A model generated the notes under the pieces. That model ran no database searches. It worked only from the letters and a program-made list of their open reading frames with translations, and was not told where the DNA came from. A stretch of DNA of 64,000 nt, taken from positions 992,001 to 1,056,000 of the forward strand of contig NZ_QYUO01000003.1 of the NCBI RefSeq assembly GCF_003591035.1, in the 5' to 3' direction. This document shows, one piece after another, positions 1 through 64,000 of the stretch. The number at the start of each line of letters is the position of its first letter. The first letter of the stretch is position 1. The DNA comes from Noviherbaspirillum saxi. Lineage in GTDB: Bacteria > Pseudomonadota > Gammaproteobacteria > Burkholderiales > Burkholderiaceae_D. Both the position numbers and the translations under genes were made by a program.

Positions 1-1
1 C

Positions 2-1364
2 CTGCATTCGTTGATCATGGTGTTTTACTTCGCCTATCTGGCCAGCGCCTGGAACCTGATGTGCGGCTATGTCGGCCAGGTGTCCTTCGGCCATTCAGTA
101 TTCAGCGGTATCGGCGGCTATGTTTCGGTGCTGCTGCTCACTGCCGCAGGGATCACGCCATGGCTGGGCATGCTGGTCGGTGGCGTGTTATCCGCAGTGG
201 TTGCGGTACTGATCGGGTATCCGACCATGCGCTTGCGCGGTCCTTACTTTGCACTGACGACGATTGCCTTCGCCGAAATTATCCGCATCTGGTTCGAAAA
301 CACCGACACGATCTTCGGTATTGCGATCAAGGGTGCGGAAGGTTTGTCGGTGCCACTGGTCGGTACTGACTGGACAGTGTTCCAGTTCGAAAGCAAGGTG
401 CCGTACTACTACATCATCCTTGTCATGCTGGCGATCATCGTGGGTATGACCGCGGCAATGGAGCGCAGCCGCCTCGGGGCTTGCCTCAAGGCGATTCGCG
501 GAGACCGCGACGCGGCCGAGTCGCTGGGTATCAATCCGGCCAAGTACACCCTGATGGCATATGCACTCAGCGCCTTCATGACGGCGCTCGGCGGTAGCTT
601 TTATGCGATGTTCATCCGCTACATCAATCCCGAGCGCAACATGGGCGTGGAGTTGTCGATCGATATGGCGCTGATGAGCATCATCGGCGGCCAGGGCACG
701 GTGATCGGACCGCTGGTCGGGGCGCTGTTCCTCGCGCCGGTGGCGGAACTGTCGCGCACCTATCTCGGCGGCCAGCTGATCGGCTTGCACCTGGTGCTGT
801 ACGGGTTGGTGCTGATACTGGCGGTACTCTATTTGCCCAAGGGACTCGTGCATCCATTGATGCGTCCCTGGAATGTGTGCAAGGCCGGCCTGGCCCGCAC
901 CTTTCAGCTGTCCAAACCCTTTGGCGGAATGAGTACCCGCGAAAACCTGGTGGTCGGCGGACTGGTAAAGAATAACGACCGCAGACGGAGCGAAGCCAAG
1001 GCCGATGAATTGCTGGATTTTCTTGGCATGTCGGCATTGGCCAGGACCGACGCCGACGACCTGACCGCATTCGAACGCCGCAAGGTGGAACTCGGGCGCG
1101 CACTGTCCACCGAACCGAGCCTGTTGCTCATGGATGAAGTCGTGGCAGGCGCGACGCCGCAGGAAGCCATGATCATGGTTGGCCTGATCAAGGAAATTCG
1201 CAACCAGGGGGTTACCGTGCTGATCATCGAACATGTGATGAAAGTCATCATGGGGTTGTCCGACCGCGTGATCGTGATGCATCTCGGCGAACTGATCGCC
1301 AATGGCGAGCCTTCAAGCGTCGTGACGCAGCCGGATGTATTGAAAGCTTATTTCGGAGGCGACT

Positions 1365-1384
<20 letters not shown>
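2..1384 (+). CDS. LivM permease fused in frame to a LivG ATPase lacking Walker A (5' partial)
   Basis: The reading frame is already open at base 2, so the gene begins before the window. Residues 1 to about 288 are a LivM-type inner-membrane permease of a branched-chain amino acid class ABC transporter, with GYVGQVSFGH near the start, the permease loop GDRDAAESLGIN and GGQGTVIGPLVGA. At about base 875 the frame passes directly into the second half of a LivG-type ATPase: KAGLARTFQLSKPFGG (Q-loop region), LTAFERRKVELGRAL (signature-like), LLLMDEVVAG (Walker B) and IIEHVMK (switch His). The usual first 85-95 LivG residues, including the P-loop, are absent. The simplest reading is an in-frame deletion joining livM and livG. 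The ATPase half could not bind ATP alone but might still complement LivF, whose gene overlaps by 20 bases. An intended fusion is less likely because intact fusions keep the P-loop. Confidence 0.85.
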
Positions 1385-2081
<697 letters not shown>

Positions 2082-2098
2082 TCGAGGAGCGATTACAC

Positions 2099-2944
2099 AT
2101 GGACATCTCTTTACCTCTGGCTGACGTTGCGCTGCTGCCGGCATTGCGGGCAAGGGCGCTCAACCTGCGGCGCCATATGGTGACGCAGGCCCGTGGCAAG
2201 GGTCAGGGTTATCTCGGGCAAGGACTTGGGCTTGCAGACTTTCTTGCTGTGCTTTATTTCCATGAATTCAAGAATGAGGATCTTGATTTCGCGCGCAGCG
2301 ACCGCAAACGTTTCTACCTCTCGACCGGGCATTATTCGATCGCGATGTGGGCGGCGCTGGCAGAGCTCGGCGTCATCGAACTCGACAGTCTTTCCAGCTA
2401 TGGTGCGGACGGCAGTCCGCTTGAAATGAGCACGATGGAAGGACATGTGGCCGGCATTGAAATGACCGGCGGCTCGCTCGGCCATGGCCTCGGCATTGCC
2501 ACTGGTGCTGCAATGGGATACCGGCATGACGGACACGGCTCCGCCATCCATGTCGAGATTTCCGATGGTGAACTGCAGGAAGGTTCGACCTGGGAAGCAG
2601 CCAACACCGCCGCAGCATTCAAGCTCGACAACCTGGTGTGCTGGATCGACTGCAATGGCATCCAGGCCGATGGGCCGATGGTGGTTCCTGTCGAGCCGGT
2701 CGCGGCGCGCTTCCAGGCATTCGGCTGGGATGCCATCGAAATCGACGGCAACGATTTGACGCAGTTGCTGCAGGCCTTTGCGTGGGCGCGCATGCGTGAA
2801 GGAAAACCGAGAGCGATCGTGATGCGTACCCGTCCCGGTTGCGGCATCAAGCGCATAGAGCAGCGTACGCGTGCCCATTTCGTGCGCATCGATGCCAACG
2901 AATGGGATGACGTGGCACGTGAACTGGAGATCGAAAATGCTTGA
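2099..2944 (+). CDS. Transketolase, N-terminal (TPP-binding) subunit
   Basis: This 281-residue protein matches the N-terminal half of transketolase, as in split two-gene transketolases. Visible features are GQGLGLADFLAVLYFHE, RFYLSTGHYSIAMWAALAELG, GGSLGHGLGIATGAAMG and the TPP/Mg motif region SDGELQEGSTWEAA ending in WIDCNG; the usual GDGE reads SDGE. It is expected to pair with the next gene product to transfer two-carbon ketol units with thiamine diphosphate in the cytoplasm. It follows livF by 17 bases and overlaps the next start by 8 bases. Split transketolases in catabolic operons often act on a pathway-specific sugar or ketol rather than in the pentose phosphate pathway; the substrate here is unknown. 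Confidence 0.92.
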   Translation: MDISLPLADVALLPALRARALNLRRHMVTQARGKGQGYLGQGLGLADFLAVLYFHEFKNEDLDFARSDRKRFYLSTGHYSIAMWAALAELGVIELDSLSSYGADGSPLEMSTMEGHVAGIEMTGGSLGHGLGIATGAAMGYRHDGHGSAIHVEISDGELQEGSTWEAANTAAAFKLDNLVCWIDCNGIQADGPMVVPVEPVAARFQAFGWDAIEIDGNDLTQLLQAFAWARMREGKPRAIVMRTRPGCGIKRIEQRTRAHFVRIDANEWDDVARELEIENA

Positions 2945-3932
2945 GTTGAAACAGCCCGGCCGCACCCTGGCCATGAGCGAATCCGAAGAAGTCGTTGGTC
3001 GTGCGAGTCAGTTCGCGCCATTTTCCATCGGCATGCTGAAGGCGGCAACCGTGCATCCGGAACTGGTATTGCTGACCGCCGATCTGGGCAAATACACCGA
3101 TACGGCGGAGTTTCGGGAACGGTATCCGCAACGCTTCTTTAATGTCGGCATGGCCGAGCAGGCGCTGGTCATGGCCGCTGCCGGTTTGTCCAAGGTCGGC
3201 AAGCTGTCTTATTGCACCACCTACGGCACTTTTGCGACCCGCCGCGCTTATGATTTTCTGGCCATCGCCTGCGCGCACAGCAATGAAAGCGTCAAGATGT
3301 TCGCCGGGAATCCCGGACTGCTTTCCGGCTATGGCGGCACCCATCAGGCCAATGAAGACCTGGCCTTGATGCGATCGATTCCCGGCATGACCGTGCTCGA
3401 TCCATGCGACGCGACCGAAATGGCGCAAATCGCGGAAATGGCCGCCGACCTTCCGGGCACTGTGTATTGCCGTTTGTTGCGTGGTAACGTTCCAGTCGTG
3501 TTCGATGCCGCCACGCACAGGGTAGAGATCGGCAAGGGCAAAGTATTCGGCAGCGGCAGCGACATCGGTTTCGTTTCGACCGGCTCGATGACCGAGCGCG
3601 TCATCGACGCGCGCAAACAGCTTGAACGCCAGGGCGTCGCGACGTCGCTGTTTCATACGGCCAGCCTCAAACCTTTCGACAGCGCCGGCCTGGTTGCATT
3701 TGCGTCGCAGGTAAAACGCCTGGTGATCTGCGAAAACCATGTCGCCATCGGCGGCCTGGCAACCATGGCCATCGATGCGCTGCAAGAGGCTGGATTGCAG
3801 CGCAAGGTACTCAAGATCGCAATACCCGATCAATTCACGGAATGCGGTTCGCATGCCTATCTGCTCGACCGCTACGGCTTGAGCACCGGGCGTATCGTGG
3901 AGCGTGTCGCCGCATGGCTGGAGGCCGCATGA
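2937..3932 (+). CDS. Transketolase, C-terminal (Pyr/TKC) subunit
   Basis: A 331-residue transketolase C-terminal half. The pyrimidine-binding domain shows RFFNVGMAEQALVMAAAGL, where the Glu of AEQ is the expected TPP-activating residue, followed by YCTTYGTFATRRAYDF and GTHQANEDLALMRSIPGM. The C-terminal domain ends near residue 330. I chose the ATG at 2937, 66 bases inside the longest frame, because it overlaps the previous stop as ATGCTTGA and restores the family start. With the preceding gene it should form the complete enzyme. Its stop overlaps the next start as ATGA. Confidence 0.92.
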   Translation: MLELKQPGRTLAMSESEEVVGRASQFAPFSIGMLKAATVHPELVLLTADLGKYTDTAEFRERYPQRFFNVGMAEQALVMAAAGLSKVGKLSYCTTYGTFATRRAYDFLAIACAHSNESVKMFAGNPGLLSGYGGTHQANEDLALMRSIPGMTVLDPCDATEMAQIAEMAADLPGTVYCRLLRGNVPVVFDAATHRVEIGKGKVFGSGSDIGFVSTGSMTERVIDARKQLERQGVATSLFHTASLKPFDSAGLVAFASQVKRLVICENHVAIGGLATMAIDALQEAGLQRKVLKIAIPDQFTECGSHAYLLDRYGLSTGRIVERVAAWLEAA

Positions 3933-5050
3933 CAGTCGACATGCACGCTATCCGTGCCTTCGGTTCCGCACACCGCTATTTCCAGGGGCCGGGCGCGCTC
4001 GGGCTGGTCGGCGAACTCGCCGCCGGGCTTGGCAAGCGTCCGCTGCTGGTTGCCGACGGCATTGTTCGCGACCTGGTGTTTCCGCTGGCCAGCCAGTCGT
4101 GCACGGAACATGGACTGAATTTGCAATGGGTGGAAGTACACCGCGAGGTCACCAGACCGATGGTGCGCGAACTCGTCTCGCAAGCCACCAGGAATGGCGA
4201 GGCGCCCGACGTCGTACTGGCGGCCGGCGGCGGCAAGGGTGTCGATACCGGCAAGGCCGTCGCTCAGGAACTGGGTGCCCGCCTGGTGGTACTGCCTACT
4301 TCGCCGTCGAACGATGGACCATGCAGCCGCATGTTCGTCTACTACGACGATCAGCATCGCATGGTGTCGGTCGAGCGCATGGCGCGCAACCCGGATGCCG
4401 TAGTCGTCGATACCAGTCTGCTGGTACAGGCTCCGCGCTCCCTGCTGGTGTCGGGGATCGGCGATGCGCTCTGCAAATTATATGAAGGCAATCAGGCTCG
4501 CGGCGCCAATGGATTGAACCTGTTCGGTGGCCGTAACACGATTGCTGCCGAACAGCTATGTCAGGCTTGCGACCGCGTGATCCGGGAAGATGCGGTGGCC
4601 GGTCTGGCTGCGCTCGACACCGGTGCTTCAAACGAAGCATTCGAACGACTGACCGAGGCGCTGGTCCTGCTGAGCGGCCTCGCATTTGAAAACAGCGGTC
4701 TGTCGCTCGCACATTCGCTGACGCGCGGGCTGCCGATGGCAGGTGGTACGGCGTCGACGCTGCACGGCTTCCATGTCGGTTACGGATTGCTGGTGCAGTT
4801 CATCCTGGAGGAGCGCTCGCCCTCTTTCATGCGGGAACAACTGGCGTTTTACCGCAGCGTCGGGCTGCCGGTCAATTTGCGCGGCTTGGGTGTGGCGACC
4901 CCCGGCATAGAAGTCATCAGGCGTATTGCCGACGGAACGATGCAGGCGCCGCACCTGCGCCATTTCCAGCGTCCGTTGCAGGCAGGCGATTTCGTGGATG
5001 CCATGCAACGGCTCGAAACCTTTACTGCGGGTTCATCCCTCTCCGAATAG
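3929..5050 (+). CDS. Glycerol-dehydrogenase-like iron-type alcohol dehydrogenase
   Basis: A 373-residue member of the GldA/dehydroquinate-synthase-like fold that oxidises or reduces polyols or hydroxyketones with NAD(P). Seen are the dinucleotide motif AAGGGKGVDTGKAVA, PTSPSNDGPCSRMFVYYD, and candidate metal ligands in GIGDALCKLYEG, SLAHSLTRG and HGFHVGYG, matching the Asp-His-His set of glycerol dehydrogenases. The ATG at 3929 gives an ATGA overlap with the transketolase gene; longer readings have no family support. Together with a split transketolase it suggests metabolism of a polyol or ketol such as a dihydroxyacetone-like unit, but this is inference. Confidence 0.85.
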   Translation: MTVDMHAIRAFGSAHRYFQGPGALGLVGELAAGLGKRPLLVADGIVRDLVFPLASQSCTEHGLNLQWVEVHREVTRPMVRELVSQATRNGEAPDVVLAAGGGKGVDTGKAVAQELGARLVVLPTSPSNDGPCSRMFVYYDDQHRMVSVERMARNPDAVVVDTSLLVQAPRSLLVSGIGDALCKLYEGNQARGANGLNLFGGRNTIAAEQLCQACDRVIREDAVAGLAALDTGASNEAFERLTEALVLLSGLAFENSGLSLAHSLTRGLPMAGGTASTLHGFHVGYGLLVQFILEERSPSFMREQLAFYRSVGLPVNLRGLGVATPGIEVIRRIADGTMQAPHLRHFQRPLQAGDFVDAMQRLETFTAGSSLSE

Positions 5051-5053
5051 ATC

Positions 5054-5767
5054 ATGGAAAAACGACAGGACGTAAAAACCGCCGTCATCAGCGGCGGCGG
5101 CACCGGCCTCGGGCTGGCGACAGCACTCGAGTTGCGCTCGCGCGGTTATCGCGTCATTGCGCTCGGATTCGATACCGAGCCGGAACTGGAAGGCGCCGGC
5201 ATAGATTTCCGCCGCATGGATATTACCGATGAGCTTGCACTGCAAACGCTCGCCGGTCAGGAGCCGCACGTGCATCTGCTGATTAACGCCGCCGGCACCA
5301 TTCTGCATGAAGGCCGCGAGCATACGGTGCCCGGTTTTCGCAAGGTCATCGATGTGAATCTGCACGGCACGCAACTGGCGTGCTTGTTGTTCCGGCAAGC
5401 GCTGGCCGCCGCCCACGGCAACATCATCAACTTTGCTTCGATGTGGAGCTTTTTCGGTTCGGCGCGCAATCCCGGCTATGCGGCCAGCAAAGGAGCGGTG
5501 GTGGCGTTGACGCGCTCGCTTGCGGTGGCCTATGCGGAGGACGGCATTCGCGTCAATGCCGTGGCGCCGGGCTGGATAGAGTCGCGCATGTCGGTCAATG
5601 CACTGAATGATCCGGAACGCGGACCAGCGATTCGCAAGCGGGTCCCAGCCGGGTTTTGGGGCAAGCCGGTGGACATCGCCAAGGCGGCCTGCTTTCTGGC
5701 GTCCGACGATGCGCGCTACATCACCGGCGTCACATTGCCGGTCGATGGCGGCTACAGCATTGCGTGA
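5054..5767 (+). CDS. Short-chain dehydrogenase/reductase (SDR)
   Basis: A classical SDR of 237 residues. The cofactor motif is ISGGGTGLGLATAL, the central motif is INAAGTI, and the active site shows Ser in NFASMWSFFG with Tyr-x3-Lys in GYAASKGAVVALTRSLA. The C-terminus DDARYITGVTLPVDGGYS is typical of the family. It starts 3 bases after the GldA-like gene stops, within the same operon. It should be a cytoplasmic NAD(P)-dependent oxidoreductase acting on an alcohol or ketone intermediate of the pathway; the substrate cannot be read from the sequence. Confidence 0.9.
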   Translation: MEKRQDVKTAVISGGGTGLGLATALELRSRGYRVIALGFDTEPELEGAGIDFRRMDITDELALQTLAGQEPHVHLLINAAGTILHEGREHTVPGFRKVIDVNLHGTQLACLLFRQALAAAHGNIINFASMWSFFGSARNPGYAASKGAVVALTRSLAVAYAEDGIRVNAVAPGWIESRMSVNALNDPERGPAIRKRVPAGFWGKPVDIAKAACFLASDDARYITGVTLPVDGGYSIA

Positions 5768-5774
5768 GCCTGCC

Positions 5775-7370
5775 ATGAGCGATCCGGGAATGAATCTGTA
5801 TAACGAATTGCATGGCATTACGGTGCCGGCGCTGCTGCGCCGTCGCGCCGAACGCTATCCATTTCAACTGGCGCTGTCGGCGCAAAGCCATCGCGGCTAC
5901 CGCGACCGGCTTTCGTATGCCCAACTGGTGATGCGCATGGACGCGGTGGCGCGCGGCTTGGCCGAACGTGGGGTGAAGTCCGGCGAGCGAATAGCGCTGT
6001 TCCTGTCCAATTCCGCCGTGCGCGAAGCGGTGCTGACCGCGCTTGGCTGCTACCGGCTGGGAGCCATCGTGGCACCGCTCAATGTACGCGGCGCCGACGA
6101 AGAGTTGCGCCATGCGCTGACGCTGGTGGAGCCGGCGTTCATCGTCACCACCGCGGATGCGGCGGAGCGCTTGCGCAGCCTGTACCCGGCGGCGCGCATG
6201 CTGATGCTTGGCGGCGCGCCCTATGCAGGCGACGGCTGGCCCGACCCGGAACTGGAATTTCATCGGGCAGCATTGCCGGAAAATGAATGCGCAGAAACAC
6301 CAACCGTGTTGCTGTTCACTTCCGGTACCACCGCCCGTTCGAAGGCGGTGACCCATTGTCACCGCAGCCAGTTGTTTTGCGGTTATGCGATCGGTGGGGC
6401 CATCGGCCTGAGCAACCGCGATACCTACCAGGGTGCATGGCCGATTTTTACCAGTTCGGTGCTGAACATGGCGTGCATGTCGGCATGGGTCTACGGCGCG
6501 AGCGTGGTGCTGGAAGAAACACCCCTGGATAACGCAGGCCGTCTGCATTTGATTGAAACGGAAGGCACGACGGTTTATCACGGTGTGACCTCGCCGCTGC
6601 ATTTCATGATCGATGAATACCAGCGCGGCGGCTATGACCTGTCACGGGTGCGGCGCATCGCCTACGGCGGCGCGGCCATGCCTGCCGAAGTTATCGAAAA
6701 ATTTCGCGAACGGCTGCCTCGGGCCGATCAGGTACATGTGTGGGGCATGACCGAGACCGGGCCGGCCGGTACCTATCTGGCGCCGTGGTTCCTGCCGCGC
6801 AAGGCCGGCTGCATCGGTGCTGCGCAACCCGGCTGCTCGGTCAGGGTGGTTGATGAGGATGGCGCTCCCGTGTCGACGGGCGAAAGCGGGGAACTGCTGT
6901 TTTCGGGGCCGGCGATGGCGCTCGGCTATTTCCGCAACCCGGAAGCGACCAGGGAAACCTTTGTCGACGGCTGGGTGCGTACCGGCGATATCGGACGCAT
7001 GGATGAGGAAGGCCATTTCCATTTTGTCGATCGCAAGAAAGACATTATCAATCGCGGCGGGCTCAAGATTTCATCGGCTGCGGTGGAAGACGTGATCTAC
7101 CGTTTTGCCGGCGTGTCGGAGGCCGCCGTCGTGGCGATACCGCATGCCGGTCTGGGTGAAGACGTCGCCGCCTGCGTAGTCGCGGCGGCAGGAGTTACCC
7201 TTGACACCGGCGCACTGCAAGCGCATTGCGCGCGGCATCTCGCTGATTATGCGACGCCGCGCCGCTGGTTCATCTTGCCGGCGTTGCCGAAAAACCCCAT
7301 GGGCAAGATTCTCAAGCGTGAGCTGCGCGACGCATTGCTGCTGCAGTTGCAGGGACAGGAGGCGGCATGA
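5775..7370 (+). CDS. AMP-forming acyl-CoA synthetase (class I adenylate-forming)
   Basis: A 531-residue ligase that activates a carboxylic acid to its CoA thioester via an acyl-AMP. Motifs in order: the phosphate-binding loop VLLFTSGTTARSKAV, YGGAAMP, the adenine motif WGMTETGPAGT, GWVRTGDIGRMDEEG, the hinge region DRKKDIINRGGLKIS and the catalytic lysine in NPMGKILKRELR. The ATG at 5775 lies 7 bases after the SDR stop; upstream in-frame codons run inside the SDR gene and were rejected. It is probably the entry step for CoA-bound degradation by the acyl-CoA dehydrogenases and hydratase downstream. The acid substrate is unknown. Confidence 0.9.
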   Translation: MSDPGMNLYNELHGITVPALLRRRAERYPFQLALSAQSHRGYRDRLSYAQLVMRMDAVARGLAERGVKSGERIALFLSNSAVREAVLTALGCYRLGAIVAPLNVRGADEELRHALTLVEPAFIVTTADAAERLRSLYPAARMLMLGGAPYAGDGWPDPELEFHRAALPENECAETPTVLLFTSGTTARSKAVTHCHRSQLFCGYAIGGAIGLSNRDTYQGAWPIFTSSVLNMACMSAWVYGASVVLEETPLDNAGRLHLIETEGTTVYHGVTSPLHFMIDEYQRGGYDLSRVRRIAYGGAAMPAEVIEKFRERLPRADQVHVWGMTETGPAGTYLAPWFLPRKAGCIGAAQPGCSVRVVDEDGAPVSTGESGELLFSGPAMALGYFRNPEATRETFVDGWVRTGDIGRMDEEGHFHFVDRKKDIINRGGLKISSAAVEDVIYRFAGVSEAAVVAIPHAGLGEDVAACVVAAAGVTLDTGALQAHCARHLADYATPRRWFILPALPKNPMGKILKRELRDALLLQLQGQEAA

Positions 7371-8368
7371 ATACAAGTCAGGCCTATGCCATGCGCATAC
7401 ATGCCTATGGCGATGTGGAACAGATGCGGTACGAGGCGATCGCGGTTCCGCCGCCGGGTCGCGGTGAAGTGCAACTGCGCCAGCATGCAGCGGGCATCAA
7501 CTATCTGGATACCTATCACCGTCGCGGCGTGTTTCCGTTACCGGCCTTGCCCGGCGCACTTGGCGTGGAAGGCGCGGGAGTAGTCATCGCGGTAGGTGAG
7601 GGCGTGACGCGCTTTAGGAAGGGTGACCGCGTCGCATACGCGTGCCGGCCGATCGGCAGCTATGCGTCACTGCGCAATCTTCCTGACCAACATCTCCTGC
7701 ATCTGCATCCGGAGGTCAGCTATGAACAGGCGGCCGCCGCCACGCTGCAGGGCTTGACCGCACACATGCTGCTGCGCCGCGTCGCGCCCCTGCATGCCGG
7801 ACAAACGGTGCTGATTCATGCGGCCGCCGGCGGGCTGGGTTCGCTGCTTGCGCAATGGGCGAGCAGGGACGGTGCGCACGTGATCGGCACGGTTGGCTCC
7901 GAAGCAAAAGCCGCGTTGGCGCTGCAAAACGGTTGCCACGAAGTGATCCTCTATAACGATGAACCCTTCGCGGAAGGCGTGAAGCGCCTGACGGGCGGCG
8001 CCGGCGTGGATGTGGTGTTCGAAGGCCTGGGCGGCGCGGTATTCCATCAGTCGCTTACCGTGCTTAAACCCTTCGGCCATCTGGTCAACCTCGGCCAGGT
8101 CACGGAAGGCTTGCCCACGGTGCCGCTTGCGGAACTTGGGCCGGCGCGCTCGCTCACGGTATCAGTGCCTGGCATATTCGCCTATGTCGCAACCCATCCC
8201 GATCTGCAGACCGCAGCCGACACGCTGTTCGGCATGATTGCGCGCCGCGAACTGAAAGTGCATATCGGCGGCGCCTTTGCGCTGCGCGATGCGGCGCAAG
8301 CGCATGCCGCGCTGCAAAGCCGTGCAACAACCGGGTCCCTCATTCTGTTACCGGAGCAACTGTCATGA
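7367..8368 (+). CDS. NADPH:quinone reductase-like MDR (zeta-crystallin type)
   Basis: A 333-residue medium-chain reductase without the structural zinc loop, resembling quinone oxidoreductases. Seen: GINYLDTYHRRGVFPLPALP, GVEGAGVVIAVGEGV, the nucleotide-binding HAAAGGLGSLLAQWAS and GGAGVDVVFEGLGG. It overlaps the acyl-CoA ligase gene by an ATGA. Members reduce quinones or conjugated enones with NADPH in the cytoplasm. In this operon it could reduce an enoyl or enone intermediate, but nothing visible defines the substrate. Confidence 0.88.
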   Translation: MNTSQAYAMRIHAYGDVEQMRYEAIAVPPPGRGEVQLRQHAAGINYLDTYHRRGVFPLPALPGALGVEGAGVVIAVGEGVTRFRKGDRVAYACRPIGSYASLRNLPDQHLLHLHPEVSYEQAAAATLQGLTAHMLLRRVAPLHAGQTVLIHAAAGGLGSLLAQWASRDGAHVIGTVGSEAKAALALQNGCHEVILYNDEPFAEGVKRLTGGAGVDVVFEGLGGAVFHQSLTVLKPFGHLVNLGQVTEGLPTVPLAELGPARSLTVSVPGIFAYVATHPDLQTAADTLFGMIARRELKVHIGGAFALRDAAQAHAALQSRATTGSLILLPEQLS

Positions 8369-9546
8369 GTATCTTCAACACACCGGAACTGCGCGCATTC
8401 CGCGCCGAGGTGCGGCAGTTCCTCGACGCGGAACTGGATGACGAGCTGCGCCAGGCCACACGTGCAGGCTTGCATATTCCCCGTGCGCTGGTGGCGCGCT
8501 GGCAAGCCGCGCTGCATGGTCGCGGCTGGGGCGCGCCGCACTGGCCTGTCGCAACTGGCGGCCCAGGATGGAATGCATTGCAGCGATATGTTTTCGAGGA
8601 AGAACTGGCGTTCGCCGATGCGCCGCCCGGCGATGTGCTCGGTTTGTTCCTGGCCGGGCCCATGTTGATTGCAGAAGGCAATGCAGAGCAAAAGACGCGT
8701 TACCTGCCAGGCGTCCTGTCCGGCGAAAATTTCTGGTGCCAGGGCTTCAGCGAACCGAATGCCGGTTCCGATCTGGCGTCGCTGAAGACGCATGCCAGAC
8801 TGGATGGTGACGACTGGGTCATCTCAGGACAAAAGACATGGCTGACTGGTGGACATGAAGCCGACCTGATGTTCCTGCTTGCGCGCACCGAATTCGAGGC
8901 AAAGCCGCAGGCCGGTTTATCGATGTTCATCATCGACATGAAGTCGCCTGGACTGACAGTCAATCCCATCATCACCATTGATGAAGGCCATAGTGTCAAC
9001 GCACTGTTTCTCGATGAGGTACGCGTGCCGCGTGAAAACCTGGTCGGCACGCGCGGTGCGGGATGGGGGTATGCGAAGGACCTGCTCGCGCGTGAGCGCG
9101 TCAATAATGCGCAGGCCCCTCGCACCAAGCGCGACCTCGTTGCGCTGGAAAAGCTCGCAGGCCGCTTGCAAGGCAGTGATGGCGAATTGCTGGCCTCGCG
9201 ACCGGTCATTCAACGGCGGCTCGCTTCGCTTACCGTCGATTATGTCGCCCTCGAGTCGGCGGTGCTCGGCGTGATCGCCGAGCAGATGGCCGGCAAGGAG
9301 CCCGGCCCGGCAGCATCGACGCTGAAGATTCGCGGCTCGGAATTGCAGCAGCGCGTCACGGAAACCGCGATGACATTGCTTGGCGAAGCGGGCATCGTAC
9401 TGCATCCCGAATATCACGGCGGTCCGCTGGCTACGGAAGCCGAAGGCTGGATAGACAGGCATCTGTTCCGCCGAGTCGTGACCATTTATGCGGGCTCCAA
9501 TGAAATCCAGAAAACCATTATCGCCAAATCGCTATTGGATATGTGA
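8365..9546 (+). CDS. Acyl-CoA dehydrogenase (large, 393 aa)
   Basis: An FAD-dependent acyl-CoA dehydrogenase. Motifs include FWCQGFSEPNAGSDLASLKT (flavin and substrate region), WVISGQKTWLTGGHEADLMF and the C-terminal FAD/tetramer motif TIYAGSNEIQKTIIAKSLL. Length fits the family. It overlaps the previous gene by 4 bases and is followed 10 bases later by a second, shorter dehydrogenase. Such pairs often form heteromeric enzymes for bulky substrates, for example in steroid side-chain degradation; whether that holds here is inference. Confidence 0.9.
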   Translation: MSIFNTPELRAFRAEVRQFLDAELDDELRQATRAGLHIPRALVARWQAALHGRGWGAPHWPVATGGPGWNALQRYVFEEELAFADAPPGDVLGLFLAGPMLIAEGNAEQKTRYLPGVLSGENFWCQGFSEPNAGSDLASLKTHARLDGDDWVISGQKTWLTGGHEADLMFLLARTEFEAKPQAGLSMFIIDMKSPGLTVNPIITIDEGHSVNALFLDEVRVPRENLVGTRGAGWGYAKDLLARERVNNAQAPRTKRDLVALEKLAGRLQGSDGELLASRPVIQRRLASLTVDYVALESAVLGVIAEQMAGKEPGPAASTLKIRGSELQQRVTETAMTLLGEAGIVLHPEYHGGPLATEAEGWIDRHLFRRVVTIYAGSNEIQKTIIAKSLLDM

Positions 9547-9556
9547 GGCAGACGTC

Positions 9557-10615
9557 ATGGACAATGAATCTTTCATGCTGGTAGTAGACAACGCCAGGCG
9601 ATGGTTTGCACAACACCAGCCGCTCGCCGACCGCATTGCCCGTTTTCATGACGGTCATGCGGAAGCCGGCGACACGCGCAGCACCTGGACCGACATGGGC
9701 TGGACCGCGCTGTCTGTGCCTGAAGCCGAGGGCGGCTTCGACGCGAGCATGGCCCAATGCTTTCAGCTGCTGAGACTGGCGGGCAGCGATGCGAGGCCGG
9801 AACCGCTGGATCTGATCCTGATGCTCGGCGCCGTTCCCGCGCTCGCTCCCTACATGGGCGGCAACATGCGGCTGGCGCTGGCCGATCGCTGGTTCGGACA
9901 ACTCGAATTTACGGATGCCGCGCAAACCGTCTTACATGGCAGCAGCGGTGCGCTTTATGGCGGGCATCTGGCCACCCATGCCTTATTGCCAGTGGTCGTC
10001 AAGGCGCAAGGCGCATGTGTACTTAAGCTAGCTTGTGTGGCCCTGGACAGCCCCGGGGTGCTTCGCGAAGCGGTGCGTCTGATCGACGGCCGCCACACCG
10101 TCAGGCTGCGCTTGCAACAGGCGGCAGTGCAGGTATTGGATTCCGAGGAAACAACCGCTCCGCTCGCAGATCAGGTCCTGGACCGGGCCGCTGCCGGGCT
10201 GGTCGCTGACGCTAGCGGTGTGTTCAAGGGCGCTTTCGAACTGACCCTCGATTACCTGAAACAGAGACGGCAATTCGGCCGGCCCTTGTCCGATCAGCAG
10301 GCACTGCAGCACAGAATGGCGGACATCTTTTGCGACCTGCAGCAGATGCTGGCCCTGTCCGAGCGGCTGGCGGCTGAAATCGATGCACAGCCTGCGGGCC
10401 CGTGGACGACCTTGCCAATTGCAAAAAGTTTCGTCGGGCGGCGTGCGTTACGGGCGGCGGGGCAACTGATCCAGGTATCGGGCGGGATCGGCATGACCGA
10501 GGAATATCGTCTCGGCCACTACTACAAGCGGCTGCATGTCGCTGCGACGCTTTTTGGCGACGCCGAGCATCAGTTACGGCGCATAGCGGTGCGGGAAACC
10601 TTGTTCGCGGCGTAA
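9557..10615 (+). CDS. Acyl-CoA dehydrogenase (short, 352 aa)
   Basis: A second acyl-CoA dehydrogenase, shorter and more divergent than its neighbour. It has the family core GLVADASGVFKGAFELTLDYLKQRRQFGRPLSDQQALQHRMAD in the C-terminal helical domain and QVSGGIGMTEEYRLGHYYKR near the end. The SEPxxGSD-type motif is not evident in its N-terminal half, so its catalytic competence alone is doubtful and it may be the partner subunit of the dehydrogenase directly upstream. The ATG at 9557 was chosen because it follows the previous stop by 10 bases; the longer frame lies within the neighbouring gene. Confidence 0.85.
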   Translation: MDNESFMLVVDNARRWFAQHQPLADRIARFHDGHAEAGDTRSTWTDMGWTALSVPEAEGGFDASMAQCFQLLRLAGSDARPEPLDLILMLGAVPALAPYMGGNMRLALADRWFGQLEFTDAAQTVLHGSSGALYGGHLATHALLPVVVKAQGACVLKLACVALDSPGVLREAVRLIDGRHTVRLRLQQAAVQVLDSEETTAPLADQVLDRAAAGLVADASGVFKGAFELTLDYLKQRRQFGRPLSDQQALQHRMADIFCDLQQMLALSERLAAEIDAQPAGPWTTLPIAKSFVGRRALRAAGQLIQVSGGIGMTEEYRLGHYYKRLHVAATLFGDAEHQLRRIAVRETLFAA

Positions 10616-10654
10616 GCGTTGCATGTTCCATATGAAGAAAAAGGTGATATCAGG

Positions 10655-11473
10655 ATGTATCCGGAATTCATGAATAAAGTTGTACTGATCACAGGTGGCG
10701 CCAGCGGCATAGGCTGGGCCGCCGCGCAAGGTTTTGCGGCCGAGGGCGCGCGTGTGGCGATCGCCGACCTGCAGGTCAACACAGCGCAACAACACGCGAT
10801 GTCGCTTGGTGCCGAACACCTGGGACTGGGCGGCGACGTGTCCGATGAAGAACAGGTGGCCATGCTGCTGGAGAGAACGCTCGACCGCTATGGCCGCATC
10901 GACGTACTGATCAACAGCGCCGGCATTCCAGACTCGTTTGCACCGACCGTCGAACAGGATGTGGCGGCATTTCGTCGCCTGATCGACATCCATCTGACCG
11001 GGTCCTACATGATGTCGAAAGGAGCGGCAAAGACAATGCTGCATCAAGGCAAGGGTGCCATCATCAACCTGAGCTCCATAGCCGGCGTGCTCGGTCTTCC
11101 CCTGCGTAATGCATACAGTGCCGCCAAGGCGGGCATCAGCATGATGACCCGCACCATGGGGTGTGAATGGGCGGCTGGCGGTGTGCGTGTCAATGCGATC
11201 GCACCCGGATACATGCTCACGCCCTTTTCACGAAAGCTGATCAGTGAAGGAAAACTCGACGCCGACCGCTTGCGCCGCCGCACACCCGCCGGTCGCCTTG
11301 GCACCGCCAGGCATATCGCCGATGCAATGCTCTTCCTGGCCTCCGACCGGGCCGAATTCATTACCGGCGTAACGTTGCCGGTGGATGGCGGCTACATGGC
11401 ATTCGGCGCCGCAAGCGACGCCTATGGCGGGCCGCTGGATGCGATTGTAGGCATGACGGACGAACTCCAATGA
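10655..11473 (+). CDS. SDR family oxidoreductase
   Basis: A 272-residue classical SDR. Cofactor motif ITGGASGIGWAAAQG, INSAGIP, catalytic Ser in NLSSIAGVLGL and Tyr-x3-Lys in AYSAAKAGISMMTRTMG, and C-terminus GVTLPVDGGYMAFG. The ATG at 10655 follows AAAAAGGTGATATCAGG, which offers a ribosome binding site; the ATG 15 bases later is a possible alternative. It ends with an ATGA overlap into the NIPSNAP gene. It is probably the hydroxyacyl or alcohol dehydrogenase step of this pathway. Confidence 0.88.
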   Translation: MYPEFMNKVVLITGGASGIGWAAAQGFAAEGARVAIADLQVNTAQQHAMSLGAEHLGLGGDVSDEEQVAMLLERTLDRYGRIDVLINSAGIPDSFAPTVEQDVAAFRRLIDIHLTGSYMMSKGAAKTMLHQGKGAIINLSSIAGVLGLPLRNAYSAAKAGISMMTRTMGCEWAAGGVRVNAIAPGYMLTPFSRKLISEGKLDADRLRRRTPAGRLGTARHIADAMLFLASDRAEFITGVTLPVDGGYMAFGAASDAYGGPLDAIVGMTDELQ

Positions 11474-11784
11474 TTTACGAAGAGCGCAATTACACTTTTC
11501 AGCCAGCCAACTTCCGGCGCTTTCTGCATGTGTACGAGCAAGAAGGCCTGCCGCTGATGAACGAGCATCTCGGCGGATTGCAGGCATTCTTCACTGCAGA
11601 GACCGGAGAGCTCAACACGGTCGTGCATCTCTGGGCCTACCAGGATCTCGCCGACCGCGAGCGCCGCCGCTCGGCCATGTGGAACGACCCGCGCTGGCTG
11701 GCCTATGCGGACAAGGTCTTGCCGTGGATCATACGCATGGAAACACGCATTCTTCAACCAACCGCTTTTTCCCCGATGAGGTAA
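11470..11784 (+). CDS. NIPSNAP family protein
   Basis: A 104-residue protein of the NIPSNAP (dimeric alpha-beta barrel) family. It starts with MIYEERNYTF and has the family phrases GGLQAFFTAETGELNTVVHLWAYQDLADRERRR and the closing IRMETRILQPT. The fold is a ferredoxin-like dimer; members occur in many proteobacterial catabolic operons without a proven catalytic role. It overlaps the SDR gene by 4 bases and precedes the hydratase by 2 bases, so it is probably co-translated and serves the same pathway. Confidence 0.87.
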   Translation: MIYEERNYTFQPANFRRFLHVYEQEGLPLMNEHLGGLQAFFTAETGELNTVVHLWAYQDLADRERRRSAMWNDPRWLAYADKVLPWIIRMETRILQPTAFSPMR

Positions 11785-11786
11785 TC

Positions 11787-12575
11787 ATGACCACAGAAAA
11801 CTCCTTGCTTGTCGAAGTCAACGACCGTGTCGCACGCGTCACACTCAACCGCCCGACGGCGCTCAACTCGGTTGCCGGCGATCTGCACAAAGCCTTGTCA
11901 CGAGTGTTTATCGACCTTGGAGAGCGTCGCGATATCAACGCGATTGTTCTCACCGGCGCCGGCCGTGCTTTCTGCGCGGGGGGCGACATCGACTGGATGC
12001 GCGATGCGATCCGCGACCCGGAACAATTCGAAATCGTTACCTGGGAAGCAAAGCGCATCGTGTACTCGATGCTGGACTGCGAAATTCCGATCATCGGCCG
12101 CATCAACGGCGATGCGGTGGGATTGGGCGCCACGCTGGCATTGCTGTGCGATATCACCGTGATGGATGAACATGCCCGTATCGGCGATCCGCATGTGCGC
12201 GTTGGCCTGAATGCGGCCGATGGCGGCGGATTTCTTTGGCCGGCGGTGATCGGCTATGGCCGCGCGCGGGAACTCTTGCTGACCGGCGATCTGTTGTCGG
12301 CATCCGAGGCCATGCAGCTCGGCGCCATCGGTCATGTCGTGCCGGCGGGCGAGCTCGATGCCAAGGTCGATGCGATCGTCTCGAAGCTCAAGAATGGCGC
12401 GACAAAGGCCATTCGCTATACCAAGGCTGGCTATACGATACCGCTGCGCCAGCTTGCGCATGGACATATGGATGCGGGAACTGCCTACGAATGCCTGACC
12501 AATCTCAGCAAGGACCACAGTATCGCGGTCGAGGCATTCGCCAGCAAGCAGCGCCCGGCTTTTACCGGACGCTGA
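11787..12575 (+). CDS. Enoyl-CoA hydratase/isomerase family protein
   Basis: A 262-residue crotonase-fold enzyme. The oxyanion-hole segments are visible as AFCAGGDIDWM and INGDAVGLGATLALLCDI, and the region DPHVRVGLNAADGGGFLWP replaces the usual PExxxG segment, so the second canonical catalytic Glu is not obvious. The ATG at 11787 was preferred over in-frame codons inside the NIPSNAP gene. It probably hydrates or isomerises an enoyl-CoA produced by the dehydrogenases upstream. Confidence 0.87.
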   Translation: MTTENSLLVEVNDRVARVTLNRPTALNSVAGDLHKALSRVFIDLGERRDINAIVLTGAGRAFCAGGDIDWMRDAIRDPEQFEIVTWEAKRIVYSMLDCEIPIIGRINGDAVGLGATLALLCDITVMDEHARIGDPHVRVGLNAADGGGFLWPAVIGYGRARELLLTGDLLSASEAMQLGAIGHVVPAGELDAKVDAIVSKLKNGATKAIRYTKAGYTIPLRQLAHGHMDAGTAYECLTNLSKDHSIAVEAFASKQRPAFTGR

Positions 12576-12591
12576 GCAGAGGGGGCGAGGT

Positions 12592-13407
12592 ATGGCATCA
12601 CTGAAGGATTTCACCGGAAGGACGGCCTTGGTCACCGGCGGTGCAAGCGGCATCGGGCTGGCTTGCGTCCAACTCCTGGCGCAGCGCGGCGCGCGCGTCG
12701 TGGTCGCTGATGTCAACGCCGAGGCGGCCGCTACGGCGGCCGATGCCTGCGGCGGGTCGGCGCTGACATTCGATGTGGCAGACCGCGCGGCCGTGGCCAG
12801 CGCATGCAGCGCGCTTGAACAGCAGGGTGTGGAAGTGGATTTGCTGGTCAATTGCGCTGGCATCGTGCAATCGCCGGAGCCACCGGACCGGTTTGAACAT
12901 GCAGTTTTTCAACGGGTCGTCGCCATCGACTTCGAAGGCACTTATGCCTGCTGTGCCGAGTTCGGCAGTGCGATGGCGCGCCGGGGCAAGGGCGCTATTG
13001 TCAATGTCGCTTCGGTGGCCGGCATGCGTTCGATGCCGCTGCATGCCTACTCGCCGGCAAAGGCTGCGGTCATTTCCCTGACCGAGTGCCTGGCCGCCGA
13101 ATGGGGGCGCTCCGGCGTGCGTGTCAACGCGGTGTCGCCGGGCTACACCGTGACGGCTGCCTTGCAAAGCCAGATCGATCTTGGACTGCGCGATGCCGAG
13201 CGCCTGAAAGCCAACAGCGCACTCGGGCAGTTGATCGCACCGGTCGATATCGCCAGAGCGATCGTATTCCTGCTGTCGGAGGAAGCGCGGGTGATCACAG
13301 GAATCAATCTACCCGCCGACGCCGGCTGGCTGGTCGCCGGATCCTGGTCTACCTTTGGCGGCGTACGCCCCGGCTCACCCGCAGCGCAAACGCGCCCCGC
13401 TGGATAA
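12592..13407 (+). CDS. SDR family oxidoreductase
   Basis: A 271-residue SDR with VTGGASGIGLACVQLL, NCAGIV, catalytic Ser in NVASVAGMRSM, Tyr-x3-Lys in AYSPAKAAVISLTECLA and GINLPADAGWLVAGSW. A GAGG-type ribosome site lies just before the ATG. It is the third SDR of the operon and the last enzyme gene before the Bug receptor. Its close similarity of design to the SDR at 10.7 kb suggests two successive oxidoreductions or divergent paralogues. Confidence 0.88.
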   Translation: MASLKDFTGRTALVTGGASGIGLACVQLLAQRGARVVVADVNAEAAATAADACGGSALTFDVADRAAVASACSALEQQGVEVDLLVNCAGIVQSPEPPDRFEHAVFQRVVAIDFEGTYACCAEFGSAMARRGKGAIVNVASVAGMRSMPLHAYSPAKAAVISLTECLAAEWGRSGVRVNAVSPGYTVTAALQSQIDLGLRDAERLKANSALGQLIAPVDIARAIVFLLSEEARVITGINLPADAGWLVAGSWSTFGGVRPGSPAAQTRPAG

Positions 13408-13459
13408 AATCGCAGTAGACGTCCATCAGCAATACGGTCACTCATACCTGGAGAAGTCA

Positions 13460-14434
13460 ATGAATAGTCTTTTGAGTCGGAGCATTGCAGCCTTTGCGCT
13501 CGGCGCAGTGGTTATGCTCGGTCACGCGCAAAGCCTGTCGAAACAAACCGCAAAATGGATCGTGCCCTATCCTGCGGGCGGCGGTACCGATGTGGTGGCG
13601 CGCCTGCTGGCCGGTCCGATGGGCACCGCGCTTGGTCAAACCATGATCATTGAAAACAAGCCGGGCGCCGGCACCATGATAGGCGGCGAGACGATCGCGC
13701 GCGCCAGGCCGGATGGGCTGACCATCGGCACCGTCGACACCTCGACGGTCGCGCTGGCCCAGCACCTGTATCCGAAAATGGGTTATGACCCTGCCAAGGA
13801 TTTCACCTACATCGGCGGCACCACGCGCTTTCCATTTGTCCTGGTCGTCCATCCTTCGCTGCCGGTGAACAATCTACAGGAATTGATCGCAATGGCGCGC
13901 AGCAAGCCGGGTCAACTGCGCTATGCGACACCCGGTCTCGGCGGCCCCAACCATCTGGGCATGGAATTGTTCCAGCGCAAGGCCAATATCAGTCTGTTGC
14001 ATGTGCCGTACAAGGGCGATGCGCCGGCACTGCAGGATTTGCTCGGCGGACAGATTGACATGTATCTGGTGAATACGGCCGCCAGTCTCCCGCATATCAA
14101 AAGCGGCAAGCTGCGTCCTATCGCGCTTTCCATGGCACGACGCAGCGCAGTCCTGCCGGATGTCCCGACATTTGCCGAAGCCGGCGTGGCCGACTTCGAA
14201 TCGTATTCCTGGCAGGGACTGGTGGCTCCGGCGGGAATGCCGAAGGAAATCGTGGTACGCCTGAATGCGGAACTGAACAAGGCGCTGGCTTTGCCCGAGG
14301 TAATCAAGAAGCTGAGCGAACTGGGAATCGAACCGTCGCCGACCACGCCGGAAGAGTTCACCATGCATGTCCGGGCGCAAAGTGCCTTATGGGAAGACGT
14401 GATCCGGAAAGCGGGGATCAAGCTCAACGAGTAA
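13460..14434 (+). CDS. Bug family solute-binding receptor (tripartite tricarboxylate type)
   Basis: A 324-residue periplasmic receptor of the Bug/TctC family. The N-terminus SLLSRSIAAFALGAVVMLGHA is a signal peptide, followed by the diagnostic IVPYPAGGGTDVVARLLAGPM and ENKPGAGTMIGGETIARARPDG, and later ATPGLGGPNHLGMELFQ. The start at 13460 follows a GGAG site by 5 bases and gives a clean signal peptide. No TctA or TctB membrane partner is present, as is common for the many orphan Bug receptors of Burkholderiales. It probably senses or captures a carboxylate linked to this operon. Confidence 0.93.
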   Translation: MNSLLSRSIAAFALGAVVMLGHAQSLSKQTAKWIVPYPAGGGTDVVARLLAGPMGTALGQTMIIENKPGAGTMIGGETIARARPDGLTIGTVDTSTVALAQHLYPKMGYDPAKDFTYIGGTTRFPFVLVVHPSLPVNNLQELIAMARSKPGQLRYATPGLGGPNHLGMELFQRKANISLLHVPYKGDAPALQDLLGGQIDMYLVNTAASLPHIKSGKLRPIALSMARRSAVLPDVPTFAEAGVADFESYSWQGLVAPAGMPKEIVVRLNAELNKALALPEVIKKLSELGIEPSPTTPEEFTMHVRAQSALWEDVIRKAGIKLNE

Positions 14435-14476
14435 GATGGATCGCAAGGCGGCATAGAGCAGATCCGTATCACGGCG

Positions 14477-15319
14477 ATGAAGCGAGACGCGATGAACCAC
14501 GAACCGAACATGCACGATGACGCGCCCGATGGGCCGGAAAGCGCCGAACTGCCGATGCGCGGCACGCAAAGCGTAAGGCGTGCGCTTGACCTGCTGCGTC
14601 ACGTGGCCCAAGGCGGCGAGAAGGGCGCAAAAATCGCAGACCTTGTGCGTGAATCCGGGCTGGACCGGGCGACGGCGTATCGATTGATGACTTGCCTGGT
14701 CGAAGAGCAGTTTGTCGACCGCGACGAAAAGAAAATCTATCGGCTCGGTCCGGAAGCCGTGCTGCTCGGTTCCCTGATGCCGCGCCTGGAGCCGATGCTG
14801 CGCCGGCTGGTGCCTGTCATGAAGCGCATCGCGCGCATATCGGGCGATACGGTTTTTCTCATGATGCGGCAAGGCGACCATGTACAGTGCGCGCATCGGG
14901 AGGAGGGCTCGTCGCTGGTCAAGGTGTTGACCACCCACGTAGGTCAGCGCCGTCTGCTCGGCATGGGAACCGGCGGCGCAGCGGTGACCGGCCTGATCCC
15001 GCCGGAAGAGTTGGTCGAGGCATACCGGCGGCATGAAGCCGAGTATGCAGCGGCGGAATTTTCACTCGAAGAGCTGCAGTCCACCGCCGATGCCGCACGC
15101 GCGCAGGGCTATTCCCTGACCTATGATGCGGTGGAAGTCGGCGTCGCGGGGATCGGCATGGCTTTCAAGATCGGCACCAACGGCATGGGTGCGATCAGTC
15201 TCGGTACGCTCACTGCACGCTTTGGCAAAGAACGGCAGTGCCAGCTCAGGGACTTGTTCCGCAATGAACTGGAAGGCGCAGGCTTGCTCGATAGCCCTGC
15301 GATCGCACAAAATAAATAG
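14477..15319 (+). CDS. IclR family transcriptional regulator
   Basis: A 280-residue regulator. After a 30-residue acidic leader comes the winged helix-turn-helix (SVRRALDLLRHVAQGGEKGAKIADLV and LDRATAYRLMTCLVEEQFV), then the IclR effector domain with HVGQRRLLGMGTGGAAV and a C-terminal stretch ending FRNELEGAGLLD. Starts at 14477 or 14492 are equally possible. Placed at the end of the catabolic operon on the same strand, it probably controls that operon in response to a pathway acid or CoA ester. Confidence 0.92.
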   Translation: MKRDAMNHEPNMHDDAPDGPESAELPMRGTQSVRRALDLLRHVAQGGEKGAKIADLVRESGLDRATAYRLMTCLVEEQFVDRDEKKIYRLGPEAVLLGSLMPRLEPMLRRLVPVMKRIARISGDTVFLMMRQGDHVQCAHREEGSSLVKVLTTHVGQRRLLGMGTGGAAVTGLIPPEELVEAYRRHEAEYAAAEFSLEELQSTADAARAQGYSLTYDAVEVGVAGIGMAFKIGTNGMGAISLGTLTARFGKERQCQLRDLFRNELEGAGLLDSPAIAQNK

Positions 15320-15855
15320 ATGTGGGAGATGATTAGGGCAGAGCCGGGAGGATCGCCCATGTTGGTTTGGACGGGGAAAGGTAGTGGCTTAGGCATCGAT
15401 TGCCGCATCCATGCTTGTGGAAGGTATGGCCATCGCACTTGGATAAGTCAGTTAAAAATTACGCAATAGTACCGAGCTACTGGCTATTGACAACCTACCT
15501 TGGCCTGCGACCTACCACTTGGCCCCGTTGCATGCTTAGGAATGCGCCGGATTTAGCAAGCGCGTACCTGATGCGTCATGCACGGCGACGTGTATGGCAA
15601 AAATTTCCTTTTAAACGGCCTGCATTGCACCTACACTAAGGACACCATCATCTTTCCCGGGATGCTGCTGCTATGAGAACGTCTATCCTGCTTTCCACCA
15701 CCATCATTACCGTCCTCGCCGCACATGCTACGTTTGCCGGAGCGCGTCCTGAATTGCTTGGCGCTTCCGTCTTGCCCGATGGCGCGACGCAGATTCTAAA
15801 TGCCGCCATAAGATGCGTAGGCACCCCGACGTACATCGAACGCCCCGGCTGTTCG
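15320..15855. other. Intergenic region without a convincing gene
   Basis: About 535 bases between the IclR regulator and the convergent sigma-54 activator. I see no RNA gene, no insertion-sequence ends and no strong terminator hairpin with a T-run. The base composition shifts toward AT here, so it marks the junction between the GC-rich left operon and the AT-richer second region. Only the doubtful small ORF listed next lies in it. Confidence 0.5.
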
Positions 15856-15882
15856 TCAAGTATCGGCGAGTTTAAGGGTTAG
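15673..15882 (+). CDS. Doubtful small secreted protein
   Basis: A 69-codon frame whose first 23 residues (RTSILLSTTIITVLAAHATF plus AGA) look like a signal peptide with an Ala-x-Ala-type cleavage site. The mature part would be only about 45 residues and contains two Cys. No good ribosome binding site precedes it, and its end overlaps the 3' end of the convergent activator gene by 27 bases. I do not recognise the family. It may be a chance frame. Confidence 0.25.
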   Translation: MRTSILLSTTIITVLAAHATFAGARPELLGASVLPDGATQILNAAIRCVGTPTYIERPGCSSSIGEFKG

Positions 15883-17589
15883 CGCGAACCCGAACTTTTT
15901 CATTTTTGAGTAAAGTGTCGGCCTCGTGACACCTAGTGCAGCAGCAGTCTTCGTAAGGTTATAGGCATGCGTTTCTAGGGAATTTCGAATACATTGCCGT
16001 TCAGCGTCTTCGAGAGTCATGCTGATACTCGTGTCGCCATGTCTAATTTGCTGTTCGGCGACCGTGTGTTGCATGCAGTCTGCCGGGATAGTGTCTATGC
16101 CATTGCCGTCTGTCATGTTGACAAGACGCTCCACGACGTTTTGCAGTTGACGGACATTGCCGGGCCACGCGTAAGACTGTAGTTGAGTCAAGGCAGTTCG
16201 GGAAAGCATGATTGGCGGTCGATGCATCGCTGAACAATACCTGCGTATAAAGCTATCTACCAGCGCCGAAATATCTTCTTTCCGATTCCTGAGGGCGGGT
16301 ATGTTGACCGGGATAACGTTCAGGCGATAATACAGGTCTTCGCGGAATGACTTCTGCGCTACAAGTTCAATAAGATTTTTGTTGGTTGCCGCAACAATGC
16401 GCACATCGATATCGGTACTTCTCGTCCCACCGATACGCGTCACCTGTCGCTCTTGCAAGACCCTTAGTAGTTTGACTTGGACGTCGAGAGGCATCTCGGA
16501 AATCTCATCAAGAAATATCGTACCGCCTGATGCGAGTTCGAACTTGCCGGGGCGGCCGGCTCGATCGGCGCCGGTGAAACTTCCGGGTGCGTAGCCGAAA
16601 AGCTCACTCTCGATCAGATCACGTGGAAGGGCTGCACAGTTCACCGCGACGAAAGGCCCTTGGCTCCGATTTCCCTCGGCGTGAATTCCTTGGGCAAACA
16701 TCTCTTTTCCAGTTCCAGTTTCCCCATAAAGAACAATGTTCGCTGACGCGCGCGCGGCCTTCCTTGACGAACTTAGAGCCGCTTCAATCGCGGGCGATTC
16801 GCCGACGATATCGCTGAACCGGTACCTTGCGCGATCGATTGCCATTCGGTAGGAGAGTCGATTCACACGAGATATTTCATTGAATGTGTTTACCACGGAA
16901 GTTACTTGTCCGTCGTCTCCCCGCACCGGCACCGCGGTGTCAATTAGATGAAGACGAAGATTTTTTGAATCGATTTGTAGCTCACGGTCGATATACCCTT
17001 CGCCGGTTTCGAAAACTCGGGAAATTGCAAGATCAAAATCCAGCAAGCCCTTAATGTCCTTGCCGATGCAACGCTGCGGCTCCAGCTTTAACATTCGGGC
17101 GGCGTTTTCATTGAGCGTTTGGATGCGCCCGGTACGGTCTAGCACAAGCAATCCGTCTGAGATATGGTTAATCAATACCTCTTGTTCGTTGAGTACTTGT
17201 CGAAGGCGCTTCGTCTCCGCCCAGACGTCAAACTCCCGCAAGAGAAACCAGGTGGCTAGTCGGCAAAGCCGGTTAAGAACCTCGCTGGATATGCCGGCAC
17301 TTCCCATTGCGACTACCAGCACGCGCTCCTCATCCGGGCAACCATCGATGTAGCTACACGCAAGTGGAGTACCGTCGTCGGCGCACGACATGAACACAGG
17401 CATTCCGATGGAGTCGCGCGATTCAGATGCCTGGACCGGTTTTGTCCGGATTTGCGACGGTACGCGGGAAGCCCTGTTAGCAGCGATTAATCTTCCAGAC
17501 GCGTTAAAAACTCCGAAGCCACAATGAGTTCCGACAACGTACTCTGAGAGCTCGGTCAATTCGTCAAGTCGTTCCGTGAAGTTAATCAT
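15856..17589 (-). CDS. Sigma-54 dependent transcriptional activator (PAS-AAA+-Fis)
   Basis: A 577-residue enhancer-binding protein. Residues 1-120 form a sensory region, 135-245 a PAS domain (ISDGLLVLDRTGRIQTLNENA), then the AAA+ domain: Walker A GETGTGKE (289-296), the sigma-54 contact loop as GSFTGA rather than GAFTGA (336-341), and Walker B GTIFLDE (356-362). The C-terminus carries a Fis-type helix-turn-helix (NLTKTAAALGVTRPTLYSKMK). There is no receiver Asp domain, so it probably responds to a ligand. It is divergent from the CoA-ligase gene, whose upstream region holds a 32-bp palindrome and a -24/-12 promoter, its probable targets. Confidence 0.94.
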   Translation of the reverse strand: MINFTERLDELTELSEYVVGTHCGFGVFNASGRLIAANRASRVPSQIRTKPVQASESRDSIGMPVFMSCADDGTPLACSYIDGCPDEERVLVVAMGSAGISSEVLNRLCRLATWFLLREFDVWAETKRLRQVLNEQEVLINHISDGLLVLDRTGRIQTLNENAARMLKLEPQRCIGKDIKGLLDFDLAISRVFETGEGYIDRELQIDSKNLRLHLIDTAVPVRGDDGQVTSVVNTFNEISRVNRLSYRMAIDRARYRFSDIVGESPAIEAALSSSRKAARASANIVLYGETGTGKEMFAQGIHAEGNRSQGPFVAVNCAALPRDLIESELFGYAPGSFTGADRAGRPGKFELASGGTIFLDEISEMPLDVQVKLLRVLQERQVTRIGGTRSTDIDVRIVAATNKNLIELVAQKSFREDLYYRLNVIPVNIPALRNRKEDISALVDSFIRRYCSAMHRPPIMLSRTALTQLQSYAWPGNVRQLQNVVERLVNMTDGNGIDTIPADCMQHTVAEQQIRHGDTSISMTLEDAERQCIRNSLETHAYNLTKTAAALGVTRPTLYSKMKKFGFALTLKLADT

Positions 17590-17620
17590 TAGTTCCTCTC
17601 CGTCGAAGGCACTGCCTGTT

Positions 17621-17652
17621 TGTAAAATTATTTTACGTAAAATAATTTTACA
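17621..17652. promoter_or_regulatory. Perfect 32-bp palindrome, probable activator binding site (UAS)
   Basis: The 32 bases are an exact inverted repeat. The left half reads TGTAAAATTATTTTAC and the right half is its exact reverse complement. Each half is itself nearly symmetric (GTAAAA...TTTTAC), so two dimers could bind side by side. It lies 31 bases before the activator start codon and about 85 bases upstream of the -24 box of the divergent gene, the normal place for a sigma-54 enhancer. A closely related 32-bp site precedes the porin at 25163. Confidence 0.88.
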
Positions 17653-17736
17653 TACGTTAAATACAGCGGCTTATGGTCTGAGCTCATTTTAAAACATTTC
17701 TTATAAATTTCAGACACATACGGCAAGAACACAAAC

Positions 17737-17752
17737 TGGCACATCTATTGCT
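17737..17752 (+). promoter_or_regulatory. Sigma-54 (-24/-12) promoter for the CoA ligase operon
   Basis: TGGCAC, five bases, then TTGCT: both boxes match the sigma-54 consensus exactly, with the required GG-N10-GC spacing. Transcription should start near 17763, about 67 bases before the CoA ligase start codon. It sits between the divergent sigma-54 activator and the ligase, downstream of the 32-bp palindrome. Confidence 0.88.
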
Positions 17753-17829
17753 ATTTGCTTGCAATCAATAACGGGCGACCCAATCTGGGTTACCTACGTT
17801 TTCGTCCTTCTATGAGATTGGAGTTTTAT

Positions 17830-19164
17830 ATGTCATCGGAAATGTTGCATCCCGAGTTTGAAACGATTGCGCCGGAACCATTGAGAAAGTTGCAAGATGC
17901 ACTTTGGGAGAGGCAATGGAAGTACCTAAGAGCTCATTCGAGCTTCTACCAACGTAAGCTCCATCCGCTTAGCAGCGCAAAGACGATAGGTCTTGACTCG
18001 ATCACCCTAGATTCGCTGGAGGAACTGCCGTTCACTGACAAGGATGAGCTCCGACTGAGCCAGGAGGCCGACTACCCCTTTGGCGACTATATCGCATGCC
18101 CCGAGGAGGAGGCTATCCGTCTCCATCGGACCTCTGGCACAACGGGACGCCCGCTGCATCTTGCCAACAGCCGTGCCGACACGGAATGGATTGCAAGAAT
18201 CGGTGGCCGCGCTTTATATGCATCGGGCCTGAGACCAAAAGACCGTGTCGTCCACTGCTTGAATTACTGCATGTGGACAGGCGGCGTTACCGATCACCTG
18301 GCACTAGAAGCAACTGGCGCGTGTGTTATCCCCTTCGGAGTCGGTAACAGCGAGTTGCTGCTGAAAACGATTGCTGATCTGAAGATTAGCGCGATTTCCT
18401 GCACGCCGTCCTATCCCGCGTTCTTGGAAAAGATGCTCGCTGCCACTGGAGCGAATCCTCGCGACCTCAATCTCCGCATTGCCTTGTTCGGTGGCGAAGC
18501 CGGATTGGACAACCAGGAATTCCGTGACAGCATGGAGGCTAAATGGGGGTTTGGCGTACGGAACGCGAACTACGGCATGTCCGAAGTCCTGAGCAATTTC
18601 GCAAGCCAATGCGAACACACGAACGACCTTCATTTCCATGGTAACGATTTTATATTTGCCGAAATCTTGGACGCAAAAGGCAATCGTTTGCCGATTAAAG
18701 AGGGCACAGTCGGAGAAATCGTGTGCACCCATCTTCGTAAAGAGTGCCAACCTCTTATCCGGTATCGAACTCGAGATGTCATCACCGTAACTGGTACCGA
18801 CACGTGCGGTTGCGGCCGAACATCCTGGCGTTTCCGGGTCACCGGCCGTACTGACGATATGTTTAACGTGCGCGGAGTGAACGTCTTTCCGACCGCAGTA
18901 CAAAAAGCGGTTTTGAGCCTTTCCGATTCCATTACTGGCCAGTTCCGAATTGTCCTTGCCGGTCCGGGTCCCTATGACCGCATTGAATTGAAAGTGGAGG
19001 CCGGCTCGTCGATACCGCAATCGGATTGGCCGGGGCTAGGAAAGTGTATCGAAGAGGCCGTTAAAGACGTCACGGGAGCGTCGGCGATGGTTACGGTTAT
19101 TGCGCCTGACAGTCTTCCTCGAACGGAAGGAAAAACCAGCCTAATTGAAAGGAAGACAGCATGA
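17830..19164 (+). CDS. Phenylacetate-CoA ligase family protein (PaaK-like)
   Basis: A 444-residue AMP-forming ligase of the PaaK branch. Motifs: LHRTSGTTGRPLHLAN (phosphate loop), NYGMSEVLSNF, RYRTRDVITVTGTDTCGCGRTSWRFRVTGRTDDM (with clustered Cys) and MFNVRGVNVFPTAVQKAVL. It converts an aryl or other acid to its CoA ester with ATP. The ATG at 17830 follows TTGGAG by 7 bases and gives the family-length protein; the longer frame begins inside the promoter region. It overlaps the hydratase gene by 4 bases. The true acid is unknown, as this family also activates benzoate-type and other acids. Confidence 0.9.
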   Translation: MSSEMLHPEFETIAPEPLRKLQDALWERQWKYLRAHSSFYQRKLHPLSSAKTIGLDSITLDSLEELPFTDKDELRLSQEADYPFGDYIACPEEEAIRLHRTSGTTGRPLHLANSRADTEWIARIGGRALYASGLRPKDRVVHCLNYCMWTGGVTDHLALEATGACVIPFGVGNSELLLKTIADLKISAISCTPSYPAFLEKMLAATGANPRDLNLRIALFGGEAGLDNQEFRDSMEAKWGFGVRNANYGMSEVLSNFASQCEHTNDLHFHGNDFIFAEILDAKGNRLPIKEGTVGEIVCTHLRKECQPLIRYRTRDVITVTGTDTCGCGRTSWRFRVTGRTDDMFNVRGVNVFPTAVQKAVLSLSDSITGQFRIVLAGPGPYDRIELKVEAGSSIPQSDWPGLGKCIEEAVKDVTGASAMVTVIAPDSLPRTEGKTSLIERKTA

Positions 19165-19931
19165 CTTTCGCTCTATATGAACGTGTGGATAATGTCGGGA
19201 TCATCACATTAAATCGCCCTGACCGTCTCAATGCCATCAGCGGGGCTGTTTTGGCCGACTTCGAGACCGCGTTGTCCGAGGGTCTAGGCGATTCACTTAC
19301 CTCAGTTCTCATCGTAACCGGTGCCGGCAGAGCATTCTGCTCTGGTGATGATCTCCAAGAATACGAAGCACAGGCGGAAAGCGAAGCGGCCGCGAAGCGC
19401 CATATCCAAGCCATTCAGCAGATTACTCGCCTGCTGCTCGGGAGTGAGAAGCCAGTCATTGGTGCCGTCCACGGCTATGCTGTTGGTGGAGGCTTTGAGT
19501 GGGTTTTGAACTGCGACATCGTCGTAGCGAGCGAGGATCTGGTCGCCTTTTTCCCGGAAATGGACTGGGGTAATTTTGTGACGGGTGGAGTCACGCATCT
19601 TTTGCCAATGACTATCGGTTACCAAAGGACCATGGAACTTCTTATCCTCGGTGAGAAGCAAAGCGCACATCGATTGAACGATCTTGGCATCGTGAACTTT
19701 GTCGTTCCCCGCGACCAGATGATGCAGAAAGCGATGGAAATCGCGCGGAGGATAGGCGAAAAGTCCCGGACTTCGATCGGGCGCCTCAAATCGATGATCA
19801 ACCAAGACCTTGGCATCGGCCTGTGGAGGGCATTAGATCTCGAAGAAGCCGCAACGGTCCATGCGTTTCTGCAGCCGGAATCAGCCGACCGAGTCAAGCG
19901 GTTTACCAACCGGAAAAGTCCGAAGAAATAG
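19161..19931 (+). CDS. Enoyl-CoA hydratase/isomerase family protein
   Basis: A 256-residue crotonase-fold protein with oxyanion-hole segments AFCSGDDLQEYE and VHGYAVGGGFEWVLNCDIV and the region PEMDWGNFVTGGVTHLLP. The DD in CSGDD rather than CAGGD and the acidic PEMDWG segment set it apart from the two other hydratases here. It is translationally coupled to the CoA ligase by an ATGA overlap and preceded by AAAGGAAG. It should act directly on the CoA ester made by the ligase, or on a later enoyl-CoA. Confidence 0.88.
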   Translation: MTFALYERVDNVGIITLNRPDRLNAISGAVLADFETALSEGLGDSLTSVLIVTGAGRAFCSGDDLQEYEAQAESEAAAKRHIQAIQQITRLLLGSEKPVIGAVHGYAVGGGFEWVLNCDIVVASEDLVAFFPEMDWGNFVTGGVTHLLPMTIGYQRTMELLILGEKQSAHRLNDLGIVNFVVPRDQMMQKAMEIARRIGEKSRTSIGRLKSMINQDLGIGLWRALDLEEAATVHAFLQPESADRVKRFTNRKSPKK

Positions 19932-19960
19932 TTTGATCGCCAATTGAAGTTTGCACCTTA

Positions 19961-19984
19961 CTGAATCGCCATAAGCGCATTCAG
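19961..19984 (+). terminator. Weak hairpin after the ligase-hydratase pair
   Basis: CTGAAT and ATTCAG form a six-base stem, extended by CGC/GCG across a one-base bulge. No T-run follows, so intrinsic termination is uncertain; it could instead stabilise the transcript end. It lies 30 bases after the hydratase stop and 150 bases before the binding-protein gene. Confidence 0.35.
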
Positions 19985-20132
19985 TGACTCCGCTCGCCCG
20001 ATCCAAAAGGCAAGGCGAACGGAAATTCCAACAGAAGTACAGTAGCGTGGAACGCATGAAGACGTCCTGTCTTTATGGGGACTCGCGGAAATTGTCACAT
20101 GTCTGTTTTATCAACTGATTCAGGAGAGAACA

Positions 20133-21284
20133 ATGAAGCGCACTATGATAAAAAACTCGATCGGCGCACTGACCGTGCTGGCTGTAGCCGTCCCAGTGGT
20201 CGCACAAGAACAAGTAATTCGCATTGGCCATGTAGGGCCTATAACTGGAGCTATCGCACACCTGGGTAAGGACAACGAGAATGGCGCGAAGCTGGCAATT
20301 GACGAACTCAACGTCAAGAACCTTCAAATCGGCGGCAAAAAAGTCAAGTTCGAACTCCTTACAGAAGACGATGCTGCGGACCCTAAGCAAGGCACGGCAG
20401 TAGCACAAAAGCTGGTCGATGCAAAAGTCAGTGGAGTAATCGGTCACCTGAACTCCGGAACGACCATCCCCGCATCAAAGATCTACTTTGATGCGGGCAT
20501 TCCGCAGATTTCACCGTCCGCTACCAATACCAAATACACACTCCAGGGTTTTAACACGGCGTTTCGTGTCGTCGCCAACGATGGCCAGCTTGGTAGTACG
20601 CTTGGACGTTATGCGGTGCAGATCGCTAAGGCAACGAATATTGCCGTTATCGATGACCGCACGGCTTATGGTCAGGGCGTCGCTGAAGAATTTATAAAAG
20701 GCGCCTCCGGCAAATCAAAGGCGGTCAATATCGTTGCGCGCCAGTACACCAATGACAAGGCAACCGACTTCAATGCGATTTTAACTGCGATCAAGGCGAA
20801 GAATCCTGATCTCGTGTTTTTCGGTGGTATGGATGCCGTTGGTGGCCCTCTCCTTAGGCAAATGAAGCAACTCGGCATCAACGCTAAATTCATGGGAGGC
20901 GACGGAATCTGCAGTCAAGATTTGCTCAAGCTTGCGGGTGACGCAGTGGGTGAAGGGCAGGTAATCTGCGCGGAAGCAGGTGGCATCGAAGAAGCGAACA
21001 AGCAGCGGATGGCAGACTTCCGGAACAATTATAAGAAAAAGTTCGGTGTCGACGTGACTCTCTACGCACCGGCGACCTATGATGCCTTGATGACAATGGC
21101 TCAGGCTATGGTCAAGGCTGGATCCTCTGATCCCGCAAAATATCTCCCAGTGCTGGCGAAGATCCAACATCAAGGGGTCACTGGCTTGATCTCGTTCGAT
21201 GAGAAAGGCGATATTAAGGACGGCGCGATGACGATTTATACCTATAGGGGTGGAAAACGCGAACAGATTGCCGTTACGCGCTGA
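20133..21284 (+). CDS. Branched-chain-type ABC transporter substrate-binding protein
   Basis: A 383-residue periplasmic binding protein of the LivJ/K family. A signal peptide (residues 1-24, ending VVAQEQ) precedes IRIGHVGPITGAIAHLGKDNENGAKLAIDELN, and later GHLNSGTTIPASKIYFDAGIPQISPSATN and DDRTAYGQGVAEEF. GGAGA lies just upstream of the ATG. A strong terminator separates it from livHMGF, so the receptor is probably made in excess over the membrane parts. The ligand may be an amino acid or, as in many such systems of soil bacteria, an aromatic or short-chain acid. Confidence 0.94.
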   Translation: MKRTMIKNSIGALTVLAVAVPVVAQEQVIRIGHVGPITGAIAHLGKDNENGAKLAIDELNVKNLQIGGKKVKFELLTEDDAADPKQGTAVAQKLVDAKVSGVIGHLNSGTTIPASKIYFDAGIPQISPSATNTKYTLQGFNTAFRVVANDGQLGSTLGRYAVQIAKATNIAVIDDRTAYGQGVAEEFIKGASGKSKAVNIVARQYTNDKATDFNAILTAIKAKNPDLVFFGGMDAVGGPLLRQMKQLGINAKFMGGDGICSQDLLKLAGDAVGEGQVICAEAGGIEEANKQRMADFRNNYKKKFGVDVTLYAPATYDALMTMAQAMVKAGSSDPAKYLPVLAKIQHQGVTGLISFDEKGDIKDGAMTIYTYRGGKREQIAVTR

Positions 21285-21348
21285 TCAATACGTTACACCC
21301 GGGTCGCCTGATGCGGGGCTACCACATCTGAAAAACGCTAATGGCGGC

Positions 21349-21384
21349 GGCACCCAGATTTTCTGTTCTGGGTGCCATTTTTTT
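21349..21384 (+). terminator. Strong rho-independent terminator between the receptor gene and livH
   Basis: GGCACCCAGA and TCTGGGTGCC form a perfect ten-base stem around an eight-base loop, followed by A and seven T. It sits 64 bases after the receptor stop and 50 bases before livH. Partial read-through would explain the usual excess of receptor over permease; alternatively livH has its own promoter in the short gap. Confidence 0.9.
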
Positions 21385-21433
21385 GCTGGAACCAGATTAA
21401 TCGAAGTATGGAATAAATTTAGGACGATCAGAG

Positions 21434-22363
21434 ATGGAGACATTTTTCCAACAAATCATCAATGGACTTGTGCTTGGCTGCATGTACGCACTGGTCGCGC
21501 TGGGTTACACGATGGTGTACGGCGTGCTTAACCTGATTAACTTCGCCCATGGCGACGTGCTGATGATCGGGGTTATGGTGGGCGTAACCATCCTTAAATT
21601 CCTGCAGACGGCCGCGCCGGACCTGCCGGGCATCGTCAAACTGGGCATTGCCATTGTTGGGGCAATCCCGATATGCGTAATCGTCAATATCATCATCGAA
21701 CGGGTCGCCTACCGCCGCTTGCGCAACGCACCGCGTTTGGCGCCGCTGATCACAGCGATCGGCGTATCGATCCTGCTGCAAACCTTCGCGATGATGATCT
21801 GGGGCCGCAGCCCGATCCCCTTCCCCCAAGTGATGCCTACCGAGTCGTTCAATATCGCCGGTGCGCTGATCTCCCAGACGCAAGTCATGCTGCTGGTACT
21901 GGCTACGGCCGCTATGGTTGGCCTGGTGCTGCTAATTGAGCGCACCCGCATGGGCCGAGCCATGCGTGCAACGGCAGACAATCCGCGCATTGCAGGCTTG
22001 ATGGGCGTCGACTCGAACAAGGTGATCGTCATGACGTTTGCAATTGGCGCTGCACTGGCTGCGGTTGCCGGCGTGATGTGGGGGGCGAACTACTCGTCGG
22101 CGCAATTCGCGATGGGCTTCGTGCCAGGCCTGAAGGCGTTCTCCGCCGCGGTTCTCGGTGGTATCGGCAATATCTACGGTGCGATGGTGGGCGGTATCCT
22201 GCTTGGCCTGATTGAAAGCCTTGGAGCCGGCTATATCGGTGATCTGACTGGCGGCTTCCTCGGCAGTCACTATCAAGACATTTTCGCATTCGTTGTTCTC
22301 ATCATCGTACTTACGCTGCGTCCGTCCGGCATCATGGGCGAGCGTGTTGCGGACCGAGCCTAA
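21434..22363 (+). CDS. livH: Branched-chain ABC transporter permease LivH
   Basis: A 309-residue inner-membrane permease. Family marks are QQIINGLVLGCMYALVALGYTMVYGVLNLINFAHGD at the N-terminus, the cytoplasmic loop RTRMGRAMRATADNPRIAGLMGVD and the end PSGIMGER. First of four closely spaced genes, livHMGF, which form the membrane and ATPase core of the transporter served by the upstream receptor. These four genes look more GC-rich than the flanking catabolic genes, suggesting a mosaic origin. Confidence 0.95.
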   Translation: METFFQQIINGLVLGCMYALVALGYTMVYGVLNLINFAHGDVLMIGVMVGVTILKFLQTAAPDLPGIVKLGIAIVGAIPICVIVNIIIERVAYRRLRNAPRLAPLITAIGVSILLQTFAMMIWGRSPIPFPQVMPTESFNIAGALISQTQVMLLVLATAAMVGLVLLIERTRMGRAMRATADNPRIAGLMGVDSNKVIVMTFAIGAALAAVAGVMWGANYSSAQFAMGFVPGLKAFSAAVLGGIGNIYGAMVGGILLGLIESLGAGYIGDLTGGFLGSHYQDIFAFVVLIIVLTLRPSGIMGERVADRA

Positions 22364-22380
22364 GCGTAAAGGAGATATTC

Positions 22381-23601
22381 ATGGCTGCACTATTTGACGT
22401 TAGACAAAATCCGCGCAAGGCCTATATCAGCTTTGCCACTCTCGGCATTGCGCTGATTGCGTTCCCCTTCATTGCCTTGCACTACGGTAATTCCTGGGTT
22501 CGCATCATGGATCTGGCGTTGCTGTATATCATGCTCGCACTCGGCCTCAACATCGTGGTGGGTATGGCCGGCCTGCTTGACCTTGGCTACATCGCGTTTT
22601 ATGCATTAGGCGCGTATATGACCGGCCTGCTGGCATCACCGCAATTCGCAACGGTGCTGGAGTCCTTCGTCAACCAATATCCGCTGATCGGCGACTCCTT
22701 GCGATGGATCGTCGGCGAGGAGGTGACGAAGAACGGTATTCACCTTTCGGTCTGGCTGATCGTGCCGCTTGGCGCTGCGCTGGCGGGATTCTTTGGCGCA
22801 CTGCTCGGCGCACCAACCTTGAAGCTGCGCGGTGACTACCTCGCCATCGTGACGCTTGGTTTCGGCGAGATCATCCGTATCTTCATGAACAACCTGAACG
22901 CGCCGGTGAACATCACCAATGGCCCGCAGGGGATCAATATGATCGACCCGATCCGGATTTTCGGCGTTTCTCTCGCCGGTGAACCGGGCTCCCGCGCCAC
23001 AGTATTTATCGGTGATTGGGGCATGCCGTCGGTGAACGCGTACTACTTCCTGTTCCTCGCCCTGTGCGCGGCGATTATTTTCATTTCGATCCGCTTGCAA
23101 CATTCGCGTCTCGGCCGCGCATGGGTCGCCATCCGCGAAGATGAAATTGCTGCCAAAGCCATGGGCATCAACACCCGCAATATCAAGTTGCTGGCCTTTG
23201 CCATGGGTGCATCATTCGGTGGTATCTCCGGTGCGATGTTTGCGTCTTTCCAAGGTTTCGTGTCGCCGGAATCCTTCTCCCTGACGGAGTCGATCGCAGT
23301 GTTGGCGATGGTCGTCCTCGGTGGTATTGGCCACATCCCGGGCGTCGTCCTCGGCGGCGTCCTTCTCGCTGCCCTGCCTGAAGTTCTGCGCCATGTCGTC
23401 GAGCCGGTGCAGCGCCAGTTGTTCGGCACCGTTCTCGTGGATGCCGAAGTGCTGCGTCAACTGTTGTACGGTCTGGCAATGGTCGTGATCATGCTCTACC
23501 GTCCGGAAGGCTTGTGGCCGGCACCGAGACACGAAGACCGCATGGATGCAAACGCCAAGAAGCGTCATGACGAAAAAGAACCGGCTGCTTTGGCTGCATA
23601 A
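22381..23601 (+). CDS. livM: Branched-chain ABC transporter permease LivM
   Basis: A 406-residue permease, longer than minimal LivM because of extra N-terminal and periplasmic segments. It shows LGLNIVVGMAGLLDLGYIAFYALGAY, LRGDYLAIVTLGFGEIIRI, the loop RLGRAWVAIREDEIAAKAMGIN and MVVLGGIGHIPGVVLGG. The C-terminal tail (DRMDANAKKRHDEKE) is charged and cytoplasmic. AAGGAG precedes the start. It partners LivH. Confidence 0.95.
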   Translation: MAALFDVRQNPRKAYISFATLGIALIAFPFIALHYGNSWVRIMDLALLYIMLALGLNIVVGMAGLLDLGYIAFYALGAYMTGLLASPQFATVLESFVNQYPLIGDSLRWIVGEEVTKNGIHLSVWLIVPLGAALAGFFGALLGAPTLKLRGDYLAIVTLGFGEIIRIFMNNLNAPVNITNGPQGINMIDPIRIFGVSLAGEPGSRATVFIGDWGMPSVNAYYFLFLALCAAIIFISIRLQHSRLGRAWVAIREDEIAAKAMGINTRNIKLLAFAMGASFGGISGAMFASFQGFVSPESFSLTESIAVLAMVVLGGIGHIPGVVLGGVLLAALPEVLRHVVEPVQRQLFGTVLVDAEVLRQLLYGLAMVVIMLYRPEGLWPAPRHEDRMDANAKKRHDEKEPAALAA

Positions 23602-23610
23602 GGAAAATAC

Positions 23611-24381
23611 ATGAGCGAACAAACCATTCTGAATATCGCAGGTGTGAACAAGCGTTTTGGCGGCCTGCAGGCGCTGTCGGATGTCAGCGTTAAGATTTTG
23701 CGCGGCCAGATTTACGGACTGATCGGCCCGAACGGTGCCGGTAAGACCACGTTCTTTAACGTGATAACCGGCTTGTACCAGCCGGACACCGGAACGTTTG
23801 AACTCGCGGGCAAGCCTTATTCGCCCTCCGCGCCGCATGAAGTGGCGAAGGCGGGCATTGCGCGCACCTTCCAGAACATCCGCTTGTTTGGTGAAATGTC
23901 GGCAGTTGAGAATGTCATGGTGGGACGCCACTTGCGCACTCGTCAGGGCGTATTCGGTGCGGTGTTCCAACACAAGGCTGCGCGTGAAGAGGAAGCGGCG
24001 ATCCGCCGTCGTGCGATGGAATTGCTCGATTTCGTCGGCATCCCCCACTTCGCACACCGCACGTCTCGCCATTTGTCATACGGCGATCAACGTCGTCTGG
24101 AAATCGCGCGGGCACTGGCGACCGATCCGCAACTGCTTGCCCTGGATGAACCTGCTGCGGGCATGAACGCGACGGAGAAGGTCGCATTGCGCGAGCTTCT
24201 GGTGAAGATCAAAGCGGACGGCAAGACCATTCTGCTAATCGAACATGATGTGAAACTAGTGATGGGACTCTGCGACCGCCTCACGGTGCTCGATTACGGC
24301 AAGCCGATTGCAGAAGGCGTGCCGGCCGAGGTGCAAAGCAACCAGGCTGTTATCGAAGCGTATTTGGGAGGTGGCCACTAA
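23611..24381 (+). CDS. livG: Branched-chain ABC transporter ATPase LivG
   Basis: A complete 256-residue LivG: Walker A GPNGAGKTTFFNV, Q-loop ARTFQNIRLFGEM, signature LSYGDQRRLEIARAL, Walker B LLALDEPAAGMN and switch LLIEHDVKLVMG. It is a useful intact comparison for the fused, P-loop-less LivG at the left end of the window. It precedes livF with a TAATG junction. Confidence 0.96.
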   Translation: MSEQTILNIAGVNKRFGGLQALSDVSVKILRGQIYGLIGPNGAGKTTFFNVITGLYQPDTGTFELAGKPYSPSAPHEVAKAGIARTFQNIRLFGEMSAVENVMVGRHLRTRQGVFGAVFQHKAAREEEAAIRRRAMELLDFVGIPHFAHRTSRHLSYGDQRRLEIARALATDPQLLALDEPAAGMNATEKVALRELLVKIKADGKTILLIEHDVKLVMGLCDRLTVLDYGKPIAEGVPAEVQSNQAVIEAYLGGGH

Positions 24382-25106
24382 TGAGCGAAAACATTCTGAA
24401 AGTTAGCGGCCTGAAAATCGCGTATGGCGGCATCCTGGCGGTCAAGGGTATTGATCTGGAAGTCAACAAGGGCGAACTTGTCACGCTCATCGGCGCAAAC
24501 GGCGCCGGCAAGACCACGACGCTCAAGGCCATTACAAACACGCTGCCGGGTTGCAAGGTCGAAGGTCAGATACATTACAACGGGAAGCCGACTCAGAGTA
24601 CGAATTCGTTTTCTCTGGTGAAGAAAAGCCTTGCCATGGTGCCGGAAGGCCGCGGCGTGTTCACGCGCATGACCATCCTGGAAAACCTCTTGATGGGCGC
24701 TTACATTCGCGATGACAAGGCCGGTATCCAGGCGGACATTGACAAGTGGTTCGGGGTATTCCCGCGTTTGAAGGAGCGCGCAAGCCAGTTGGCGGGCACA
24801 CTGTCCGGCGGCGAGCAGCAGATGCTGGCCATGGCGCGGGCACTGATGAGCCATCCGCAGCTATTGTTGCTGGACGAACCGTCGATGGGCCTGTCGCCGA
24901 TCATGGTCGAGAAGATTTTTGAAGTCGTTCGCAATGTTTCGGCGCAGGGCGTCACGATTCTTCTGGTCGAGCAGAATGCAAAGCTCGCCCTGCAGGCAGC
25001 GCATCGCGGTTATGTGATGGATTCTGGTCTGATTACCATGAGCGGCAAGGCGAGCGATATGCTTGACGATCCGAGAGTTAAGGCAGCTTATCTCGGCGAG
25101 GCTTGA
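24381..25106 (+). CDS. livF: Branched-chain ABC transporter ATPase LivF
   Basis: A 241-residue LivF with Walker A GANGAGKTTTLKA, signature LSGGEQQMLAMARAL, Walker B LLLLDEPSMGLSP and switch LLVEQN. Start and previous stop share one base (TAATG). It closes the livHMGF set. It should form the heterodimeric motor with LivG on the cytoplasmic side of LivHM. Confidence 0.96.
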   Translation: MSENILKVSGLKIAYGGILAVKGIDLEVNKGELVTLIGANGAGKTTTLKAITNTLPGCKVEGQIHYNGKPTQSTNSFSLVKKSLAMVPEGRGVFTRMTILENLLMGAYIRDDKAGIQADIDKWFGVFPRLKERASQLAGTLSGGEQQMLAMARALMSHPQLLLLDEPSMGLSPIMVEKIFEVVRNVSAQGVTILLVEQNAKLALQAAHRGYVMDSGLITMSGKASDMLDDPRVKAAYLGEA

Positions 25107-25162
25107 AGCGAAACAGGGCATGCCGCAACGGCAGAGCCCTGCCACACAAAAACCCATACGAC

Positions 25163-25194
25163 TGTAAAAGTTTTATACGTAAAAACACTTTACA
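25163..25194. promoter_or_regulatory. Second 32-bp operator of the sigma-54 activator
   Basis: The site begins TGTAAAAGTTTTATACGTAA and ends AACACTTTACA. It has the same length, the same outer TGTAAA/TTTACA arms and the same central ACGT as the perfect palindrome at 17621, with some inner changes. It lies 72 bases upstream of the -24 box of the porin promoter. The match in length, arms and relation to a -24/-12 promoter supports a shared activator. Confidence 0.8.
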
Positions 25195-25266
25195 GATTCC
25201 AATCGGAAAATTAGGCTTCATAATAATAACGCTTAATATTCAAAGTCTTACGAGATTCCTTTACGT

Positions 25267-25282
25267 TGGCACAAACGATGCT
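25267..25282 (+). promoter_or_regulatory. Sigma-54 (-24/-12) promoter for the porin
   Basis: TGGCAC, five bases, ATGCT, with the invariant GG-N10-GC spacing kept. The -12 box has one change from TTGCT. Transcription would start near 25293, giving a leader of about 160 bases before the porin start. It follows the second operator site. Confidence 0.75.
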
Positions 25283-25454
25283 ATTAAAGGCTTCAGTGTA
25301 ATCGAGGGCAGACACATATGGGAGACGCGTTTCTGCCTGACAGATCACTCGACTACTGAGCTTTCGAAGCGAATGCCCGACTGCCGCAGTAGTGCTTTGT
25401 GCACGTTATCTACACCGCTCACAGGTGTGTTTGTCAATTTAAGGGAATATAGAA

Positions 25455-26444
25455 ATGAAAAAATCGCTTCTCGCATTCGCTGTTCTTAGTACGCTTACCG
25501 GTGTTTCAGCCGCACAGAGCGCGGTCACTGTTTACGGCCTGATGGATCTCGGACTCGTGCACGAAAGTGGCGGGCCAGGCGGCTCGGCCTTGAAAATGGA
25601 AAGCGGAGTGACCGCCGGTTCTCGGTTGGGATTCAAGGGCAACGAAGATCTGGGCGGCGGTCTATCGGCTCACTTCCAAATCGAATCTGGCATTGCCGCT
25701 GATGTCGGCGGTCTTAATCAAGGCGGACTGATGTACGGACGCCAGGCTTACGTCGGTCTGAAGGGCTCTTTCGGGACGATCAATCTTGGCCGTCAATATA
25801 ACCCGCTCACCAATATTCTCGGGACAATCGATCCTTTCGGTGAGGGGCATGAAGGGGCTGCGACCAATATCGTCGGTTATGCGTCCCGGATGAATAACAC
25901 GATTTACTATACATCGCCGTCGTTTGGTGGGATGACCGCAGATGTTGCTTACGGCCTCGGTGAGACCCCTGGGAATTCATCGGCAAATCGTCAGCTCGGT
26001 TTGGCACTGACCTATGTCGGCGGTCCAATTTACGCTTCAGTCCTTCACCATCGTATCAACGATGCAACTGGAAACAACCCGAACAAGATCACACTGATCG
26101 GCGGCACCTACAATTTTGGATTCGCAACTGGCGCACTCTCCTACAACGTCAATAAGGATAATGCCGGCATCGATTCAAACGACACTCTGGTCGGCGTCAC
26201 GATTCCGTTTGGCGCCAGTGCGGTCATGGCGTCCTATATCCGCCATAACGATAAGTCGCCCCTTAACCGCGACGCGGATCAATTCGCAGTGGGCTACACG
26301 TACAACTTGTCCAAACGCACGATGCTGTATGGGTCTTATGGATCGATCAATAACAAGAACGGCGCCACCTTCACCGTAGGGAATGCAATTGAAGCAGGAA
26401 CTGGCGATCGCGGTCTTGCTATCGGCGTTGCGCACCGATTTTAA
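25455..26444 (+). CDS. Gram-negative trimeric porin (Burkholderiales type)
   Basis: A 329-residue outer-membrane porin. Signal peptide 1-20 (KKSLLAFAVLSTLTGVSAAQ), then SAVTVYGLMDLGL, SRLGFKGNEDLGGGLSAHFQIE, YGRQAYVGLKGSFGTINLGRQYN and the closing strand GDRGLAIGVAHRF ending in Phe, as barrel proteins do. AAGGGA precedes the ATG. With its sigma-54 promoter it probably provides uptake across the outer membrane for the acid handled by this region. Confidence 0.94.
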   Translation: MKKSLLAFAVLSTLTGVSAAQSAVTVYGLMDLGLVHESGGPGGSALKMESGVTAGSRLGFKGNEDLGGGLSAHFQIESGIAADVGGLNQGGLMYGRQAYVGLKGSFGTINLGRQYNPLTNILGTIDPFGEGHEGAATNIVGYASRMNNTIYYTSPSFGGMTADVAYGLGETPGNSSANRQLGLALTYVGGPIYASVLHHRINDATGNNPNKITLIGGTYNFGFATGALSYNVNKDNAGIDSNDTLVGVTIPFGASAVMASYIRHNDKSPLNRDADQFAVGYTYNLSKRTMLYGSYGSINNKNGATFTVGNAIEAGTGDRGLAIGVAHRF

Positions 26445-26454
26445 CTGATCCAAC

Positions 26455-26485
26455 GGGGCCTCCCGGCCCCCTGCATTTCTATTAA
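26455..26485 (+). terminator. Probable terminator after the porin gene
   Basis: GGGGCC and GGCCCC form a six-base GC stem around TCCC, 10 bases after the porin stop. The following stretch CTGCATTTCTATT is only moderately T-rich. It would separate porin transcription from the carboxylase genes, at least partly. Confidence 0.5.
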
Positions 26486-26515
26486 TGTCAGATAACGACT
26501 CACTGCCTGCATGCC

Positions 26516-28123
26516 ATGAACACCATCAAGTCGAAAGTTAATACCCGTAGTCCGGACTTCCGCTCCAACGCTGAACACATGTTGAAGGGGGTGTCGGATC
26601 TGCGCAAAGTTGTCGCTGAAGCCAACGAAGGAGGCGGGGAGGAGAAACGCGCCAAACATCAGGCGGCAGGTAAACTCTTGCCACGTGACCGTGTGCAAGG
26701 CCTGCTTGATCGCGGCACAGCGTTTCTTGAAATCGGACAATTGGCGGCACACGGTATGTACAACGGCGACTGTCCGTCTGCAGGCCTAATCGCCGGCATT
26801 GGTCGGATTCAGGGCGTCGATTGCATGATTGTCGCAAATGACGCGACAGTAAAGGGAGGTACTTACTATCCAATCACCGTTAAGAAGCATCTTCGAGCTC
26901 AAGAAATCGCGAATCAGAATAATCTGCCCTGCGTTTATCTTGTCGACTCCGGTGGGGCATTTCTGCCCAGGCAGGACGAGGTCTTTCCCGACCGAGAACA
27001 TTTCGGAAGGATTTTTTTCAACCAGGCTTCGATGTCGGCCAAGGGGATTCCGCAGATAGCTGTGGTAATGGGATCCTGTACCGCCGGCGGTGCTTACATA
27101 CCAGCCATGTCGGATGAAGCGATTATTGTAAAAAACCAAGGCACAATCTTCCTGGGCGGGCCACCACTAGTGAAAGCCGCCACCGGCGAAGTGGTCAGTG
27201 TGGAAGATCTCGGCGGCGGGGATGTTCATACGCGCCTTTCCGGCGTCGCCGATCATCTGGCGCAAAACGACCAGCACGCGCTTGAACTCGCCCGCGGAAT
27301 CGTTTCCAATCTTAACCGCCGGCCACAAGCCAACATGTCACGCATGGCGATTGAAGAGCCACTCTACGCTCCAGAAGAAATCTACGGAATCATTCCCGCC
27401 GACACAAGGAAGCCATACGACGTTCGGGAAGTCATTGCGCGGATCGTCGACGGATCGCGATTTGACGAATTCAAAGCCCGCTATGGCACCACACTCGTAT
27501 GTGGTTTTGCCTATCTCTACGGTGTACAGATCGGTATCGTCGCCAATAACGGAATTCTCTTTGCCGAAGCGGCACAGAAAGGCGCCCACTTTATAGAGTT
27601 GTGTGCACAGCGAGGGATTCCGCTTGTCTTCTTTCAAAACATTACCGGATTCATGGTTGGAAGGAAATACGAAAACGCTGGGATCGCTAAAGACGGCGCG
27701 AAAATGGTAACAGCGGTAGCCACCGTTCAGGTGCCGAAACTCACAATGATTATCGGCGGGTCCTTCGGCGCAGGAAACTATGGCATGTGCGGACGCGCTT
27801 ATTCCCCTCGTTTCCTCTGGATGTGGCCAAACAGCCGCATTTCAGTCATGGGCGGCGAACAGGCCGCGAGCGTTCTCGCCACGGTCCGACGCGACGCGAT
27901 TGAAGCTAAAGGCGGATCTTGGACCCAACCGGACGAAGAGAATTTCAAAACTCCCATTCGAGACCAGTACGAGAGCCAAGGGCATCCTTACTACGCCACG
28001 GCGCGGATGTGGGATGACGGAGTGGTCGATCCAGCTCAGTCACGCAGAGTCTTAGGCTTGTCGCTGCTCGCGTCACTTAACGCCCCCGTCCCTCCTACCA
28101 AGTTTGGCGTCTTCCGCATGTGA
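26516..28123 (+). CDS. Acyl-CoA carboxylase carboxyltransferase (beta) subunit, methylcrotonyl-CoA type
   Basis: A 535-residue biotin-dependent carboxyltransferase, the usual length of methylcrotonyl-CoA carboxylase beta (LiuB). Landmarks: [113 protein letters not shown] and the C-terminal FGVFRM. It transfers carboxyl from biotin on the alpha subunit (28952) to the acyl-CoA gamma carbon. Geranyl-CoA carboxylase is the main alternative and cannot be excluded by eye. Confidence 0.92.
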
Positions 28124-28154
28124 CGCCGTCCTTGATGTGACTTTTAAGGCCATT

Positions 28155-28949
28155 ATGAAGAACGTTATGTTTGAGACTATCGATATTGAAATAAAAGATT
28201 GCATTGCGACACTGTGGATGAACCGACCGGCAATTCACAATGCGTTCAATCCCACGTTGATCCTGGAATTGACGGACGCGTTGCACCGCGTCGCCATGGA
28301 TGCCAATGTCCGCATCGTTGTTCTTGCCGGTCGAGGAAAGAATTTCTCAGCTGGGGCGGACTTAGAGTGGATGCAAGCCGTCGGGAAGAAGCCGATGGAT
28401 GAAAACATTCAGGATGCGCGGCAGCTTGCCGAAATGCTCCGCACCCTGGCTGAGCTTCCCAAGCCGACAGTGGCTCGCGTGTCGGGGGCAGCACTTGGTG
28501 GCGGAATGGGGTTGGCTTCGGCGTGTGACATTTGTGTCGCGTCCGATGACGCTATCTTTGCAACCTCCGAAGTGCGGTTAGGACTGATTCCATCCGCAAT
28601 TAGCCCCTATGTTATCCGGGCCATTGGTGAACGCCAGGCCTACCGGTATTTTCAAACCGGGGAACGTGTTACTGCACCAAAGGCTGCCGCGCTTGGTCTA
28701 GTGCATGAAGTGGTACCAACGGCTCAACTCGACACGGCGGTGGCTTTGATCGTTGAGGCACTATTAAAGGGTGGGCCAGCAGCGCAGACAGCGGCGAAGA
28801 GCTTGATTCAAGCAGTGGGCAAAACCGTGATGTCATGGCTTGTGGAAGATACGGTGTTAAGGATAGCAAATCTTCGAACGACGCCAGAAGCGCAAGAAGG
28901 AATTGCGGCATTTCTTTCCAAACGTCCTCCAAACTGGGCAGGAGAATAA
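28155..28949 (+). CDS. Enoyl-CoA hydratase, methylglutaconyl-CoA hydratase type
   Basis: A 264-residue crotonase-fold enzyme lying between the two carboxylase subunit genes, the position of liuC or atuE in leucine and acyclic-terpene operons. It has NFSAGADLEWMQ, VSGAALGGGMGLASACDICV and TSEVRLGLIPSAISPYV, where the SEVRLGLIP segment holds the catalytic Glu. The ATG at 28155 follows AAGG; a longer frame would start at TTG within the previous gene. Expected reaction: hydration of 3-methylglutaconyl-CoA to HMG-CoA, or of its terpenoid homologue. Confidence 0.9.
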   Translation: MKNVMFETIDIEIKDCIATLWMNRPAIHNAFNPTLILELTDALHRVAMDANVRIVVLAGRGKNFSAGADLEWMQAVGKKPMDENIQDARQLAEMLRTLAELPKPTVARVSGAALGGGMGLASACDICVASDDAIFATSEVRLGLIPSAISPYVIRAIGERQAYRYFQTGERVTAPKAAALGLVHEVVPTAQLDTAVALIVEALLKGGPAAQTAAKSLIQAVGKTVMSWLVEDTVLRIANLRTTPEAQEGIAAFLSKRPPNWAGE

Positions 28950-28951
28950 GC

Positions 28952-30943
28952 ATGTTCACTAAAATTCTCATTGCGAATCGTGGCGAGATTGCTTGCCGAA
29001 TTATGCGCACTGCGAGGCGCATGGGCATCAAGACGGTCGCTGTTTATTCCGACGCCGATGCAAATGCAAGGCACGTACGCCTAGCTGACGAGGCAATCTG
29101 GATTGGCGCAGCGCCGGCACGGGAATCCTATCTGGAAGGCGGGCGCATTGTCACAGCGGCACTAGCAACTGGAGCGCAGGCCATTCATCCAGGGTATGGT
29201 TTCCTTTCCGAGAACGCGGCCTTCGCCGAGCAGTGTATTGCAGCGGGTATTGTTTTCATTGGCCCCCCCGCTTCTGCCATCAATGCGATGGGGTCTAAGT
29301 CGGCGGCGAAGACGCTCATGGAACGAGCAAATGTCCCCCTTACACCGGGCTACCACGGCGAGCAGCAAGACGCCGAATTCTTGCGTGAGCAAGCGCAGAG
29401 GATCGGCTTCCCGGTGCTATTGAAGGCGAGTTCTGGTGGTGGCGGAAAAGGCATGCGCATTGTTACGGAATCGGATTTGTTCTCTGAAGCACTGGCTTCC
29501 TGTAAGCGCGAGGCCGCCGCAAGCTTCGGTGATGACAAGGTGCTGGTCGAAAAATACTTGATCCGTCCACGGCATATTGAGATACAGGTATTTGCGGATC
29601 AGTTCGGTAACTGCGTATCGATTTTTGAACGGGATTGCTCGGTGCAGAGGCGTCATCAAAAGGTTCTGGAAGAAGCGCCGGCGCCCGGAATGGCTGCAGA
29701 ACGACGCGCCGAGATGGGACGCGCTGCAGTTGATGCAGCGAAAGCCGTAGGATATGTCGGAGCCGGCACCGTGGAGTTCATCGTAGCGCCTGACGGAAAC
29801 TTCTACTTCATGGAGATGAACACTCGGCTGCAAGTCGAGCATCCTGTGACAGAGATGATTACTGGGCTCGATCTTGTGGAGTGGCAGCTTCGAGTGGCCG
29901 CAGGAGAACCGCTTCCGATGCGTCAGGGCGACATCGGGATCTGTGGGCATGCCCTTGAGGCAAGGATTTATGCGGAAGATCCATCGAAAGGGTTTCTTCC
30001 TTCGATCGGAAAACTGCAGCATCTCGCCCCCCCGGTAGAAAACCAGAATGTGCGAGTCGATACGGGAGTCGAGGAGGGTGACGTAATCTCCCAGTACTAC
30101 GATCCGATGATATGCAAGCTGATTGTTTGGGATGTTGATCGTGACGCGGCACTGGCTCGGATGCTTGCCGCTCTTCATAGCTTCCGTGTCGTGGGTGTAT
30201 CAAATAACATCGAATTTCTGACCCGCCTTGTCGGCTCGAGATCCTTTGCCAATGCCGATCTCGACACCGGTCTGATCGAACGCGAAGGAGAGCATTTACT
30301 GGCCACCTCTATCGATCCGAATCCCGAGATCTGGGTTCTTCTCGCATTACATGAGGTCTTGCACGACCGGCGGAAAAACGAAGCGGCTATTGGGGTTGGC
30401 TCACCGTGGAATATCAACGATGGCTGGCGTCTGAACGCCAATGGCTGCAGCTCGATAACGCTTTCGCATGACGAATCCAACAAGCGGTTGGTTGTGGAGT
30501 ACCTTCGTGAAGCGTACAAAATCTCTGTAGATGGGCTCGAATACTCGGTTACGGGTACGCTCGACAATGATGGGAACGTGGTTGCTGTCGTCAACGGGAA
30601 GCGGTCCAACGCCATTGTAAATATGGGCACGTCGTATTCGCGATACGTTTTTCTGCCCGAGAGCAGATGGCACTTCACAACCGACGAAGGAATTAGCCAT
30701 GATGGCGATACCGCGGGGGCAAGCGGCGCCTTGACAGCTCCCATGCCGGGCAAGATATCCGCAATCCTTGCTGAAGTCGGTAAAAAACTCGAAAGGGGAG
30801 CACCACTTCTTGTCCTCGAAGCGATGAAGATGGAACATTCTATCAATGCGCCCGCCGCTGGAACAGTCAAGGCGTTCAGGTACGAAGTAGGGGACCAAGT
30901 CGGTGATGGTGACCAACTTATTGATTTTGAAGTGACATCATGA
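28952..30943 (+). CDS. Biotin carboxylase/biotin carrier (alpha) subunit of acyl-CoA carboxylase
   Basis: A 663-residue alpha subunit. It opens with FTKILIANRGEIACRIMRTA, carries the ATP-grasp loop KASSGGGGKGMRIV, EMNTRLQVEHPVTEMITG, and ends with a biotinyl domain whose carrier lysine is in VLEAMKMEHSI. The length matches methylcrotonyl-CoA carboxylase alpha (LiuD). The ATG at 28952 lies 2 bases after the hydratase stop and behind GGAG. It carboxylates its own biotin with ATP and bicarbonate and hands it to the beta subunit. Confidence 0.94.
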   Translation: MFTKILIANRGEIACRIMRTARRMGIKTVAVYSDADANARHVRLADEAIWIGAAPARESYLEGGRIVTAALATGAQAIHPGYGFLSENAAFAEQCIAAGIVFIGPPASAINAMGSKSAAKTLMERANVPLTPGYHGEQQDAEFLREQAQRIGFPVLLKASSGGGGKGMRIVTESDLFSEALASCKREAAASFGDDKVLVEKYLIRPRHIEIQVFADQFGNCVSIFERDCSVQRRHQKVLEEAPAPGMAAERRAEMGRAAVDAAKAVGYVGAGTVEFIVAPDGNFYFMEMNTRLQVEHPVTEMITGLDLVEWQLRVAAGEPLPMRQGDIGICGHALEARIYAEDPSKGFLPSIGKLQHLAPPVENQNVRVDTGVEEGDVISQYYDPMICKLIVWDVDRDAALARMLAALHSFRVVGVSNNIEFLTRLVGSRSFANADLDTGLIEREGEHLLATSIDPNPEIWVLLALHEVLHDRRKNEAAIGVGSPWNINDGWRLNANGCSSITLSHDESNKRLVVEYLREAYKISVDGLEYSVTGTLDNDGNVVAVVNGKRSNAIVNMGTSYSRYVFLPESRWHFTTDEGISHDGDTAGASGALTAPMPGKISAILAEVGKKLERGAPLLVLEAMKMEHSINAPAAGTVKAFRYEVGDQVGDGDQLIDFEVTS

Positions 30944-31860
30944 GCGACTTTGCAACGAAACCGTTCGTTAAACTCGTAGAGGTCGGCCCACGTGATGGTT
31001 TGCAGAACGAGAAAGTAACAGTACCCACCGAGACGAAGCGGCGTTTGGTGGAAATGCTGGGGGAGGCTGGCCTAAACGCCATTGAGGTAACGGCATTCGT
31101 ATCGCCGGACAGGGTGCCTCAGATGGCCGATAACGCGGCTCTGATGACTTCGATACAGCGTCGACCAGGCGTGGCCTATCCGGTCTTGGTACCCAACTTA
31201 AGGGGTTTGGAGGCGGCCCTCGCAGCGGGGGTGACGGAGATCGCCGTGTTCGGCTCCGCGTCTGAGTCCTTCAGTCATAAGAACATCAATTGCTCGATTT
31301 CTGAATCGCTTGCTCGGTTTGAGCCTGTCATGCGCGCTGCGGAACAGGCTCACGTAAAGGTGCGCGGATACGTCTCGTGCGTTCTCGGATGTCCATACGA
31401 AGGAATCGTTGCACCGGATAAAGTTGCGACTGTCGCGCGAAATCTCTACGAGTTGGGCTGCTATGAAATCAGCTTGGGCGATACCATAGGCATTGGAACG
31501 CCACGCGGAACGCATCAGCTGTTTGATGCCGTCGCCAAGTACGTTCCACGGGATCGTCTTGCTGGCCACTTCCATGACACGTACGGGCAGGCGCTGGTCA
31601 ATATATATGCGGCCCTTTGCGAAGGCATTCGGACCTTCGATTCCTCTGTGGCAGGCTTAGGCGGATGCCCATACGCCCCCGGCGCGTCCGGAAACGTCGC
31701 CACGGAAGACGTTATATATCTACTTCACGGCGTTGGTATGGAAACAGGAATAGACCTCGGCAAAGTCATTGATGCGGGACTGTTCATCTCGACCGCGATC
31801 GGTCGCAAGCCAGCTTCGAAGCTTGGTCTGGCACGCCTTGCAAAAGCCAACTGCGCGTAA
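30940..31860 (+). CDS. Hydroxymethylglutaryl-CoA lyase
   Basis: A 306-residue HMG-CoA lyase of the DRE-TIM metallolyase family. Motifs: VKLVEVGPRDGLQNEK at the start, IEVTAFVSPDRVPQM, DTIGIGTPRG, the metal-binding HFHDTYGQA and the signature GGCPYAPGASGN with the catalytic Cys. It cleaves HMG-CoA to acetyl-CoA and acetoacetate, the last step of the leucine-type pathway, and overlaps the alpha subunit gene by an ATGA. Its presence shows that the carboxylase module ends in HMG-CoA. Confidence 0.95.
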   Translation: MSDFATKPFVKLVEVGPRDGLQNEKVTVPTETKRRLVEMLGEAGLNAIEVTAFVSPDRVPQMADNAALMTSIQRRPGVAYPVLVPNLRGLEAALAAGVTEIAVFGSASESFSHKNINCSISESLARFEPVMRAAEQAHVKVRGYVSCVLGCPYEGIVAPDKVATVARNLYELGCYEISLGDTIGIGTPRGTHQLFDAVAKYVPRDRLAGHFHDTYGQALVNIYAALCEGIRTFDSSVAGLGGCPYAPGASGNVATEDVIYLLHGVGMETGIDLGKVIDAGLFISTAIGRKPASKLGLARLAKANCA

Positions 31861-31884
31861 CGGTATTGCATTTTCGGAGGTCAA

Positions 31885-32760
31885 ATGGCTACCCGACGAC
31901 ATCAGTGGTCGCGCGACGAATTATTCTGCGCACTGCATACAAATCAGTTTGTACCTTACTTCCAGCCGAAAATAGGGTTGCATTGTGGCGGACTGTGTAG
32001 CGCGGAAATGCTCGCCCGGTGGAAGCATCCTTCCCTGGGGATCATTGAACCAAACGACTTCATTGACGTGATGGAGGCGCACGACCTACTTGGCGAACTT
32101 ACCGAAAACCTGCTGCATCAAGCGTTAAGATGCACGCAGTTCGGTTTGCGTACAGGACACCGAATCGCACTTGCCGTGAACATATCGCCGCGTACGCTCG
32201 AGAACATTGAGGGAACATCCCGCCTTATCGCAATCGTTCAGGAATATGGTATGTCACCCTCCCAAATAACGTTCGAGATCACCGAAACATCTACGGCGTT
32301 GCGGCCAGACCTTGTTCTTCAGTCCCTGATCCTTATGAAGCGGCAAGGATTTGAGATTTCAGTAGACGATTTCGGAACCGGTCATTCGTCGCTGCGTCTC
32401 CTGAACGACATGCCTTTCACGGAACTAAAAATTGATCGAGGATTCGTAAAAGGAATCTCAAAGGGCGACAAGCCTGTAACAATTCTCCGCGCCATTGTGC
32501 AGTTGGCCAACGATCTCGGAATGCGCACGGTGGTCGAAGGTATCGAAACCCGCGAGGAGTTCTCGTACGTGCGGGACCTCGGATGCGATTTGGCACAGGG
32601 CTACTACTGCGGCCGTCCAATGACATACACTAATCTGTTGCAATATGTGCGGCGCTTATCGGGGGCACTCTTCAACCACCCATTTGTAGACCCCTTATCC
32701 GAGAGCGGTAGCGTCGGGTGGGAGGCTACTACCATTTCAAAGACCAGGATGTATTCATGA
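31885..32760 (+). CDS. Stand-alone EAL-domain c-di-GMP phosphodiesterase
   Basis: A 291-residue protein made almost only of an EAL domain, with no GGDEF, receiver or membrane segment. The EAL motif reads EML (CSAEMLARWKHP), but the other catalytic residues appear present: Asn in VNISPRT, Glu in FEITET, DDFGTGHSSL, Lys in LKIDRGFV, Glu in VVEGIET and Gln in AQGYYCGRPM. It may therefore hydrolyse c-di-GMP. GGAGG precedes the start 24 bases after HMG-CoA lyase, and its stop overlaps the GST start. It could link catabolism to the exopolysaccharide locus 6 kb downstream. Confidence 0.88.
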   Translation: MATRRHQWSRDELFCALHTNQFVPYFQPKIGLHCGGLCSAEMLARWKHPSLGIIEPNDFIDVMEAHDLLGELTENLLHQALRCTQFGLRTGHRIALAVNISPRTLENIEGTSRLIAIVQEYGMSPSQITFEITETSTALRPDLVLQSLILMKRQGFEISVDDFGTGHSSLRLLNDMPFTELKIDRGFVKGISKGDKPVTILRAIVQLANDLGMRTVVEGIETREEFSYVRDLGCDLAQGYYCGRPMTYTNLLQYVRRLSGALFNHPFVDPLSESGSVGWEATTISKTRMYS

Positions 32761-33434
32761 TTACGCTCTACCATTGTGTCAGCGCACGCTCGTTTCGGCC
32801 GTTATGGACTCTCGAAGAGCTAGAAATACCCTATGAACTCAAGATGCTGCCGTTTCCTCCCCGGTTCCTGGCACGTGGCTACCTTGAGGTCAACCCGCTT
32901 GGTACGGTCCCGGCGCTGATCGACGGCCCTACGTTCATGACAGAGTCTGCGGCCATGTGCCAATATCTCGCAGAGCGGGATCCGGCCAAAAGACTTGTGG
33001 TAAAGGGAGACGGGTCAAGGTATGGCGATTACCTCAACTGGCTGCACTTCGGCGAGGCAACGCTGACATTCCCTCAAACTTTGGTTCTCCGGTATGGATT
33101 TTTTGAACAGTCCCAACGGCGTCTGCCGCAAGTAGAAAATGACTACCGTCGCTGGTTTTTGGCTCGATTGCGCGCACTAGATGCTGTCCTTACTGAGTCC
33201 GATTATTTATGCGGAGATCAGTTTACATCGGCCGACATTTCAGTTGGGTACGCTGTCATGCTAGCTGACTATTTAGATATGTCCTCTCAGTTCTCCGAAC
33301 GCGTAGGTGGGTATTGGAAGCGATTACAAGCGCGAGAGGGATATCAACGGGCTATTACGGCTCAGTACAAGGCAGCTACATCCCAAGGTGTGTCACCAAT
33401 TGCTGCACCATTGACCGGCCGAGAACAGGCTTAG
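32757..33434 (+). CDS. Glutathione S-transferase
   Basis: A 225-residue GST. The thioredoxin-like domain (ITLYHCVSARSFRPLWTLEE, PLGTVPALIDG, FMTESAAMCQYLAER) contains the Glu-Ser pair that binds glutathione; the all-helical domain follows with DQFTSADISVGYAVMLADYL. The ATG at 32757 overlaps the EAL gene stop as ATGA. It probably detoxifies or isomerises an electrophilic compound; its substrate is unknown. Confidence 0.9.
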   Translation: MITLYHCVSARSFRPLWTLEELEIPYELKMLPFPPRFLARGYLEVNPLGTVPALIDGPTFMTESAAMCQYLAERDPAKRLVVKGDGSRYGDYLNWLHFGEATLTFPQTLVLRYGFFEQSQRRLPQVENDYRRWFLARLRALDAVLTESDYLCGDQFTSADISVGYAVMLADYLDMSSQFSERVGGYWKRLQAREGYQRAITAQYKAATSQGVSPIAAPLTGREQA

Positions 33435-33476
33435 CGTCTCATCGCAGCATAGAAGTTGATCTTAACTACATTTACA

Positions 33477-34079
33477 ATGCCGACCTTTCAATCACTATTC
33501 CAAAACAACCGTGTTTGGGCGAAAAATAAAGTCGACCAGGATCCAACTCTGTTTTCGCGGCTGGTGAAACAGCAGAATCCTGAGTTTCTTTGGATCGGAT
33601 GCTCAGATAGTCGTGTTCCCGCAAATGAAATTGTAGGACTAATGCCAGGAGAGCTGTTCGTACATCGGAACCTCGCCAACCTTGTACTGCACACGGACTT
33701 CAACTGTTTGTCGGTGATCCAGTTTGCCGTTGAATCACTAAAAGTCCGAGACATTATTGTCTGCGGCCACTACGAATGTAGCGGAGTCGCACACGCGATG
33801 AAGAAGTCAGACGTCGGCGGCTTACCTGAAAGTTGGCTACGTCATGTTGAGGACCTCGCGATGAAAAAGCAGTGTGAGCTAAGCGAAATTTCATGTGACG
33901 CGCAACGTTTAACCAAATTATGCGAGCTAAACGTACAAGAGCAGGTCCGCAACGTCAGTCGGACAGACATCCTGAGAAACGCATGGAGGAGGGGGCAGCA
34001 TGTCGCGGTACATGGCGTAGTTTATGACCTTGCCGACGGATTACTGCACGATCTGAACGTTAGTGTGACTGGACTATAG
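33477..34079 (+). CDS. can: Beta-class carbonic anhydrase
   Basis: A 200-residue beta-carbonic anhydrase. Zinc ligands and the Asp-Arg dyad are in IGCSDSRVPANEI, and His-x2-Cys in CGHYECSGV. The ATG at 33477 (MPTFQSLFQNN) was chosen over an upstream in-frame ATG 21 bases earlier. By interconverting CO2 and bicarbonate it can supply the biotin carboxylase encoded 3 kb upstream, though the housekeeping role is equally possible. Confidence 0.94.
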   Translation: MPTFQSLFQNNRVWAKNKVDQDPTLFSRLVKQQNPEFLWIGCSDSRVPANEIVGLMPGELFVHRNLANLVLHTDFNCLSVIQFAVESLKVRDIIVCGHYECSGVAHAMKKSDVGGLPESWLRHVEDLAMKKQCELSEISCDAQRLTKLCELNVQEQVRNVSRTDILRNAWRRGQHVAVHGVVYDLADGLLHDLNVSVTGL

Positions 34080-34142
34080 ACGGTATACAGGAACGAGTCC
34101 GAGAATTCCTTGAGCACGATAGATCATCGCAAGGACAACGTT

Positions 34143-34166
34143 CGCCCCCCGTAGGGCGTTTTCTTT
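34143..34166 (+). terminator. Probable terminator after the carbonic anhydrase gene
   Basis: CGCCC and GGGCG form a stem around a short loop, followed by TTTTCTTT. It lies about 65 bases after the stop codon and marks the end of the second catabolic region before the mobile-DNA scar. Confidence 0.55.
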
Positions 34167-34240
34167 CTTGTAATTCCGCCTTCAAACCGGTCAAGGTCGA
34201 GCGTACGGACCTGTTTGACCGCCACCTATAGAGTTGAATA

Positions 34241-34490
34241 ATGGAGCTTCTGAGATCATTTGACCAGCAACTGGACGCGCTTGACGAGCAGCAACTGCGT
34301 CGTTGCCGGCGTGTTGCCGAGACACCGTGTGCACCACAGGTGACAGTGGATATGCGTAGGTTTTTGGCTTTCTGTAGCAACGACTATCTCGGACTTACCT
34401 CACATCCGCACATGGTCGAGGCATTGCGTGAAAGCGCGACGCGCTACGGCGTGGGCAGCGGAGTGTCGAACCTGATCAGCGGCCATTCTA
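34241..34490 (+). pseudogene. bioF: Truncated bioF (8-amino-7-oxononanoate synthase) 5' fragment
   Basis: The first 83 or so codons match the N-terminus of BioF, the PLP enzyme joining pimeloyl thioester and alanine in biotin synthesis: CSNDYLGLTSHPHMVEALRE and the start of YGVGSGVSNLISGHS. The frame then runs into the left end of the IS630-type element at 34491 and stops at 34513. A full BioF is about 390 residues, and no remaining part is seen beyond the element, so this is a remnant. A biotin gene next to biotin-dependent carboxylase genes may be coincidence. Confidence 0.85.
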
Positions 34491-34952
34491 CTGAGCGTCT
34501 AGCATATAGCTGACATTAGATTTTCAATTGGCCTTGCAATACGAGCGGTCAAATTCTTTCTCTATCAGTTGTGCAACCCGGCGCAGCGTCCAGACGTCGC
34601 TGTCAAAGCCGTTGGCCTGGGCACCGCGCAGCAAGCGCCGATATAGCCGCCTGCGTTGCACCTAGTCCAATCCCGGACGATAGCCCCAGCGGCTTGCGGC
34701 GCCATCCCTGTCTGTCGGTCTCTTGTGCTTTGGCCCAGACAGAAACGCTTTGCCGGCTCACGCCCAGTTCACGGGCAACCTCTGTCTGCGTTATTCCTTT
34801 GGCTAATAACCGCGCCGCCTGCCTGCGGCGCTGCTCCAGTGCGGTGAAGTCGCGACGAGTCCGTTTCGTTGCCATGACATAACCTCGTTCCAGTGCAAGG
34901 CCATGTCTTAGTTATACCCCATATCTGCGTCAGTTACAGGCTAAACGTTCAG
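34491..34952 (-). mobile_element. Internally deleted IS630-family element with both ends and TA duplication
   Basis: The left end (34491-34514, CTGAGCGTCTAGC...) and right end (34929-34952, CTGAACGTTTAGC... read inward on the minus strand) are inverted repeats agreeing at 19 of 24 bases. TA flanks both sides (34489-34490 and 34953-34954), the target duplication of IS630/Tc1 elements. The inside holds only the start of a transposase gene. The element is 462 bases, while complete family members are about 1.1 kb, so most of the transposase and its DDE catalytic part have been lost. It can move only if helped in trans. Confidence 0.85.
34524..34875 (-). pseudogene. IS630-type transposase, truncated and frameshifted
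   Basis: Translation from 34875 gives an N-terminal helix-turn-helix: TRRDFTALEQRRRQAARLLA and GITQTEVARELGVSRQSVSVW. Around 34680 the frame shifts; the next frame continues with RRLYRRLLRGAQANGFDSDV and WTLRRVAQLIEKEFDRSYCK, then stops. The DDE catalytic domain is missing. It lies inside the deleted element at 34491-34952 and cannot be active. Confidence 0.85.
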
Positions 34953-34954
34953 TA

Positions 34955-35167
34955 GAGTCAACGAGGTGGGTACACGGTATGCGAAATGCCGTCCATTTGG
35001 AGGGCGGACGAACGTAGGTCCTATTAGCCGGCATGCTCATTGTCTGGTCGCATGGAAGGTTCTGTTCATCTATAACGGCGTAAACTTCAAGCACTACCTC
35101 TTTGGCAGATGGCAGCGCGTTGAAGGTGTGCGCACCTGTTAGTCTTGGCCGGTCCGATTCCGCAGGA
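34955..35167. other. Unassigned debris between the IS630 remnant and the dioxygenase fragment
   Basis: No recognisable gene. A minus-strand frame crosses it (34930-35235) but begins in the dioxygenase fragment and ends in the IS end, and I recognise no family in it. The bioF sequence does not resume here, so the element insertion was accompanied or followed by deletion or rearrangement. Confidence 0.4.
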
Positions 35168-35571
35168 TTATGCCATTTCTTTTTCCGGCGCAGCAATTTT
35201 ACTCGACATGCGCTCATGTATCGGACCATAGGCACGTTCGTTCCATCGATTGATTTCTACGACCCAAATATCGCGGTAACCAATGCTTCCTTGATCTGGC
35301 TCGATGTTTGTCGCGTAGTGGATATAGCGCTCATCGTCAATCAGGATCGCTTCGTTGACGTCCAAGGTTTGTCGAAAAACTACCTGGCCGGTCGATGGAT
35401 CTCTCACTTGGGTTTCACCGCCGCGCACATTGTGGCGATTGGCGACGGCGATGACGCTAAACTCATGCCCACCACGATGCGGACCTTCAGGAACAGTGAC
35501 TCCTTTAAATTCCTTGTTGGCGATGACGCGGATCTGATTCACAGAAATGTCTGAAGAACCTAAAAAATAAG
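35168..35571 (-). pseudogene. 2OG-Fe dioxygenase family protein, C-terminal fragment
   Basis: The readable part carries the core of the 2OG-Fe dioxygenase family that includes amino acid hydroxylases: EGPHRGGHEFSVIAVANRHN, GGETQVRDPSTGQVVFRQTL, DDERYIHYATNI and RDIWVVEINRW. The expected N-terminal half, about 100 residues, is missing: going upstream the frame stays open only to about 35571. The first metal His lies in PHRGGH, while the second expected His reads as HYAT. It would start at a GTG (35542) if translated. I regard it as a remnant; a short functional protein is unlikely. Confidence 0.7.
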
Positions 35572-35586
35572 AGCCTCACCAACGGC

Positions 35587-36126
35587 ATGAATAGTCCTTT
35601 ACAACCGGCTGTACCTGTCGGCTTCGAACCCGCACCGCTGGACCTGATCCTTACCCACAAGTTGCTAAACCCCTGTTCCTTCCCCCTATGAGAGGAGCCC
35701 TATTGAGAATTACGATCACCAGCCTGACTCGCGCACTTATGGGTAAAGATCAGACCGCTGGACGAGGGCTTTCTTAACCTGATCGGGCCACTCCATGCGC
35801 GGCGCGCGGACAACGGCACCTATATTCTTGCCTGGCGCGCGACGGCCGATCATGCCAACCGCTACGGTGTCGTTCATGGCGGACTGCTGTCGACCTTGGC
35901 CGACGTCGCAATCGGCATGAATCTGGCTCGCTTAACGTCCACGGTGGAAGTCACGCTGACGCTCAATCTTTCGCTGGACTTCATTAGTCAGGCGCGCGAA
36001 GGCGACTGGATAGAGGCGCATGTCGAATTGAACAAGGAAGGCGGCCGGGTTCGCCTCGGCCAGTGCCGTATCGTGGTGGGAGACAGCCTCGTGGTGCGGG
36101 GTACCGCCGTTTTCTATGTGCCGTAG
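35587..36126 (+). pseudogene. PaaI-type thioesterase gene interrupted by a miniature element
   Basis: Removing 120 bases (the 110-base element plus one copy of its 10-base target duplication) rejoins MNSPLQPAVPVGFEPAPLD to EGFLNLIGPLHARR and restores a 139-codon gene. It has the hotdog thioesterase motif YGVVHGGLLSTLADVAIG and the end LVVRGTAVFYVP, and 139 residues is the family's normal length. The insertion is a multiple of three, so the frame is kept, but the element brings a TGA at 35689. Translation would therefore stop after 34 codons. The rest looks undamaged, which suggests a recent event. Restart at the TTG at 35896 would give only 76 residues without the active-site HGG. Confidence 0.9.
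35644..35753. mobile_element. 110-bp miniature element with Tn5/IS50-like ends
   Basis: The ends are 19-base inverted repeats: CTGATCCTTACCCACAAGT on the left and CTGATCTTTACCCATAAGT as the reverse complement of the right end, two mismatches apart. The left end agrees at 15 of 19 positions with the Tn5/IS50 outside end as I remember it (CTGACTCTTATACACAAGT). ACCGCTGGAC occurs immediately on both sides (35634-35643 and 35754-35763), a target duplication of 9 or 10 bases as expected for IS4/IS50-group transposition. There is no coding capacity, so it must have been moved by a transposase encoded elsewhere. Confidence 0.88.
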
Positions 36127-36263
36127 GTTCGCATCCGGCGCATACGGGCCAGACGCGATAATTGCCAAGTTGGTATAGTTAGAATCGGTAGCCTTGCAAC
36201 TGTCCAGGCGGCGTTGCGTCGCGGAACCTTACTATATCGGACTACTCTTCAGGAGATTCAGGC

Positions 36264-37313
36264 ATGGAATATCGGCGTCTTGGCAAATCGGGGCTTCGCG
36301 TTCCGGCACTCAGCTTTGGCACGGCCACCTTTGGCGGTGGAAACGACTTCTTCAAGGCATGGGGTGCGACGGATGTGGCTGGCGCGTCGCGGCTTATCGA
36401 TATCTGCCTTGAGCATGGCGTTTCAATGTTTGATAGTGCCGATGTGTATTCGGATGGCCTGGCCGAGCAGATTCTTGGCGACGCGATCAAGGGCAGGCAG
36501 CATCGCTTGCTGATCTCGACCAAGATCACTTTTCCCAAAGCCAAAACCGAAGGTCCAAACGACTATGGCTCGTCACGCCAGCATCTGGTGAAAACCATAG
36601 ATCAAACCCTGAAACGTCTTGGCACCGACCATATCGACCTGCTGCAACTGCATGGCCAGGATAACAATACGCCGGTGGAAGAAACCCTTGCCACGCTGGA
36701 CCAGCTGGTACGCGCCGGCAAGGTGAACTATATTGGCTGCTCCAACTTTTCCGGCTGGCACTTGATGAAGTCGCTGGCGGCTTCCGACCGCTATGGCTTC
36801 CCGCGTTATGTCGCGCACCAGGCTTATTATTCGCTGCTCAACCGCGACTACGAGTGGGACCTGATGCCACTCGGCGAGGATCAGGGCGTGGGAGGGGTCA
36901 TCTGGAGCCCGTTAGGCTGGGGCAAACTCACCGGAAAAGTCCGTAGAGGCCAGCCTTCCCAGCCCGGCACCCGCGCGCACGACATTGCCGGCACCGGGCC
37001 TCATTTCGAAGAAGGGCGCTTGTACCGCATCGTCGATGCACTAGATGTTATTGCCGGAGAGACGGGAAAAACCGTTCCGCAAGTTGCACTGAACTGGCTG
37101 CTATGCCGGCCTACCGTTGCCAGTGTGATCATCGGTGCGCGTAACGAAGCGCAACTCATCGACAATCTGGGCGCAATTGGCTGGCAGCTGACGAGCGAAC
37201 AAATCGCCAGACTCGATGAAGCGAGCGATGTGCCGCCCGTTTATCCTGTGTGGCATCAGCGCGGCTTTCCGATGCTGAATGAGCGTCTTGAATCCGCAAA
37301 GCTGGTGCGGTGA
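36264..37313 (+). CDS. Aldo/keto reductase
   Basis: A 349-residue aldo/keto reductase, likely of the MocA/YajO-like group. It begins MEYRRLGKSGLRVPALSFGT and has the catalytic Asp and Tyr in FDSADVYSDGLAEQILG, the His segment DHIDLLQLHGQD and the NADPH-binding VASVIIGARNEAQLIDNL. AGGAGA precedes the ATG. It stands alone between the scar region and the dienelactone hydrolase; substrate unknown. Confidence 0.92.
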   Translation: MEYRRLGKSGLRVPALSFGTATFGGGNDFFKAWGATDVAGASRLIDICLEHGVSMFDSADVYSDGLAEQILGDAIKGRQHRLLISTKITFPKAKTEGPNDYGSSRQHLVKTIDQTLKRLGTDHIDLLQLHGQDNNTPVEETLATLDQLVRAGKVNYIGCSNFSGWHLMKSLAASDRYGFPRYVAHQAYYSLLNRDYEWDLMPLGEDQGVGGVIWSPLGWGKLTGKVRRGQPSQPGTRAHDIAGTGPHFEEGRLYRIVDALDVIAGETGKTVPQVALNWLLCRPTVASVIIGARNEAQLIDNLGAIGWQLTSEQIARLDEASDVPPVYPVWHQRGFPMLNERLESAKLVR

Positions 37314-37549
37314 ATTCGGCATGGCAGGCGGCCTTGTTAATGACCATGATCGACATACTTGTGATTGTCCAATTTGGCATGAAAAATGTCGTTTTTGAAT
37401 GTTGGGCATCGGCGCCGGTAAAGGCAGACTGTGAACTCCTGAAATTGAGCCGCTTTCCTGTGTGAGAAAAATAAGATTTTTTCACCATGGTCAGTGACAG
37501 CTATCAGGGCGATGCCGATCCAACCATTCAACAATAAGGAGCCACCACG

Positions 37550-38371
37550 ATGCCGAAACGAAACCTGACTGAAGACGATCTGCTCGACGACTTCAATCCT
37601 CGTCAAATCACACTCGATGGCGTTACAAAGGTCGTCCATGTAGCCGGTACTGGACCGGCGGTCATCGTCATGACCGAAATGCCGGGCATCAGCCCGCATG
37701 TCGCTCGCTTCAGTCGCTGGATTCGCGACGCAGGATTCACCGTCTACATGCCTTCGCTATTCGGTCGTGATGGCGCCGTGCCGAATGTCGAAGAGGGCAA
37801 GGCTATCTTCCAGCGTGCATGCGTGAGCGCCGAGTTCCGCGCATTCGCAGTCAATGAGTCGAGCCCTGTCACCAGGTGGCTGCGGTCGCTGGCAAGGCGG
37901 GCGCACGAGGAATGCGGCGGTTCTGGCGTTGGCGCGATCGGAATGTGCTTTACCGGCAACTTTGCGCTTACGATGATGCTTGATCCCTCGATGCTCGCGC
38001 CGGTACTTTGCCAGCCGACATTGCCTCTGAATGATCCTGCCGGACTCGAAATCGGGCCCGAAGAGTTGCTTGCCGTGCGGCGACGTCTGGACCGGGACGA
38101 CCTGACCGTGCTGGCCTACCGTTTCGAGGGAGACCGGTTCTGCAAGGCGCAAAGGTTTGCTGCCTACGCCGAAGCACTTGGCGACCGCTTCGTCGCTCGG
38201 GTACTTCCCGACAGCGCGGCCAACCGCGATTCTCTTGCGCCGTTTTTCGAGCATGTGGTCGCGAGTCCGCACAGCGTGGTGACCGCCCATCTGATCGATG
38301 AGGCGGGCCAGCCGACGATTGCCGCCCGCGACGAGATTCTTTCGTTTTTCACTCGTCGCCTTGCCTCATGA
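37550..38371 (+). CDS. Dienelactone hydrolase family protein
   Basis: A 273-residue alpha/beta hydrolase. The nucleophile elbow is GAIGMCFTGNFAL, with Cys as the likely nucleophile, as in dienelactone hydrolases (GxCxGG-like). The catalytic His is probably in the C-terminal region (VASPHSVVTAHLID). Preceded by AAGGAG. Family members hydrolyse carboxy-methylene lactones or esters, but many have unknown substrates. The 236 bases before it hold no other gene. Confidence 0.88.
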   Translation: MPKRNLTEDDLLDDFNPRQITLDGVTKVVHVAGTGPAVIVMTEMPGISPHVARFSRWIRDAGFTVYMPSLFGRDGAVPNVEEGKAIFQRACVSAEFRAFAVNESSPVTRWLRSLARRAHEECGGSGVGAIGMCFTGNFALTMMLDPSMLAPVLCQPTLPLNDPAGLEIGPEELLAVRRRLDRDDLTVLAYRFEGDRFCKAQRFAAYAEALGDRFVARVLPDSAANRDSLAPFFEHVVASPHSVVTAHLIDEAGQPTIAARDEILSFFTRRLAS

Positions 38372-38413
38372 CGCCGGCGGTGATGGTGCCTATACCCGCT
38401 GAGCAATTCCGGA

Positions 38414-40300
38414 TCAGAACGTTACCTGATACGCATAATCGCCCGGTTCAAGCGCGCCAAACATGATGGCGGCGCGGTATTCATCAAGCTTGACCACCGT
38501 CGGTTTTGCCAATCCCGTCTTCACCGGTTGAACAGTAGGCGGCGGGCCTTTTTGCGGCAGCATGACGATGACGCTTGCGCCGTTCAGGCGTTTTTTGCCG
38601 ACGACGGTAATGTCAAGCTCAAGACGTTTGCCGGAGCTGACGGTTGAAACCCTGAGATGCTCGCGCTCGCGCCACCAGTCGGCCACCTGTCCGGCAGATG
38701 CAAGCCAGAGCTGGTCCTTGCGCTGCTTCAGGCGTTCCAGGTAACCCGGCATGGCTTTGGCAAGCACGCTATCAGCGTGAAAATTCTGACTATGCACGCT
38801 CAACAAGCCTAGCGCGCCCTGATCGACGGCCAGGTCGAAATCTTCAATCAGTTCCTTCGTGGTTTGCTCGACATTGAGATTCTGGCTGGCCAGATTGATG
38901 TCGTCGCGTTGCGTGCGCGGCAAGACAATCAAGGCATCGTCGGGTTCGACGTCCGGCAGTTTGGAAACGATAGGTAGCCGGGCCTCGGTCCGGGACGGAT
39001 CCGCCGCATGATGACGTATGCCGGACTTATGCAGCAAGGCTTCGGTCGCGGCGTCATATCCTTCCAGCGGAGCGCGGAAACCGGTAATGGTATCGACGTC
39101 CGGAATCACTGTTGCCATCTCGGTGCGCATGATTTGCATGCGCTGCTCCTGGAGTTTCGGCGGCTGGCCCTTGAAGCCGTCATGCACGTCGGCGTGATAG
39201 CCCACTTCGAAGTCACGATGGAGCCGGGTCAGCACTTCCGGGTAACGCCGGCCTACCGAAGTAAGGACATAGAAGGTCGCGCGATAGTCGATCGCGCGCA
39301 TCATCGAAGCAAACACTTCCGCATTCGGGAATCCGTCTTCGGTATCCATTTCGATGACTTGCGCGGCACGTTTGCCGTTGGGCCATGCAGCGCGCACGAT
39401 CGCCGGTTCGCGCTGCAGCCACTGGAGCGTGTTGTCGATCACTTCATACATCATGAGCGGACGCGATTCCCACACCGATTCGGCAAATGCATAGAACGTC
39501 GTACGACTGGGACCCGGTGCTGTTTCGGTATAGACGATCGCGCCTTCGTCGCGCCGTTCGGGTTCAACGATGCGCGCCCAGTTCATGAAGCGTCCGGCGA
39601 CCATTTCTCCCTTGGCGCGCAACAGGGTTTCCGAAGTTTTGCTCAGCGGCAGGCGCTGTCCGGCCGGATGCTTGTACGTTACCGGCGATTCGCCATTGAC
39701 GATCAAATAACTGACTTCGGCCGCGCGTGGAATTTCACCTGTCATTTTCACGCCCAGCGTTTCCAGGAATTCCCATCCGGCCCAGTCGCCCTTGCCATTT
39801 CTTGAGCCGGTCGCCCAGGTAGCAAGGACGGAACCGCCTTTTTGGCGAAAGGACAGAATCTCCGCGCGCTCTTCGTCGCTCAGCGCGATGGCCGACGGCA
39901 ATACGAGCACGCCGTTTTTGAATTCTTTCAACTGGCCGGGTTCGCGAACTTCCTTGTAGGTCCGCTTGCGATTGGCGAAGTAATCACGCCAGGGGACTAG
40001 CAGGGTATCGTAGTTTCCGCCGATGGTGCCGAAGTAAGCTTTGGTCGATGGAGATGCATAGAGGATGACGTTTTCGCTTGACGATGCGACAAAGGAAATC
40101 GCGCCGTTCATGGTAATCAGCGGCACACGCCAGCCAAGCGACTGCATGACCGTGAGGTACATCAGTACCGGCACACCCACGCCCAGGATCACCATCATCG
40201 GCAGGTAAGTGCTGATTCTCCTGAAGGCAGGCGTGCTTGCGCGACGATCGACGAGGTCTGGCTTCATTCGAAAAAACGGCGAGGTAAAGAGAGCGTTCAA
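38414..40300 (-). CDS. Membrane-anchored NodB-type polysaccharide deacetylase
   Basis: A 628-residue protein: one membrane segment at residues 33-54, a periplasmic amidotransferase-like domain (about 75-200, with GVLVLPSAIALSDEERAEIL), a NodB-type deacetylase domain and a C-terminal beta domain. The NodB marks are EMDTEDGF (317-324), the metal pair His369-x3-His373 in GYHADVH, FRAP (408-411) and LLSVHSQNF. It probably removes acetyl groups from an amino-sugar polymer in the periplasm. The first codon is a TTG overlapping the upstream stop (TTGA); ATG 40267 is an alternative start. A paralogue lies at 46982. Final gene of the bcsE-OMP-GT2 operon. Confidence 0.87.
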   Translation of the reverse strand: MNALFTSPFFRMKPDLVDRRASTPAFRRISTYLPMMVILGVGVPVLMYLTVMQSLGWRVPLITMNGAISFVASSSENVILYASPSTKAYFGTIGGNYDTLLVPWRDYFANRKRTYKEVREPGQLKEFKNGVLVLPSAIALSDEERAEILSFRQKGGSVLATWATGSRNGKGDWAGWEFLETLGVKMTGEIPRAAEVSYLIVNGESPVTYKHPAGQRLPLSKTSETLLRAKGEMVAGRFMNWARIVEPERRDEGAIVYTETAPGPSRTTFYAFAESVWESRPLMMYEVIDNTLQWLQREPAIVRAAWPNGKRAAQVIEMDTEDGFPNAEVFASMMRAIDYRATFYVLTSVGRRYPEVLTRLHRDFEVGYHADVHDGFKGQPPKLQEQRMQIMRTEMATVIPDVDTITGFRAPLEGYDAATEALLHKSGIRHHAADPSRTEARLPIVSKLPDVEPDDALIVLPRTQRDDINLASQNLNVEQTTKELIEDFDLAVDQGALGLLSVHSQNFHADSVLAKAMPGYLERLKQRKDQLWLASAGQVADWWREREHLRVSTVSSGKRLELDITVVGKKRLNGASVIVMLPQKGPPPTVQPVKTGLAKPTVVKLDEYRAAIMFGALEPGDYAYQVTF

Positions 40301-40512
40301 TGTTCAGCGGACGGAGATTCCATCAGCGATGGCGGAACATAGCGTTTCAGAAAAATCGGTTCATGCGGACCGGTCGCCTGACCGTCGGACTCCTTGGCTT
40401 TCGGTTTGCGCTTGTCGCGCAGTTTGAAGGCGGCATAGGCGCCGACGCCGACGACCGTGGTGCCGATGGTCGTCACCAGGATAACCGTTGCAAGAATAGA
40501 AATCAGATCCAT
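40297..40512 (-). CDS. Small single-span membrane protein of the polysaccharide operon
   Basis: A 71-residue protein: an N-terminal membrane span (LISILATVILVTTIGTTVVG), then a basic stretch KLRDKRKPKAK and a soluble tail. It begins one base after the GT2 stop and its own stop overlaps the deacetylase start, so it is co-translated with both. Its place next to a PgaC-like synthase recalls the small partner PgaD, but the size and sequence do not allow that name. It may stabilise the synthase or couple it to the deacetylase. Confidence 0.7.
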   Translation of the reverse strand: MDLISILATVILVTTIGTTVVGVGAYAAFKLRDKRKPKAKESDGQATGPHEPIFLKRYVPPSLMESPSAEH

Positions 40513-40513
40513 A

Positions 40514-41872
40514 TCAGAGCTTTCCTTCCCGATCCAATTTGCCCCAAGTCATGGTGTGTCCGCGCCACTCTTCGATCGTGGCTAAGACTTTGGAGACGTC
40601 GATGATATTAATATAGAAAAGACGGAACATGACCGAGTAAAAAATGAGAGACGGTTCTTCTTCTTCGATCACAATGCAGTACGCGGCGGCCACTACGTCC
40701 AGTATCGTCAGCTGCAGCCACCAGTAAAAGAGCAGCACCGCCAGCCCGTAACGAATGCCGACATAACCGAAAAACAGGTTGCCCAGTATCGTCGAAAACG
40801 GCCACATGATGGCTTCGAACAGCATGTACCAGAGGATGAAGCAATTGACTCCAGCCTTGCGCGGTTGCCACAGCGCCGCACTATGCTTGCTGGTCGCCTG
40901 CAGAATACCACGCGTCCATCGATAGCGTTGCTTGAGCAGGTCGAGCAGGCGGCTCGGGGTTTCGACCCAGGCAATGGCCGTTGGTTCATACGCGATATGC
41001 CAGCCCTGCATCAATAACTTGAGCGTGAGGTCGCAGTCTTCGGCAAAGGTGTCATGGTCGTAGCCGCCGACTTGTTGCAAGACTGTCTTGCGGAACATGC
41101 CAAGCGGGCCGGGGATGATATTCACCGAACGCATGAAACTCTGGGCCTTGCGCGCCATGGCCAGGCCTTCGACATATTCCAGCGCCTGAATATTGGTCCA
41201 GATGTTTTCCCGATTGATCACCTTGACATTGCCGGCCACCGCGCCGATCCGCGGATTTTCGAAGTGCCGGATGCAGGCGCGCAGCGTATTGCGCGACAAC
41301 TTAGAGTCGCCATCCATGTTGAGCACGAACTCGCCGCGCGCGAGACTCATGCCGGTATTGAGTGCTTCGGCCTTGCCGCCATTGCGCTTGGTGACGACGC
41401 GAACCGGTATCTTGGTTTGCTCGCGCGCGACGGCAATGGCTTTTTCATAAGTGTCGTCGGTGGAGCCGTCGTCGATCACGATGATTTCGTAATTGGGATA
41501 ATCCAGTAGCAGCAGCGAACGGATCGCGGCCTGGATCACGACGCCTTCGTTGTAGGCAGGGACTACCAGCGAAATCATCGGCAGCGAGCTTTCCTCGTTG
41601 TACTTCGGGCTGACGGTTTCTTCACGCTTTGTGTACAGACCTTCAAGATGATCCATGAACGAGTACAGGATCAGCACCGCGTAGCGTATCACCAGAAGCA
41701 ACAGGAAAAACAGCAGATAGAGTGTAAGGATCGCAAGTACATAGTTTTCCAGCAGGACGCTGAACGATCCCTTCGACTGGCGCACCGAGTCATAGCTGAA
41801 CGCCAGCAGCACGCCCATGATGGCGAGTGCGGTTGCAACCCACAGGTAGCGATAAACCTTCCGGGCTACCAA
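40514..41872 (-). CDS. PgaC-like processive GT2 glycosyltransferase
   Basis: A family 2 synthase of about 452 residues with N-terminal membrane spans and a further cluster near the C-terminus. All processive GT2 motifs are intact: VVPAYNEG, VIDDGSTDDT (134-137 for DDGS), KAEALNTG, MDGDS (DxD, 187-189), FAEDCDLTLKL (ED) and QRYRW (315-319). It resembles poly-N-acetylglucosamine synthases more than BcsA and lacks a PilZ domain. The proposed start is a TTG at 41872, overlapping the TAG of the outer-membrane gene; the first ATG (41818) would cut into the first span. It is the only evidently active synthase in the locus. Confidence 0.88.
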   Translation of the reverse strand: MVARKVYRYLWVATALAIMGVLLAFSYDSVRQSKGSFSVLLENYVLAILTLYLLFFLLLLVIRYAVLILYSFMDHLEGLYTKREETVSPKYNEESSLPMISLVVPAYNEGVVIQAAIRSLLLLDYPNYEIIVIDDGSTDDTYEKAIAVAREQTKIPVRVVTKRNGGKAEALNTGMSLARGEFVLNMDGDSKLSRNTLRACIRHFENPRIGAVAGNVKVINRENIWTNIQALEYVEGLAMARKAQSFMRSVNIIPGPLGMFRKTVLQQVGGYDHDTFAEDCDLTLKLLMQGWHIAYEPTAIAWVETPSRLLDLLKQRYRWTRGILQATSKHSAALWQPRKAGVNCFILWYMLFEAIMWPFSTILGNLFFGYVGIRYGLAVLLFYWWLQLTILDVVAAAYCIVIEEEEPSLIFYSVMFRLFYINIIDVSKVLATIEEWRGHTMTWGKLDREGKL

Positions 41873-43656
41873 AGCTTTTCCAGATTGATGTTGAAGGACT
41901 TCGACCGATACGCGGCGTTGTCGCGCTGGCTCGCCATGCTCCAGAGATTGAAGCCCACACCGATGTCGTTCGAAAGCCAGCGCTTGCCGCCTGCGGACAC
42001 GCTCCAGCTGTCGCCCGCATCGCCATAAATGCGCGTGCCGGCCTGGCCCGAAACGAACAGGTTCCAGTCGGCCGCATCCCATTCGCCCAGCAGCCCGGCA
42101 TAGAAGGATCCGAAACCGATCTCGGGCGACCAGTAGTTCGGGGTATTGAATTTGGCCTCGCGCGCTTCGACGCCAACGAAGGGTTTGAGGTTGTTTCCTA
42201 AAGGCCGCAGGTTGGAGGCAAGCCGCAGATTGCCCGAGAGGATCCTGTTGCCGTCCGAGATATCAAAATAATTGAGGCGTCCGGCTACCCGGCCAAACGA
42301 AAAATCCTGAGCACCCTCCAGGCCGACATGGTTCGCGCTCAGATTGGCGAGCAGGGCATTCGGATTGACGGCGTTTCGCCCCCAGTTCACGCGTCCGAGT
42401 TCGAGCACGTTGTCATTGTCGCCAAACTTCAGGCGCGTGCTGCCGTAGAGCGTGCGATTGCCTTCGCTTGGCACGCTGAGCTCGAAACTCGGCTTCAGGT
42501 TCAATGCAGGCGCGTGATAACGTAGGGTCAGCTCCTTCTGGCGCGCCACGGTGGGAAGCTGATTGTCCTGTACACCGCTGACTTCGACTTCGATGGTGTT
42601 TGGGCCACCGCCTTCGCGCCAGCGGTGATTGATCGTTGCCGCCTTGCGCTTGATGTCTGAAGAATCCTCGGAACCGCCGGCACTGAAGGTCGTGCGTGGA
42701 CGCAGCGCGCGCTGCGCCAGGGTGACGCCCTCCTTGGCGCTGGCATTGGCGGGATCCGCCGCGAGGACTGCGCGATACAGGGGAAGGGCTTCATCGTCGC
42801 GGCCGCGCCAGCGATGCACGTTTGCCATGCCGATCCTGGCTTCATTGGCGAGCTTGCCTGCCGTCAGTCCTTGATAGATGGCTTGCGCTTCCTTCAATCG
42901 GCCGGTCCATGCGAGGCAATTGGCAATGATCAGTTGCAACTCCGGGTCGGCCTTCTCGCGCGTCATCAGCGCCAGGCCTTCGGTGCCCGCTTCATAATAC
43001 TTTTCGCTTGCGCTGAGTGTGGCGACGCGCTGCGCGCCGGGACTGCGCGCGGGCTGGGCCGGTGCCTCCGGCTGCGCCGGCGGTGTCGGGACTGCGGGCA
43101 CTTGCGGAGCCGGGCGCGGTTCGGCATGAAGTGTCGCGCCGGCGGGCGGCATGGTTTGATACTGCGACAATTGATGCAGAGCGCTCGCCGGCGATTCGCG
43201 CATGAGCGGACGCGTTTCCGGCACAGGTGCCGGGGCAGGGCGTGGCCGCAACTCCGGGATAGGCGCGGGCGCTGCGTACTGCTCGTTCCGGCGCAGGGAT
43301 TGCAATTTTGCTTTTGCCGCGTCGGCAAAAGCGGTGCCTTCCAATGCTTCGAGCTGCATCCTCGCCTCATCAATCCTGCTGATACGCTGCAAACTGTCGG
43401 CGACGATAAAGCGAAGATGATGATTCCAGGGTTGTGACAACAGGTCGTTCAAACCGCGCGCCGCCGCACCTTCGTATTGGCCTTTCTTATGCAGATCAAT
43501 CGCCGCGCTCACCGGCGTGGTGTTCGCGCCGGCCAAGGTGCTGAGCGACAGTCCGATGCACCATACCAAGTGACGAAGCACAGTCTTCCGTCGAACGCGC
43601 GGGGTACCCGAGACAGTAGGCGATTCAGAAAGGGTGGCAGGCCTGGTTGAAATCAT
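41866..43656 (-). CDS. TPR/beta-barrel outer-membrane polysaccharide exporter (PgaA/BcsC-like)
   Basis: A 596-residue protein with a signal peptide (HLVWCIGLSLSTLAGANTTP region), periplasmic TPR repeats (for example YRAVLAADPANASAKEGVTL), a Pro-rich spacer, and a C-terminal half of alternating strands (NRTLYGSTRLKFGDNDNVLE) ending in LEKLW, an aromatic end typical of barrels. The ATG at 43656 was chosen because upstream codons run into intergenic sequence. It overlaps the GT2 start. It is the only recognisable barrel in the locus and the probable outer-membrane exit for the polymer. Confidence 0.82.
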   Translation of the reverse strand: MISTRPATLSESPTVSGTPRVRRKTVLRHLVWCIGLSLSTLAGANTTPVSAAIDLHKKGQYEGAAARGLNDLLSQPWNHHLRFIVADSLQRISRIDEARMQLEALEGTAFADAAKAKLQSLRRNEQYAAPAPIPELRPRPAPAPVPETRPLMRESPASALHQLSQYQTMPPAGATLHAEPRPAPQVPAVPTPPAQPEAPAQPARSPGAQRVATLSASEKYYEAGTEGLALMTREKADPELQLIIANCLAWTGRLKEAQAIYQGLTAGKLANEARIGMANVHRWRGRDDEALPLYRAVLAADPANASAKEGVTLAQRALRPRTTFSAGGSEDSSDIKRKAATINHRWREGGGPNTIEVEVSGVQDNQLPTVARQKELTLRYHAPALNLKPSFELSVPSEGNRTLYGSTRLKFGDNDNVLELGRVNWGRNAVNPNALLANLSANHVGLEGAQDFSFGRVAGRLNYFDISDGNRILSGNLRLASNLRPLGNNLKPFVGVEAREAKFNTPNYWSPEIGFGSFYAGLLGEWDAADWNLFVSGQAGTRIYGDAGDSWSVSAGGKRWLSNDIGVGFNLWSMASQRDNAAYRSKSFNINLEKLW

Positions 43657-43800
43657 GGTGGTCGCGATATGCAGTGTTAGGGCTGGCGCGATTGTCTCGC
43701 GATGTTTTTGGTTTGGCGGTCCAGGCGGGAACAGTTCATCTGGATGCATTGTTCGTATGTATGTGCGCGCTGCATGCCGGCCGTTGTCGCTGGGCGACCC

Positions 43801-45750
43801 TCACAGGCCAGCCGGGCTAATAGTGTCTTCCTTCGGCTGGGTCGCTGGCGTACTGCGGCTTGCGCGCGGAAAAGCCTTCTTGCCGTATGCGCTCTCTTTA
43901 GTTGAATCGTCATAGCTGAAGCGCGGCCCGTCCGCCTGCCTGTCCAGGCCTTGCACCGGCGCCGCCGGTATGGGCGCGGTCCTGTCGGCAGTATCGATTT
44001 GCGGTGCCGCCGGATGCGCATATTCCGGTCTGGCCGAAGGCGTTTCAAACGGGCGAGAAGCAGATGACACGGCCGGGCGCATGGCCGGTTTCGCGTAAGC
44101 GACGGCCGATGTGGCAACACTGACCGCATGCGGTGCGGTTACTTGCTCAGCCGGTGCCTCTTCTTCCATCTCAACTGCAGGCAGCATCGATGAGTAGTTC
44201 GGCAATTCTCCCTGTTCGGCCGCGCGCGTCAGGCCTGCGAGTTCGAGCTCAATGTCATGACGGTTGGCCGCAAATCGCACCTCCTGCAGGATTTCATCGA
44301 CCGGCATTCCGAGAATGCGCTGCAAGGTCGGCAGAAGCACTGCCTGCGGACAAGCGTTCAGGAAGATATAGCAATGCTGGCCATCCGAGGAAATCAGGTC
44401 GCCCGGACGCGACAGGGCGCTCGAGATAATGACATCGACCATTTCCATGGCTGCGACAGGCCGTCCTATGACCATTGCATAGGGAATATTCAAGGTTTCC
44501 GCGCGATTCAGGATAAGTTCCACTTCGCGGGTGAAGCGCGTCGGCACCAGGTAGCCGCGCAGCCGTGTCGGCAATACGCTGGCCAGTGCCGCTTCGAAAT
44601 TGATGTTGACGTCGCGACTGAAGATCTGCCCGCCGAGCGACTCGATCAGCAGCGGAAGGCGGCTAGCGGGAACGTCGCGGTGAACCACCAGATTGACACC
44701 CAGACGCAATAGCAGCGCTTCATTCTGGTAGCGCAGAGAGGCGCCTTTTTCCCGAACGATGATGCGTACCTGGCGGCCGAGGCTGAGGCGCAAGGTATGC
44801 GCCGCTTCAGCCAGCTGCCGGATATTGCCATCGCGGGAAAAGCTCAGGATGAGTGTCGCCGACCGCTTACCGCGCGTCGCATGCATCATGCCGACCAGCG
44901 TATCCACATGCTGCCAGACCCCGGATACCTGCTGCGCGAGGCTGCCCAGATCCGGATCCATGTAAAAGAAATGCTGCTCGCCGGCTGGAACTTCCTCTAT
45001 AGGCGTCTCGGTATCGGTTTGGGTCGCGGCTTGTTCCGGAGCGGTTGTCTTTGTCGACGCTTCATAGAAGCCAGATTCCAAGGACCGCAGATGGTAATTT
45101 CGCGCAGCAATCGTCCCTTCAGGCGATTGCCAGTAATCGAAGGTCAGTTCCAGGCCGTTTTTGTCTGCGCCCAACCGGGCAATTCCGGTCAGGTTATCCA
45201 TCAATGCATTGATGGCGGCTGCATGCGTTGCGGTGGCACGGGAAAAAACCAGCAAAGCGGTCACGCGGCGCTGCTCGAACCATTTGCGCAGGGTGTCGAT
45301 CTGATCGAGCGCCAGCGATATATCGTGCAGCGCGAGCAATTCGTCGGCCTGGTCGAACAGGATGTAACTGTTTTCCGTGACGTTGAAGTGCTCCAGTTCC
45401 CGCAGAAACATGTCGGTGCCGAAGCGGAACATCCTTTTGGGGAACTCGCTTTGCATCTCGAATACGCTCAGGCGCTCCGTCGCGAGATGCGCGTTCGTAT
45501 CAAGATGTCCAAACGACTCTACACGTTCAAGAAAAACTTCAGGATGCGCCGGGACGACCACCGTGCACCGCACGTTATCATTCAGCGCAGCGCCGAGGCT
45601 TGCAGCCAGAACGGGATAACGTGCCGGCGGGGTCTCCGCAACGAGCGCATACATGCCGCCAGAAATCAGGCTGTCGGAAAGATTGGGCAGACCACGGATT
45701 CCAAGACGCAGGTCTGGCGCCGCGAGCAGAGAATTGGAAGAATCATTCAT
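43801..45750 (-). CDS. bcsE: BcsE, c-di-GMP-binding cellulose regulator
   Basis: A 649-residue cytoplasmic protein. Residues 1-230 are the degenerate ATPase-like N-terminal part, 270-420 include RQVRIIVREKGASLRYQNEA and LLLRLGVNLVVHRDVP, and the GIL domain follows with the c-di-GMP motif Arg-Pro-Gly-Asp (448-451) in SRPGDLISSDG. A low-complexity tail of about 120 residues rich in Ala and Pro ends the protein. BcsE normally stimulates BcsA together with BcsQ. Here it heads an operon with the barrel protein, the PgaC-like synthase and a deacetylase, so it may regulate that synthase instead. Confidence 0.9.
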   Translation of the reverse strand: MNDSSNSLLAAPDLRLGIRGLPNLSDSLISGGMYALVAETPPARYPVLAASLGAALNDNVRCTVVVPAHPEVFLERVESFGHLDTNAHLATERLSVFEMQSEFPKRMFRFGTDMFLRELEHFNVTENSYILFDQADELLALHDISLALDQIDTLRKWFEQRRVTALLVFSRATATHAAAINALMDNLTGIARLGADKNGLELTFDYWQSPEGTIAARNYHLRSLESGFYEASTKTTAPEQAATQTDTETPIEEVPAGEQHFFYMDPDLGSLAQQVSGVWQHVDTLVGMMHATRGKRSATLILSFSRDGNIRQLAEAAHTLRLSLGRQVRIIVREKGASLRYQNEALLLRLGVNLVVHRDVPASRLPLLIESLGGQIFSRDVNINFEAALASVLPTRLRGYLVPTRFTREVELILNRAETLNIPYAMVIGRPVAAMEMVDVIISSALSRPGDLISSDGQHCYIFLNACPQAVLLPTLQRILGMPVDEILQEVRFAANRHDIELELAGLTRAAEQGELPNYSSMLPAVEMEEEAPAEQVTAPHAVSVATSAVAYAKPAMRPAVSSASRPFETPSARPEYAHPAAPQIDTADRTAPIPAAPVQGLDRQADGPRFSYDDSTKESAYGKKAFPRASRSTPATQPKEDTISPAGL

Positions 45751-46466
45751 GGCTACGTATTCCTGTCTTGCCGGTTAGTCAGGTACTGGAGTCGACTGCC
45801 GGAGTGTTCTTCAGGTCGGTCGAACCTCTTGTTGAAACTGCCGGATAGGCATTTCCAAGTGCTGAAAAAGTAGTCCAGATCAATGCAAGCCGCGGTAATA
45901 CAGCACCTACAAAAATCGGCATTGGAAATTTCCCAGAATCATGCAAAATTCTACCTGAATTGAGCTTAAGCAACTTCTTTTATCGCTCTAAAGCATTGTT
46001 TTTGACAGGATTTCGGAAAGAGGCACATCCGTCATGCAACAGTCCAGCCAGGAGTTTCATGCATTCGAAAATAAAACGGTGAGTAAGCTATTCATGTCCG
46101 ATGCCGAATGAACGATGGCAGTGTCGGATGAAAGACGAGTCACAACAAAGTGAGAACAAGATTGCGTTCTCATGGCCCGTGTGGATTCGTTGAACACCAA
46201 AGCACTTGGTGGTTGCGCCATCGGCAGAGGTTTTTAAGCTCTTGAGTTATAGCGTCGGACCGAGAATGCGGCATAATCGATATTTCCGGAGTGAAACCGG
46301 CTTCGACTACCTTTATGCCGGCTTTCTGTCGAGATTCACGATCTTTGATCGCGGCGAGGAGGTCTGTGGCCTGTTTCAGACCGTGACAAAGAAGGCTTTG
46401 TGAAAGACCTTCAGGTACCACGTACTACCAACATCTGGATGGGTACGCTTATAAGACGAGACGAAA
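45751..46466. promoter_or_regulatory. 716-bp divergent intergenic region of the polysaccharide locus
   Basis: It lies between bcsE (leftward) and the secreted-protein/deacetylase pair (rightward) and must hold promoters for both. It is AT-richer than its neighbours. Two overlapping frames at 46170-46421 (minus) and 46206-46403 (plus) match nothing I recognise. I see no clear -24/-12 site, no strong hairpin and no tRNA or insertion-sequence end. Confidence 0.5.
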
Positions 46467-46922
46467 ATGGTTTCCTTGCGTTTTTTCATGTCGATGGCGG
46501 AACTGCGCTTTGTCGCAAGATGCGGCTTGCTGTGCTTGCTGGGCTCGGCTTTTTGCACGACAGTCGCCAATGCCGCCAATTCCCAAACGGCCTCCGGCAG
46601 CGCAGACACTGCAAAAAGATCTCTACTGCCCTTCCCATCAAGCGCGACTATTCATCAACCGATCCTGCAAAAGGCGCCCGTAGGCCAAATCGCTTTACCG
46701 CCGACCAAGCCGGCCGCGCCAGAAGTGCCGCTGCCGACGCGTATGGCGCCGGCGCTTGCGCTGCAACCCGAAGGCGCGATTGTCTTGATCGGTCCGGTGG
46801 TCGACGTTCCGCCGCCTTCTCCTCCGCAGGCTGCAGTAGCCGCAGCGGCGCCTGCCGCAGTTGCTCCACGGATGGCGCTCGTTCCTGACGCGCCTTACAA
46901 AGCACCTGTCTATTCCGATTGA
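46467..46922 (+). CDS. Small secreted Pro/Ala-rich protein
   Basis: A 151-residue protein with a signal peptide (VARCGLLCLLGSAFCTTVAN, likely cut after VANA) and a mature part made mainly of Pro, Ala and Val, with IVLIGPVVDVPPPSPPQAAV and the end YKAPVYSD. No catalytic motif is visible. Its stop overlaps an in-frame TTG of the deacetylase gene (TTGA), the same junction type seen before the other deacetylase paralogue. It might be a flexible periplasmic linker or scaffold. I do not recognise the family. Confidence 0.7.
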   Translation: MVSLRFFMSMAELRFVARCGLLCLLGSAFCTTVANAANSQTASGSADTAKRSLLPFPSSATIHQPILQKAPVGQIALPPTKPAAPEVPLPTRMAPALALQPEGAIVLIGPVVDVPPPSPPQAAVAAAAPAAVAPRMALVPDAPYKAPVYSD

Positions 46923-46981
46923 ACGAAACGAAGAATGGTGAAGATGTTGATGCTATTGAATCACAATTGGAATCTGTCGAT

Positions 46982-48751
46982 ATGAGCTTAGTACGATTGA
47001 TGCGCACCCTGCTTGGCATGGTATGCGTGGTAGTAGCGATGGCGGGCGGTAAGGTACATGCATCCGATCTTGGCAGCTTGCGTTCGGTCTATCTCTACAG
47101 CAGTCCCGCAACCGGTGCGTTCTTTAAAGCCAATGACAGTGACTACAACAATCTGCTGGGTTATTGGCGCCTGTATCTGAAGAAGTTCGGCAAGGACTTC
47201 CGCGAAGTCAACCGTTCGGAACTCATCGCTAACCTGTCTCCCGGCGTACTGGTTCTTGGCTCGGCGCTACTGCTGGACGACGAGGAACGGCGTGCAATCG
47301 ACGCATTCACCCGGCGAGGCGGCAGCGTGCTCGCGACCTGGGGAACCGGTGCGCGGGACGGTCTGGGGAAATGGCGAGGTTATGGATTCTTGTCGGACAT
47401 GTTCGAAGTAAAGGTTGCGGGAGAAGTCAGCCGCGACCAGGAAGCATGGTTCCTCATGCCATTCGGCGATGGTCCTGTCACCTGGCCGCTGCCGGCGGGC
47501 CGCCGCATGTATCTCGGGAAGACCGCGGAAAACATGCTGCGCATCGATGCAAGACAGCTGGCTGCGCGCTACATGGACTGGAACCGCGCCCCGGATTTTG
47601 CGCAGGCTAATGGAGCCATCGCCTATTCGGAGTTGCATGGCGCACGGCGCCTGTATATCGGTTTTTCAGAAGCCTCCTGGGATTATCATACGCGCGACGA
47701 CATCACCCAGATGCTCGATGCGATGCTCGCATGGCTGATGCGGGAGCCGCGCATTTTCAAGGCGGCCTGGCCGGACGGCAAGACCGCGACCCAGCTTCTG
47801 GAAATGGATACCGAAGCCTTGTTCGAGAATGGCGTTCACTTTGCAAAGCAGCTTGATGATTCGAATATTCGCGGCACGTTTTATTCACTGACCAGCGAAG
47901 CGATCAAGAATCCCGAACTGGTTCGCAGTCTTCTGCGACGCGGACATGAAATCGCCTATCACGCCGATATCCACATCGGCTTCCAGAATCAAAAGCCCGA
48001 GCAGCAGGAACAGCGCATCTTGAACATGCTGGATCAGATGCGCAAGATTGTAGGGCCGAACCTTGCACCGCATACCGGTTTCCGCGCACCGACGGAGTCT
48101 TACGACAAGACCACCGAAATCCTGTTGCGCAAGCACGGCATGAAGCACCATGCCGCGGATCCGTCATCGACCGAGGATCGCTTGCCGTTTTTTTCGAAAT
48201 CCGAAAAGAACCTGAGCACCGAAGAGGCGCTCGTGGTTTTGCCGCGCACGAATTCGGACGATATTACCTTCCGCATGGCGGGAATGAATAACGAAAAAGT
48301 CACGAAGAACCTGCTTCAGGATTTCGAGCACGTGGTGGAGATGGGCGCATTCGGATTGCTGTCGGTGCACTCGCAAAACTATGGCCCCGATGGCCCGATG
48401 ACGTTGACCATGCCGACCCTGTTCAAGCGTATCGCCGAACTGCGCAACCGGCTTTGGCTGCCCCGTGCCGATGAAGTTGCCGCATGGTGGCGCGCTCGCG
48501 AACGGGTGACCTGGCGCGCCGACCATGAAGGTGGACAGCACGTGATCAACTTTGCCGTTCGCCCGCCGGGCATGGTCAAGGGTCTTTCGTTCATCGTCAC
48601 GCATCCGCGCGCTGGCATGCTGCCGATGCACGTGGAAGCGATGAGTCCCTATGCACCAGCTGCGGAGATCCGGCCGATCGATGCGTTCCGGTCCGCCATC
48701 GTATTCAGCAACGCGCATACGGGTAGCTACCAGTATCGCGTGCTCTTTTAG
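46982..48751 (+). CDS. Second NodB-type deacetylase paralogue with an altered metal motif
   Basis: From the ATG at 46982 it is 589 residues: signal peptide (LMRTLLGMVCVVVAMAGGKV), the same amidotransferase-like domain as the 38414 protein (GVLVLGSALLLDDEERRAID, GGSVLATWGTGARDG) and a NodB-type domain with His-x3-His in AYHADIHIGF, GFRAPTESYD and LLSVHSQNYG. Where the paralogue has DTEDGF, this one has DTEALF, so the Asp and Gly equivalent to the DDG motif are lost. It may be catalytically weak, act on another substrate or bind polymer. It also lacks the membrane anchor and is probably periplasmic. A TTG at 46919 is a possible earlier start. Confidence 0.85.
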   Translation: MSLVRLMRTLLGMVCVVVAMAGGKVHASDLGSLRSVYLYSSPATGAFFKANDSDYNNLLGYWRLYLKKFGKDFREVNRSELIANLSPGVLVLGSALLLDDEERRAIDAFTRRGGSVLATWGTGARDGLGKWRGYGFLSDMFEVKVAGEVSRDQEAWFLMPFGDGPVTWPLPAGRRMYLGKTAENMLRIDARQLAARYMDWNRAPDFAQANGAIAYSELHGARRLYIGFSEASWDYHTRDDITQMLDAMLAWLMREPRIFKAAWPDGKTATQLLEMDTEALFENGVHFAKQLDDSNIRGTFYSLTSEAIKNPELVRSLLRRGHEIAYHADIHIGFQNQKPEQQEQRILNMLDQMRKIVGPNLAPHTGFRAPTESYDKTTEILLRKHGMKHHAADPSSTEDRLPFFSKSEKNLSTEEALVVLPRTNSDDITFRMAGMNNEKVTKNLLQDFEHVVEMGAFGLLSVHSQNYGPDGPMTLTMPTLFKRIAELRNRLWLPRADEVAAWWRARERVTWRADHEGGQHVINFAVRPPGMVKGLSFIVTHPRAGMLPMHVEAMSPYAPAAEIRPIDAFRSAIVFSNAHTGSYQYRVLF

Positions 48752-48823
48752 CGGGCTGTAGTTTGTACGCCTGATTGTCGCCACAGCCCGTCACGCAAGT
48801 ACGATCGTCATTTCACAGTGAAA

Positions 48824-49372
48824 ATGAATCTCTCTAAAACTATGCTGCTTGCCGTAGTTCTGACGGGAATCTCATTTGCCGCGCATGCGGCGGAACCGGT
48901 TTCTCAGACTGCGGTGCAGCAAGCCGAGCATGGGATGCAGCGCTTCATGCAATCATGCATGAGCACGCGTACTTCGCCGGACCTGGTGCGTCGGGCGGCG
49001 GAAGAAGCTGGCCTTCGTCTGCTGCGCCCTGAGGCTGCGCATGTTTTCCTGCGCGGCACAGCGGGGTATGTGTGGACCGAAGAAAACGAACTGGGTAACT
49101 TTGCAGTGGCTCTCCGCGACGATGGTATTTGCTCGGTATTTCTGCGCAAGGTCGATGCAGCGATCCTGGATGAGAAAGTGCAATTCTGGCTTCCGCCAAA
49201 GGAATCCGGCTATACAACGGCGCCCGTATCGCAAAACACAGGATCAAAAGAACTGAAGACGACTGCGTACAATATCTTTCATTCGGGAACACCCTTTGCA
49301 ACCTGGGTACTCAGTACGTCGACGGCAGACAATGCCAATTTTCAGGGCGTGATTTCAATGAAAAGATATTAG
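48824..49372 (+). CDS. Secreted protein of unknown function
   Basis: A protein of about 182 residues with a signal peptide (SKTMLLAVVLTGISFAAHAA). The mature part has two Cys (QSCMSTR and DDGICSVFL), compatible with one disulphide, and segments such as FLRGTAGYVWTEENELGNFA. I do not recognise a family with confidence; it recalls small exported NMCC_0638-like proteins. It follows the deacetylase by 72 bases and is probably co-transcribed. ATG 48824 was preferred to GTG 48818. Confidence 0.75.
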   Translation: MNLSKTMLLAVVLTGISFAAHAAEPVSQTAVQQAEHGMQRFMQSCMSTRTSPDLVRRAAEEAGLRLLRPEAAHVFLRGTAGYVWTEENELGNFAVALRDDGICSVFLRKVDAAILDEKVQFWLPPKESGYTTAPVSQNTGSKELKTTAYNIFHSGTPFATWVLSTSTADNANFQGVISMKRY

Positions 49373-49579
49373 GCCGTTAATGCCTGTTATCTCATGTTTG
49401 ATTTTCCTTTAGCTTCATTTAATGAACGAGCAGGACGGGAAGAAAAGCGTACAAGAGACAAAGTTAGTCGTAAAATTATGACCGATCCGCAGATGCGTCC
49501 CATGATGGGAGCATCTGTTCGCGATGTAGGGCTGTAGCCATGCATGTAACCGGGCGCAACACATGCCAAGGAGAACGCC

Positions 49580-50053
49580 ATGACGCTTCAACAAGCACCA
49601 ATCGTGAAAGCACAGATGCTCATTCGCCGGCCAGTCACGGAAGTATTTGAGGCATTCATTGATCCTGCTGTCACGACCAGGTTTTGGTTCACCAAGAGCA
49701 GTGGAAAGCTGGAACCCAGTGCAAAGGTTCGCTGGGATTGGGAAATGTATGGCGTTTCCACACAAGTCAGCGTAAAACAGCTTGAGCAGAATAAGAAGAT
49801 ATTGATTGAGTGGGATGATCCACCTTGTCCGGTCGAATGGCTGTTCACTTCCTACGCGGACAATACCACGCTCGTTCGTATAGCCAATTGGGGCTTTCGC
49901 GGCTCGCCGGAGGAAGTGATGGCTCAAGCCATCGATTCCATGGGGGGATTCTCGTTTGTGCTGGCGGGGCTCAAGGCGCTGCTTGAGCACAATATCAGCC
50001 TAAACCTTGTCGCCGATCACCATTCGACCACCGTTGACAAGGAAAGCACATAA
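49580..50053 (+). CDS. SRPBCC / AHSA1-like domain protein
   Basis: A 157-residue START-like fold protein. It shows the family opening IVKAQMLIRRPVTEVFEAFIDPAVTTRFWFTKSSG, KVRWDWEMYGV and the closing long helix MAQAIDSMGGFSFVLAGLKALLEHN. AAGGAGA precedes the ATG. Members bind small hydrophobic ligands; no specific role is evident. It separates the deacetylase group from the leftward bcs operon and may be unrelated to it. Confidence 0.88.
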   Translation: MTLQQAPIVKAQMLIRRPVTEVFEAFIDPAVTTRFWFTKSSGKLEPSAKVRWDWEMYGVSTQVSVKQLEQNKKILIEWDDPPCPVEWLFTSYADNTTLVRIANWGFRGSPEEVMAQAIDSMGGFSFVLAGLKALLEHNISLNLVADHHSTTVDKEST

Positions 50054-50149
50054 ACAGGCAGTCGCAGTGGAAAGTTGAACATCACCGTTAATCCGGGCTC
50101 ATCCAGATTAAGTCGAAAATTATGTCAACATCAACACGGCGCGAATGCA

Positions 50150-51253
50150 TCACTGCGGCTTCTGCCCACGTCGCGGCGTCGTCCGGCGCAGAAAGTGTTC
50201 GACCAGCTGGTCGTTGTCGTATCCGAGAATGAAAAACACAATCCCGGCCAGCTGTTCTTGCACAAGATAATCGGTCTTGCGGTCCAGTGACCACCAATCC
50301 TCGAACCATCCCTCGAAATACTGGCCGTTGGCCGCCTTGAAATGGTATTGCGTCGAGGCGCTGACCGGATCATGGTATGAACCGTATTGCTGAACGCGGT
50401 TTTGCACATTGACCTGAATCGCCGGCACCAGCCCGGGTGCAATCGGGGAAAAGGACGTGGTCACGCCTTTCGCAATGGTCGGACTGCGCTGCTTGAGTCC
50501 CTTGACCTGCCATTCATAGCCGTACAACGGAAAGCCCACATACATACTTTTTTTCGGCACGCCGAGCCCGGTGGCTTTGGAGACGGCCTTTTCCCAAGTC
50601 ACGACTTCATCCCCGCGCAGGGGAGCGACCGGTCCGGCGGCCTTGCTGCCGACCCAGTGCGAGTCATAGCCCTGCAACACCACATGGTCGACAACGGCAA
50701 GCGTTGGGGCGTCGTACAGCAAGGATTCGTCACCCATGGGCAGGAAAACCGACAGCGCTCGTGCCGGGCTTTGTGCATGCAGGCGCTTGGAAAGTTCTTG
50801 CACGAAGGCGCGGTAATTGGCCCGCGTTTCCGGGCGCACAGGGGCGTAGATTTCGAAATCGAGTTGCAAGCCGGCGACATCTTTATGGCTTGCCAGCGCG
50901 GTGGCGTTCTCCAGTAAACGTCGTGTTGCTTCGGCGGATGTGAAGAGGTTGTCGAACGACTTCGGATCGAACAGCGTCAGCGTTAAATCAAGCGCGACAC
51001 CCTGCCGTTTGACCGCCTGACGCAGTTCACCGAACTTGTCCGGCCAGCCGTTCCGTTCAGAGATATCGCCGTTACCGTTGACACTGATCTCGAAAAACAG
51101 CAAACGCTTTAACTGATCGAGGGAAGCGGTACGCCAACTGTCGGGTAACCACCATGCAAAATAGGCCCAGGCTTTGGGAGCCTCCGCCGATGCGGTGGCT
51201 TGCGTCAAAAGCAGGGCGACGAATAGCGCGCGGCGTAGCAAGGAAAGAAGCAT
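50150..51253 (-). CDS. GH18-like secreted glycosidase of the polysaccharide operon
   Basis: A 367-residue TIM-barrel protein with a signal peptide (residues 1-23). It resembles glycoside hydrolase family 18 (chitinase-like): WAYFAWWLPDSW, the catalytic strand VAGLQLDFEIYAP, where Asp132 and Glu134 match the last part of DxxDxDxE, and VVLQGYDSHWVGS, YVGFPLYGYEW and GIVFFILGYDND. The first two Asp of the motif are replaced. It sits where cellulose loci carry the endoglucanase BcsZ, so it may trim or release a GlcNAc-containing polymer. Its start shares one base with the stop of bcsQ. Confidence 0.78.
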   Translation of the reverse strand: MLLSLLRRALFVALLLTQATASAEAPKAWAYFAWWLPDSWRTASLDQLKRLLFFEISVNGNGDISERNGWPDKFGELRQAVKRQGVALDLTLTLFDPKSFDNLFTSAEATRRLLENATALASHKDVAGLQLDFEIYAPVRPETRANYRAFVQELSKRLHAQSPARALSVFLPMGDESLLYDAPTLAVVDHVVLQGYDSHWVGSKAAGPVAPLRGDEVVTWEKAVSKATGLGVPKKSMYVGFPLYGYEWQVKGLKQRSPTIAKGVTTSFSPIAPGLVPAIQVNVQNRVQQYGSYHDPVSASTQYHFKAANGQYFEGWFEDWWSLDRKTDYLVQEQLAGIVFFILGYDNDQLVEHFLRRTTPRRGQKPQ

Positions 51254-51999
51254 TAGCTGCTGCTGTCCAGTACCCAGTCAGCCAGATATTGAATATCGAG
51301 ACTTGCCTTGCAGCCGGGTTCGTATTCAAGCACGGGACGTTCGAACGCAAGCGCCTGCGATACACGCGGATCTTTGTGAATCGCCACCGGCACCAGTTTT
51401 TCCGCATAGCTGGCAAATAGCGCCGATCTGACCTGATGGCCAAGCCGGCTTTGCGTAGGCATCTGATTGATAAGCAGGTGCGTTCCGCTGAAGTCGCTGC
51501 GTTCGGCAGTGTACTGTTCCACCAGCGAAGTCATTTTGGGTATGGTTGCGTACGATGCTGCATCGGCCAGGACGACAATCATTGCGCGCTGCGCCGCCGT
51601 CAGGGCTTGCTGAAGAAATACTGTCGGTCCTGGGGGCGTATCGAGAATCACGTAATCGAAGGCATTGAGATCGAGTGTGGCAATGCCATCCACTACCCAT
51701 TCGGGATAATGTTTGAGTTCTCTTTCGAAGTCTTCCAGTTCCGATTCGTTTACCCGGCCGAAGGGAATGAATTTGACGCCGAAGGGACTATCGAAAATGG
51801 ATTCCGGCGAAATGCCTTCCCGTACCAGACCGGCGATTTCCTCCGGGTCCATGCCAAGATGCAGACGCTGCGCATTCTGGGGGTCGAGATCGATCAGCAA
51901 TACGCGCTTTCTGCGTTGTGCGAGCGCGGTGGCAAGATTGACCGTGATGGACGTTTTGCCGACGCCACCCTTACCGGAAATTAACGCGATTATTTGCAT
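51253..51999 (-). CDS. bcsQ: BcsQ-like MinD/ParA ATPase (copy 1)
   Basis: A 248-residue ATPase with the deviant Walker A SGKGGVGKTSITVNLATAL, DLDPQNAQRLHLGM, DYVILDTPPGPTVF and PVAIHKDPRVSQALAFERPV. BcsQ is needed for polar localisation and assembly of the cellulose machine and works with BcsE. The start at ATG 51999 gives MQIIALISGKGG, the family start; the longer frame overlaps the TPR gene. It is a diverged paralogue of the second copy at 59562, and two copies in one locus are unusual. Confidence 0.9.
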   Translation of the reverse strand: MQIIALISGKGGVGKTSITVNLATALAQRRKRVLLIDLDPQNAQRLHLGMDPEEIAGLVREGISPESIFDSPFGVKFIPFGRVNESELEDFERELKHYPEWVVDGIATLDLNAFDYVILDTPPGPTVFLQQALTAAQRAMIVVLADAASYATIPKMTSLVEQYTAERSDFSGTHLLINQMPTQSRLGHQVRSALFASYAEKLVPVAIHKDPRVSQALAFERPVLEYEPGCKASLDIQYLADWVLDSSS

Positions 52000-52451
52000 G
52001 ATGCTCCGTTGCACACGGTTCTGGATGGTGAATTGTTTGTGGCTTGCCGTGAGCGTGCTGCCCAAAGAGCAGGCGGTTCCTGCAATGTAGCGCTCATCGT
52101 CGAATCCGATGCATCGGACGCGTTGCCATAGCGCTTGATCCATTCATGCAGGTTCGCCAGATTTTCCCGGATGTCGGTCCGATTGGGTGCGAGTTTTTGT
52201 GCGCGCGTCAGGAGTTCGATCGCCGACTGATAGTCGCCTTCGGCGGCTTTCGCCACGGCCAGATTGTTGAATACCACAGCGCTGTTCGGATTGAGCCGAA
52301 GCGCTTCTTCATAACTTTTGGCCGCAGCAGGATATTCGCCTTCGGCGACATAGGCGCGGCCGTGCTGCATGGGATCGGAGGGGGCCGCCCATGAACTGCT
52401 GCTTGCCAGACCAGACAGACATGTCAGCACAAGGAATATATGGCGTTTCAT
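51990..52451 (-). CDS. Small periplasmic TPR protein
   Basis: A 153-residue protein with a signal peptide (HIFLVLTCLSGLASSSSWAA) and about three TPR units (QHGRAYVAEGEYPAAAKSYE, ALRLNPNSAVVFNNLAVAKA, RAQKLAPNRTDIRENLANLH). It overlaps bcsC-like by 4 bases upstream and bcsQ by 10 bases downstream. It may supplement the TPR scaffold of the BcsC-like protein. I know no standard bcs gene name for it. Confidence 0.82.
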   Translation of the reverse strand: MKRHIFLVLTCLSGLASSSSWAAPSDPMQHGRAYVAEGEYPAAAKSYEEALRLNPNSAVVFNNLAVAKAAEGDYQSAIELLTRAQKLAPNRTDIRENLANLHEWIKRYGNASDASDSTMSATLQEPPALWAARSRQATNNSPSRTVCNGASCK

Positions 52452-55114
52452 GGGGATCTTCTCGTTGCTCGTGCATATAGACGCGGATTGGTTGAGGTTG
52501 CCATTTTTAACTTGACGCCTTCATTGTCCGTTTCCACAGGGGGGCTTGCCGGCTGTGAGCTGCCGCTGGTCGGTGCGCGAAATACCGGGTCCGTGTACAG
52601 CGGATCGTTCGGCGGGTAGACACGCGCCGGTTCAGGTTCGTAGCGTGCGACGTGGACAGGCGCGTAGCTGGCAGCTTGCGTCTGGGCCACTGGTTGGCTA
52701 TACGTTACCGGTTTGTCTGTGTAGACGATGGCGGGCTCGACTGAATATTCGGTACGACGTGCCGGACCATGGCCGCTAAGGATTGCGCCGGGAACCATTG
52801 CAAGCGACCTGACGTAAGGATTCGGCTGCGTCGGGTCAAGCGAGGAAACAGGCGCTGGAATCGGCAACAGGTTGGGCTGGCTGCTGGAAGGCGTGCCCGG
52901 TCTCGGGGCGAGCGCGACAGGTCCTTCATCGACCAGGCGCAGCAACAGATTCCGCGGCGCGGGGACGAAAGAATTCCGGTCCCACTCCATGGTGTAGGCA
53001 CGCTGAAAATAATCGCTTGCCCGCGGCAGATTGCCACGCGCCCGTTCGATGCGGCCGGCAGCCGACAATGCGCGCGGGTGATTCGGCGCCAACCGTAGCG
53101 CTGCTGCGGCATGAGCCTCCGCCTTGTCTAGCGCCTTCAGGTCGATCGCGATTTCCGCGGCAAGCAGGCGATGTCCGAAATCGTCGGGCTCGCGCGTGAT
53201 GGCGGTTTCGACAAGAGTCAGAGCCTGCGCATGTTCGGCGGTCGCGCGGTGAATCCGCGCCAGTGAGATGACAACACGCGTATCGCTGGTCCTCTGCGCA
53301 ACGGGACGAATCATCGCACCGGCTTCGGCCAGCCGACCAGATTCGCGCAGGGCTTCGGTCAGGCGCAACGTATAACTGAGAATGATGCGGTTGACTTCTT
53401 CCTGCTGCATGGTGGTCAACCGGCCGGGCGCGGCGAGATCACGCAGAACAGCGGAGAGCTCCGCATCCTGATAGGTGTTGAGCAGCATCTCGGCATAGGT
53501 AATCCGCGTCGCGACATTGTTCGGTCCGCTGCGTCCAAGCACTTCACGCATGATGCGCAGGCCCTTGCCGGACTGTCCCAGCGCTACCCATCCTCCCGCC
53601 ACAACCGACAGCATGGCATTGTTGGATTGCGCTTCGAACTGCAGACGTTCCATCAGCGACTGTGCCTGGCCGGTTTCTCCTTGCCGGTAGAGCTGCCGTA
53701 CGCGCAGGACTTGCACGTTCAGCCACATCTGACGCTGATCTCTCACCATGTCGGCGGTACGCTGGGCAGCCGGGATACGGTCGAGCATGATGAGTCCGTC
53801 CAGCCATTTTTTTTGCGAGGCCAATACATTGGCGCGTGCATGCAAGCCATCGGGGTGATCGGGGTTGCTGGCCAGCAGATCGTCGAGCAGGCTGCCGGCA
53901 CTGTCCATCGCGCCCAAACGCTCATATTGCCGGGCCAGCGCCAGACGTATGCTGGTGTTTGCCGGATCAAGCAGCATGGCGTTTTCAAGTTTGGCGGCTG
54001 CGGCGCCATGGGCGGCGGCGCGTTCATCGGCGAGCGCCTGCTTTACCAGCGCCGCCGCCTTGCCCTGGTTGTTGCCGCCATCCAGAACATCGGGCGCGGA
54101 GGGCGCGGGCGCCGCAATCATTGCGGCTGGCTGCGGCGCCGTATTCGTAGGCGCTACCCGTTCCGGCTCCTGTTGCGGCAATGCGCGAAGCCGGTTACGA
54201 ATTTCGGCGTCATTCGGAAAACGCTGCAGATAGGCCGAATACAGAGACTGATCCCCGGACCTTGGCTCCAATGCAAGCAGTGCCTGACGCCAGACCTTTC
54301 TGGTGTCCGGAGAAGTTTGTGTGCCGCTTGGTAAGGCGCCGAACTGGCGAACGCCTTCGCGGCGCGTTGCATCGCGAACGGTCAGATGACGGGCAAGCGC
54401 GGCCCGATAAGCTGCGTCATCAGGATTCTTGCGTATAAGATCTTCCAGGCTTTGCCTGGTTTCCGGCCATTTTTCGTTGACCGCACTTGAGGTTTGAAAC
54501 TGCTGTATCGATATGCGGGAAGTACCGCGCGTCTCGGCAGGCTTGTCAGAATTCTCCCTGGTCGCGGCGTCGTCCGGCCGTGGTTCGGCGCTCGGTTTGG
54601 CCGCTGCGGTTTCAGTTGGCTTGCTGGCAGCAGGTTTGTTTGCCGCTGCATCAGATCGCTTGTCGGAAGCTGCTTTCTCGCTGCCGGCCTTGTCGGTCGT
54701 CGTTTTGTTTATTGCTTCCGCAGGCCTGGATGCCAGCGGTTCCGATTTCGGCGTGACCGCTGCCGGCTTGGGCTCGCTGCTTGCCTTGCTACGGCCCAGT
54801 GCGGCAGCCAGCTCCTGCAGTCCGGCCGGCGGCGTCGGCAGGCGGCGCGCGCGGTTGTACAGTGCTTCCGCTTCGCGTGTATTGCCGGCGCGCGCTTCGA
54901 TCATGCCGAGCCTAACGAGGGCTTCAGGATGCCTGGGATCGGTGCGCAGCAGCTTGCGCCAGATTTCAGCGGCCAGATCGTCGCGATCCTTTTGTTGCCA
55001 GGTACGCGCCTGATCCGCCATCTGGCTGGAAATGAGATCGTCAGCCGGCCATGCCGGCTGAGCAAATGGCAGCAGGACCGGCACAAGCCATGCCATTTTT
55101 TTCATGTTTCGCAT
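52448..55114 (-). CDS. BcsC-like periplasmic TPR protein without a beta-barrel
   Basis: An 888-residue protein with a signal peptide (MAWLVPVLLPFAQPAWPA), TPR repeats, an Ala/Lys/Pro-rich spacer at about 110-200, a second long TPR array (for example SYTLRLTEALRESGRLAEAG and ALRLAPNHPRALSAAGRIER) and a Pro-rich tail with YSVEPAIVYTDKPVTYSQPV. It keeps the BcsC position directly after bcsB. Ordinary BcsC continues for some 300 residues with an outer-membrane barrel, which is absent here: the gene ends with a basic tail. The barrel function is probably supplied by the protein at 41866. The frame is intact, with no sign of frameshift at its end. Confidence 0.85.
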   Translation of the reverse strand: MRNMKKMAWLVPVLLPFAQPAWPADDLISSQMADQARTWQQKDRDDLAAEIWRKLLRTDPRHPEALVRLGMIEARAGNTREAEALYNRARRLPTPPAGLQELAAALGRSKASSEPKPAAVTPKSEPLASRPAEAINKTTTDKAGSEKAASDKRSDAAANKPAASKPTETAAAKPSAEPRPDDAATRENSDKPAETRGTSRISIQQFQTSSAVNEKWPETRQSLEDLIRKNPDDAAYRAALARHLTVRDATRREGVRQFGALPSGTQTSPDTRKVWRQALLALEPRSGDQSLYSAYLQRFPNDAEIRNRLRALPQQEPERVAPTNTAPQPAAMIAAPAPSAPDVLDGGNNQGKAAALVKQALADERAAAHGAAAAKLENAMLLDPANTSIRLALARQYERLGAMDSAGSLLDDLLASNPDHPDGLHARANVLASQKKWLDGLIMLDRIPAAQRTADMVRDQRQMWLNVQVLRVRQLYRQGETGQAQSLMERLQFEAQSNNAMLSVVAGGWVALGQSGKGLRIMREVLGRSGPNNVATRITYAEMLLNTYQDAELSAVLRDLAAPGRLTTMQQEEVNRIILSYTLRLTEALRESGRLAEAGAMIRPVAQRTSDTRVVISLARIHRATAEHAQALTLVETAITREPDDFGHRLLAAEIAIDLKALDKAEAHAAAALRLAPNHPRALSAAGRIERARGNLPRASDYFQRAYTMEWDRNSFVPAPRNLLLRLVDEGPVALAPRPGTPSSSQPNLLPIPAPVSSLDPTQPNPYVRSLAMVPGAILSGHGPARRTEYSVEPAIVYTDKPVTYSQPVAQTQAASYAPVHVARYEPEPARVYPPNDPLYTDPVFRAPTSGSSQPASPPVETDNEGVKLKMATSTNPRLYARATRRSP

Positions 55115-55115
55115 A

Positions 55116-57407
55116 TCAAGCCAATGGCGCTTTCTTGAATCGTTTCGACATCAAGCGACGCAGGCTACGATAGCCGAGGGCAGCCAGCAATGCACTGATC
55201 GTCAATGCAATGAATGCAAACAGCAGCGGATGATCCGAAAAGAACCAGCGAAGCTTGCTGAAGGCCGGCAAGGAACCAAGCGTGTAGGTCGGGCTGACCT
55301 TGGTGAAATTAACGCTCTTATCGTCAATGATCGCGAAATCGCCTTGAATCTGGCTCATGCGTTCGGAGTCGATCAATACATCGGCGATTTTGCGCAGATC
55401 GGCGGGACGGTCGGCATGCAGGAAGACCACGCTGCGCGACGCCTGCAATGGAGACTCGAAACCCATGATGGCGGCCAGGCTTCCATTCCCAACGAAACTC
55501 AGGCTGCCCTTGACGACCGAGGCCGATTGATCATCCGGGCGATCCCAGCGGTAGGTGGGCAGCCAGGACTTTGCCGGCGCGCGGACGCGACGCTCGCCGT
55601 TGATTTGTATCATTGGCAGCAGGTCGCCCCATTTCGACATCAGCATCTGGCTGTTGGATGAACCGATCACGATCAGGTCCCGGTCGGAGGACTTGTCGAC
55701 ATCGGCCGCGGTGATGACGGCATGCCGTATCGACGGATAGCCGGTGGCCTCGCCCATACGTCCCATCAGTGTCATGTACAGGCCCAGTTCGTCGGCGTTC
55801 GGACGGTCCGGCAGCACTACGGCGGTTTCCGACAGATCGGCCAGGCGGGTGTATGGATAGCCTATGTTGGCGAAATAACCCAGATTCGGCATTTCCGCAT
55901 ATTGAGGAAAGCCGCTGAAATCGATGGTAGTTTCCGGATCGATTGCGCCCTGGAGATTATTCGGCGGAAGGTTCTTGCATTCCCCATCCCTGATCACTTC
56001 AAACGCATAGGTAAATTGCAGCTGGTCGCGGCCGCCTACCGTATAGGGCGGCACGAAAAGCGATTCTTCCCGCACTGTATGGTTCGTGGTGCTGACCGGC
56101 ATCAAGCCGCCAAGCTGGACTGCTTTCTTGTAAGGCTCATTGAGCGCCACGGTATGCAGGAAGCTCGAATTCAGTCCTACCGCAAGACTGGAATTCCTGT
56201 GCTCGGGCAGGCGTGTCGCACGATACTTCAGCTTCATCGGTGCGCCCGGCGTACGCCAGGTAAACACGTCCGGCGGTACGCGGTAATTTACGCGTATCAC
56301 TTCCGGGAAATAGCCTTGTACTCTTAATTCGGTCGGACGCGCCAGCTCGCCCAGGCGTACCGGGCGATCGAGCGGTACCCATGCCGGCGCATCGTATGGC
56401 TTGCGCGGCGCGGCATCGGTCTCCTTGGTGACGGCAACCGACTGGCCTGTGAAGGTGGGGCTGACCAGCGCCAGCGCTCTGGCAGCACGCGCAAGTTCTT
56501 CATCGTTGCCGCCGGTGACCAGTAACAGCTTGGCAAGGGAGTTGGTTGGATGCTGCAAGACCGACACGGTGGCGCCCGGACCGCCGCGCAAGCCGCCGAT
56601 GCTTTCACCGGCTTGCATGAAGATGACGGCATTACCGTCCGGTAGCGTATTCATATGCACGGGAAACTGTGCACCCCGGCTTCCCGCCTGCAAGCCGAAC
56701 CACGATGCCACGATGCCGGCTGCCTTGATCGTTCCGAACGAGGGCGTACTTGTGAAAACGAAGGGCAGCTTCAACGGCATGTTGTCGCGGCTATCGAAGA
56801 ACGGAGCGGGCAAATTCTTGAGATCGTTTGATCCGGAAATGGGCGCCAGCGTCAATTCGAGACGGCTGAGATCGCTCACCGTCAGCCACAGGGAGGTGTG
56901 GAAAGGATCTTCGCACTGGCGCGTATAGTGCCCGATCAGATTGAATCGCAATTCGTTGTTTTCGCCGAACAGCCGAGGGTCGAGATTGATTTCGCGCGTA
57001 TTGCCGACGCCTTTGTTTTGCGGCAGCGCTTCGACCATCGCCACGCGTTCATTCAGCAATATCCGAAGATGGCTGAGGTCGGGCAACAAGGAAGGTGAGT
57101 AATCATAAGCAATGCGAAGCTTGGCGCCGACCACGATTTCGTCTGCGCGTATCGAGAACCCGAGCGTCTGCGAGCCCTCGACGCCGCGCAGCTTGACCGA
57201 CGACCATGCGCCCATTTGCCGGAATGTCAGCGAGACCGTGCGTTGTTTGGGCGCAGACCCCGAGTGCGCTTCCGTGGCTTCATCCGATTTTTCCTTGCGC
57301 GGTTTCGTCTCGGCGGCCGTGGCGGTGAGCGAGGCTGCAATGGCAAAAAGGAGAACGCCCAGCAGTGAGGTCCTTGATTGGCGCCAGAAGCTTCTTTGCT
57401 TAGTCAT
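55116..57407 (-). CDS. bcsB: BcsB, periplasmic co-subunit of cellulose synthase
   Basis: A 763-residue BcsB with a signal peptide, jelly-roll and flavodoxin-like carbohydrate-binding domains (FRQMGAWSSVKLRGVEGSQT, SFGTIKAAGIVASWFGLQ, DRDLIVIGSSNSQML) and the C-terminal membrane anchor (HPLLFAFIALTISALLAALG). The length is typical. It overlaps bcsA-like by 8 bases. BcsB guides the nascent glucan across the periplasm and anchors BcsA; that it is complete while BcsA lacks catalytic residues suggests a retained translocation role. Confidence 0.93.
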   Translation of the reverse strand: MTKQRSFWRQSRTSLLGVLLFAIAASLTATAAETKPRKEKSDEATEAHSGSAPKQRTVSLTFRQMGAWSSVKLRGVEGSQTLGFSIRADEIVVGAKLRIAYDYSPSLLPDLSHLRILLNERVAMVEALPQNKGVGNTREINLDPRLFGENNELRFNLIGHYTRQCEDPFHTSLWLTVSDLSRLELTLAPISGSNDLKNLPAPFFDSRDNMPLKLPFVFTSTPSFGTIKAAGIVASWFGLQAGSRGAQFPVHMNTLPDGNAVIFMQAGESIGGLRGGPGATVSVLQHPTNSLAKLLLVTGGNDEELARAARALALVSPTFTGQSVAVTKETDAAPRKPYDAPAWVPLDRPVRLGELARPTELRVQGYFPEVIRVNYRVPPDVFTWRTPGAPMKLKYRATRLPEHRNSSLAVGLNSSFLHTVALNEPYKKAVQLGGLMPVSTTNHTVREESLFVPPYTVGGRDQLQFTYAFEVIRDGECKNLPPNNLQGAIDPETTIDFSGFPQYAEMPNLGYFANIGYPYTRLADLSETAVVLPDRPNADELGLYMTLMGRMGEATGYPSIRHAVITAADVDKSSDRDLIVIGSSNSQMLMSKWGDLLPMIQINGERRVRAPAKSWLPTYRWDRPDDQSASVVKGSLSFVGNGSLAAIMGFESPLQASRSVVFLHADRPADLRKIADVLIDSERMSQIQGDFAIIDDKSVNFTKVSPTYTLGSLPAFSKLRWFFSDHPLLFAFIALTISALLAALGYRSLRRLMSKRFKKAPLA

Positions 57408-59565
57408 TTCTCTTTTTCCAAAATCGTATCCACTCGTCTTTACGTATCGAACTCATGTATTGACCGGGGTTTGTTGCAAAATCAAGTACGGCGGTCAGTG
57501 CGCTTACAAGCCCTTTGCTGATCCACGCCGGAACGAGCTGATCGGCATGTCGACCGGCCAGCCATTTCGGCCAGTCGTCTCCGCGCGACAAGACGCCCGC
57601 GGCGAGAGCATTGTATTGCTGCTGCATTTGATCGTCGATCTTTACGTGCAGCGTATTATTTTCCTGCGTGACGACTTGCGCAAGAAAGATGAATTCCTGG
57701 TGGCCTTGAAAGAGCGATAAGCTTATTGCGGCCCCTGCCTCGACTGTCACTGCCTTCGGCAGTTTGAGCGTCAGGGCGACATCTGGAAAGTTGGCCGTTA
57801 CGCAAGACATGGTTCTACCGTATGGCAGTCTCACCATTGCATGCATCGCTGAGCTCAGCCGCGTGTGCCTGCGAATTTCTCTTGCCTCTTCGGCCACTGC
57901 AAGCGACGACGTTAGCAGCATCAGATTGACGCCACACCATAACAGGTAGGGAAGGATTGCTTCGTAAATGCTCGCCTCGGTTGTGAGCAGATAAACAAGC
58001 CCTGCGCCCAACCCTGCAAGATTGAGTGTGAAAACGGCGAGAAAAGGAATCGCGTCGGTCCAGCTGAACACCTCGGCCTTTGCATCTTGGGAGTCGGATC
58101 GGAGCCGCAGTGCTTTGCCAAGCCGGGTGCGAATCAGGTTTAGCGTGGTCGGCACCAGGATGTAACATGCCAGCAGCGATTCCCGGATATCGGCCAGCAA
58201 ACCGAAGCGGTGCGGTCCTTGTATGCGCGACAACACGATATGACCGTGTATGAAGTGAGGTAGTGCGTATGCAGCCAGCAGGTCGGGCGAGGATCGGATC
58301 AAGGTGACACCGGTCAGCAGATAGGCGACCGGTGCGGTATAAAAAATTAGGCGCGGAAAGACATAATAAAAATTGAACATTCCTTCCAGTTCAAGCAGCC
58401 ATTGCTTGGCGCGCAAGGCCATTCTCGAAAAGGGATGATCCACCCGAAAGATATCGGTATTCGTCGCCAGTGATGGTTCCCCCGGCCTGCCATCGGCGGC
58501 TGCGTCGCCCCCCGTGCCAATATAGGCGATGCCGTAACCAAGCGCTCGCAGCTTCAGTGCGAGCGGCTGATTGATACGGTCATTTGCGGTCTCCGTATCG
58601 ATTGCTTCGGCAAGGGCGGAACGCCGGAACAGGGCACAGGAAGCGTCCCTATCGCTTCCGTTCGACAGCCGCAGGCTGGTGGCTGTCGGTGGCGGCACCA
58701 GAAAATGATAGGGTGTCTGCAACATGCCGAGCCGCGCATCTCTTGCAAACCACCCAACAACCGATTTCAGAAAGCCCGTGCCGCAGTCATGCGCGCAATC
58801 CAGAACCGTAATGAATTCGCCGCTGGTTTTTGACAATGCAAAAGCGATCGTGCTTAATCTGTCCTGGGTCTCGACGGGAGCAGCGAGATAAACGGCGCCG
58901 ATAGCATCAGCGACTGCCTTCACATCGTCCCTATCGTCACCATCGAGCAAGTAGAGCTTGATTTTCTTTCGTGGCCATTCAAGGGCCGCGGCCTTGCCGG
59001 CATGTGGTTCGATGGCGGCTGCAGACTGTCCGTGGCAGAGGACAAATACATCGATTGTCGGCCAGCTTGCCAGGTCGGCAGGCATGGGGACGGCGTCACG
59101 CCGTATTGGCCAGATAGCGCGGATCAATCTGATCGCGGCAAACAGGGCAAGATACAGTTCCGCCGCACAAAGACAGAATCCGAGGGCGAAATCTATTGTG
59201 AGTCCATCGGCAAGCGTCTGGGTAAAGCGCCACAGCAGATAGCGCGACGTCACGACCAGCGAAAAAATTGCCAGCACCAGGGTCATCATCAGTCCAGCGT
59301 ATCGACGCACATATAGAGCGACGCACACCAGAATGCTGGAAACCACAATCTGGCTGTTCAGCGAAAGATCGACCGACACGATGGCCCCGAACAGCATCAG
59401 GCAAGCCATGCATATGGGCAGCCCGGCCGTAGACCATAGGGATGCCTTTGCCAGCCGGGCACCCCATTGATTTACTTTTCCCCGCAGGTAGGCTTTCTGC
59501 CAAGCCGCGGCGGAGGGCCTGCCCCAACGCTCGCGCCAGAGCGAAAGTACTATCTTGGGATTCAT
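57400..59565 (-). CDS. BcsA-like protein without recognisable catalytic and PilZ motifs (pseudo-synthase)
   Basis: A 721-residue inner-membrane protein with the full BcsA layout: N-terminal spans, GT domain, spans, C-terminal PilZ-like domain. Family-level matches are clear (LQTPYHFLVPPP, ASCALFRRSALAE, YYVFPRLIFYTAPVAYLLTG). Yet the key motifs differ: the UDP-binding PTYNE reads LCHGQ (176-180), DDG reads DGDD (208-211), DxD reads DCA (256-258), TED is replaced by AND (327-329), and no QxxRW is found at 355-385. In PilZ the DxSxxG motif reads NFPDVA (592-597). The frame is intact, so loss of catalysis appears adaptive. It may act as a channel or scaffold for the GT2 at 40514. Confidence 0.85.
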   Translation of the reverse strand: MNPKIVLSLWRERWGRPSAAAWQKAYLRGKVNQWGARLAKASLWSTAGLPICMACLMLFGAIVSVDLSLNSQIVVSSILVCVALYVRRYAGLMMTLVLAIFSLVVTSRYLLWRFTQTLADGLTIDFALGFCLCAAELYLALFAAIRLIRAIWPIRRDAVPMPADLASWPTIDVFVLCHGQSAAAIEPHAGKAAALEWPRKKIKLYLLDGDDRDDVKAVADAIGAVYLAAPVETQDRLSTIAFALSKTSGEFITVLDCAHDCGTGFLKSVVGWFARDARLGMLQTPYHFLVPPPTATSLRLSNGSDRDASCALFRRSALAEAIDTETANDRINQPLALKLRALGYGIAYIGTGGDAAADGRPGEPSLATNTDIFRVDHPFSRMALRAKQWLLELEGMFNFYYVFPRLIFYTAPVAYLLTGVTLIRSSPDLLAAYALPHFIHGHIVLSRIQGPHRFGLLADIRESLLACYILVPTTLNLIRTRLGKALRLRSDSQDAKAEVFSWTDAIPFLAVFTLNLAGLGAGLVYLLTTEASIYEAILPYLLWCGVNLMLLTSSLAVAEEAREIRRHTRLSSAMHAMVRLPYGRTMSCVTANFPDVALTLKLPKAVTVEAGAAISLSLFQGHQEFIFLAQVVTQENNTLHVKIDDQMQQQYNALAAGVLSRGDDWPKWLAGRHADQLVPAWISKGLVSALTAVLDFATNPGQYMSSIRKDEWIRFWKKRND

Positions 59566-60326
59566 TGGTTAAGCGTGTCGATCAACCATGTCGAAAGACG
59601 CGCAATATCATGACTGGCTTGTCCATGCGGGTCGTATGCCAGCACGGGTTGCTGGAAGGCCAGCGCTTCGCTCACGGCTTCATCCGAGTGAATGCCGATC
59701 GGCGCAAGCCGGCGACCGAGATGCTGCCGCAACAGATCGACGACGTCGCGGCTCAAGGGTTCGCTGGTATCGACCTGATTCAATATGTACATGTTGCCGA
59801 GGTCCGGGCGCAGGTCCGATATGTCGTCCAGCCAGGATTCCATTGCCGGAATCGTTGCGTACGATCCTGCATCTGCCAGCAATACGATCAATATGATGTC
59901 GGCGCAGGCGAACACCTGCTTCAGATAGACCGAAGGACCGGGCGGCGTATCGATCAGTACGACCGCATTGTCTCCAAGTCCCGCACGCTCGATCTGATGG
60001 CCAAGCCAGTTCGGCTCATCGGCCAGCAAGGTTTCAAAGGCTTCACGATCCGCCTCGTTGCCTGGTCCGTAACGCAGGCAGGCGACGTCAAATTGGGTAG
60101 GCTCGGCGATGTCCCGCCAATTCATATCTTCCAGCGATTGCTCACAGACGCCACTGAGGTCGGACGTATCAAGTCCGAAATGCCAGTGCAATGCGTTCTG
60201 CGGATCCAGATCGACGACCGAGACCCGGCCAGGGCCCAGCTTTGATGCAATCGCAGCAGCCAGATTGGCAGTAGTCGATGTCTTGCCGACGCCGCCTTTC
60301 ATTGAAACGATGCCAATGACGCTCAT
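59562..60326 (-). CDS. bcsQ: BcsQ MinD/ParA ATPase (copy 2)
   Basis: A 254-residue ATPase: MSVIGIVSMKGGVGKTSTTA contains the deviant Walker A, followed by DLDPQNALHWHFGLD, NAVVLIDTPPGPSVYLKQVF and PIGIHSDEAVSEALAFQQPV. It overlaps bcsA-like and the bcsP-like gene by 4 bases each. This copy has the canonical position just before bcsA, while the paralogue at 51253 lies after the TPR genes. Both keep their ATPase motifs. Confidence 0.92.
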   Translation of the reverse strand: MSVIGIVSMKGGVGKTSTTANLAAAIASKLGPGRVSVVDLDPQNALHWHFGLDTSDLSGVCEQSLEDMNWRDIAEPTQFDVACLRYGPGNEADREAFETLLADEPNWLGHQIERAGLGDNAVVLIDTPPGPSVYLKQVFACADIILIVLLADAGSYATIPAMESWLDDISDLRPDLGNMYILNQVDTSEPLSRDVVDLLRQHLGRRLAPIGIHSDEAVSEALAFQQPVLAYDPHGQASHDIARLSTWLIDTLNQ

Positions 60327-60967
60327 CGTTTTCCTAACCGCCCGAAGAATGAAGTCCGGTTGTCGGTACGTGTTCGTGCAGGTTCTTCCTTGCCTTCCAG
60401 CCGCGCAAAGAGACCCGACAGGGATTGCTCATTGTCGGATGCAGCAGGTGCCTGGGGTGCGGCCGGCAGCGGCTCACGGTTGTTCTTTCTGAAGAGCCCG
60501 GGGCGCGCCGTGGTTTCTTCCGATGGCGCCTCTTCCTCGACAGGCTTGGAAAAAAAGAAACCCCGTCGTTCCGCAGGCTGTTCCTGTACTTCCGGCCGCA
60601 TGTCCCGGTGGCCGGTTTCCGCGATTTCCTTCGTCTCTGCGCGTTGCTGATGGCGCGGGCTGATGGCCCGGGTCGGCTGCTCTGCAGCCATCTTGGTCAG
60701 GCTCTGAGCCAGTTTGTCCCCCAGCCCGGGCAAAGTCAGGGCGGGCGTACGGAGGCTAGTCCTGGGTTTGCCGGAACTGCCCCAATGCTGCTTCGCGTCT
60801 TCCGTCAATGCAGGCGTTTCTACCTGTTTTTTGGGCGAAACGGCCTTGAACAAGGGCCAGCGCTGTTCAGCCGCGCGGACTGCGCCGCTATTGGATGCCC
60901 GGAAATTTGCGTCATCGGCACCGAGCGAGCGGAACAGGCGAGAGACATCTTCATTGGATTTTGGCAT
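60323..60967 (-). CDS. bcsP: BcsP-like regulatory protein
   Basis: A 214-residue hydrophilic, largely disordered protein. The N-terminus NEDVSRLFRSLGADDANFRA resembles BcsR/BcsP starts and the C-terminal SLSGLFARLEGKEE the BcsP end; the middle is rich in charged residues, Pro and Gln, with repeated FFFSKPVEEE, GLFRKNN and FFGRLGKR-like phrases. It is placed between bcsD and bcsQ as in type I cellulose loci of betaproteobacteria, where such proteins help organise the synthase. Confidence 0.78.
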   Translation of the reverse strand: MPKSNEDVSRLFRSLGADDANFRASNSGAVRAAEQRWPLFKAVSPKKQVETPALTEDAKQHWGSSGKPRTSLRTPALTLPGLGDKLAQSLTKMAAEQPTRAISPRHQQRAETKEIAETGHRDMRPEVQEQPAERRGFFFSKPVEEEAPSEETTARPGLFRKNNREPLPAAPQAPAASDNEQSLSGLFARLEGKEEPARTRTDNRTSFFGRLGKR

Positions 60968-60990
60968 GGCAACACTCTCTCAATGTTTGT

Positions 60991-61455
60991 TTAACGACCG
61001 AAGCGCAAGCGGAGTTCCATGCCGTCCACGATGTCACCTGTACTGCGTACGACCATTTTGTTACTTGCTCCCAGTACGGCAAACACGGTCTGATAAAAAC
61101 CTTCCAGGAAGCCGACGCTCCAGCCGAGCGCTTCGTCACCGAATGCTTCGGCCAACGGCGCTGCCTGGTGCGTGATATCGATATATCCTTTTAGTTCATT
61201 GAGATCGACCCAGCCCCAATTCAAGCGTGACCAGAAATCGTTCAGACTTTCTTCCAGTTGGTCGAGGCTTTGCATGCCTTGAAAATGTGATTCGGCATTT
61301 TTCGCGAAGCGCTCTCCGATATTGAAGAAGAGATGATGCAAATCTTTCGCATCGGCGTATGCCGACATTTCTATGGCCATGGCACGAAGTATGGGCAGCC
61401 ATTGAAGGGGCACCTGCTGGGTTCTGAAATATTGTTGTATATCGTTGATTGCCAT
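60991..61455 (-). CDS. bcsD: BcsD, cellulose synthase subunit D
   Basis: A 154-residue BcsD with HHLFFNIGERFAKNAESHFQ, DQLEESLNDFWSRLNWGWVD and ALGWSVGFLEGFYQTVFAVL. In Komagataeibacter BcsD forms a periplasmic ring that helps align glucan chains, so its presence marks a type I locus. ATG 61455 was chosen because AGG lies 8 bases upstream; ATG 61461 is also possible. It is first in an operon of nine tightly spaced or overlapping genes running down to 50150. Confidence 0.9.
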   Translation of the reverse strand: MAINDIQQYFRTQQVPLQWLPILRAMAIEMSAYADAKDLHHLFFNIGERFAKNAESHFQGMQSLDQLEESLNDFWSRLNWGWVDLNELKGYIDITHQAAPLAEAFGDEALGWSVGFLEGFYQTVFAVLGASNKMVVRSTGDIVDGMELRLRFGR

Positions 61456-61910
61456 TGCCATTACCTGTAAAAAAATGCCTTGGTCTGTCCTACGCGTGTC
61501 TCCTGATCCGTCATGGCCGGCAGCCTGAAAAACAGGCAATGATCTTCGAAGGGAGACGAAGACTTGAACCGGCCAACCGCGCAGAATTCGAGTGCATAGT
61601 CAGCTTGTTTTAAGCACGCACGCATCGCGCAACAATTATAGTTGCTTACGGTAACGTTGTTATGCGGAAAAGTGAAGTGGTTATATCACCTACTTTTCAA
61701 GTACAAGCACAGTTACAACAATTTAATGTTGGCGTGTGGAAACTTTATATTCGTATTCCAGCGCCCGGTGGTCGGACGCGTAGATTCGGGCTGATGTAAC
61801 TGCTCGCATGTCACCGTACAAAGATTACGTCAGTACACAACAATCTTTTGGACGAAACCTCAGCCGCGTCAATGCCAAGATGGGATCACTTTTGGTGAGT
61901 AAATGACTTT
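61456..61910. promoter_or_regulatory. Upstream region of the bcsD operon with an imperfect dyad
   Basis: About 455 bases without a gene. An imperfect inverted repeat spans 61668-61697: AAAAGT and GTG on the left face CAC and ACTTTT on the right around an AT-rich centre. A shorter CAAC/GTTG dyad lies near 61631-61645. These are candidate operator sites for the bcs operon. No clear sigma-54 site or riboswitch was seen. Confidence 0.4.
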
Positions 61911-62660
61911 TCAGCCCTTGACGAAAATGAGTACCGCATTCGGCGGTATGGTCAGCTCTGCAGAGGCGGCGAGGCCATGCATCGGCACGTCGACGCCATT
62001 GATGAATCCGCCGTTCCCCCTGCACTCGGGGTCGGAAAGTGGTCGTAGAAATCGCTGTTCAACACTTCCACCCATGTGCCGGCATACGGCATTCCCAAGC
62101 GATAACCGTAAAGCGGATTCTCGTTCAAGGACGCAACGACAACCACATCATGGCCGACGCCTTCCACCCAACGCTGAAAAGCCAGCATACGGTTTCCTTC
62201 ATCGACCGAGATGATGCGGAGCCCTTCTCCCCGGAGCCCCGCATGCAACCGGCGAAGCCGGATCGCATCCGATACGAAACGCAGGAAGTCCGTCATGTGC
62301 CGGTCACGTCCATCCAGTTCTGCCCAATAAAGCAGGAATCGTTCATCCATGCCGGGGTCGTCCGACCATGGCTTGTCCTCGAGGAACTCCTGTCCCATGA
62401 ACAGCATCGGCATGCCGGGAGCCATGAGCAAGAGTCCCGTCGCGAACCTCGATCGGCTGCGCGCATACCAGGATCGCGGATTGCTTTCGTCCGCAAGTCT
62501 CGCGATGCGCGGCGACCGGTCGCGGTAGACCTCATCGTGGCTTTCGATGTACTGAATCGCCCGCCATTTTTGGGGCAACCTAGGCGCCCATAGCGCGTCC
62601 GCAATCCTTCCCATGTTGATGCCGGCCTCGCGCGCCCATCGCCGTCGCGGAGGAAACATA
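61911..62660 (-). pseudogene. Glycogen branching enzyme/alpha-amylase-like C-terminal remnant
   Basis: The fragment holds the C-terminal third of a GH13 enzyme: QYIESHDEVYRDRSPRIA, LLMAPGMPMLFMGQEFLEDK and SLNENPLYGYRLGMPYAGTW. The N-terminal catalytic barrel is missing upstream of about 62660. Near 62025 one base appears lost: in the original frame the reading ends at a false stop near 61952, whereas the neighbouring frame continues with GNGGFINGVDVPMHGLAASA and closes with AVLIFVKG at 61911. Truncation plus frameshift make it a pseudogene. Confidence 0.82.
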
Positions 62661-62805
62661 CTGTTGGGTGATGGTCATGCCGGCCCCTTCAGAAGAATTT
62701 TTATAATGATGACGATGCCGTTAAACGACTGGTAATCACGGATGCTAATATAAAATATGGAAACGATGCTTTGAATATCTTTTGAATATAGTTTGAAAGG
62801 CCGAC

Positions 62806-63747
62806 TTGGAACTAAGACACTTGCGCTACTTCGTCGTTGTTGCCGAGGAGGGGCATTTCACTCGAGCAGCGCAGCGGCTATCCATGCAGCAACCGCCTCT
62901 CAGCCAGCAAATCCGTGCCCTGGAGCAGGAGCTTGGTTTTGATCTGTTCAGGCGCCATCCCAAAGGAGCGGAGTTGACGGCTGGCGGCGTAGTCTTCCTT
63001 CAGGAAGCAAAGGCCATCCTGGACGGGGTGGAGCAAGGAGCAGCGCGCGCCGCACGTGCTGCGAGCGGGAGCGCGGGCAATATTTCTGTCGGCTTTACGA
63101 GTTCGGCTGCCGCACATCCCATCATTCCCCAAATCATGCGCAGTTACCGTGCCGCCTGGCCGGGCGTCACGCTCGAATTCCGAGAAGGCAATGCTGCCGA
63201 GTTGACCGATGCGTTAAGCGCAGCGACGCTCGATATCGCGTTTCTGCGCTTGCCTGTCAGTCAGCCTCCGGGCATCCATTTCAAGCGTTTGCTCGAAGAG
63301 GAAATGCTTCTTGTGCTACCGGTCGGACATCCTTTGCTGCGCAAGCATACAGGGCGGAGCATGCCTACCATTTCACTGAAGTCGCTCAAGGATGAGCAAT
63401 TCATCCTGGTACGCCGGCGAGGAGCGCCTGGCATGTACTCGAATCTGATCGATGCTTGTGTGCGCGCAGGATTTACCCCCAATATCACGGTCGAGGTCGA
63501 ACGCATGCTGACCAATATCAGTCTGGTGGCTGCCGGCGCCGGCATATCGGCAGTGCCGGCATCGATGAAAGGCTTCCATGAAGACGCCGTGGTGTATTGC
63601 CACATCCAGGAGGCAGGCCCCGACTTGAATGCTCCGCTTACGATGGCGTGCCGCGACGGAGAAACGAAGGCTACGGTCCGGCATTTTATGGATGAAGCGG
63701 CGCGATTCAGCCGCCCAGGCAAGGCAAAAAAATCGAAACGGCAGTGA
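62806..63747 (+). CDS. LysR family transcriptional regulator
   Basis: A 313-residue LysR regulator. The N-terminal winged helix reads ELRHLRYFVVVAEEGHFTRA and LSMQQPPLSQQIRALEQELG, followed by the effector domain (NISVGFTSSAAAHPIIPQIM, RRRGAPGMYSNLIDAC). The start appears to be a TTG, as the family motif begins immediately with it and no upstream ATG is in frame. It is similar to BenM/CatM-like regulators of aromatic pathways in general layout. It may control the convergent symporter gene. Confidence 0.9.
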   Translation: MELRHLRYFVVVAEEGHFTRAAQRLSMQQPPLSQQIRALEQELGFDLFRRHPKGAELTAGGVVFLQEAKAILDGVEQGAARAARAASGSAGNISVGFTSSAAAHPIIPQIMRSYRAAWPGVTLEFREGNAAELTDALSAATLDIAFLRLPVSQPPGIHFKRLLEEEMLLVLPVGHPLLRKHTGRSMPTISLKSLKDEQFILVRRRGAPGMYSNLIDACVRAGFTPNITVEVERMLTNISLVAAGAGISAVPASMKGFHEDAVVYCHIQEAGPDLNAPLTMACRDGETKATVRHFMDEAARFSRPGKAKKSKRQ

Positions 63748-63801
63748 TATGCGAGCATGAGTTCCGATGAATACATCTCCCATACCAATTGATGACACGC
63801 C

Positions 63802-64000
63802 CTAGGTCAAACCATGCGCATGTACCGCGCGGCGATCAAGTTTTCCATCCCATGCGGCAATCGCCATGCAGGCGACGCCGTTGCCTATTACGTTTGCCAG
63901 CGGTCTGCATTTAAGCAAACGCTCAATGCCAACGATCAGAAAAAGGCTGCTGTCGGGTATTGCCGGAACGGCGACGATTGTCGCGGCCAGTGCAATGAAG
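63802..64000 (-). CDS. DctA-type dicarboxylate/amino acid:cation symporter, C-terminal part
   Basis: On the minus strand the frame entering from the right edge reads VAVPAIPDSSLFLIVGIERL, then LANVIGNGVACMAIAAWDGK, ending in LDRRAVHAHGLT. This is the substrate- and ion-binding C-terminus of the DAACS family (DctA/GltP), with the conserved TN(V/M)xGN-like segment here as LANVIGN. The rest lies outside the window. It converges with the LysR gene. Confidence 0.8.
   Translation of the reverse strand, partial: FIALAATIVAVPAIPDSSLFLIVGIERLLKCRPLANVIGNGVACMAIAAWDGKLDRRAVHAHGLT

Follow-up and report, generated by a model that had tools for sequence, protein, structure and literature searches.

Related systems and organization of the locus

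The type I/hybrid cellulose loci of Betaproteobacteria (bcsPDQ, some with bcsE), insofar as they are treated in the parts of PMC11470070 drawn upon here, share with the locus analysed in this study BcsD, BcsP, BcsQ, BcsB, a BcsE with the RxGD motif and BcsC-type TPRs, and an acetylation set of the alginate/Wss type is common to them and to relatives of the locus. Unlike these systems, the present locus has a catalytically dead BcsA and a barrel-less BcsC-type protein, with no GH8 BcsZ found, and it contains another GT2, this one intact, accompanied by a barrel, a deacetylase and a GH18 hydrolase of its own. The Pga system for PNAG (PgaABCD), as outlined in portions of PMC7112194 and PMC5933820, likewise comprises a PgaC-like GT2, TPRs with a 16-stranded barrel, a deacetylase and a glycosidase. 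In contrast to that system, the GT2 of the present locus falls below the PgaC cut-off, the accompanying one-TM peptide has no PgaD match, the deacetylase and GH18 are separate genes as opposed to the fused PgaB, and the cassette includes a BcsE gene and is attached to a Bcs scaffold. A precedent for the pairing of a BcsB-like subunit with a non-BcsA GT2 is provided by the sfz/sfb stalk cluster of iron-oxidising bacteria (PMC8250860), whose GT2 bears an EpsE-like N-terminal domain; a degenerate BcsA is not mentioned in the material covered from that source. The E. coli BcsEFG arrangement (again from part of PMC11470070) resembles the locus in that bcsE is followed, in the same direction, by genes for a one-TM peptide and a polymer-modifying enzyme, but in our case barrel and GT2 genes are interposed, the enzyme is a deacetylase rather than the pEtN transferase BcsG, and the peptide has no detectable homology to BcsF.

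The locus spans positions 38414..61455 of the window, namely the entire analysed stretch of 64,000 nucleotides from the soil bacterium Noviherbaspirillum saxi; the genes described below are on the minus strand unless stated otherwise. A preliminary description had proposed that it is a hybrid of a cellulose secretion machine and a poly-GlcNAc-type synthase with deacetylases, and the analysis confirms the hybrid character of the locus. The arrangement is not a chance one, since genomes G006 and G008 have the same genes in the same order, and large parts of the set are seen in other genera; the Noviherbaspirillum galbum locus also has its genes in this order.

A degenerate BcsA in the synthase position

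What the preliminary description did not spell out is the core of the locus: judged by its sequence, the ORF in the BcsA slot (psA; 57400..59565, 721 aa) is homologous to BcsA, but its active site is destroyed. It consists of TM regions, a dead GT2 core and a PilZ-like domain without the DxSxxG motif. A Pfam search of this protein gave no match; it aligns with E. coli BcsA over residues 61-672 (6.6e-89) and reaches 365 of 992 bits (NF008558) and 311 of 699 bits (TIGR03030) with cellulose synthase models. Forty psA proteins, including that of the window, form a single clade nested in a BcsA tree rooted on Enterobacterales-type sequences, and on the evidence of alignment psA and BcsA are of common ancestry. 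P0013 (the window protein itself), the fragment P0039 and the partial or duplicate copies L006, L057, L060 and L140 were left out of the tree and counts, and the 40 include near-duplicates such as P0022 and L022.

The full catalytic set (D, DxD, TED, QxxRW) is found in none of the 40 psA proteins, whereas each of its residues is present in all 32 aligned canonical BcsAs. The TED Asp is kept in 1/40, the QxxRW Arg in 0/40 and the Trp in 1/40 (32/32 each in the canonical versions), and the first Asp of DDG in 36/40. In the window protein the DxD position reads DCAH, TED and QxxRW are absent, and the PilZ motif keeps RRHTR with NFPDVA at the [D/N]xSxxG position; across the 40 proteins the Ser of this c-di-GMP motif is kept in none and the Gly in one. 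Of the 85 canonical-invariant columns in the GT core psA retains 13, as against 9 of the 12 in TM1-4. Three residues, P594, P666 and P679, are fixed in 40/40 psA proteins and found in 0/32 canonical ones, and psA is still predicted to adopt the GT fold. A frameshift or mis-call of bcsA was ruled out, given a single frame of 721 aa and the recurrence of such losses in 39 relatives.

In a rate comparison, one psA pair passed the similarity filter as against 18 BcsB pairs (65-100% BcsB identity, one a same-genome duplicate); the omega of this single pair was 0.248 versus 0.095 for its BcsB. By this comparison psA evolves faster than its partners, and the omega value also fits relaxed constraint. 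A regular bcsA with an intact active site at another place in the genome, which would have spoken against the hybrid proposal, was sought and not found: there is no PF03552 match and no TIGR03030 match above cut-off in the window genome, the three TIGR03030 matches below it being psA (in two pieces) and the GT2. Searches of open-access literature turned up no account of a dead BcsA that is conserved.

Retained bcs genes

The proposed BcsD, BcsP, two BcsQ, BcsB and BcsE were all recovered. The scaffold subunit BcsD (60991..61461, 156 aa; PF03500, 1.3e-16) has an ATG at 61461, its ORF reaching 61539 with a TTG start. BcsP (60323..60967, 214 aa), with a BcsR-like N-terminus, matches NF040718 at 28.9 bits and PF10945 at 20.6 bits, neither of which reaches the cut-off. 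The ParA-like ATPase BcsQ1 (59562..60326, 254 aa) scores 216.9 bits with TIGR03371 (cut-off 158); the bcsQ2 ORF (51253..52143, 296 aa) scores 190.5 bits with the same model over residues 49-292, and because homology begins at residue 49 its true start is probably near 51999. BcsB (55116..57407, 763 aa; PF03170, 9.6e-210) is the only BcsB match in its own genome. BcsE (43801..45750; PF10995, 1.5e-79) carries the c-di-GMP motif RxGD, which aligns with E. coli R415TGD and is present in 15/15 aligned rows of at least 500 bits.

The BcsC-like TPR protein of the preliminary description is present (52448..55114, 888 aa; TPR-type matches), but a search of this protein found no BcsC barrel domain (PF05420); the domain is also absent from the N. 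galbum TPR protein, and the BcsC homologues of G550 and G296 score ~330 bits for BCSC_C. The notion of a cellulose-type exporter is accordingly only half right: the locus protein lacks the BcsC barrel, and a distinct TPR/barrel protein, the candidate secretin, is encoded as well. A small TPR protein (51990..52451, 153 aa; TPR families) has homologues in G006, G008 and G550. No match to the GH8 cellulase domain (PF01270) was found in the window genome.

The second synthase, its cassette and candidate modifying enzymes

The PgaC-like processive GT2 (40514..41872, 452 aa), which starts with a TTG overlapping the stop of the upstream gene, is the sole synthase of the locus with intact motifs, in agreement with its proposed role as the active synthase; the gene is this one and not the 522-aa ORF initially assigned. 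DDG, DxD, ED and QxxRW are kept in 17/17 aligned rows (those below 500 bits excluded). Its best named family is indeed PgaC/IcaA (TIGR03937), for which it gives the best of six matches in the window genome (221.7-223.4 bits; next 61.3), as against 102 bits for NodC and 77 for CelA. Since this score is under the equivalog cut-off of 422.3, GlcNAc is a sugar that we infer for it rather than assign. Upstream lies a 627-aa ORF (41866..43749), a candidate outer-membrane polysaccharide secretin with TPRs and a predicted 16-stranded barrel (modelled on the 571-aa database version); PelB, PgaA and BcsC are matched equally well.

The small membrane protein also exists, with coordinates corrected to 40297..40512 (71 aa, one predicted TM, 17 homologues), and is a proposed BcsF analogue. 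It gave no Pfam BcsF match up to E 10, and its local score against BcsF is 23, the shuffle mean being 21 with 154/500 shuffles reaching 23. The one-TM layout and the RYVxP tail of the window copy resemble BcsF as a likeness only.

The NodB deacetylase and its paralogue are borne out by two NodB-fold proteins. NodB_A (38414..40300, 628 aa; PF01522, 1.6e-6) has a membrane-anchored N-terminal part with a hydrophobic segment, and its HxxxH is kept in 14/15 aligned rows of at least 600 bits; the protein is degenerate in G296. NodB_B (46919..48751, plus strand, 610 aa; PF01522, 6.8e-14) keeps HxxxH, RAP and the late His, and is degenerate in N. galbum; upstream of it is a Pro-rich ORF (46467..46922, plus strand) with a possible membrane segment by hydropathy and no Pfam match. 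The GH18 hydrolase (50150..51253, 367 aa; PF00704, 1.2e-24) retains the DxE of the family motif, as do 13/13 aligned rows (three being second copies of the same gene; rows below 250 bits excluded), and its PDB relatives are YdhD, a cortical-lytic enzyme, YaaH and chitinases. Three psA loci (L020, L021, L024) are without a GH18 gene after bcsQ2, and G550 carries both GH18 and a cellulase; the suggestion that GH18 replaces the endoglucanase BcsZ was therefore rejected as a simple swap.

Phyletic distribution

An orthologue of the GT2 (75-85% identity) is found in 13 of the 15 other psA genomes, as opposed to 5/294 genomes of the family and 2/399 of the order, and in all 13 the cassette bcsE - TPR/barrel - GT2 - one-TM peptide - NodB is contiguous. 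The anticipated co-occurrence of the GT2 and bcs genes is thus seen across genera, and the only psA genomes without the orthologue, out of 16 counting the window, are two draft MAGs. In 6 of the 14 genomes with both, again counting the window, the contig that carries psA does not carry the GT2. Three genomes (G190, G240, G550) have the cassette without psA, together with a canonical-type BcsA. Of 19 genomes compared, the 7 with canonical BcsA (that of G190 classed by match only) all have GH8, and none was found in the 12 with psA alone.

In G550 the cassette is next to intact bcsA and bcsZ and a full bcsC, forming a double locus; therefore, the window looks like a former two-synthase locus in which cellulose chemistry is dead and BcsB/D/P/Q/E are retained. 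The G550 locus also encodes an O-acetylation set (MBOAT, AlgX-like, AlgF-like), and similar-looking ORFs are found in several psA loci; among the main ORFs of 38414-61539 there was no match to MBOAT.

Interpretation and alternatives

These observations suggest that the machine was remodelled to produce another extracellular sugar polymer, the dead enzyme being retained as a scaffold. We give a probability of roughly 0.6 to a synthase-dependent exopolysaccharide system in which a cellulose synthase has turned into a conserved non-catalytic subunit. On the best reading, the product of the GT2 would be a polymer of GlcNAc type, probably deacetylated in part, and psA-BcsB would act as a platform without catalysis. 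The GT2 would polymerise a GlcNAc-type sugar across the inner membrane, NodB_A and perhaps NodB_B would partly deacetylate it in the periplasm, GH18 would trim it and the TPR/barrel protein would export it. BcsE would sense c-di-GMP, the 71-aa peptide might keep it close to the synthase in the manner of E. coli BcsF, and psA with BcsB, BcsQ, BcsP and BcsD may constitute a membrane platform positioning the machinery. Such a system would have arisen from a two-synthase locus as in G550 once BcsA had ceased to be catalytic and both BcsZ and the BcsC barrel had disappeared. Counted against the reading are the faster change of psA, the split contigs, the cassettes without psA, the two psA MAGs lacking the GT2 orthologue, the sub-threshold PgaC score, the degenerate NodB_B of N. 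galbum and NodB_A of G296, and the three psA loci missing GH18. More tentatively, the dead synthase and BcsB might serve as an allosteric and structural subunit for the other GT2 in one inner-membrane complex, with BcsE and the BcsF-like peptide giving c-di-GMP control and the BcsD/BcsP scaffold aligning complexes, such that ordered chitosan-like fibres are spun by a cellulose-built machine.

The faster evolution of psA (its omega exceeding that of BcsB in one close pair), the different contigs in 6/14 genomes and the psA-free cassettes would also be expected if the bcs operon were the degenerating remnant of a cellulose system since lost, beside an independent PNAG-like cassette. We regard this as unlikely, given the 40 open psA frames with their specific fixed residues, the conservation of BcsB, BcsQ and BcsD beside psA, the possession by the cassette of its own Bcs gene, bcsE, and the absence of the GT2 from only two draft MAGs among the 16 psA genomes. 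A further proposal, that the GT2 is a replacement glucan synthase whose glucose polymer is O-acetylated in relatives, with NodB removing O-acetyl rather than N-acetyl groups, draws on the O-acetylation genes of G550 and their look-alikes in several psA loci, the modest PgaC score (221.7 of 422 bits) and the retention of BcsB, a glucan-associated subunit. It is improbable, as that same score well exceeds those for NodC and CelA, the nearest GH18 relatives are chitinase-type and spore glycosidases, and MBOAT is not matched in the main ORFs of the locus. Finally, psA might still be an enzyme with an unusual active site, with the locus producing either a copolymer or two polymers: psA is predicted to retain a GT fold and the first DDG Asp persists in 36/40 proteins, so that a nucleotide pocket could too. 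The loss of the TED Asp (39/40) and of the QxxRW Arg (40/40) and Trp (39/40), with no GH8 found in the 12 genomes having psA but no canonical BcsA, makes this very improbable. The Glc/GlcN copolymer entertained in the preliminary description is less likely than a polymer of the GT2 alone because the glucose synthase is dead, and it was dropped as the leading idea.

Implications

If the preferred reading is correct, the locus would be a bacterial example, conserved among several genera, of a cellulose synthase whose catalytic subunit turned into a pseudoenzyme while the secretion scaffold passed to another synthase. Scaffold would thereby be separated from chemistry, with the prediction that BcsB/D/P/Q/E are not cellulose-specific, and the psA proteins would be naturally inactive BcsAs with which the partner-recruiting parts of the Bcs complex could be identified. 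Annotation through bcs gene names would label strains with psA as cellulose producers, which they probably are not.

Organization of the locus

Family profile matches recovered every gene type that the preliminary description had listed for a locus combining cellulose-secretion and poly-GlcNAc-type genes. The genes lie in two tightly packed minus-strand blocks. The first (61461 to 50150) reads bcsD, bcsP, bcsQ1, psA (a degenerate bcsA homologue in the bcsA slot, 57400-59565), bcsB, a TPR gene, a small TPR gene, bcsQ2 and GH18. The second (45750 to 38414), here termed the cassette, comprises bcsE, a TPR/barrel gene, the PgaC-like synthase gene GT2, which starts at 41872, overlapping the barrel gene's stop, a gene for a 71-aa single-TM peptide (40297-40512, minus strand) and the deacetylase-fold gene nodB_A. 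Between both blocks, on the plus strand, lie a second deacetylase-fold gene, nodB_B, with a small ORF (46467-48751), and two more ORFs (48818-49372 and 49580-50053), not counted as system members. A 235-aa ORF adjoining bcsD (61952-62659, minus) contains an alpha-amylase C-terminal all-beta domain (PF02806, 1.9e-8). An EAL-domain protein (31885-32760, plus; PF00563, 1.8e-64), likely a c-di-GMP phosphodiesterase, is encoded some 5.7 kb from the cassette end and could bear on cassette control.

A degenerate BcsA homologue

A Pfam search of the 721-aa ORF between bcsQ1 and bcsB gave no match; E. coli BcsA was aligned by phmmer to its residues 61-672 (6.6e-89), and it misses the cellulose synthase models widely (365/992 and 311/699 bits). 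Forty psA proteins (24 from a protein set, 15 from loci and that of the window) were compared with 32 canonical BcsAs, all of which retain every catalytic residue checked, with the PilZ Ser present in 31. The complete catalytic set is found in 0/40 psA: the TED Asp is retained in one, the second DxD Asp in 14, and the QxxRW segment is mostly deleted (Arg 0/40, Trp 1/40). At the PilZ DxSxxG site the rows displayed have [N/D/S]FP, its Pro being fixed in all 40, and RxxxR is partial, each Arg being present in 26/40. Among 85 canonical-invariant columns of the GT core 13 are retained at 90% and 41 fall below 30%; in TM1-4 nine of 12 such columns are retained and none falls below 30%. We regard psA as catalytically dead (probability about 0.95).

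Fast sequence change favors plain decay: a single psA pair passed the similarity filter versus 18 BcsB pairs. This psA pair (L019/L020, from genomes carrying a canonical BcsA as well as psA) shows an omega of 0.248 versus 0.095 for its BcsB. Arguing against plain decay are residues that psA has fixed on its own, namely P594, P666 and P679, present in 40/40 psA versus 0/32 canonical sequences.

The PgaC-like synthase and its distribution

The motifs DDG, DxD, ED and QxxRW are retained in 17/17 aligned GT2 copies. Among named families PgaC/IcaA scores highest (221.7 bits, under the cut-off of 422), against 102 for NodC and 77 for CelA. Orthologues with 75-85% identity occur in 13/15 other psA genomes, being missed in two MAGs (G303 and G305), and are rare in broad samples (family 5/294, order 2/399 genomes). 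psA-like matches under 1e-100 are restricted to 3/294 family genomes (the window genome, Noviherbaspirillum galbum and G008) and, in the order sample, to the window genome; of the weaker matches, those selected for motif reading proved canonical (G007, G008, G023, G110, G124, G240, G550). All 17 genomes found to have a GT2 orthologue (these 13, the window genome, G190, G240 and G550) contain psA or a canonical-type BcsA; of 14 genomes having both psA and GT2, eight carry them on one contig and six on separate contigs.

A TIGR03030 search of the window genome (6.5 Mb in 3 contigs, 99.76% complete) matched only psA, in two pieces, and GT2; PF03552 and GH8, the cellulase family of bcsZ, gave no match, and BcsB gave one. 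GH8 was found in 7/19 genomes (G008, G190, G240, G296, G297, G301, G550), the same seven that have a canonical BcsA (in G190 judged by match alone); the remaining 12, all psA carriers and mostly drafts, gave no GH8 match. GT2 is very probably the only synthase of the locus, and its product is probably of GlcNAc type.

Conservation of the cassette and accessory genes

The cassette is contiguous in 13 psA genomes and in G190, G240 and G550, with nodB_A truncated at contig ends in G295, G297 and G306, bcsE present as two ORFs in G306, and the peptide of G300 shown by separate homologue comparisons. The peptide TM region is almost invariant in the homologue alignment. BcsE retains RxGD, aligned with E. 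coli R415TGD, in 15/15 copies, the function of this motif being taken from PMC11470070 and PMC7439463. NodB_A retains HxxxH in 14/15, the exception being G296. The NodB_B of the window retains HxxxH, RAP and the late His, with Ala after MDTE. The HxxxH pair and most of the remaining motif residues are gone from eight divergent NodB_B-like copies and from the N. galbum protein (ORFs with lost motifs: L131, L132, L134, L136, L137, L138, L141, L143, L057); judged from sequence, they are candidates for a second pseudoenzyme in loci of this type.

After bcsQ2, several psA loci carry GH18; L020, L021 and L024 do not. The MBOAT, AlgX-like and AlgF-like genes of G550 are of the alginate/Wss type of O-acetylation; an AlgX-like gene is present in L131, and other psA loci contain ORFs judged by eye to resemble these genes. 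G008 (L060 919-2643 and 1-1250, G008:C56) has a second barrel paralogue, at 505 bits against the barrel of the window, together with another ORF, weakly similar to NodB_A/NodB_B, just past the cassette. Loci L150, L152 and L154 (G240, G190) combine the cassette with two BcsQ genes and AlgX-type-like ORFs, without psA; the canonical BcsA of G240 lies inside a 1510-aa ORF on a different contig from the cassette.

Origin of the hybrid locus

In a BcsA/psA tree rooted on Enterobacterales-type sequences all 40 psA group together as a single clade (support 0.853, stem 0.66). The canonical BcsAs closest to it are P0035-37, followed by the BcsAs of G301, G296, G297, G550 and G023, with weak deeper branching order (0.315 and 0.769). 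The cassette adjoins these near canonical BcsAs in G301, G296 and G550 (the G023 contig is too short to show this); in G297 BcsA and cassette are separated by a contig break, at the ends of contigs that both hold part of NodB_A. G550, from another family of the same order, has in a single stretch the MBOAT, AlgX- and AlgF-like genes, a NodB-like gene, bcsE, barrel, GT2, peptide, nodB_A and GH18, then bcsQ2, small TPR, bcsC, bcsZ (GH8), bcsB, an intact bcsA, bcsQ1, bcsP and bcsD; its BcsC has 1392 aa with a barrel domain (330 bits). The window locus corresponds to this arrangement without the acetylation genes, bcsZ, the BcsC barrel and the catalytic function of BcsA. From the tree and parsimony we infer that the G550 arrangement is the older state. 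The coexistence of psA and an intact BcsA in G008, G296, G297 and G301 would also be compatible with a duplication.

Functional implications

According to PMC11470070, in E. coli the one-pass peptide BcsF recruits BcsE, BcsR plugs the GT-PilZ interface of BcsA, and the modifying enzyme BcsG is recruited by the BcsA N-terminus; BcsP is modelled there as BcsR-like in action. If the analogy applies, BcsB, BcsQ and BcsP could remain binding partners of psA, and BcsE could be tied to GT2 by the 71-aa peptide, a putative BcsF analogue. Pfam gave no BcsF hit for this peptide up to E 10, and 154 of 500 shuffles reached its local alignment score of 23 with BcsF. We lean towards psA-BcsB being a working platform. 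The hybrid locus proposed in the preliminary description is real and conserved. The most fitting description is a Bcs system whose synthase subunit is dead and which serves, or at a minimum coexists with, a PgaC-like synthase.
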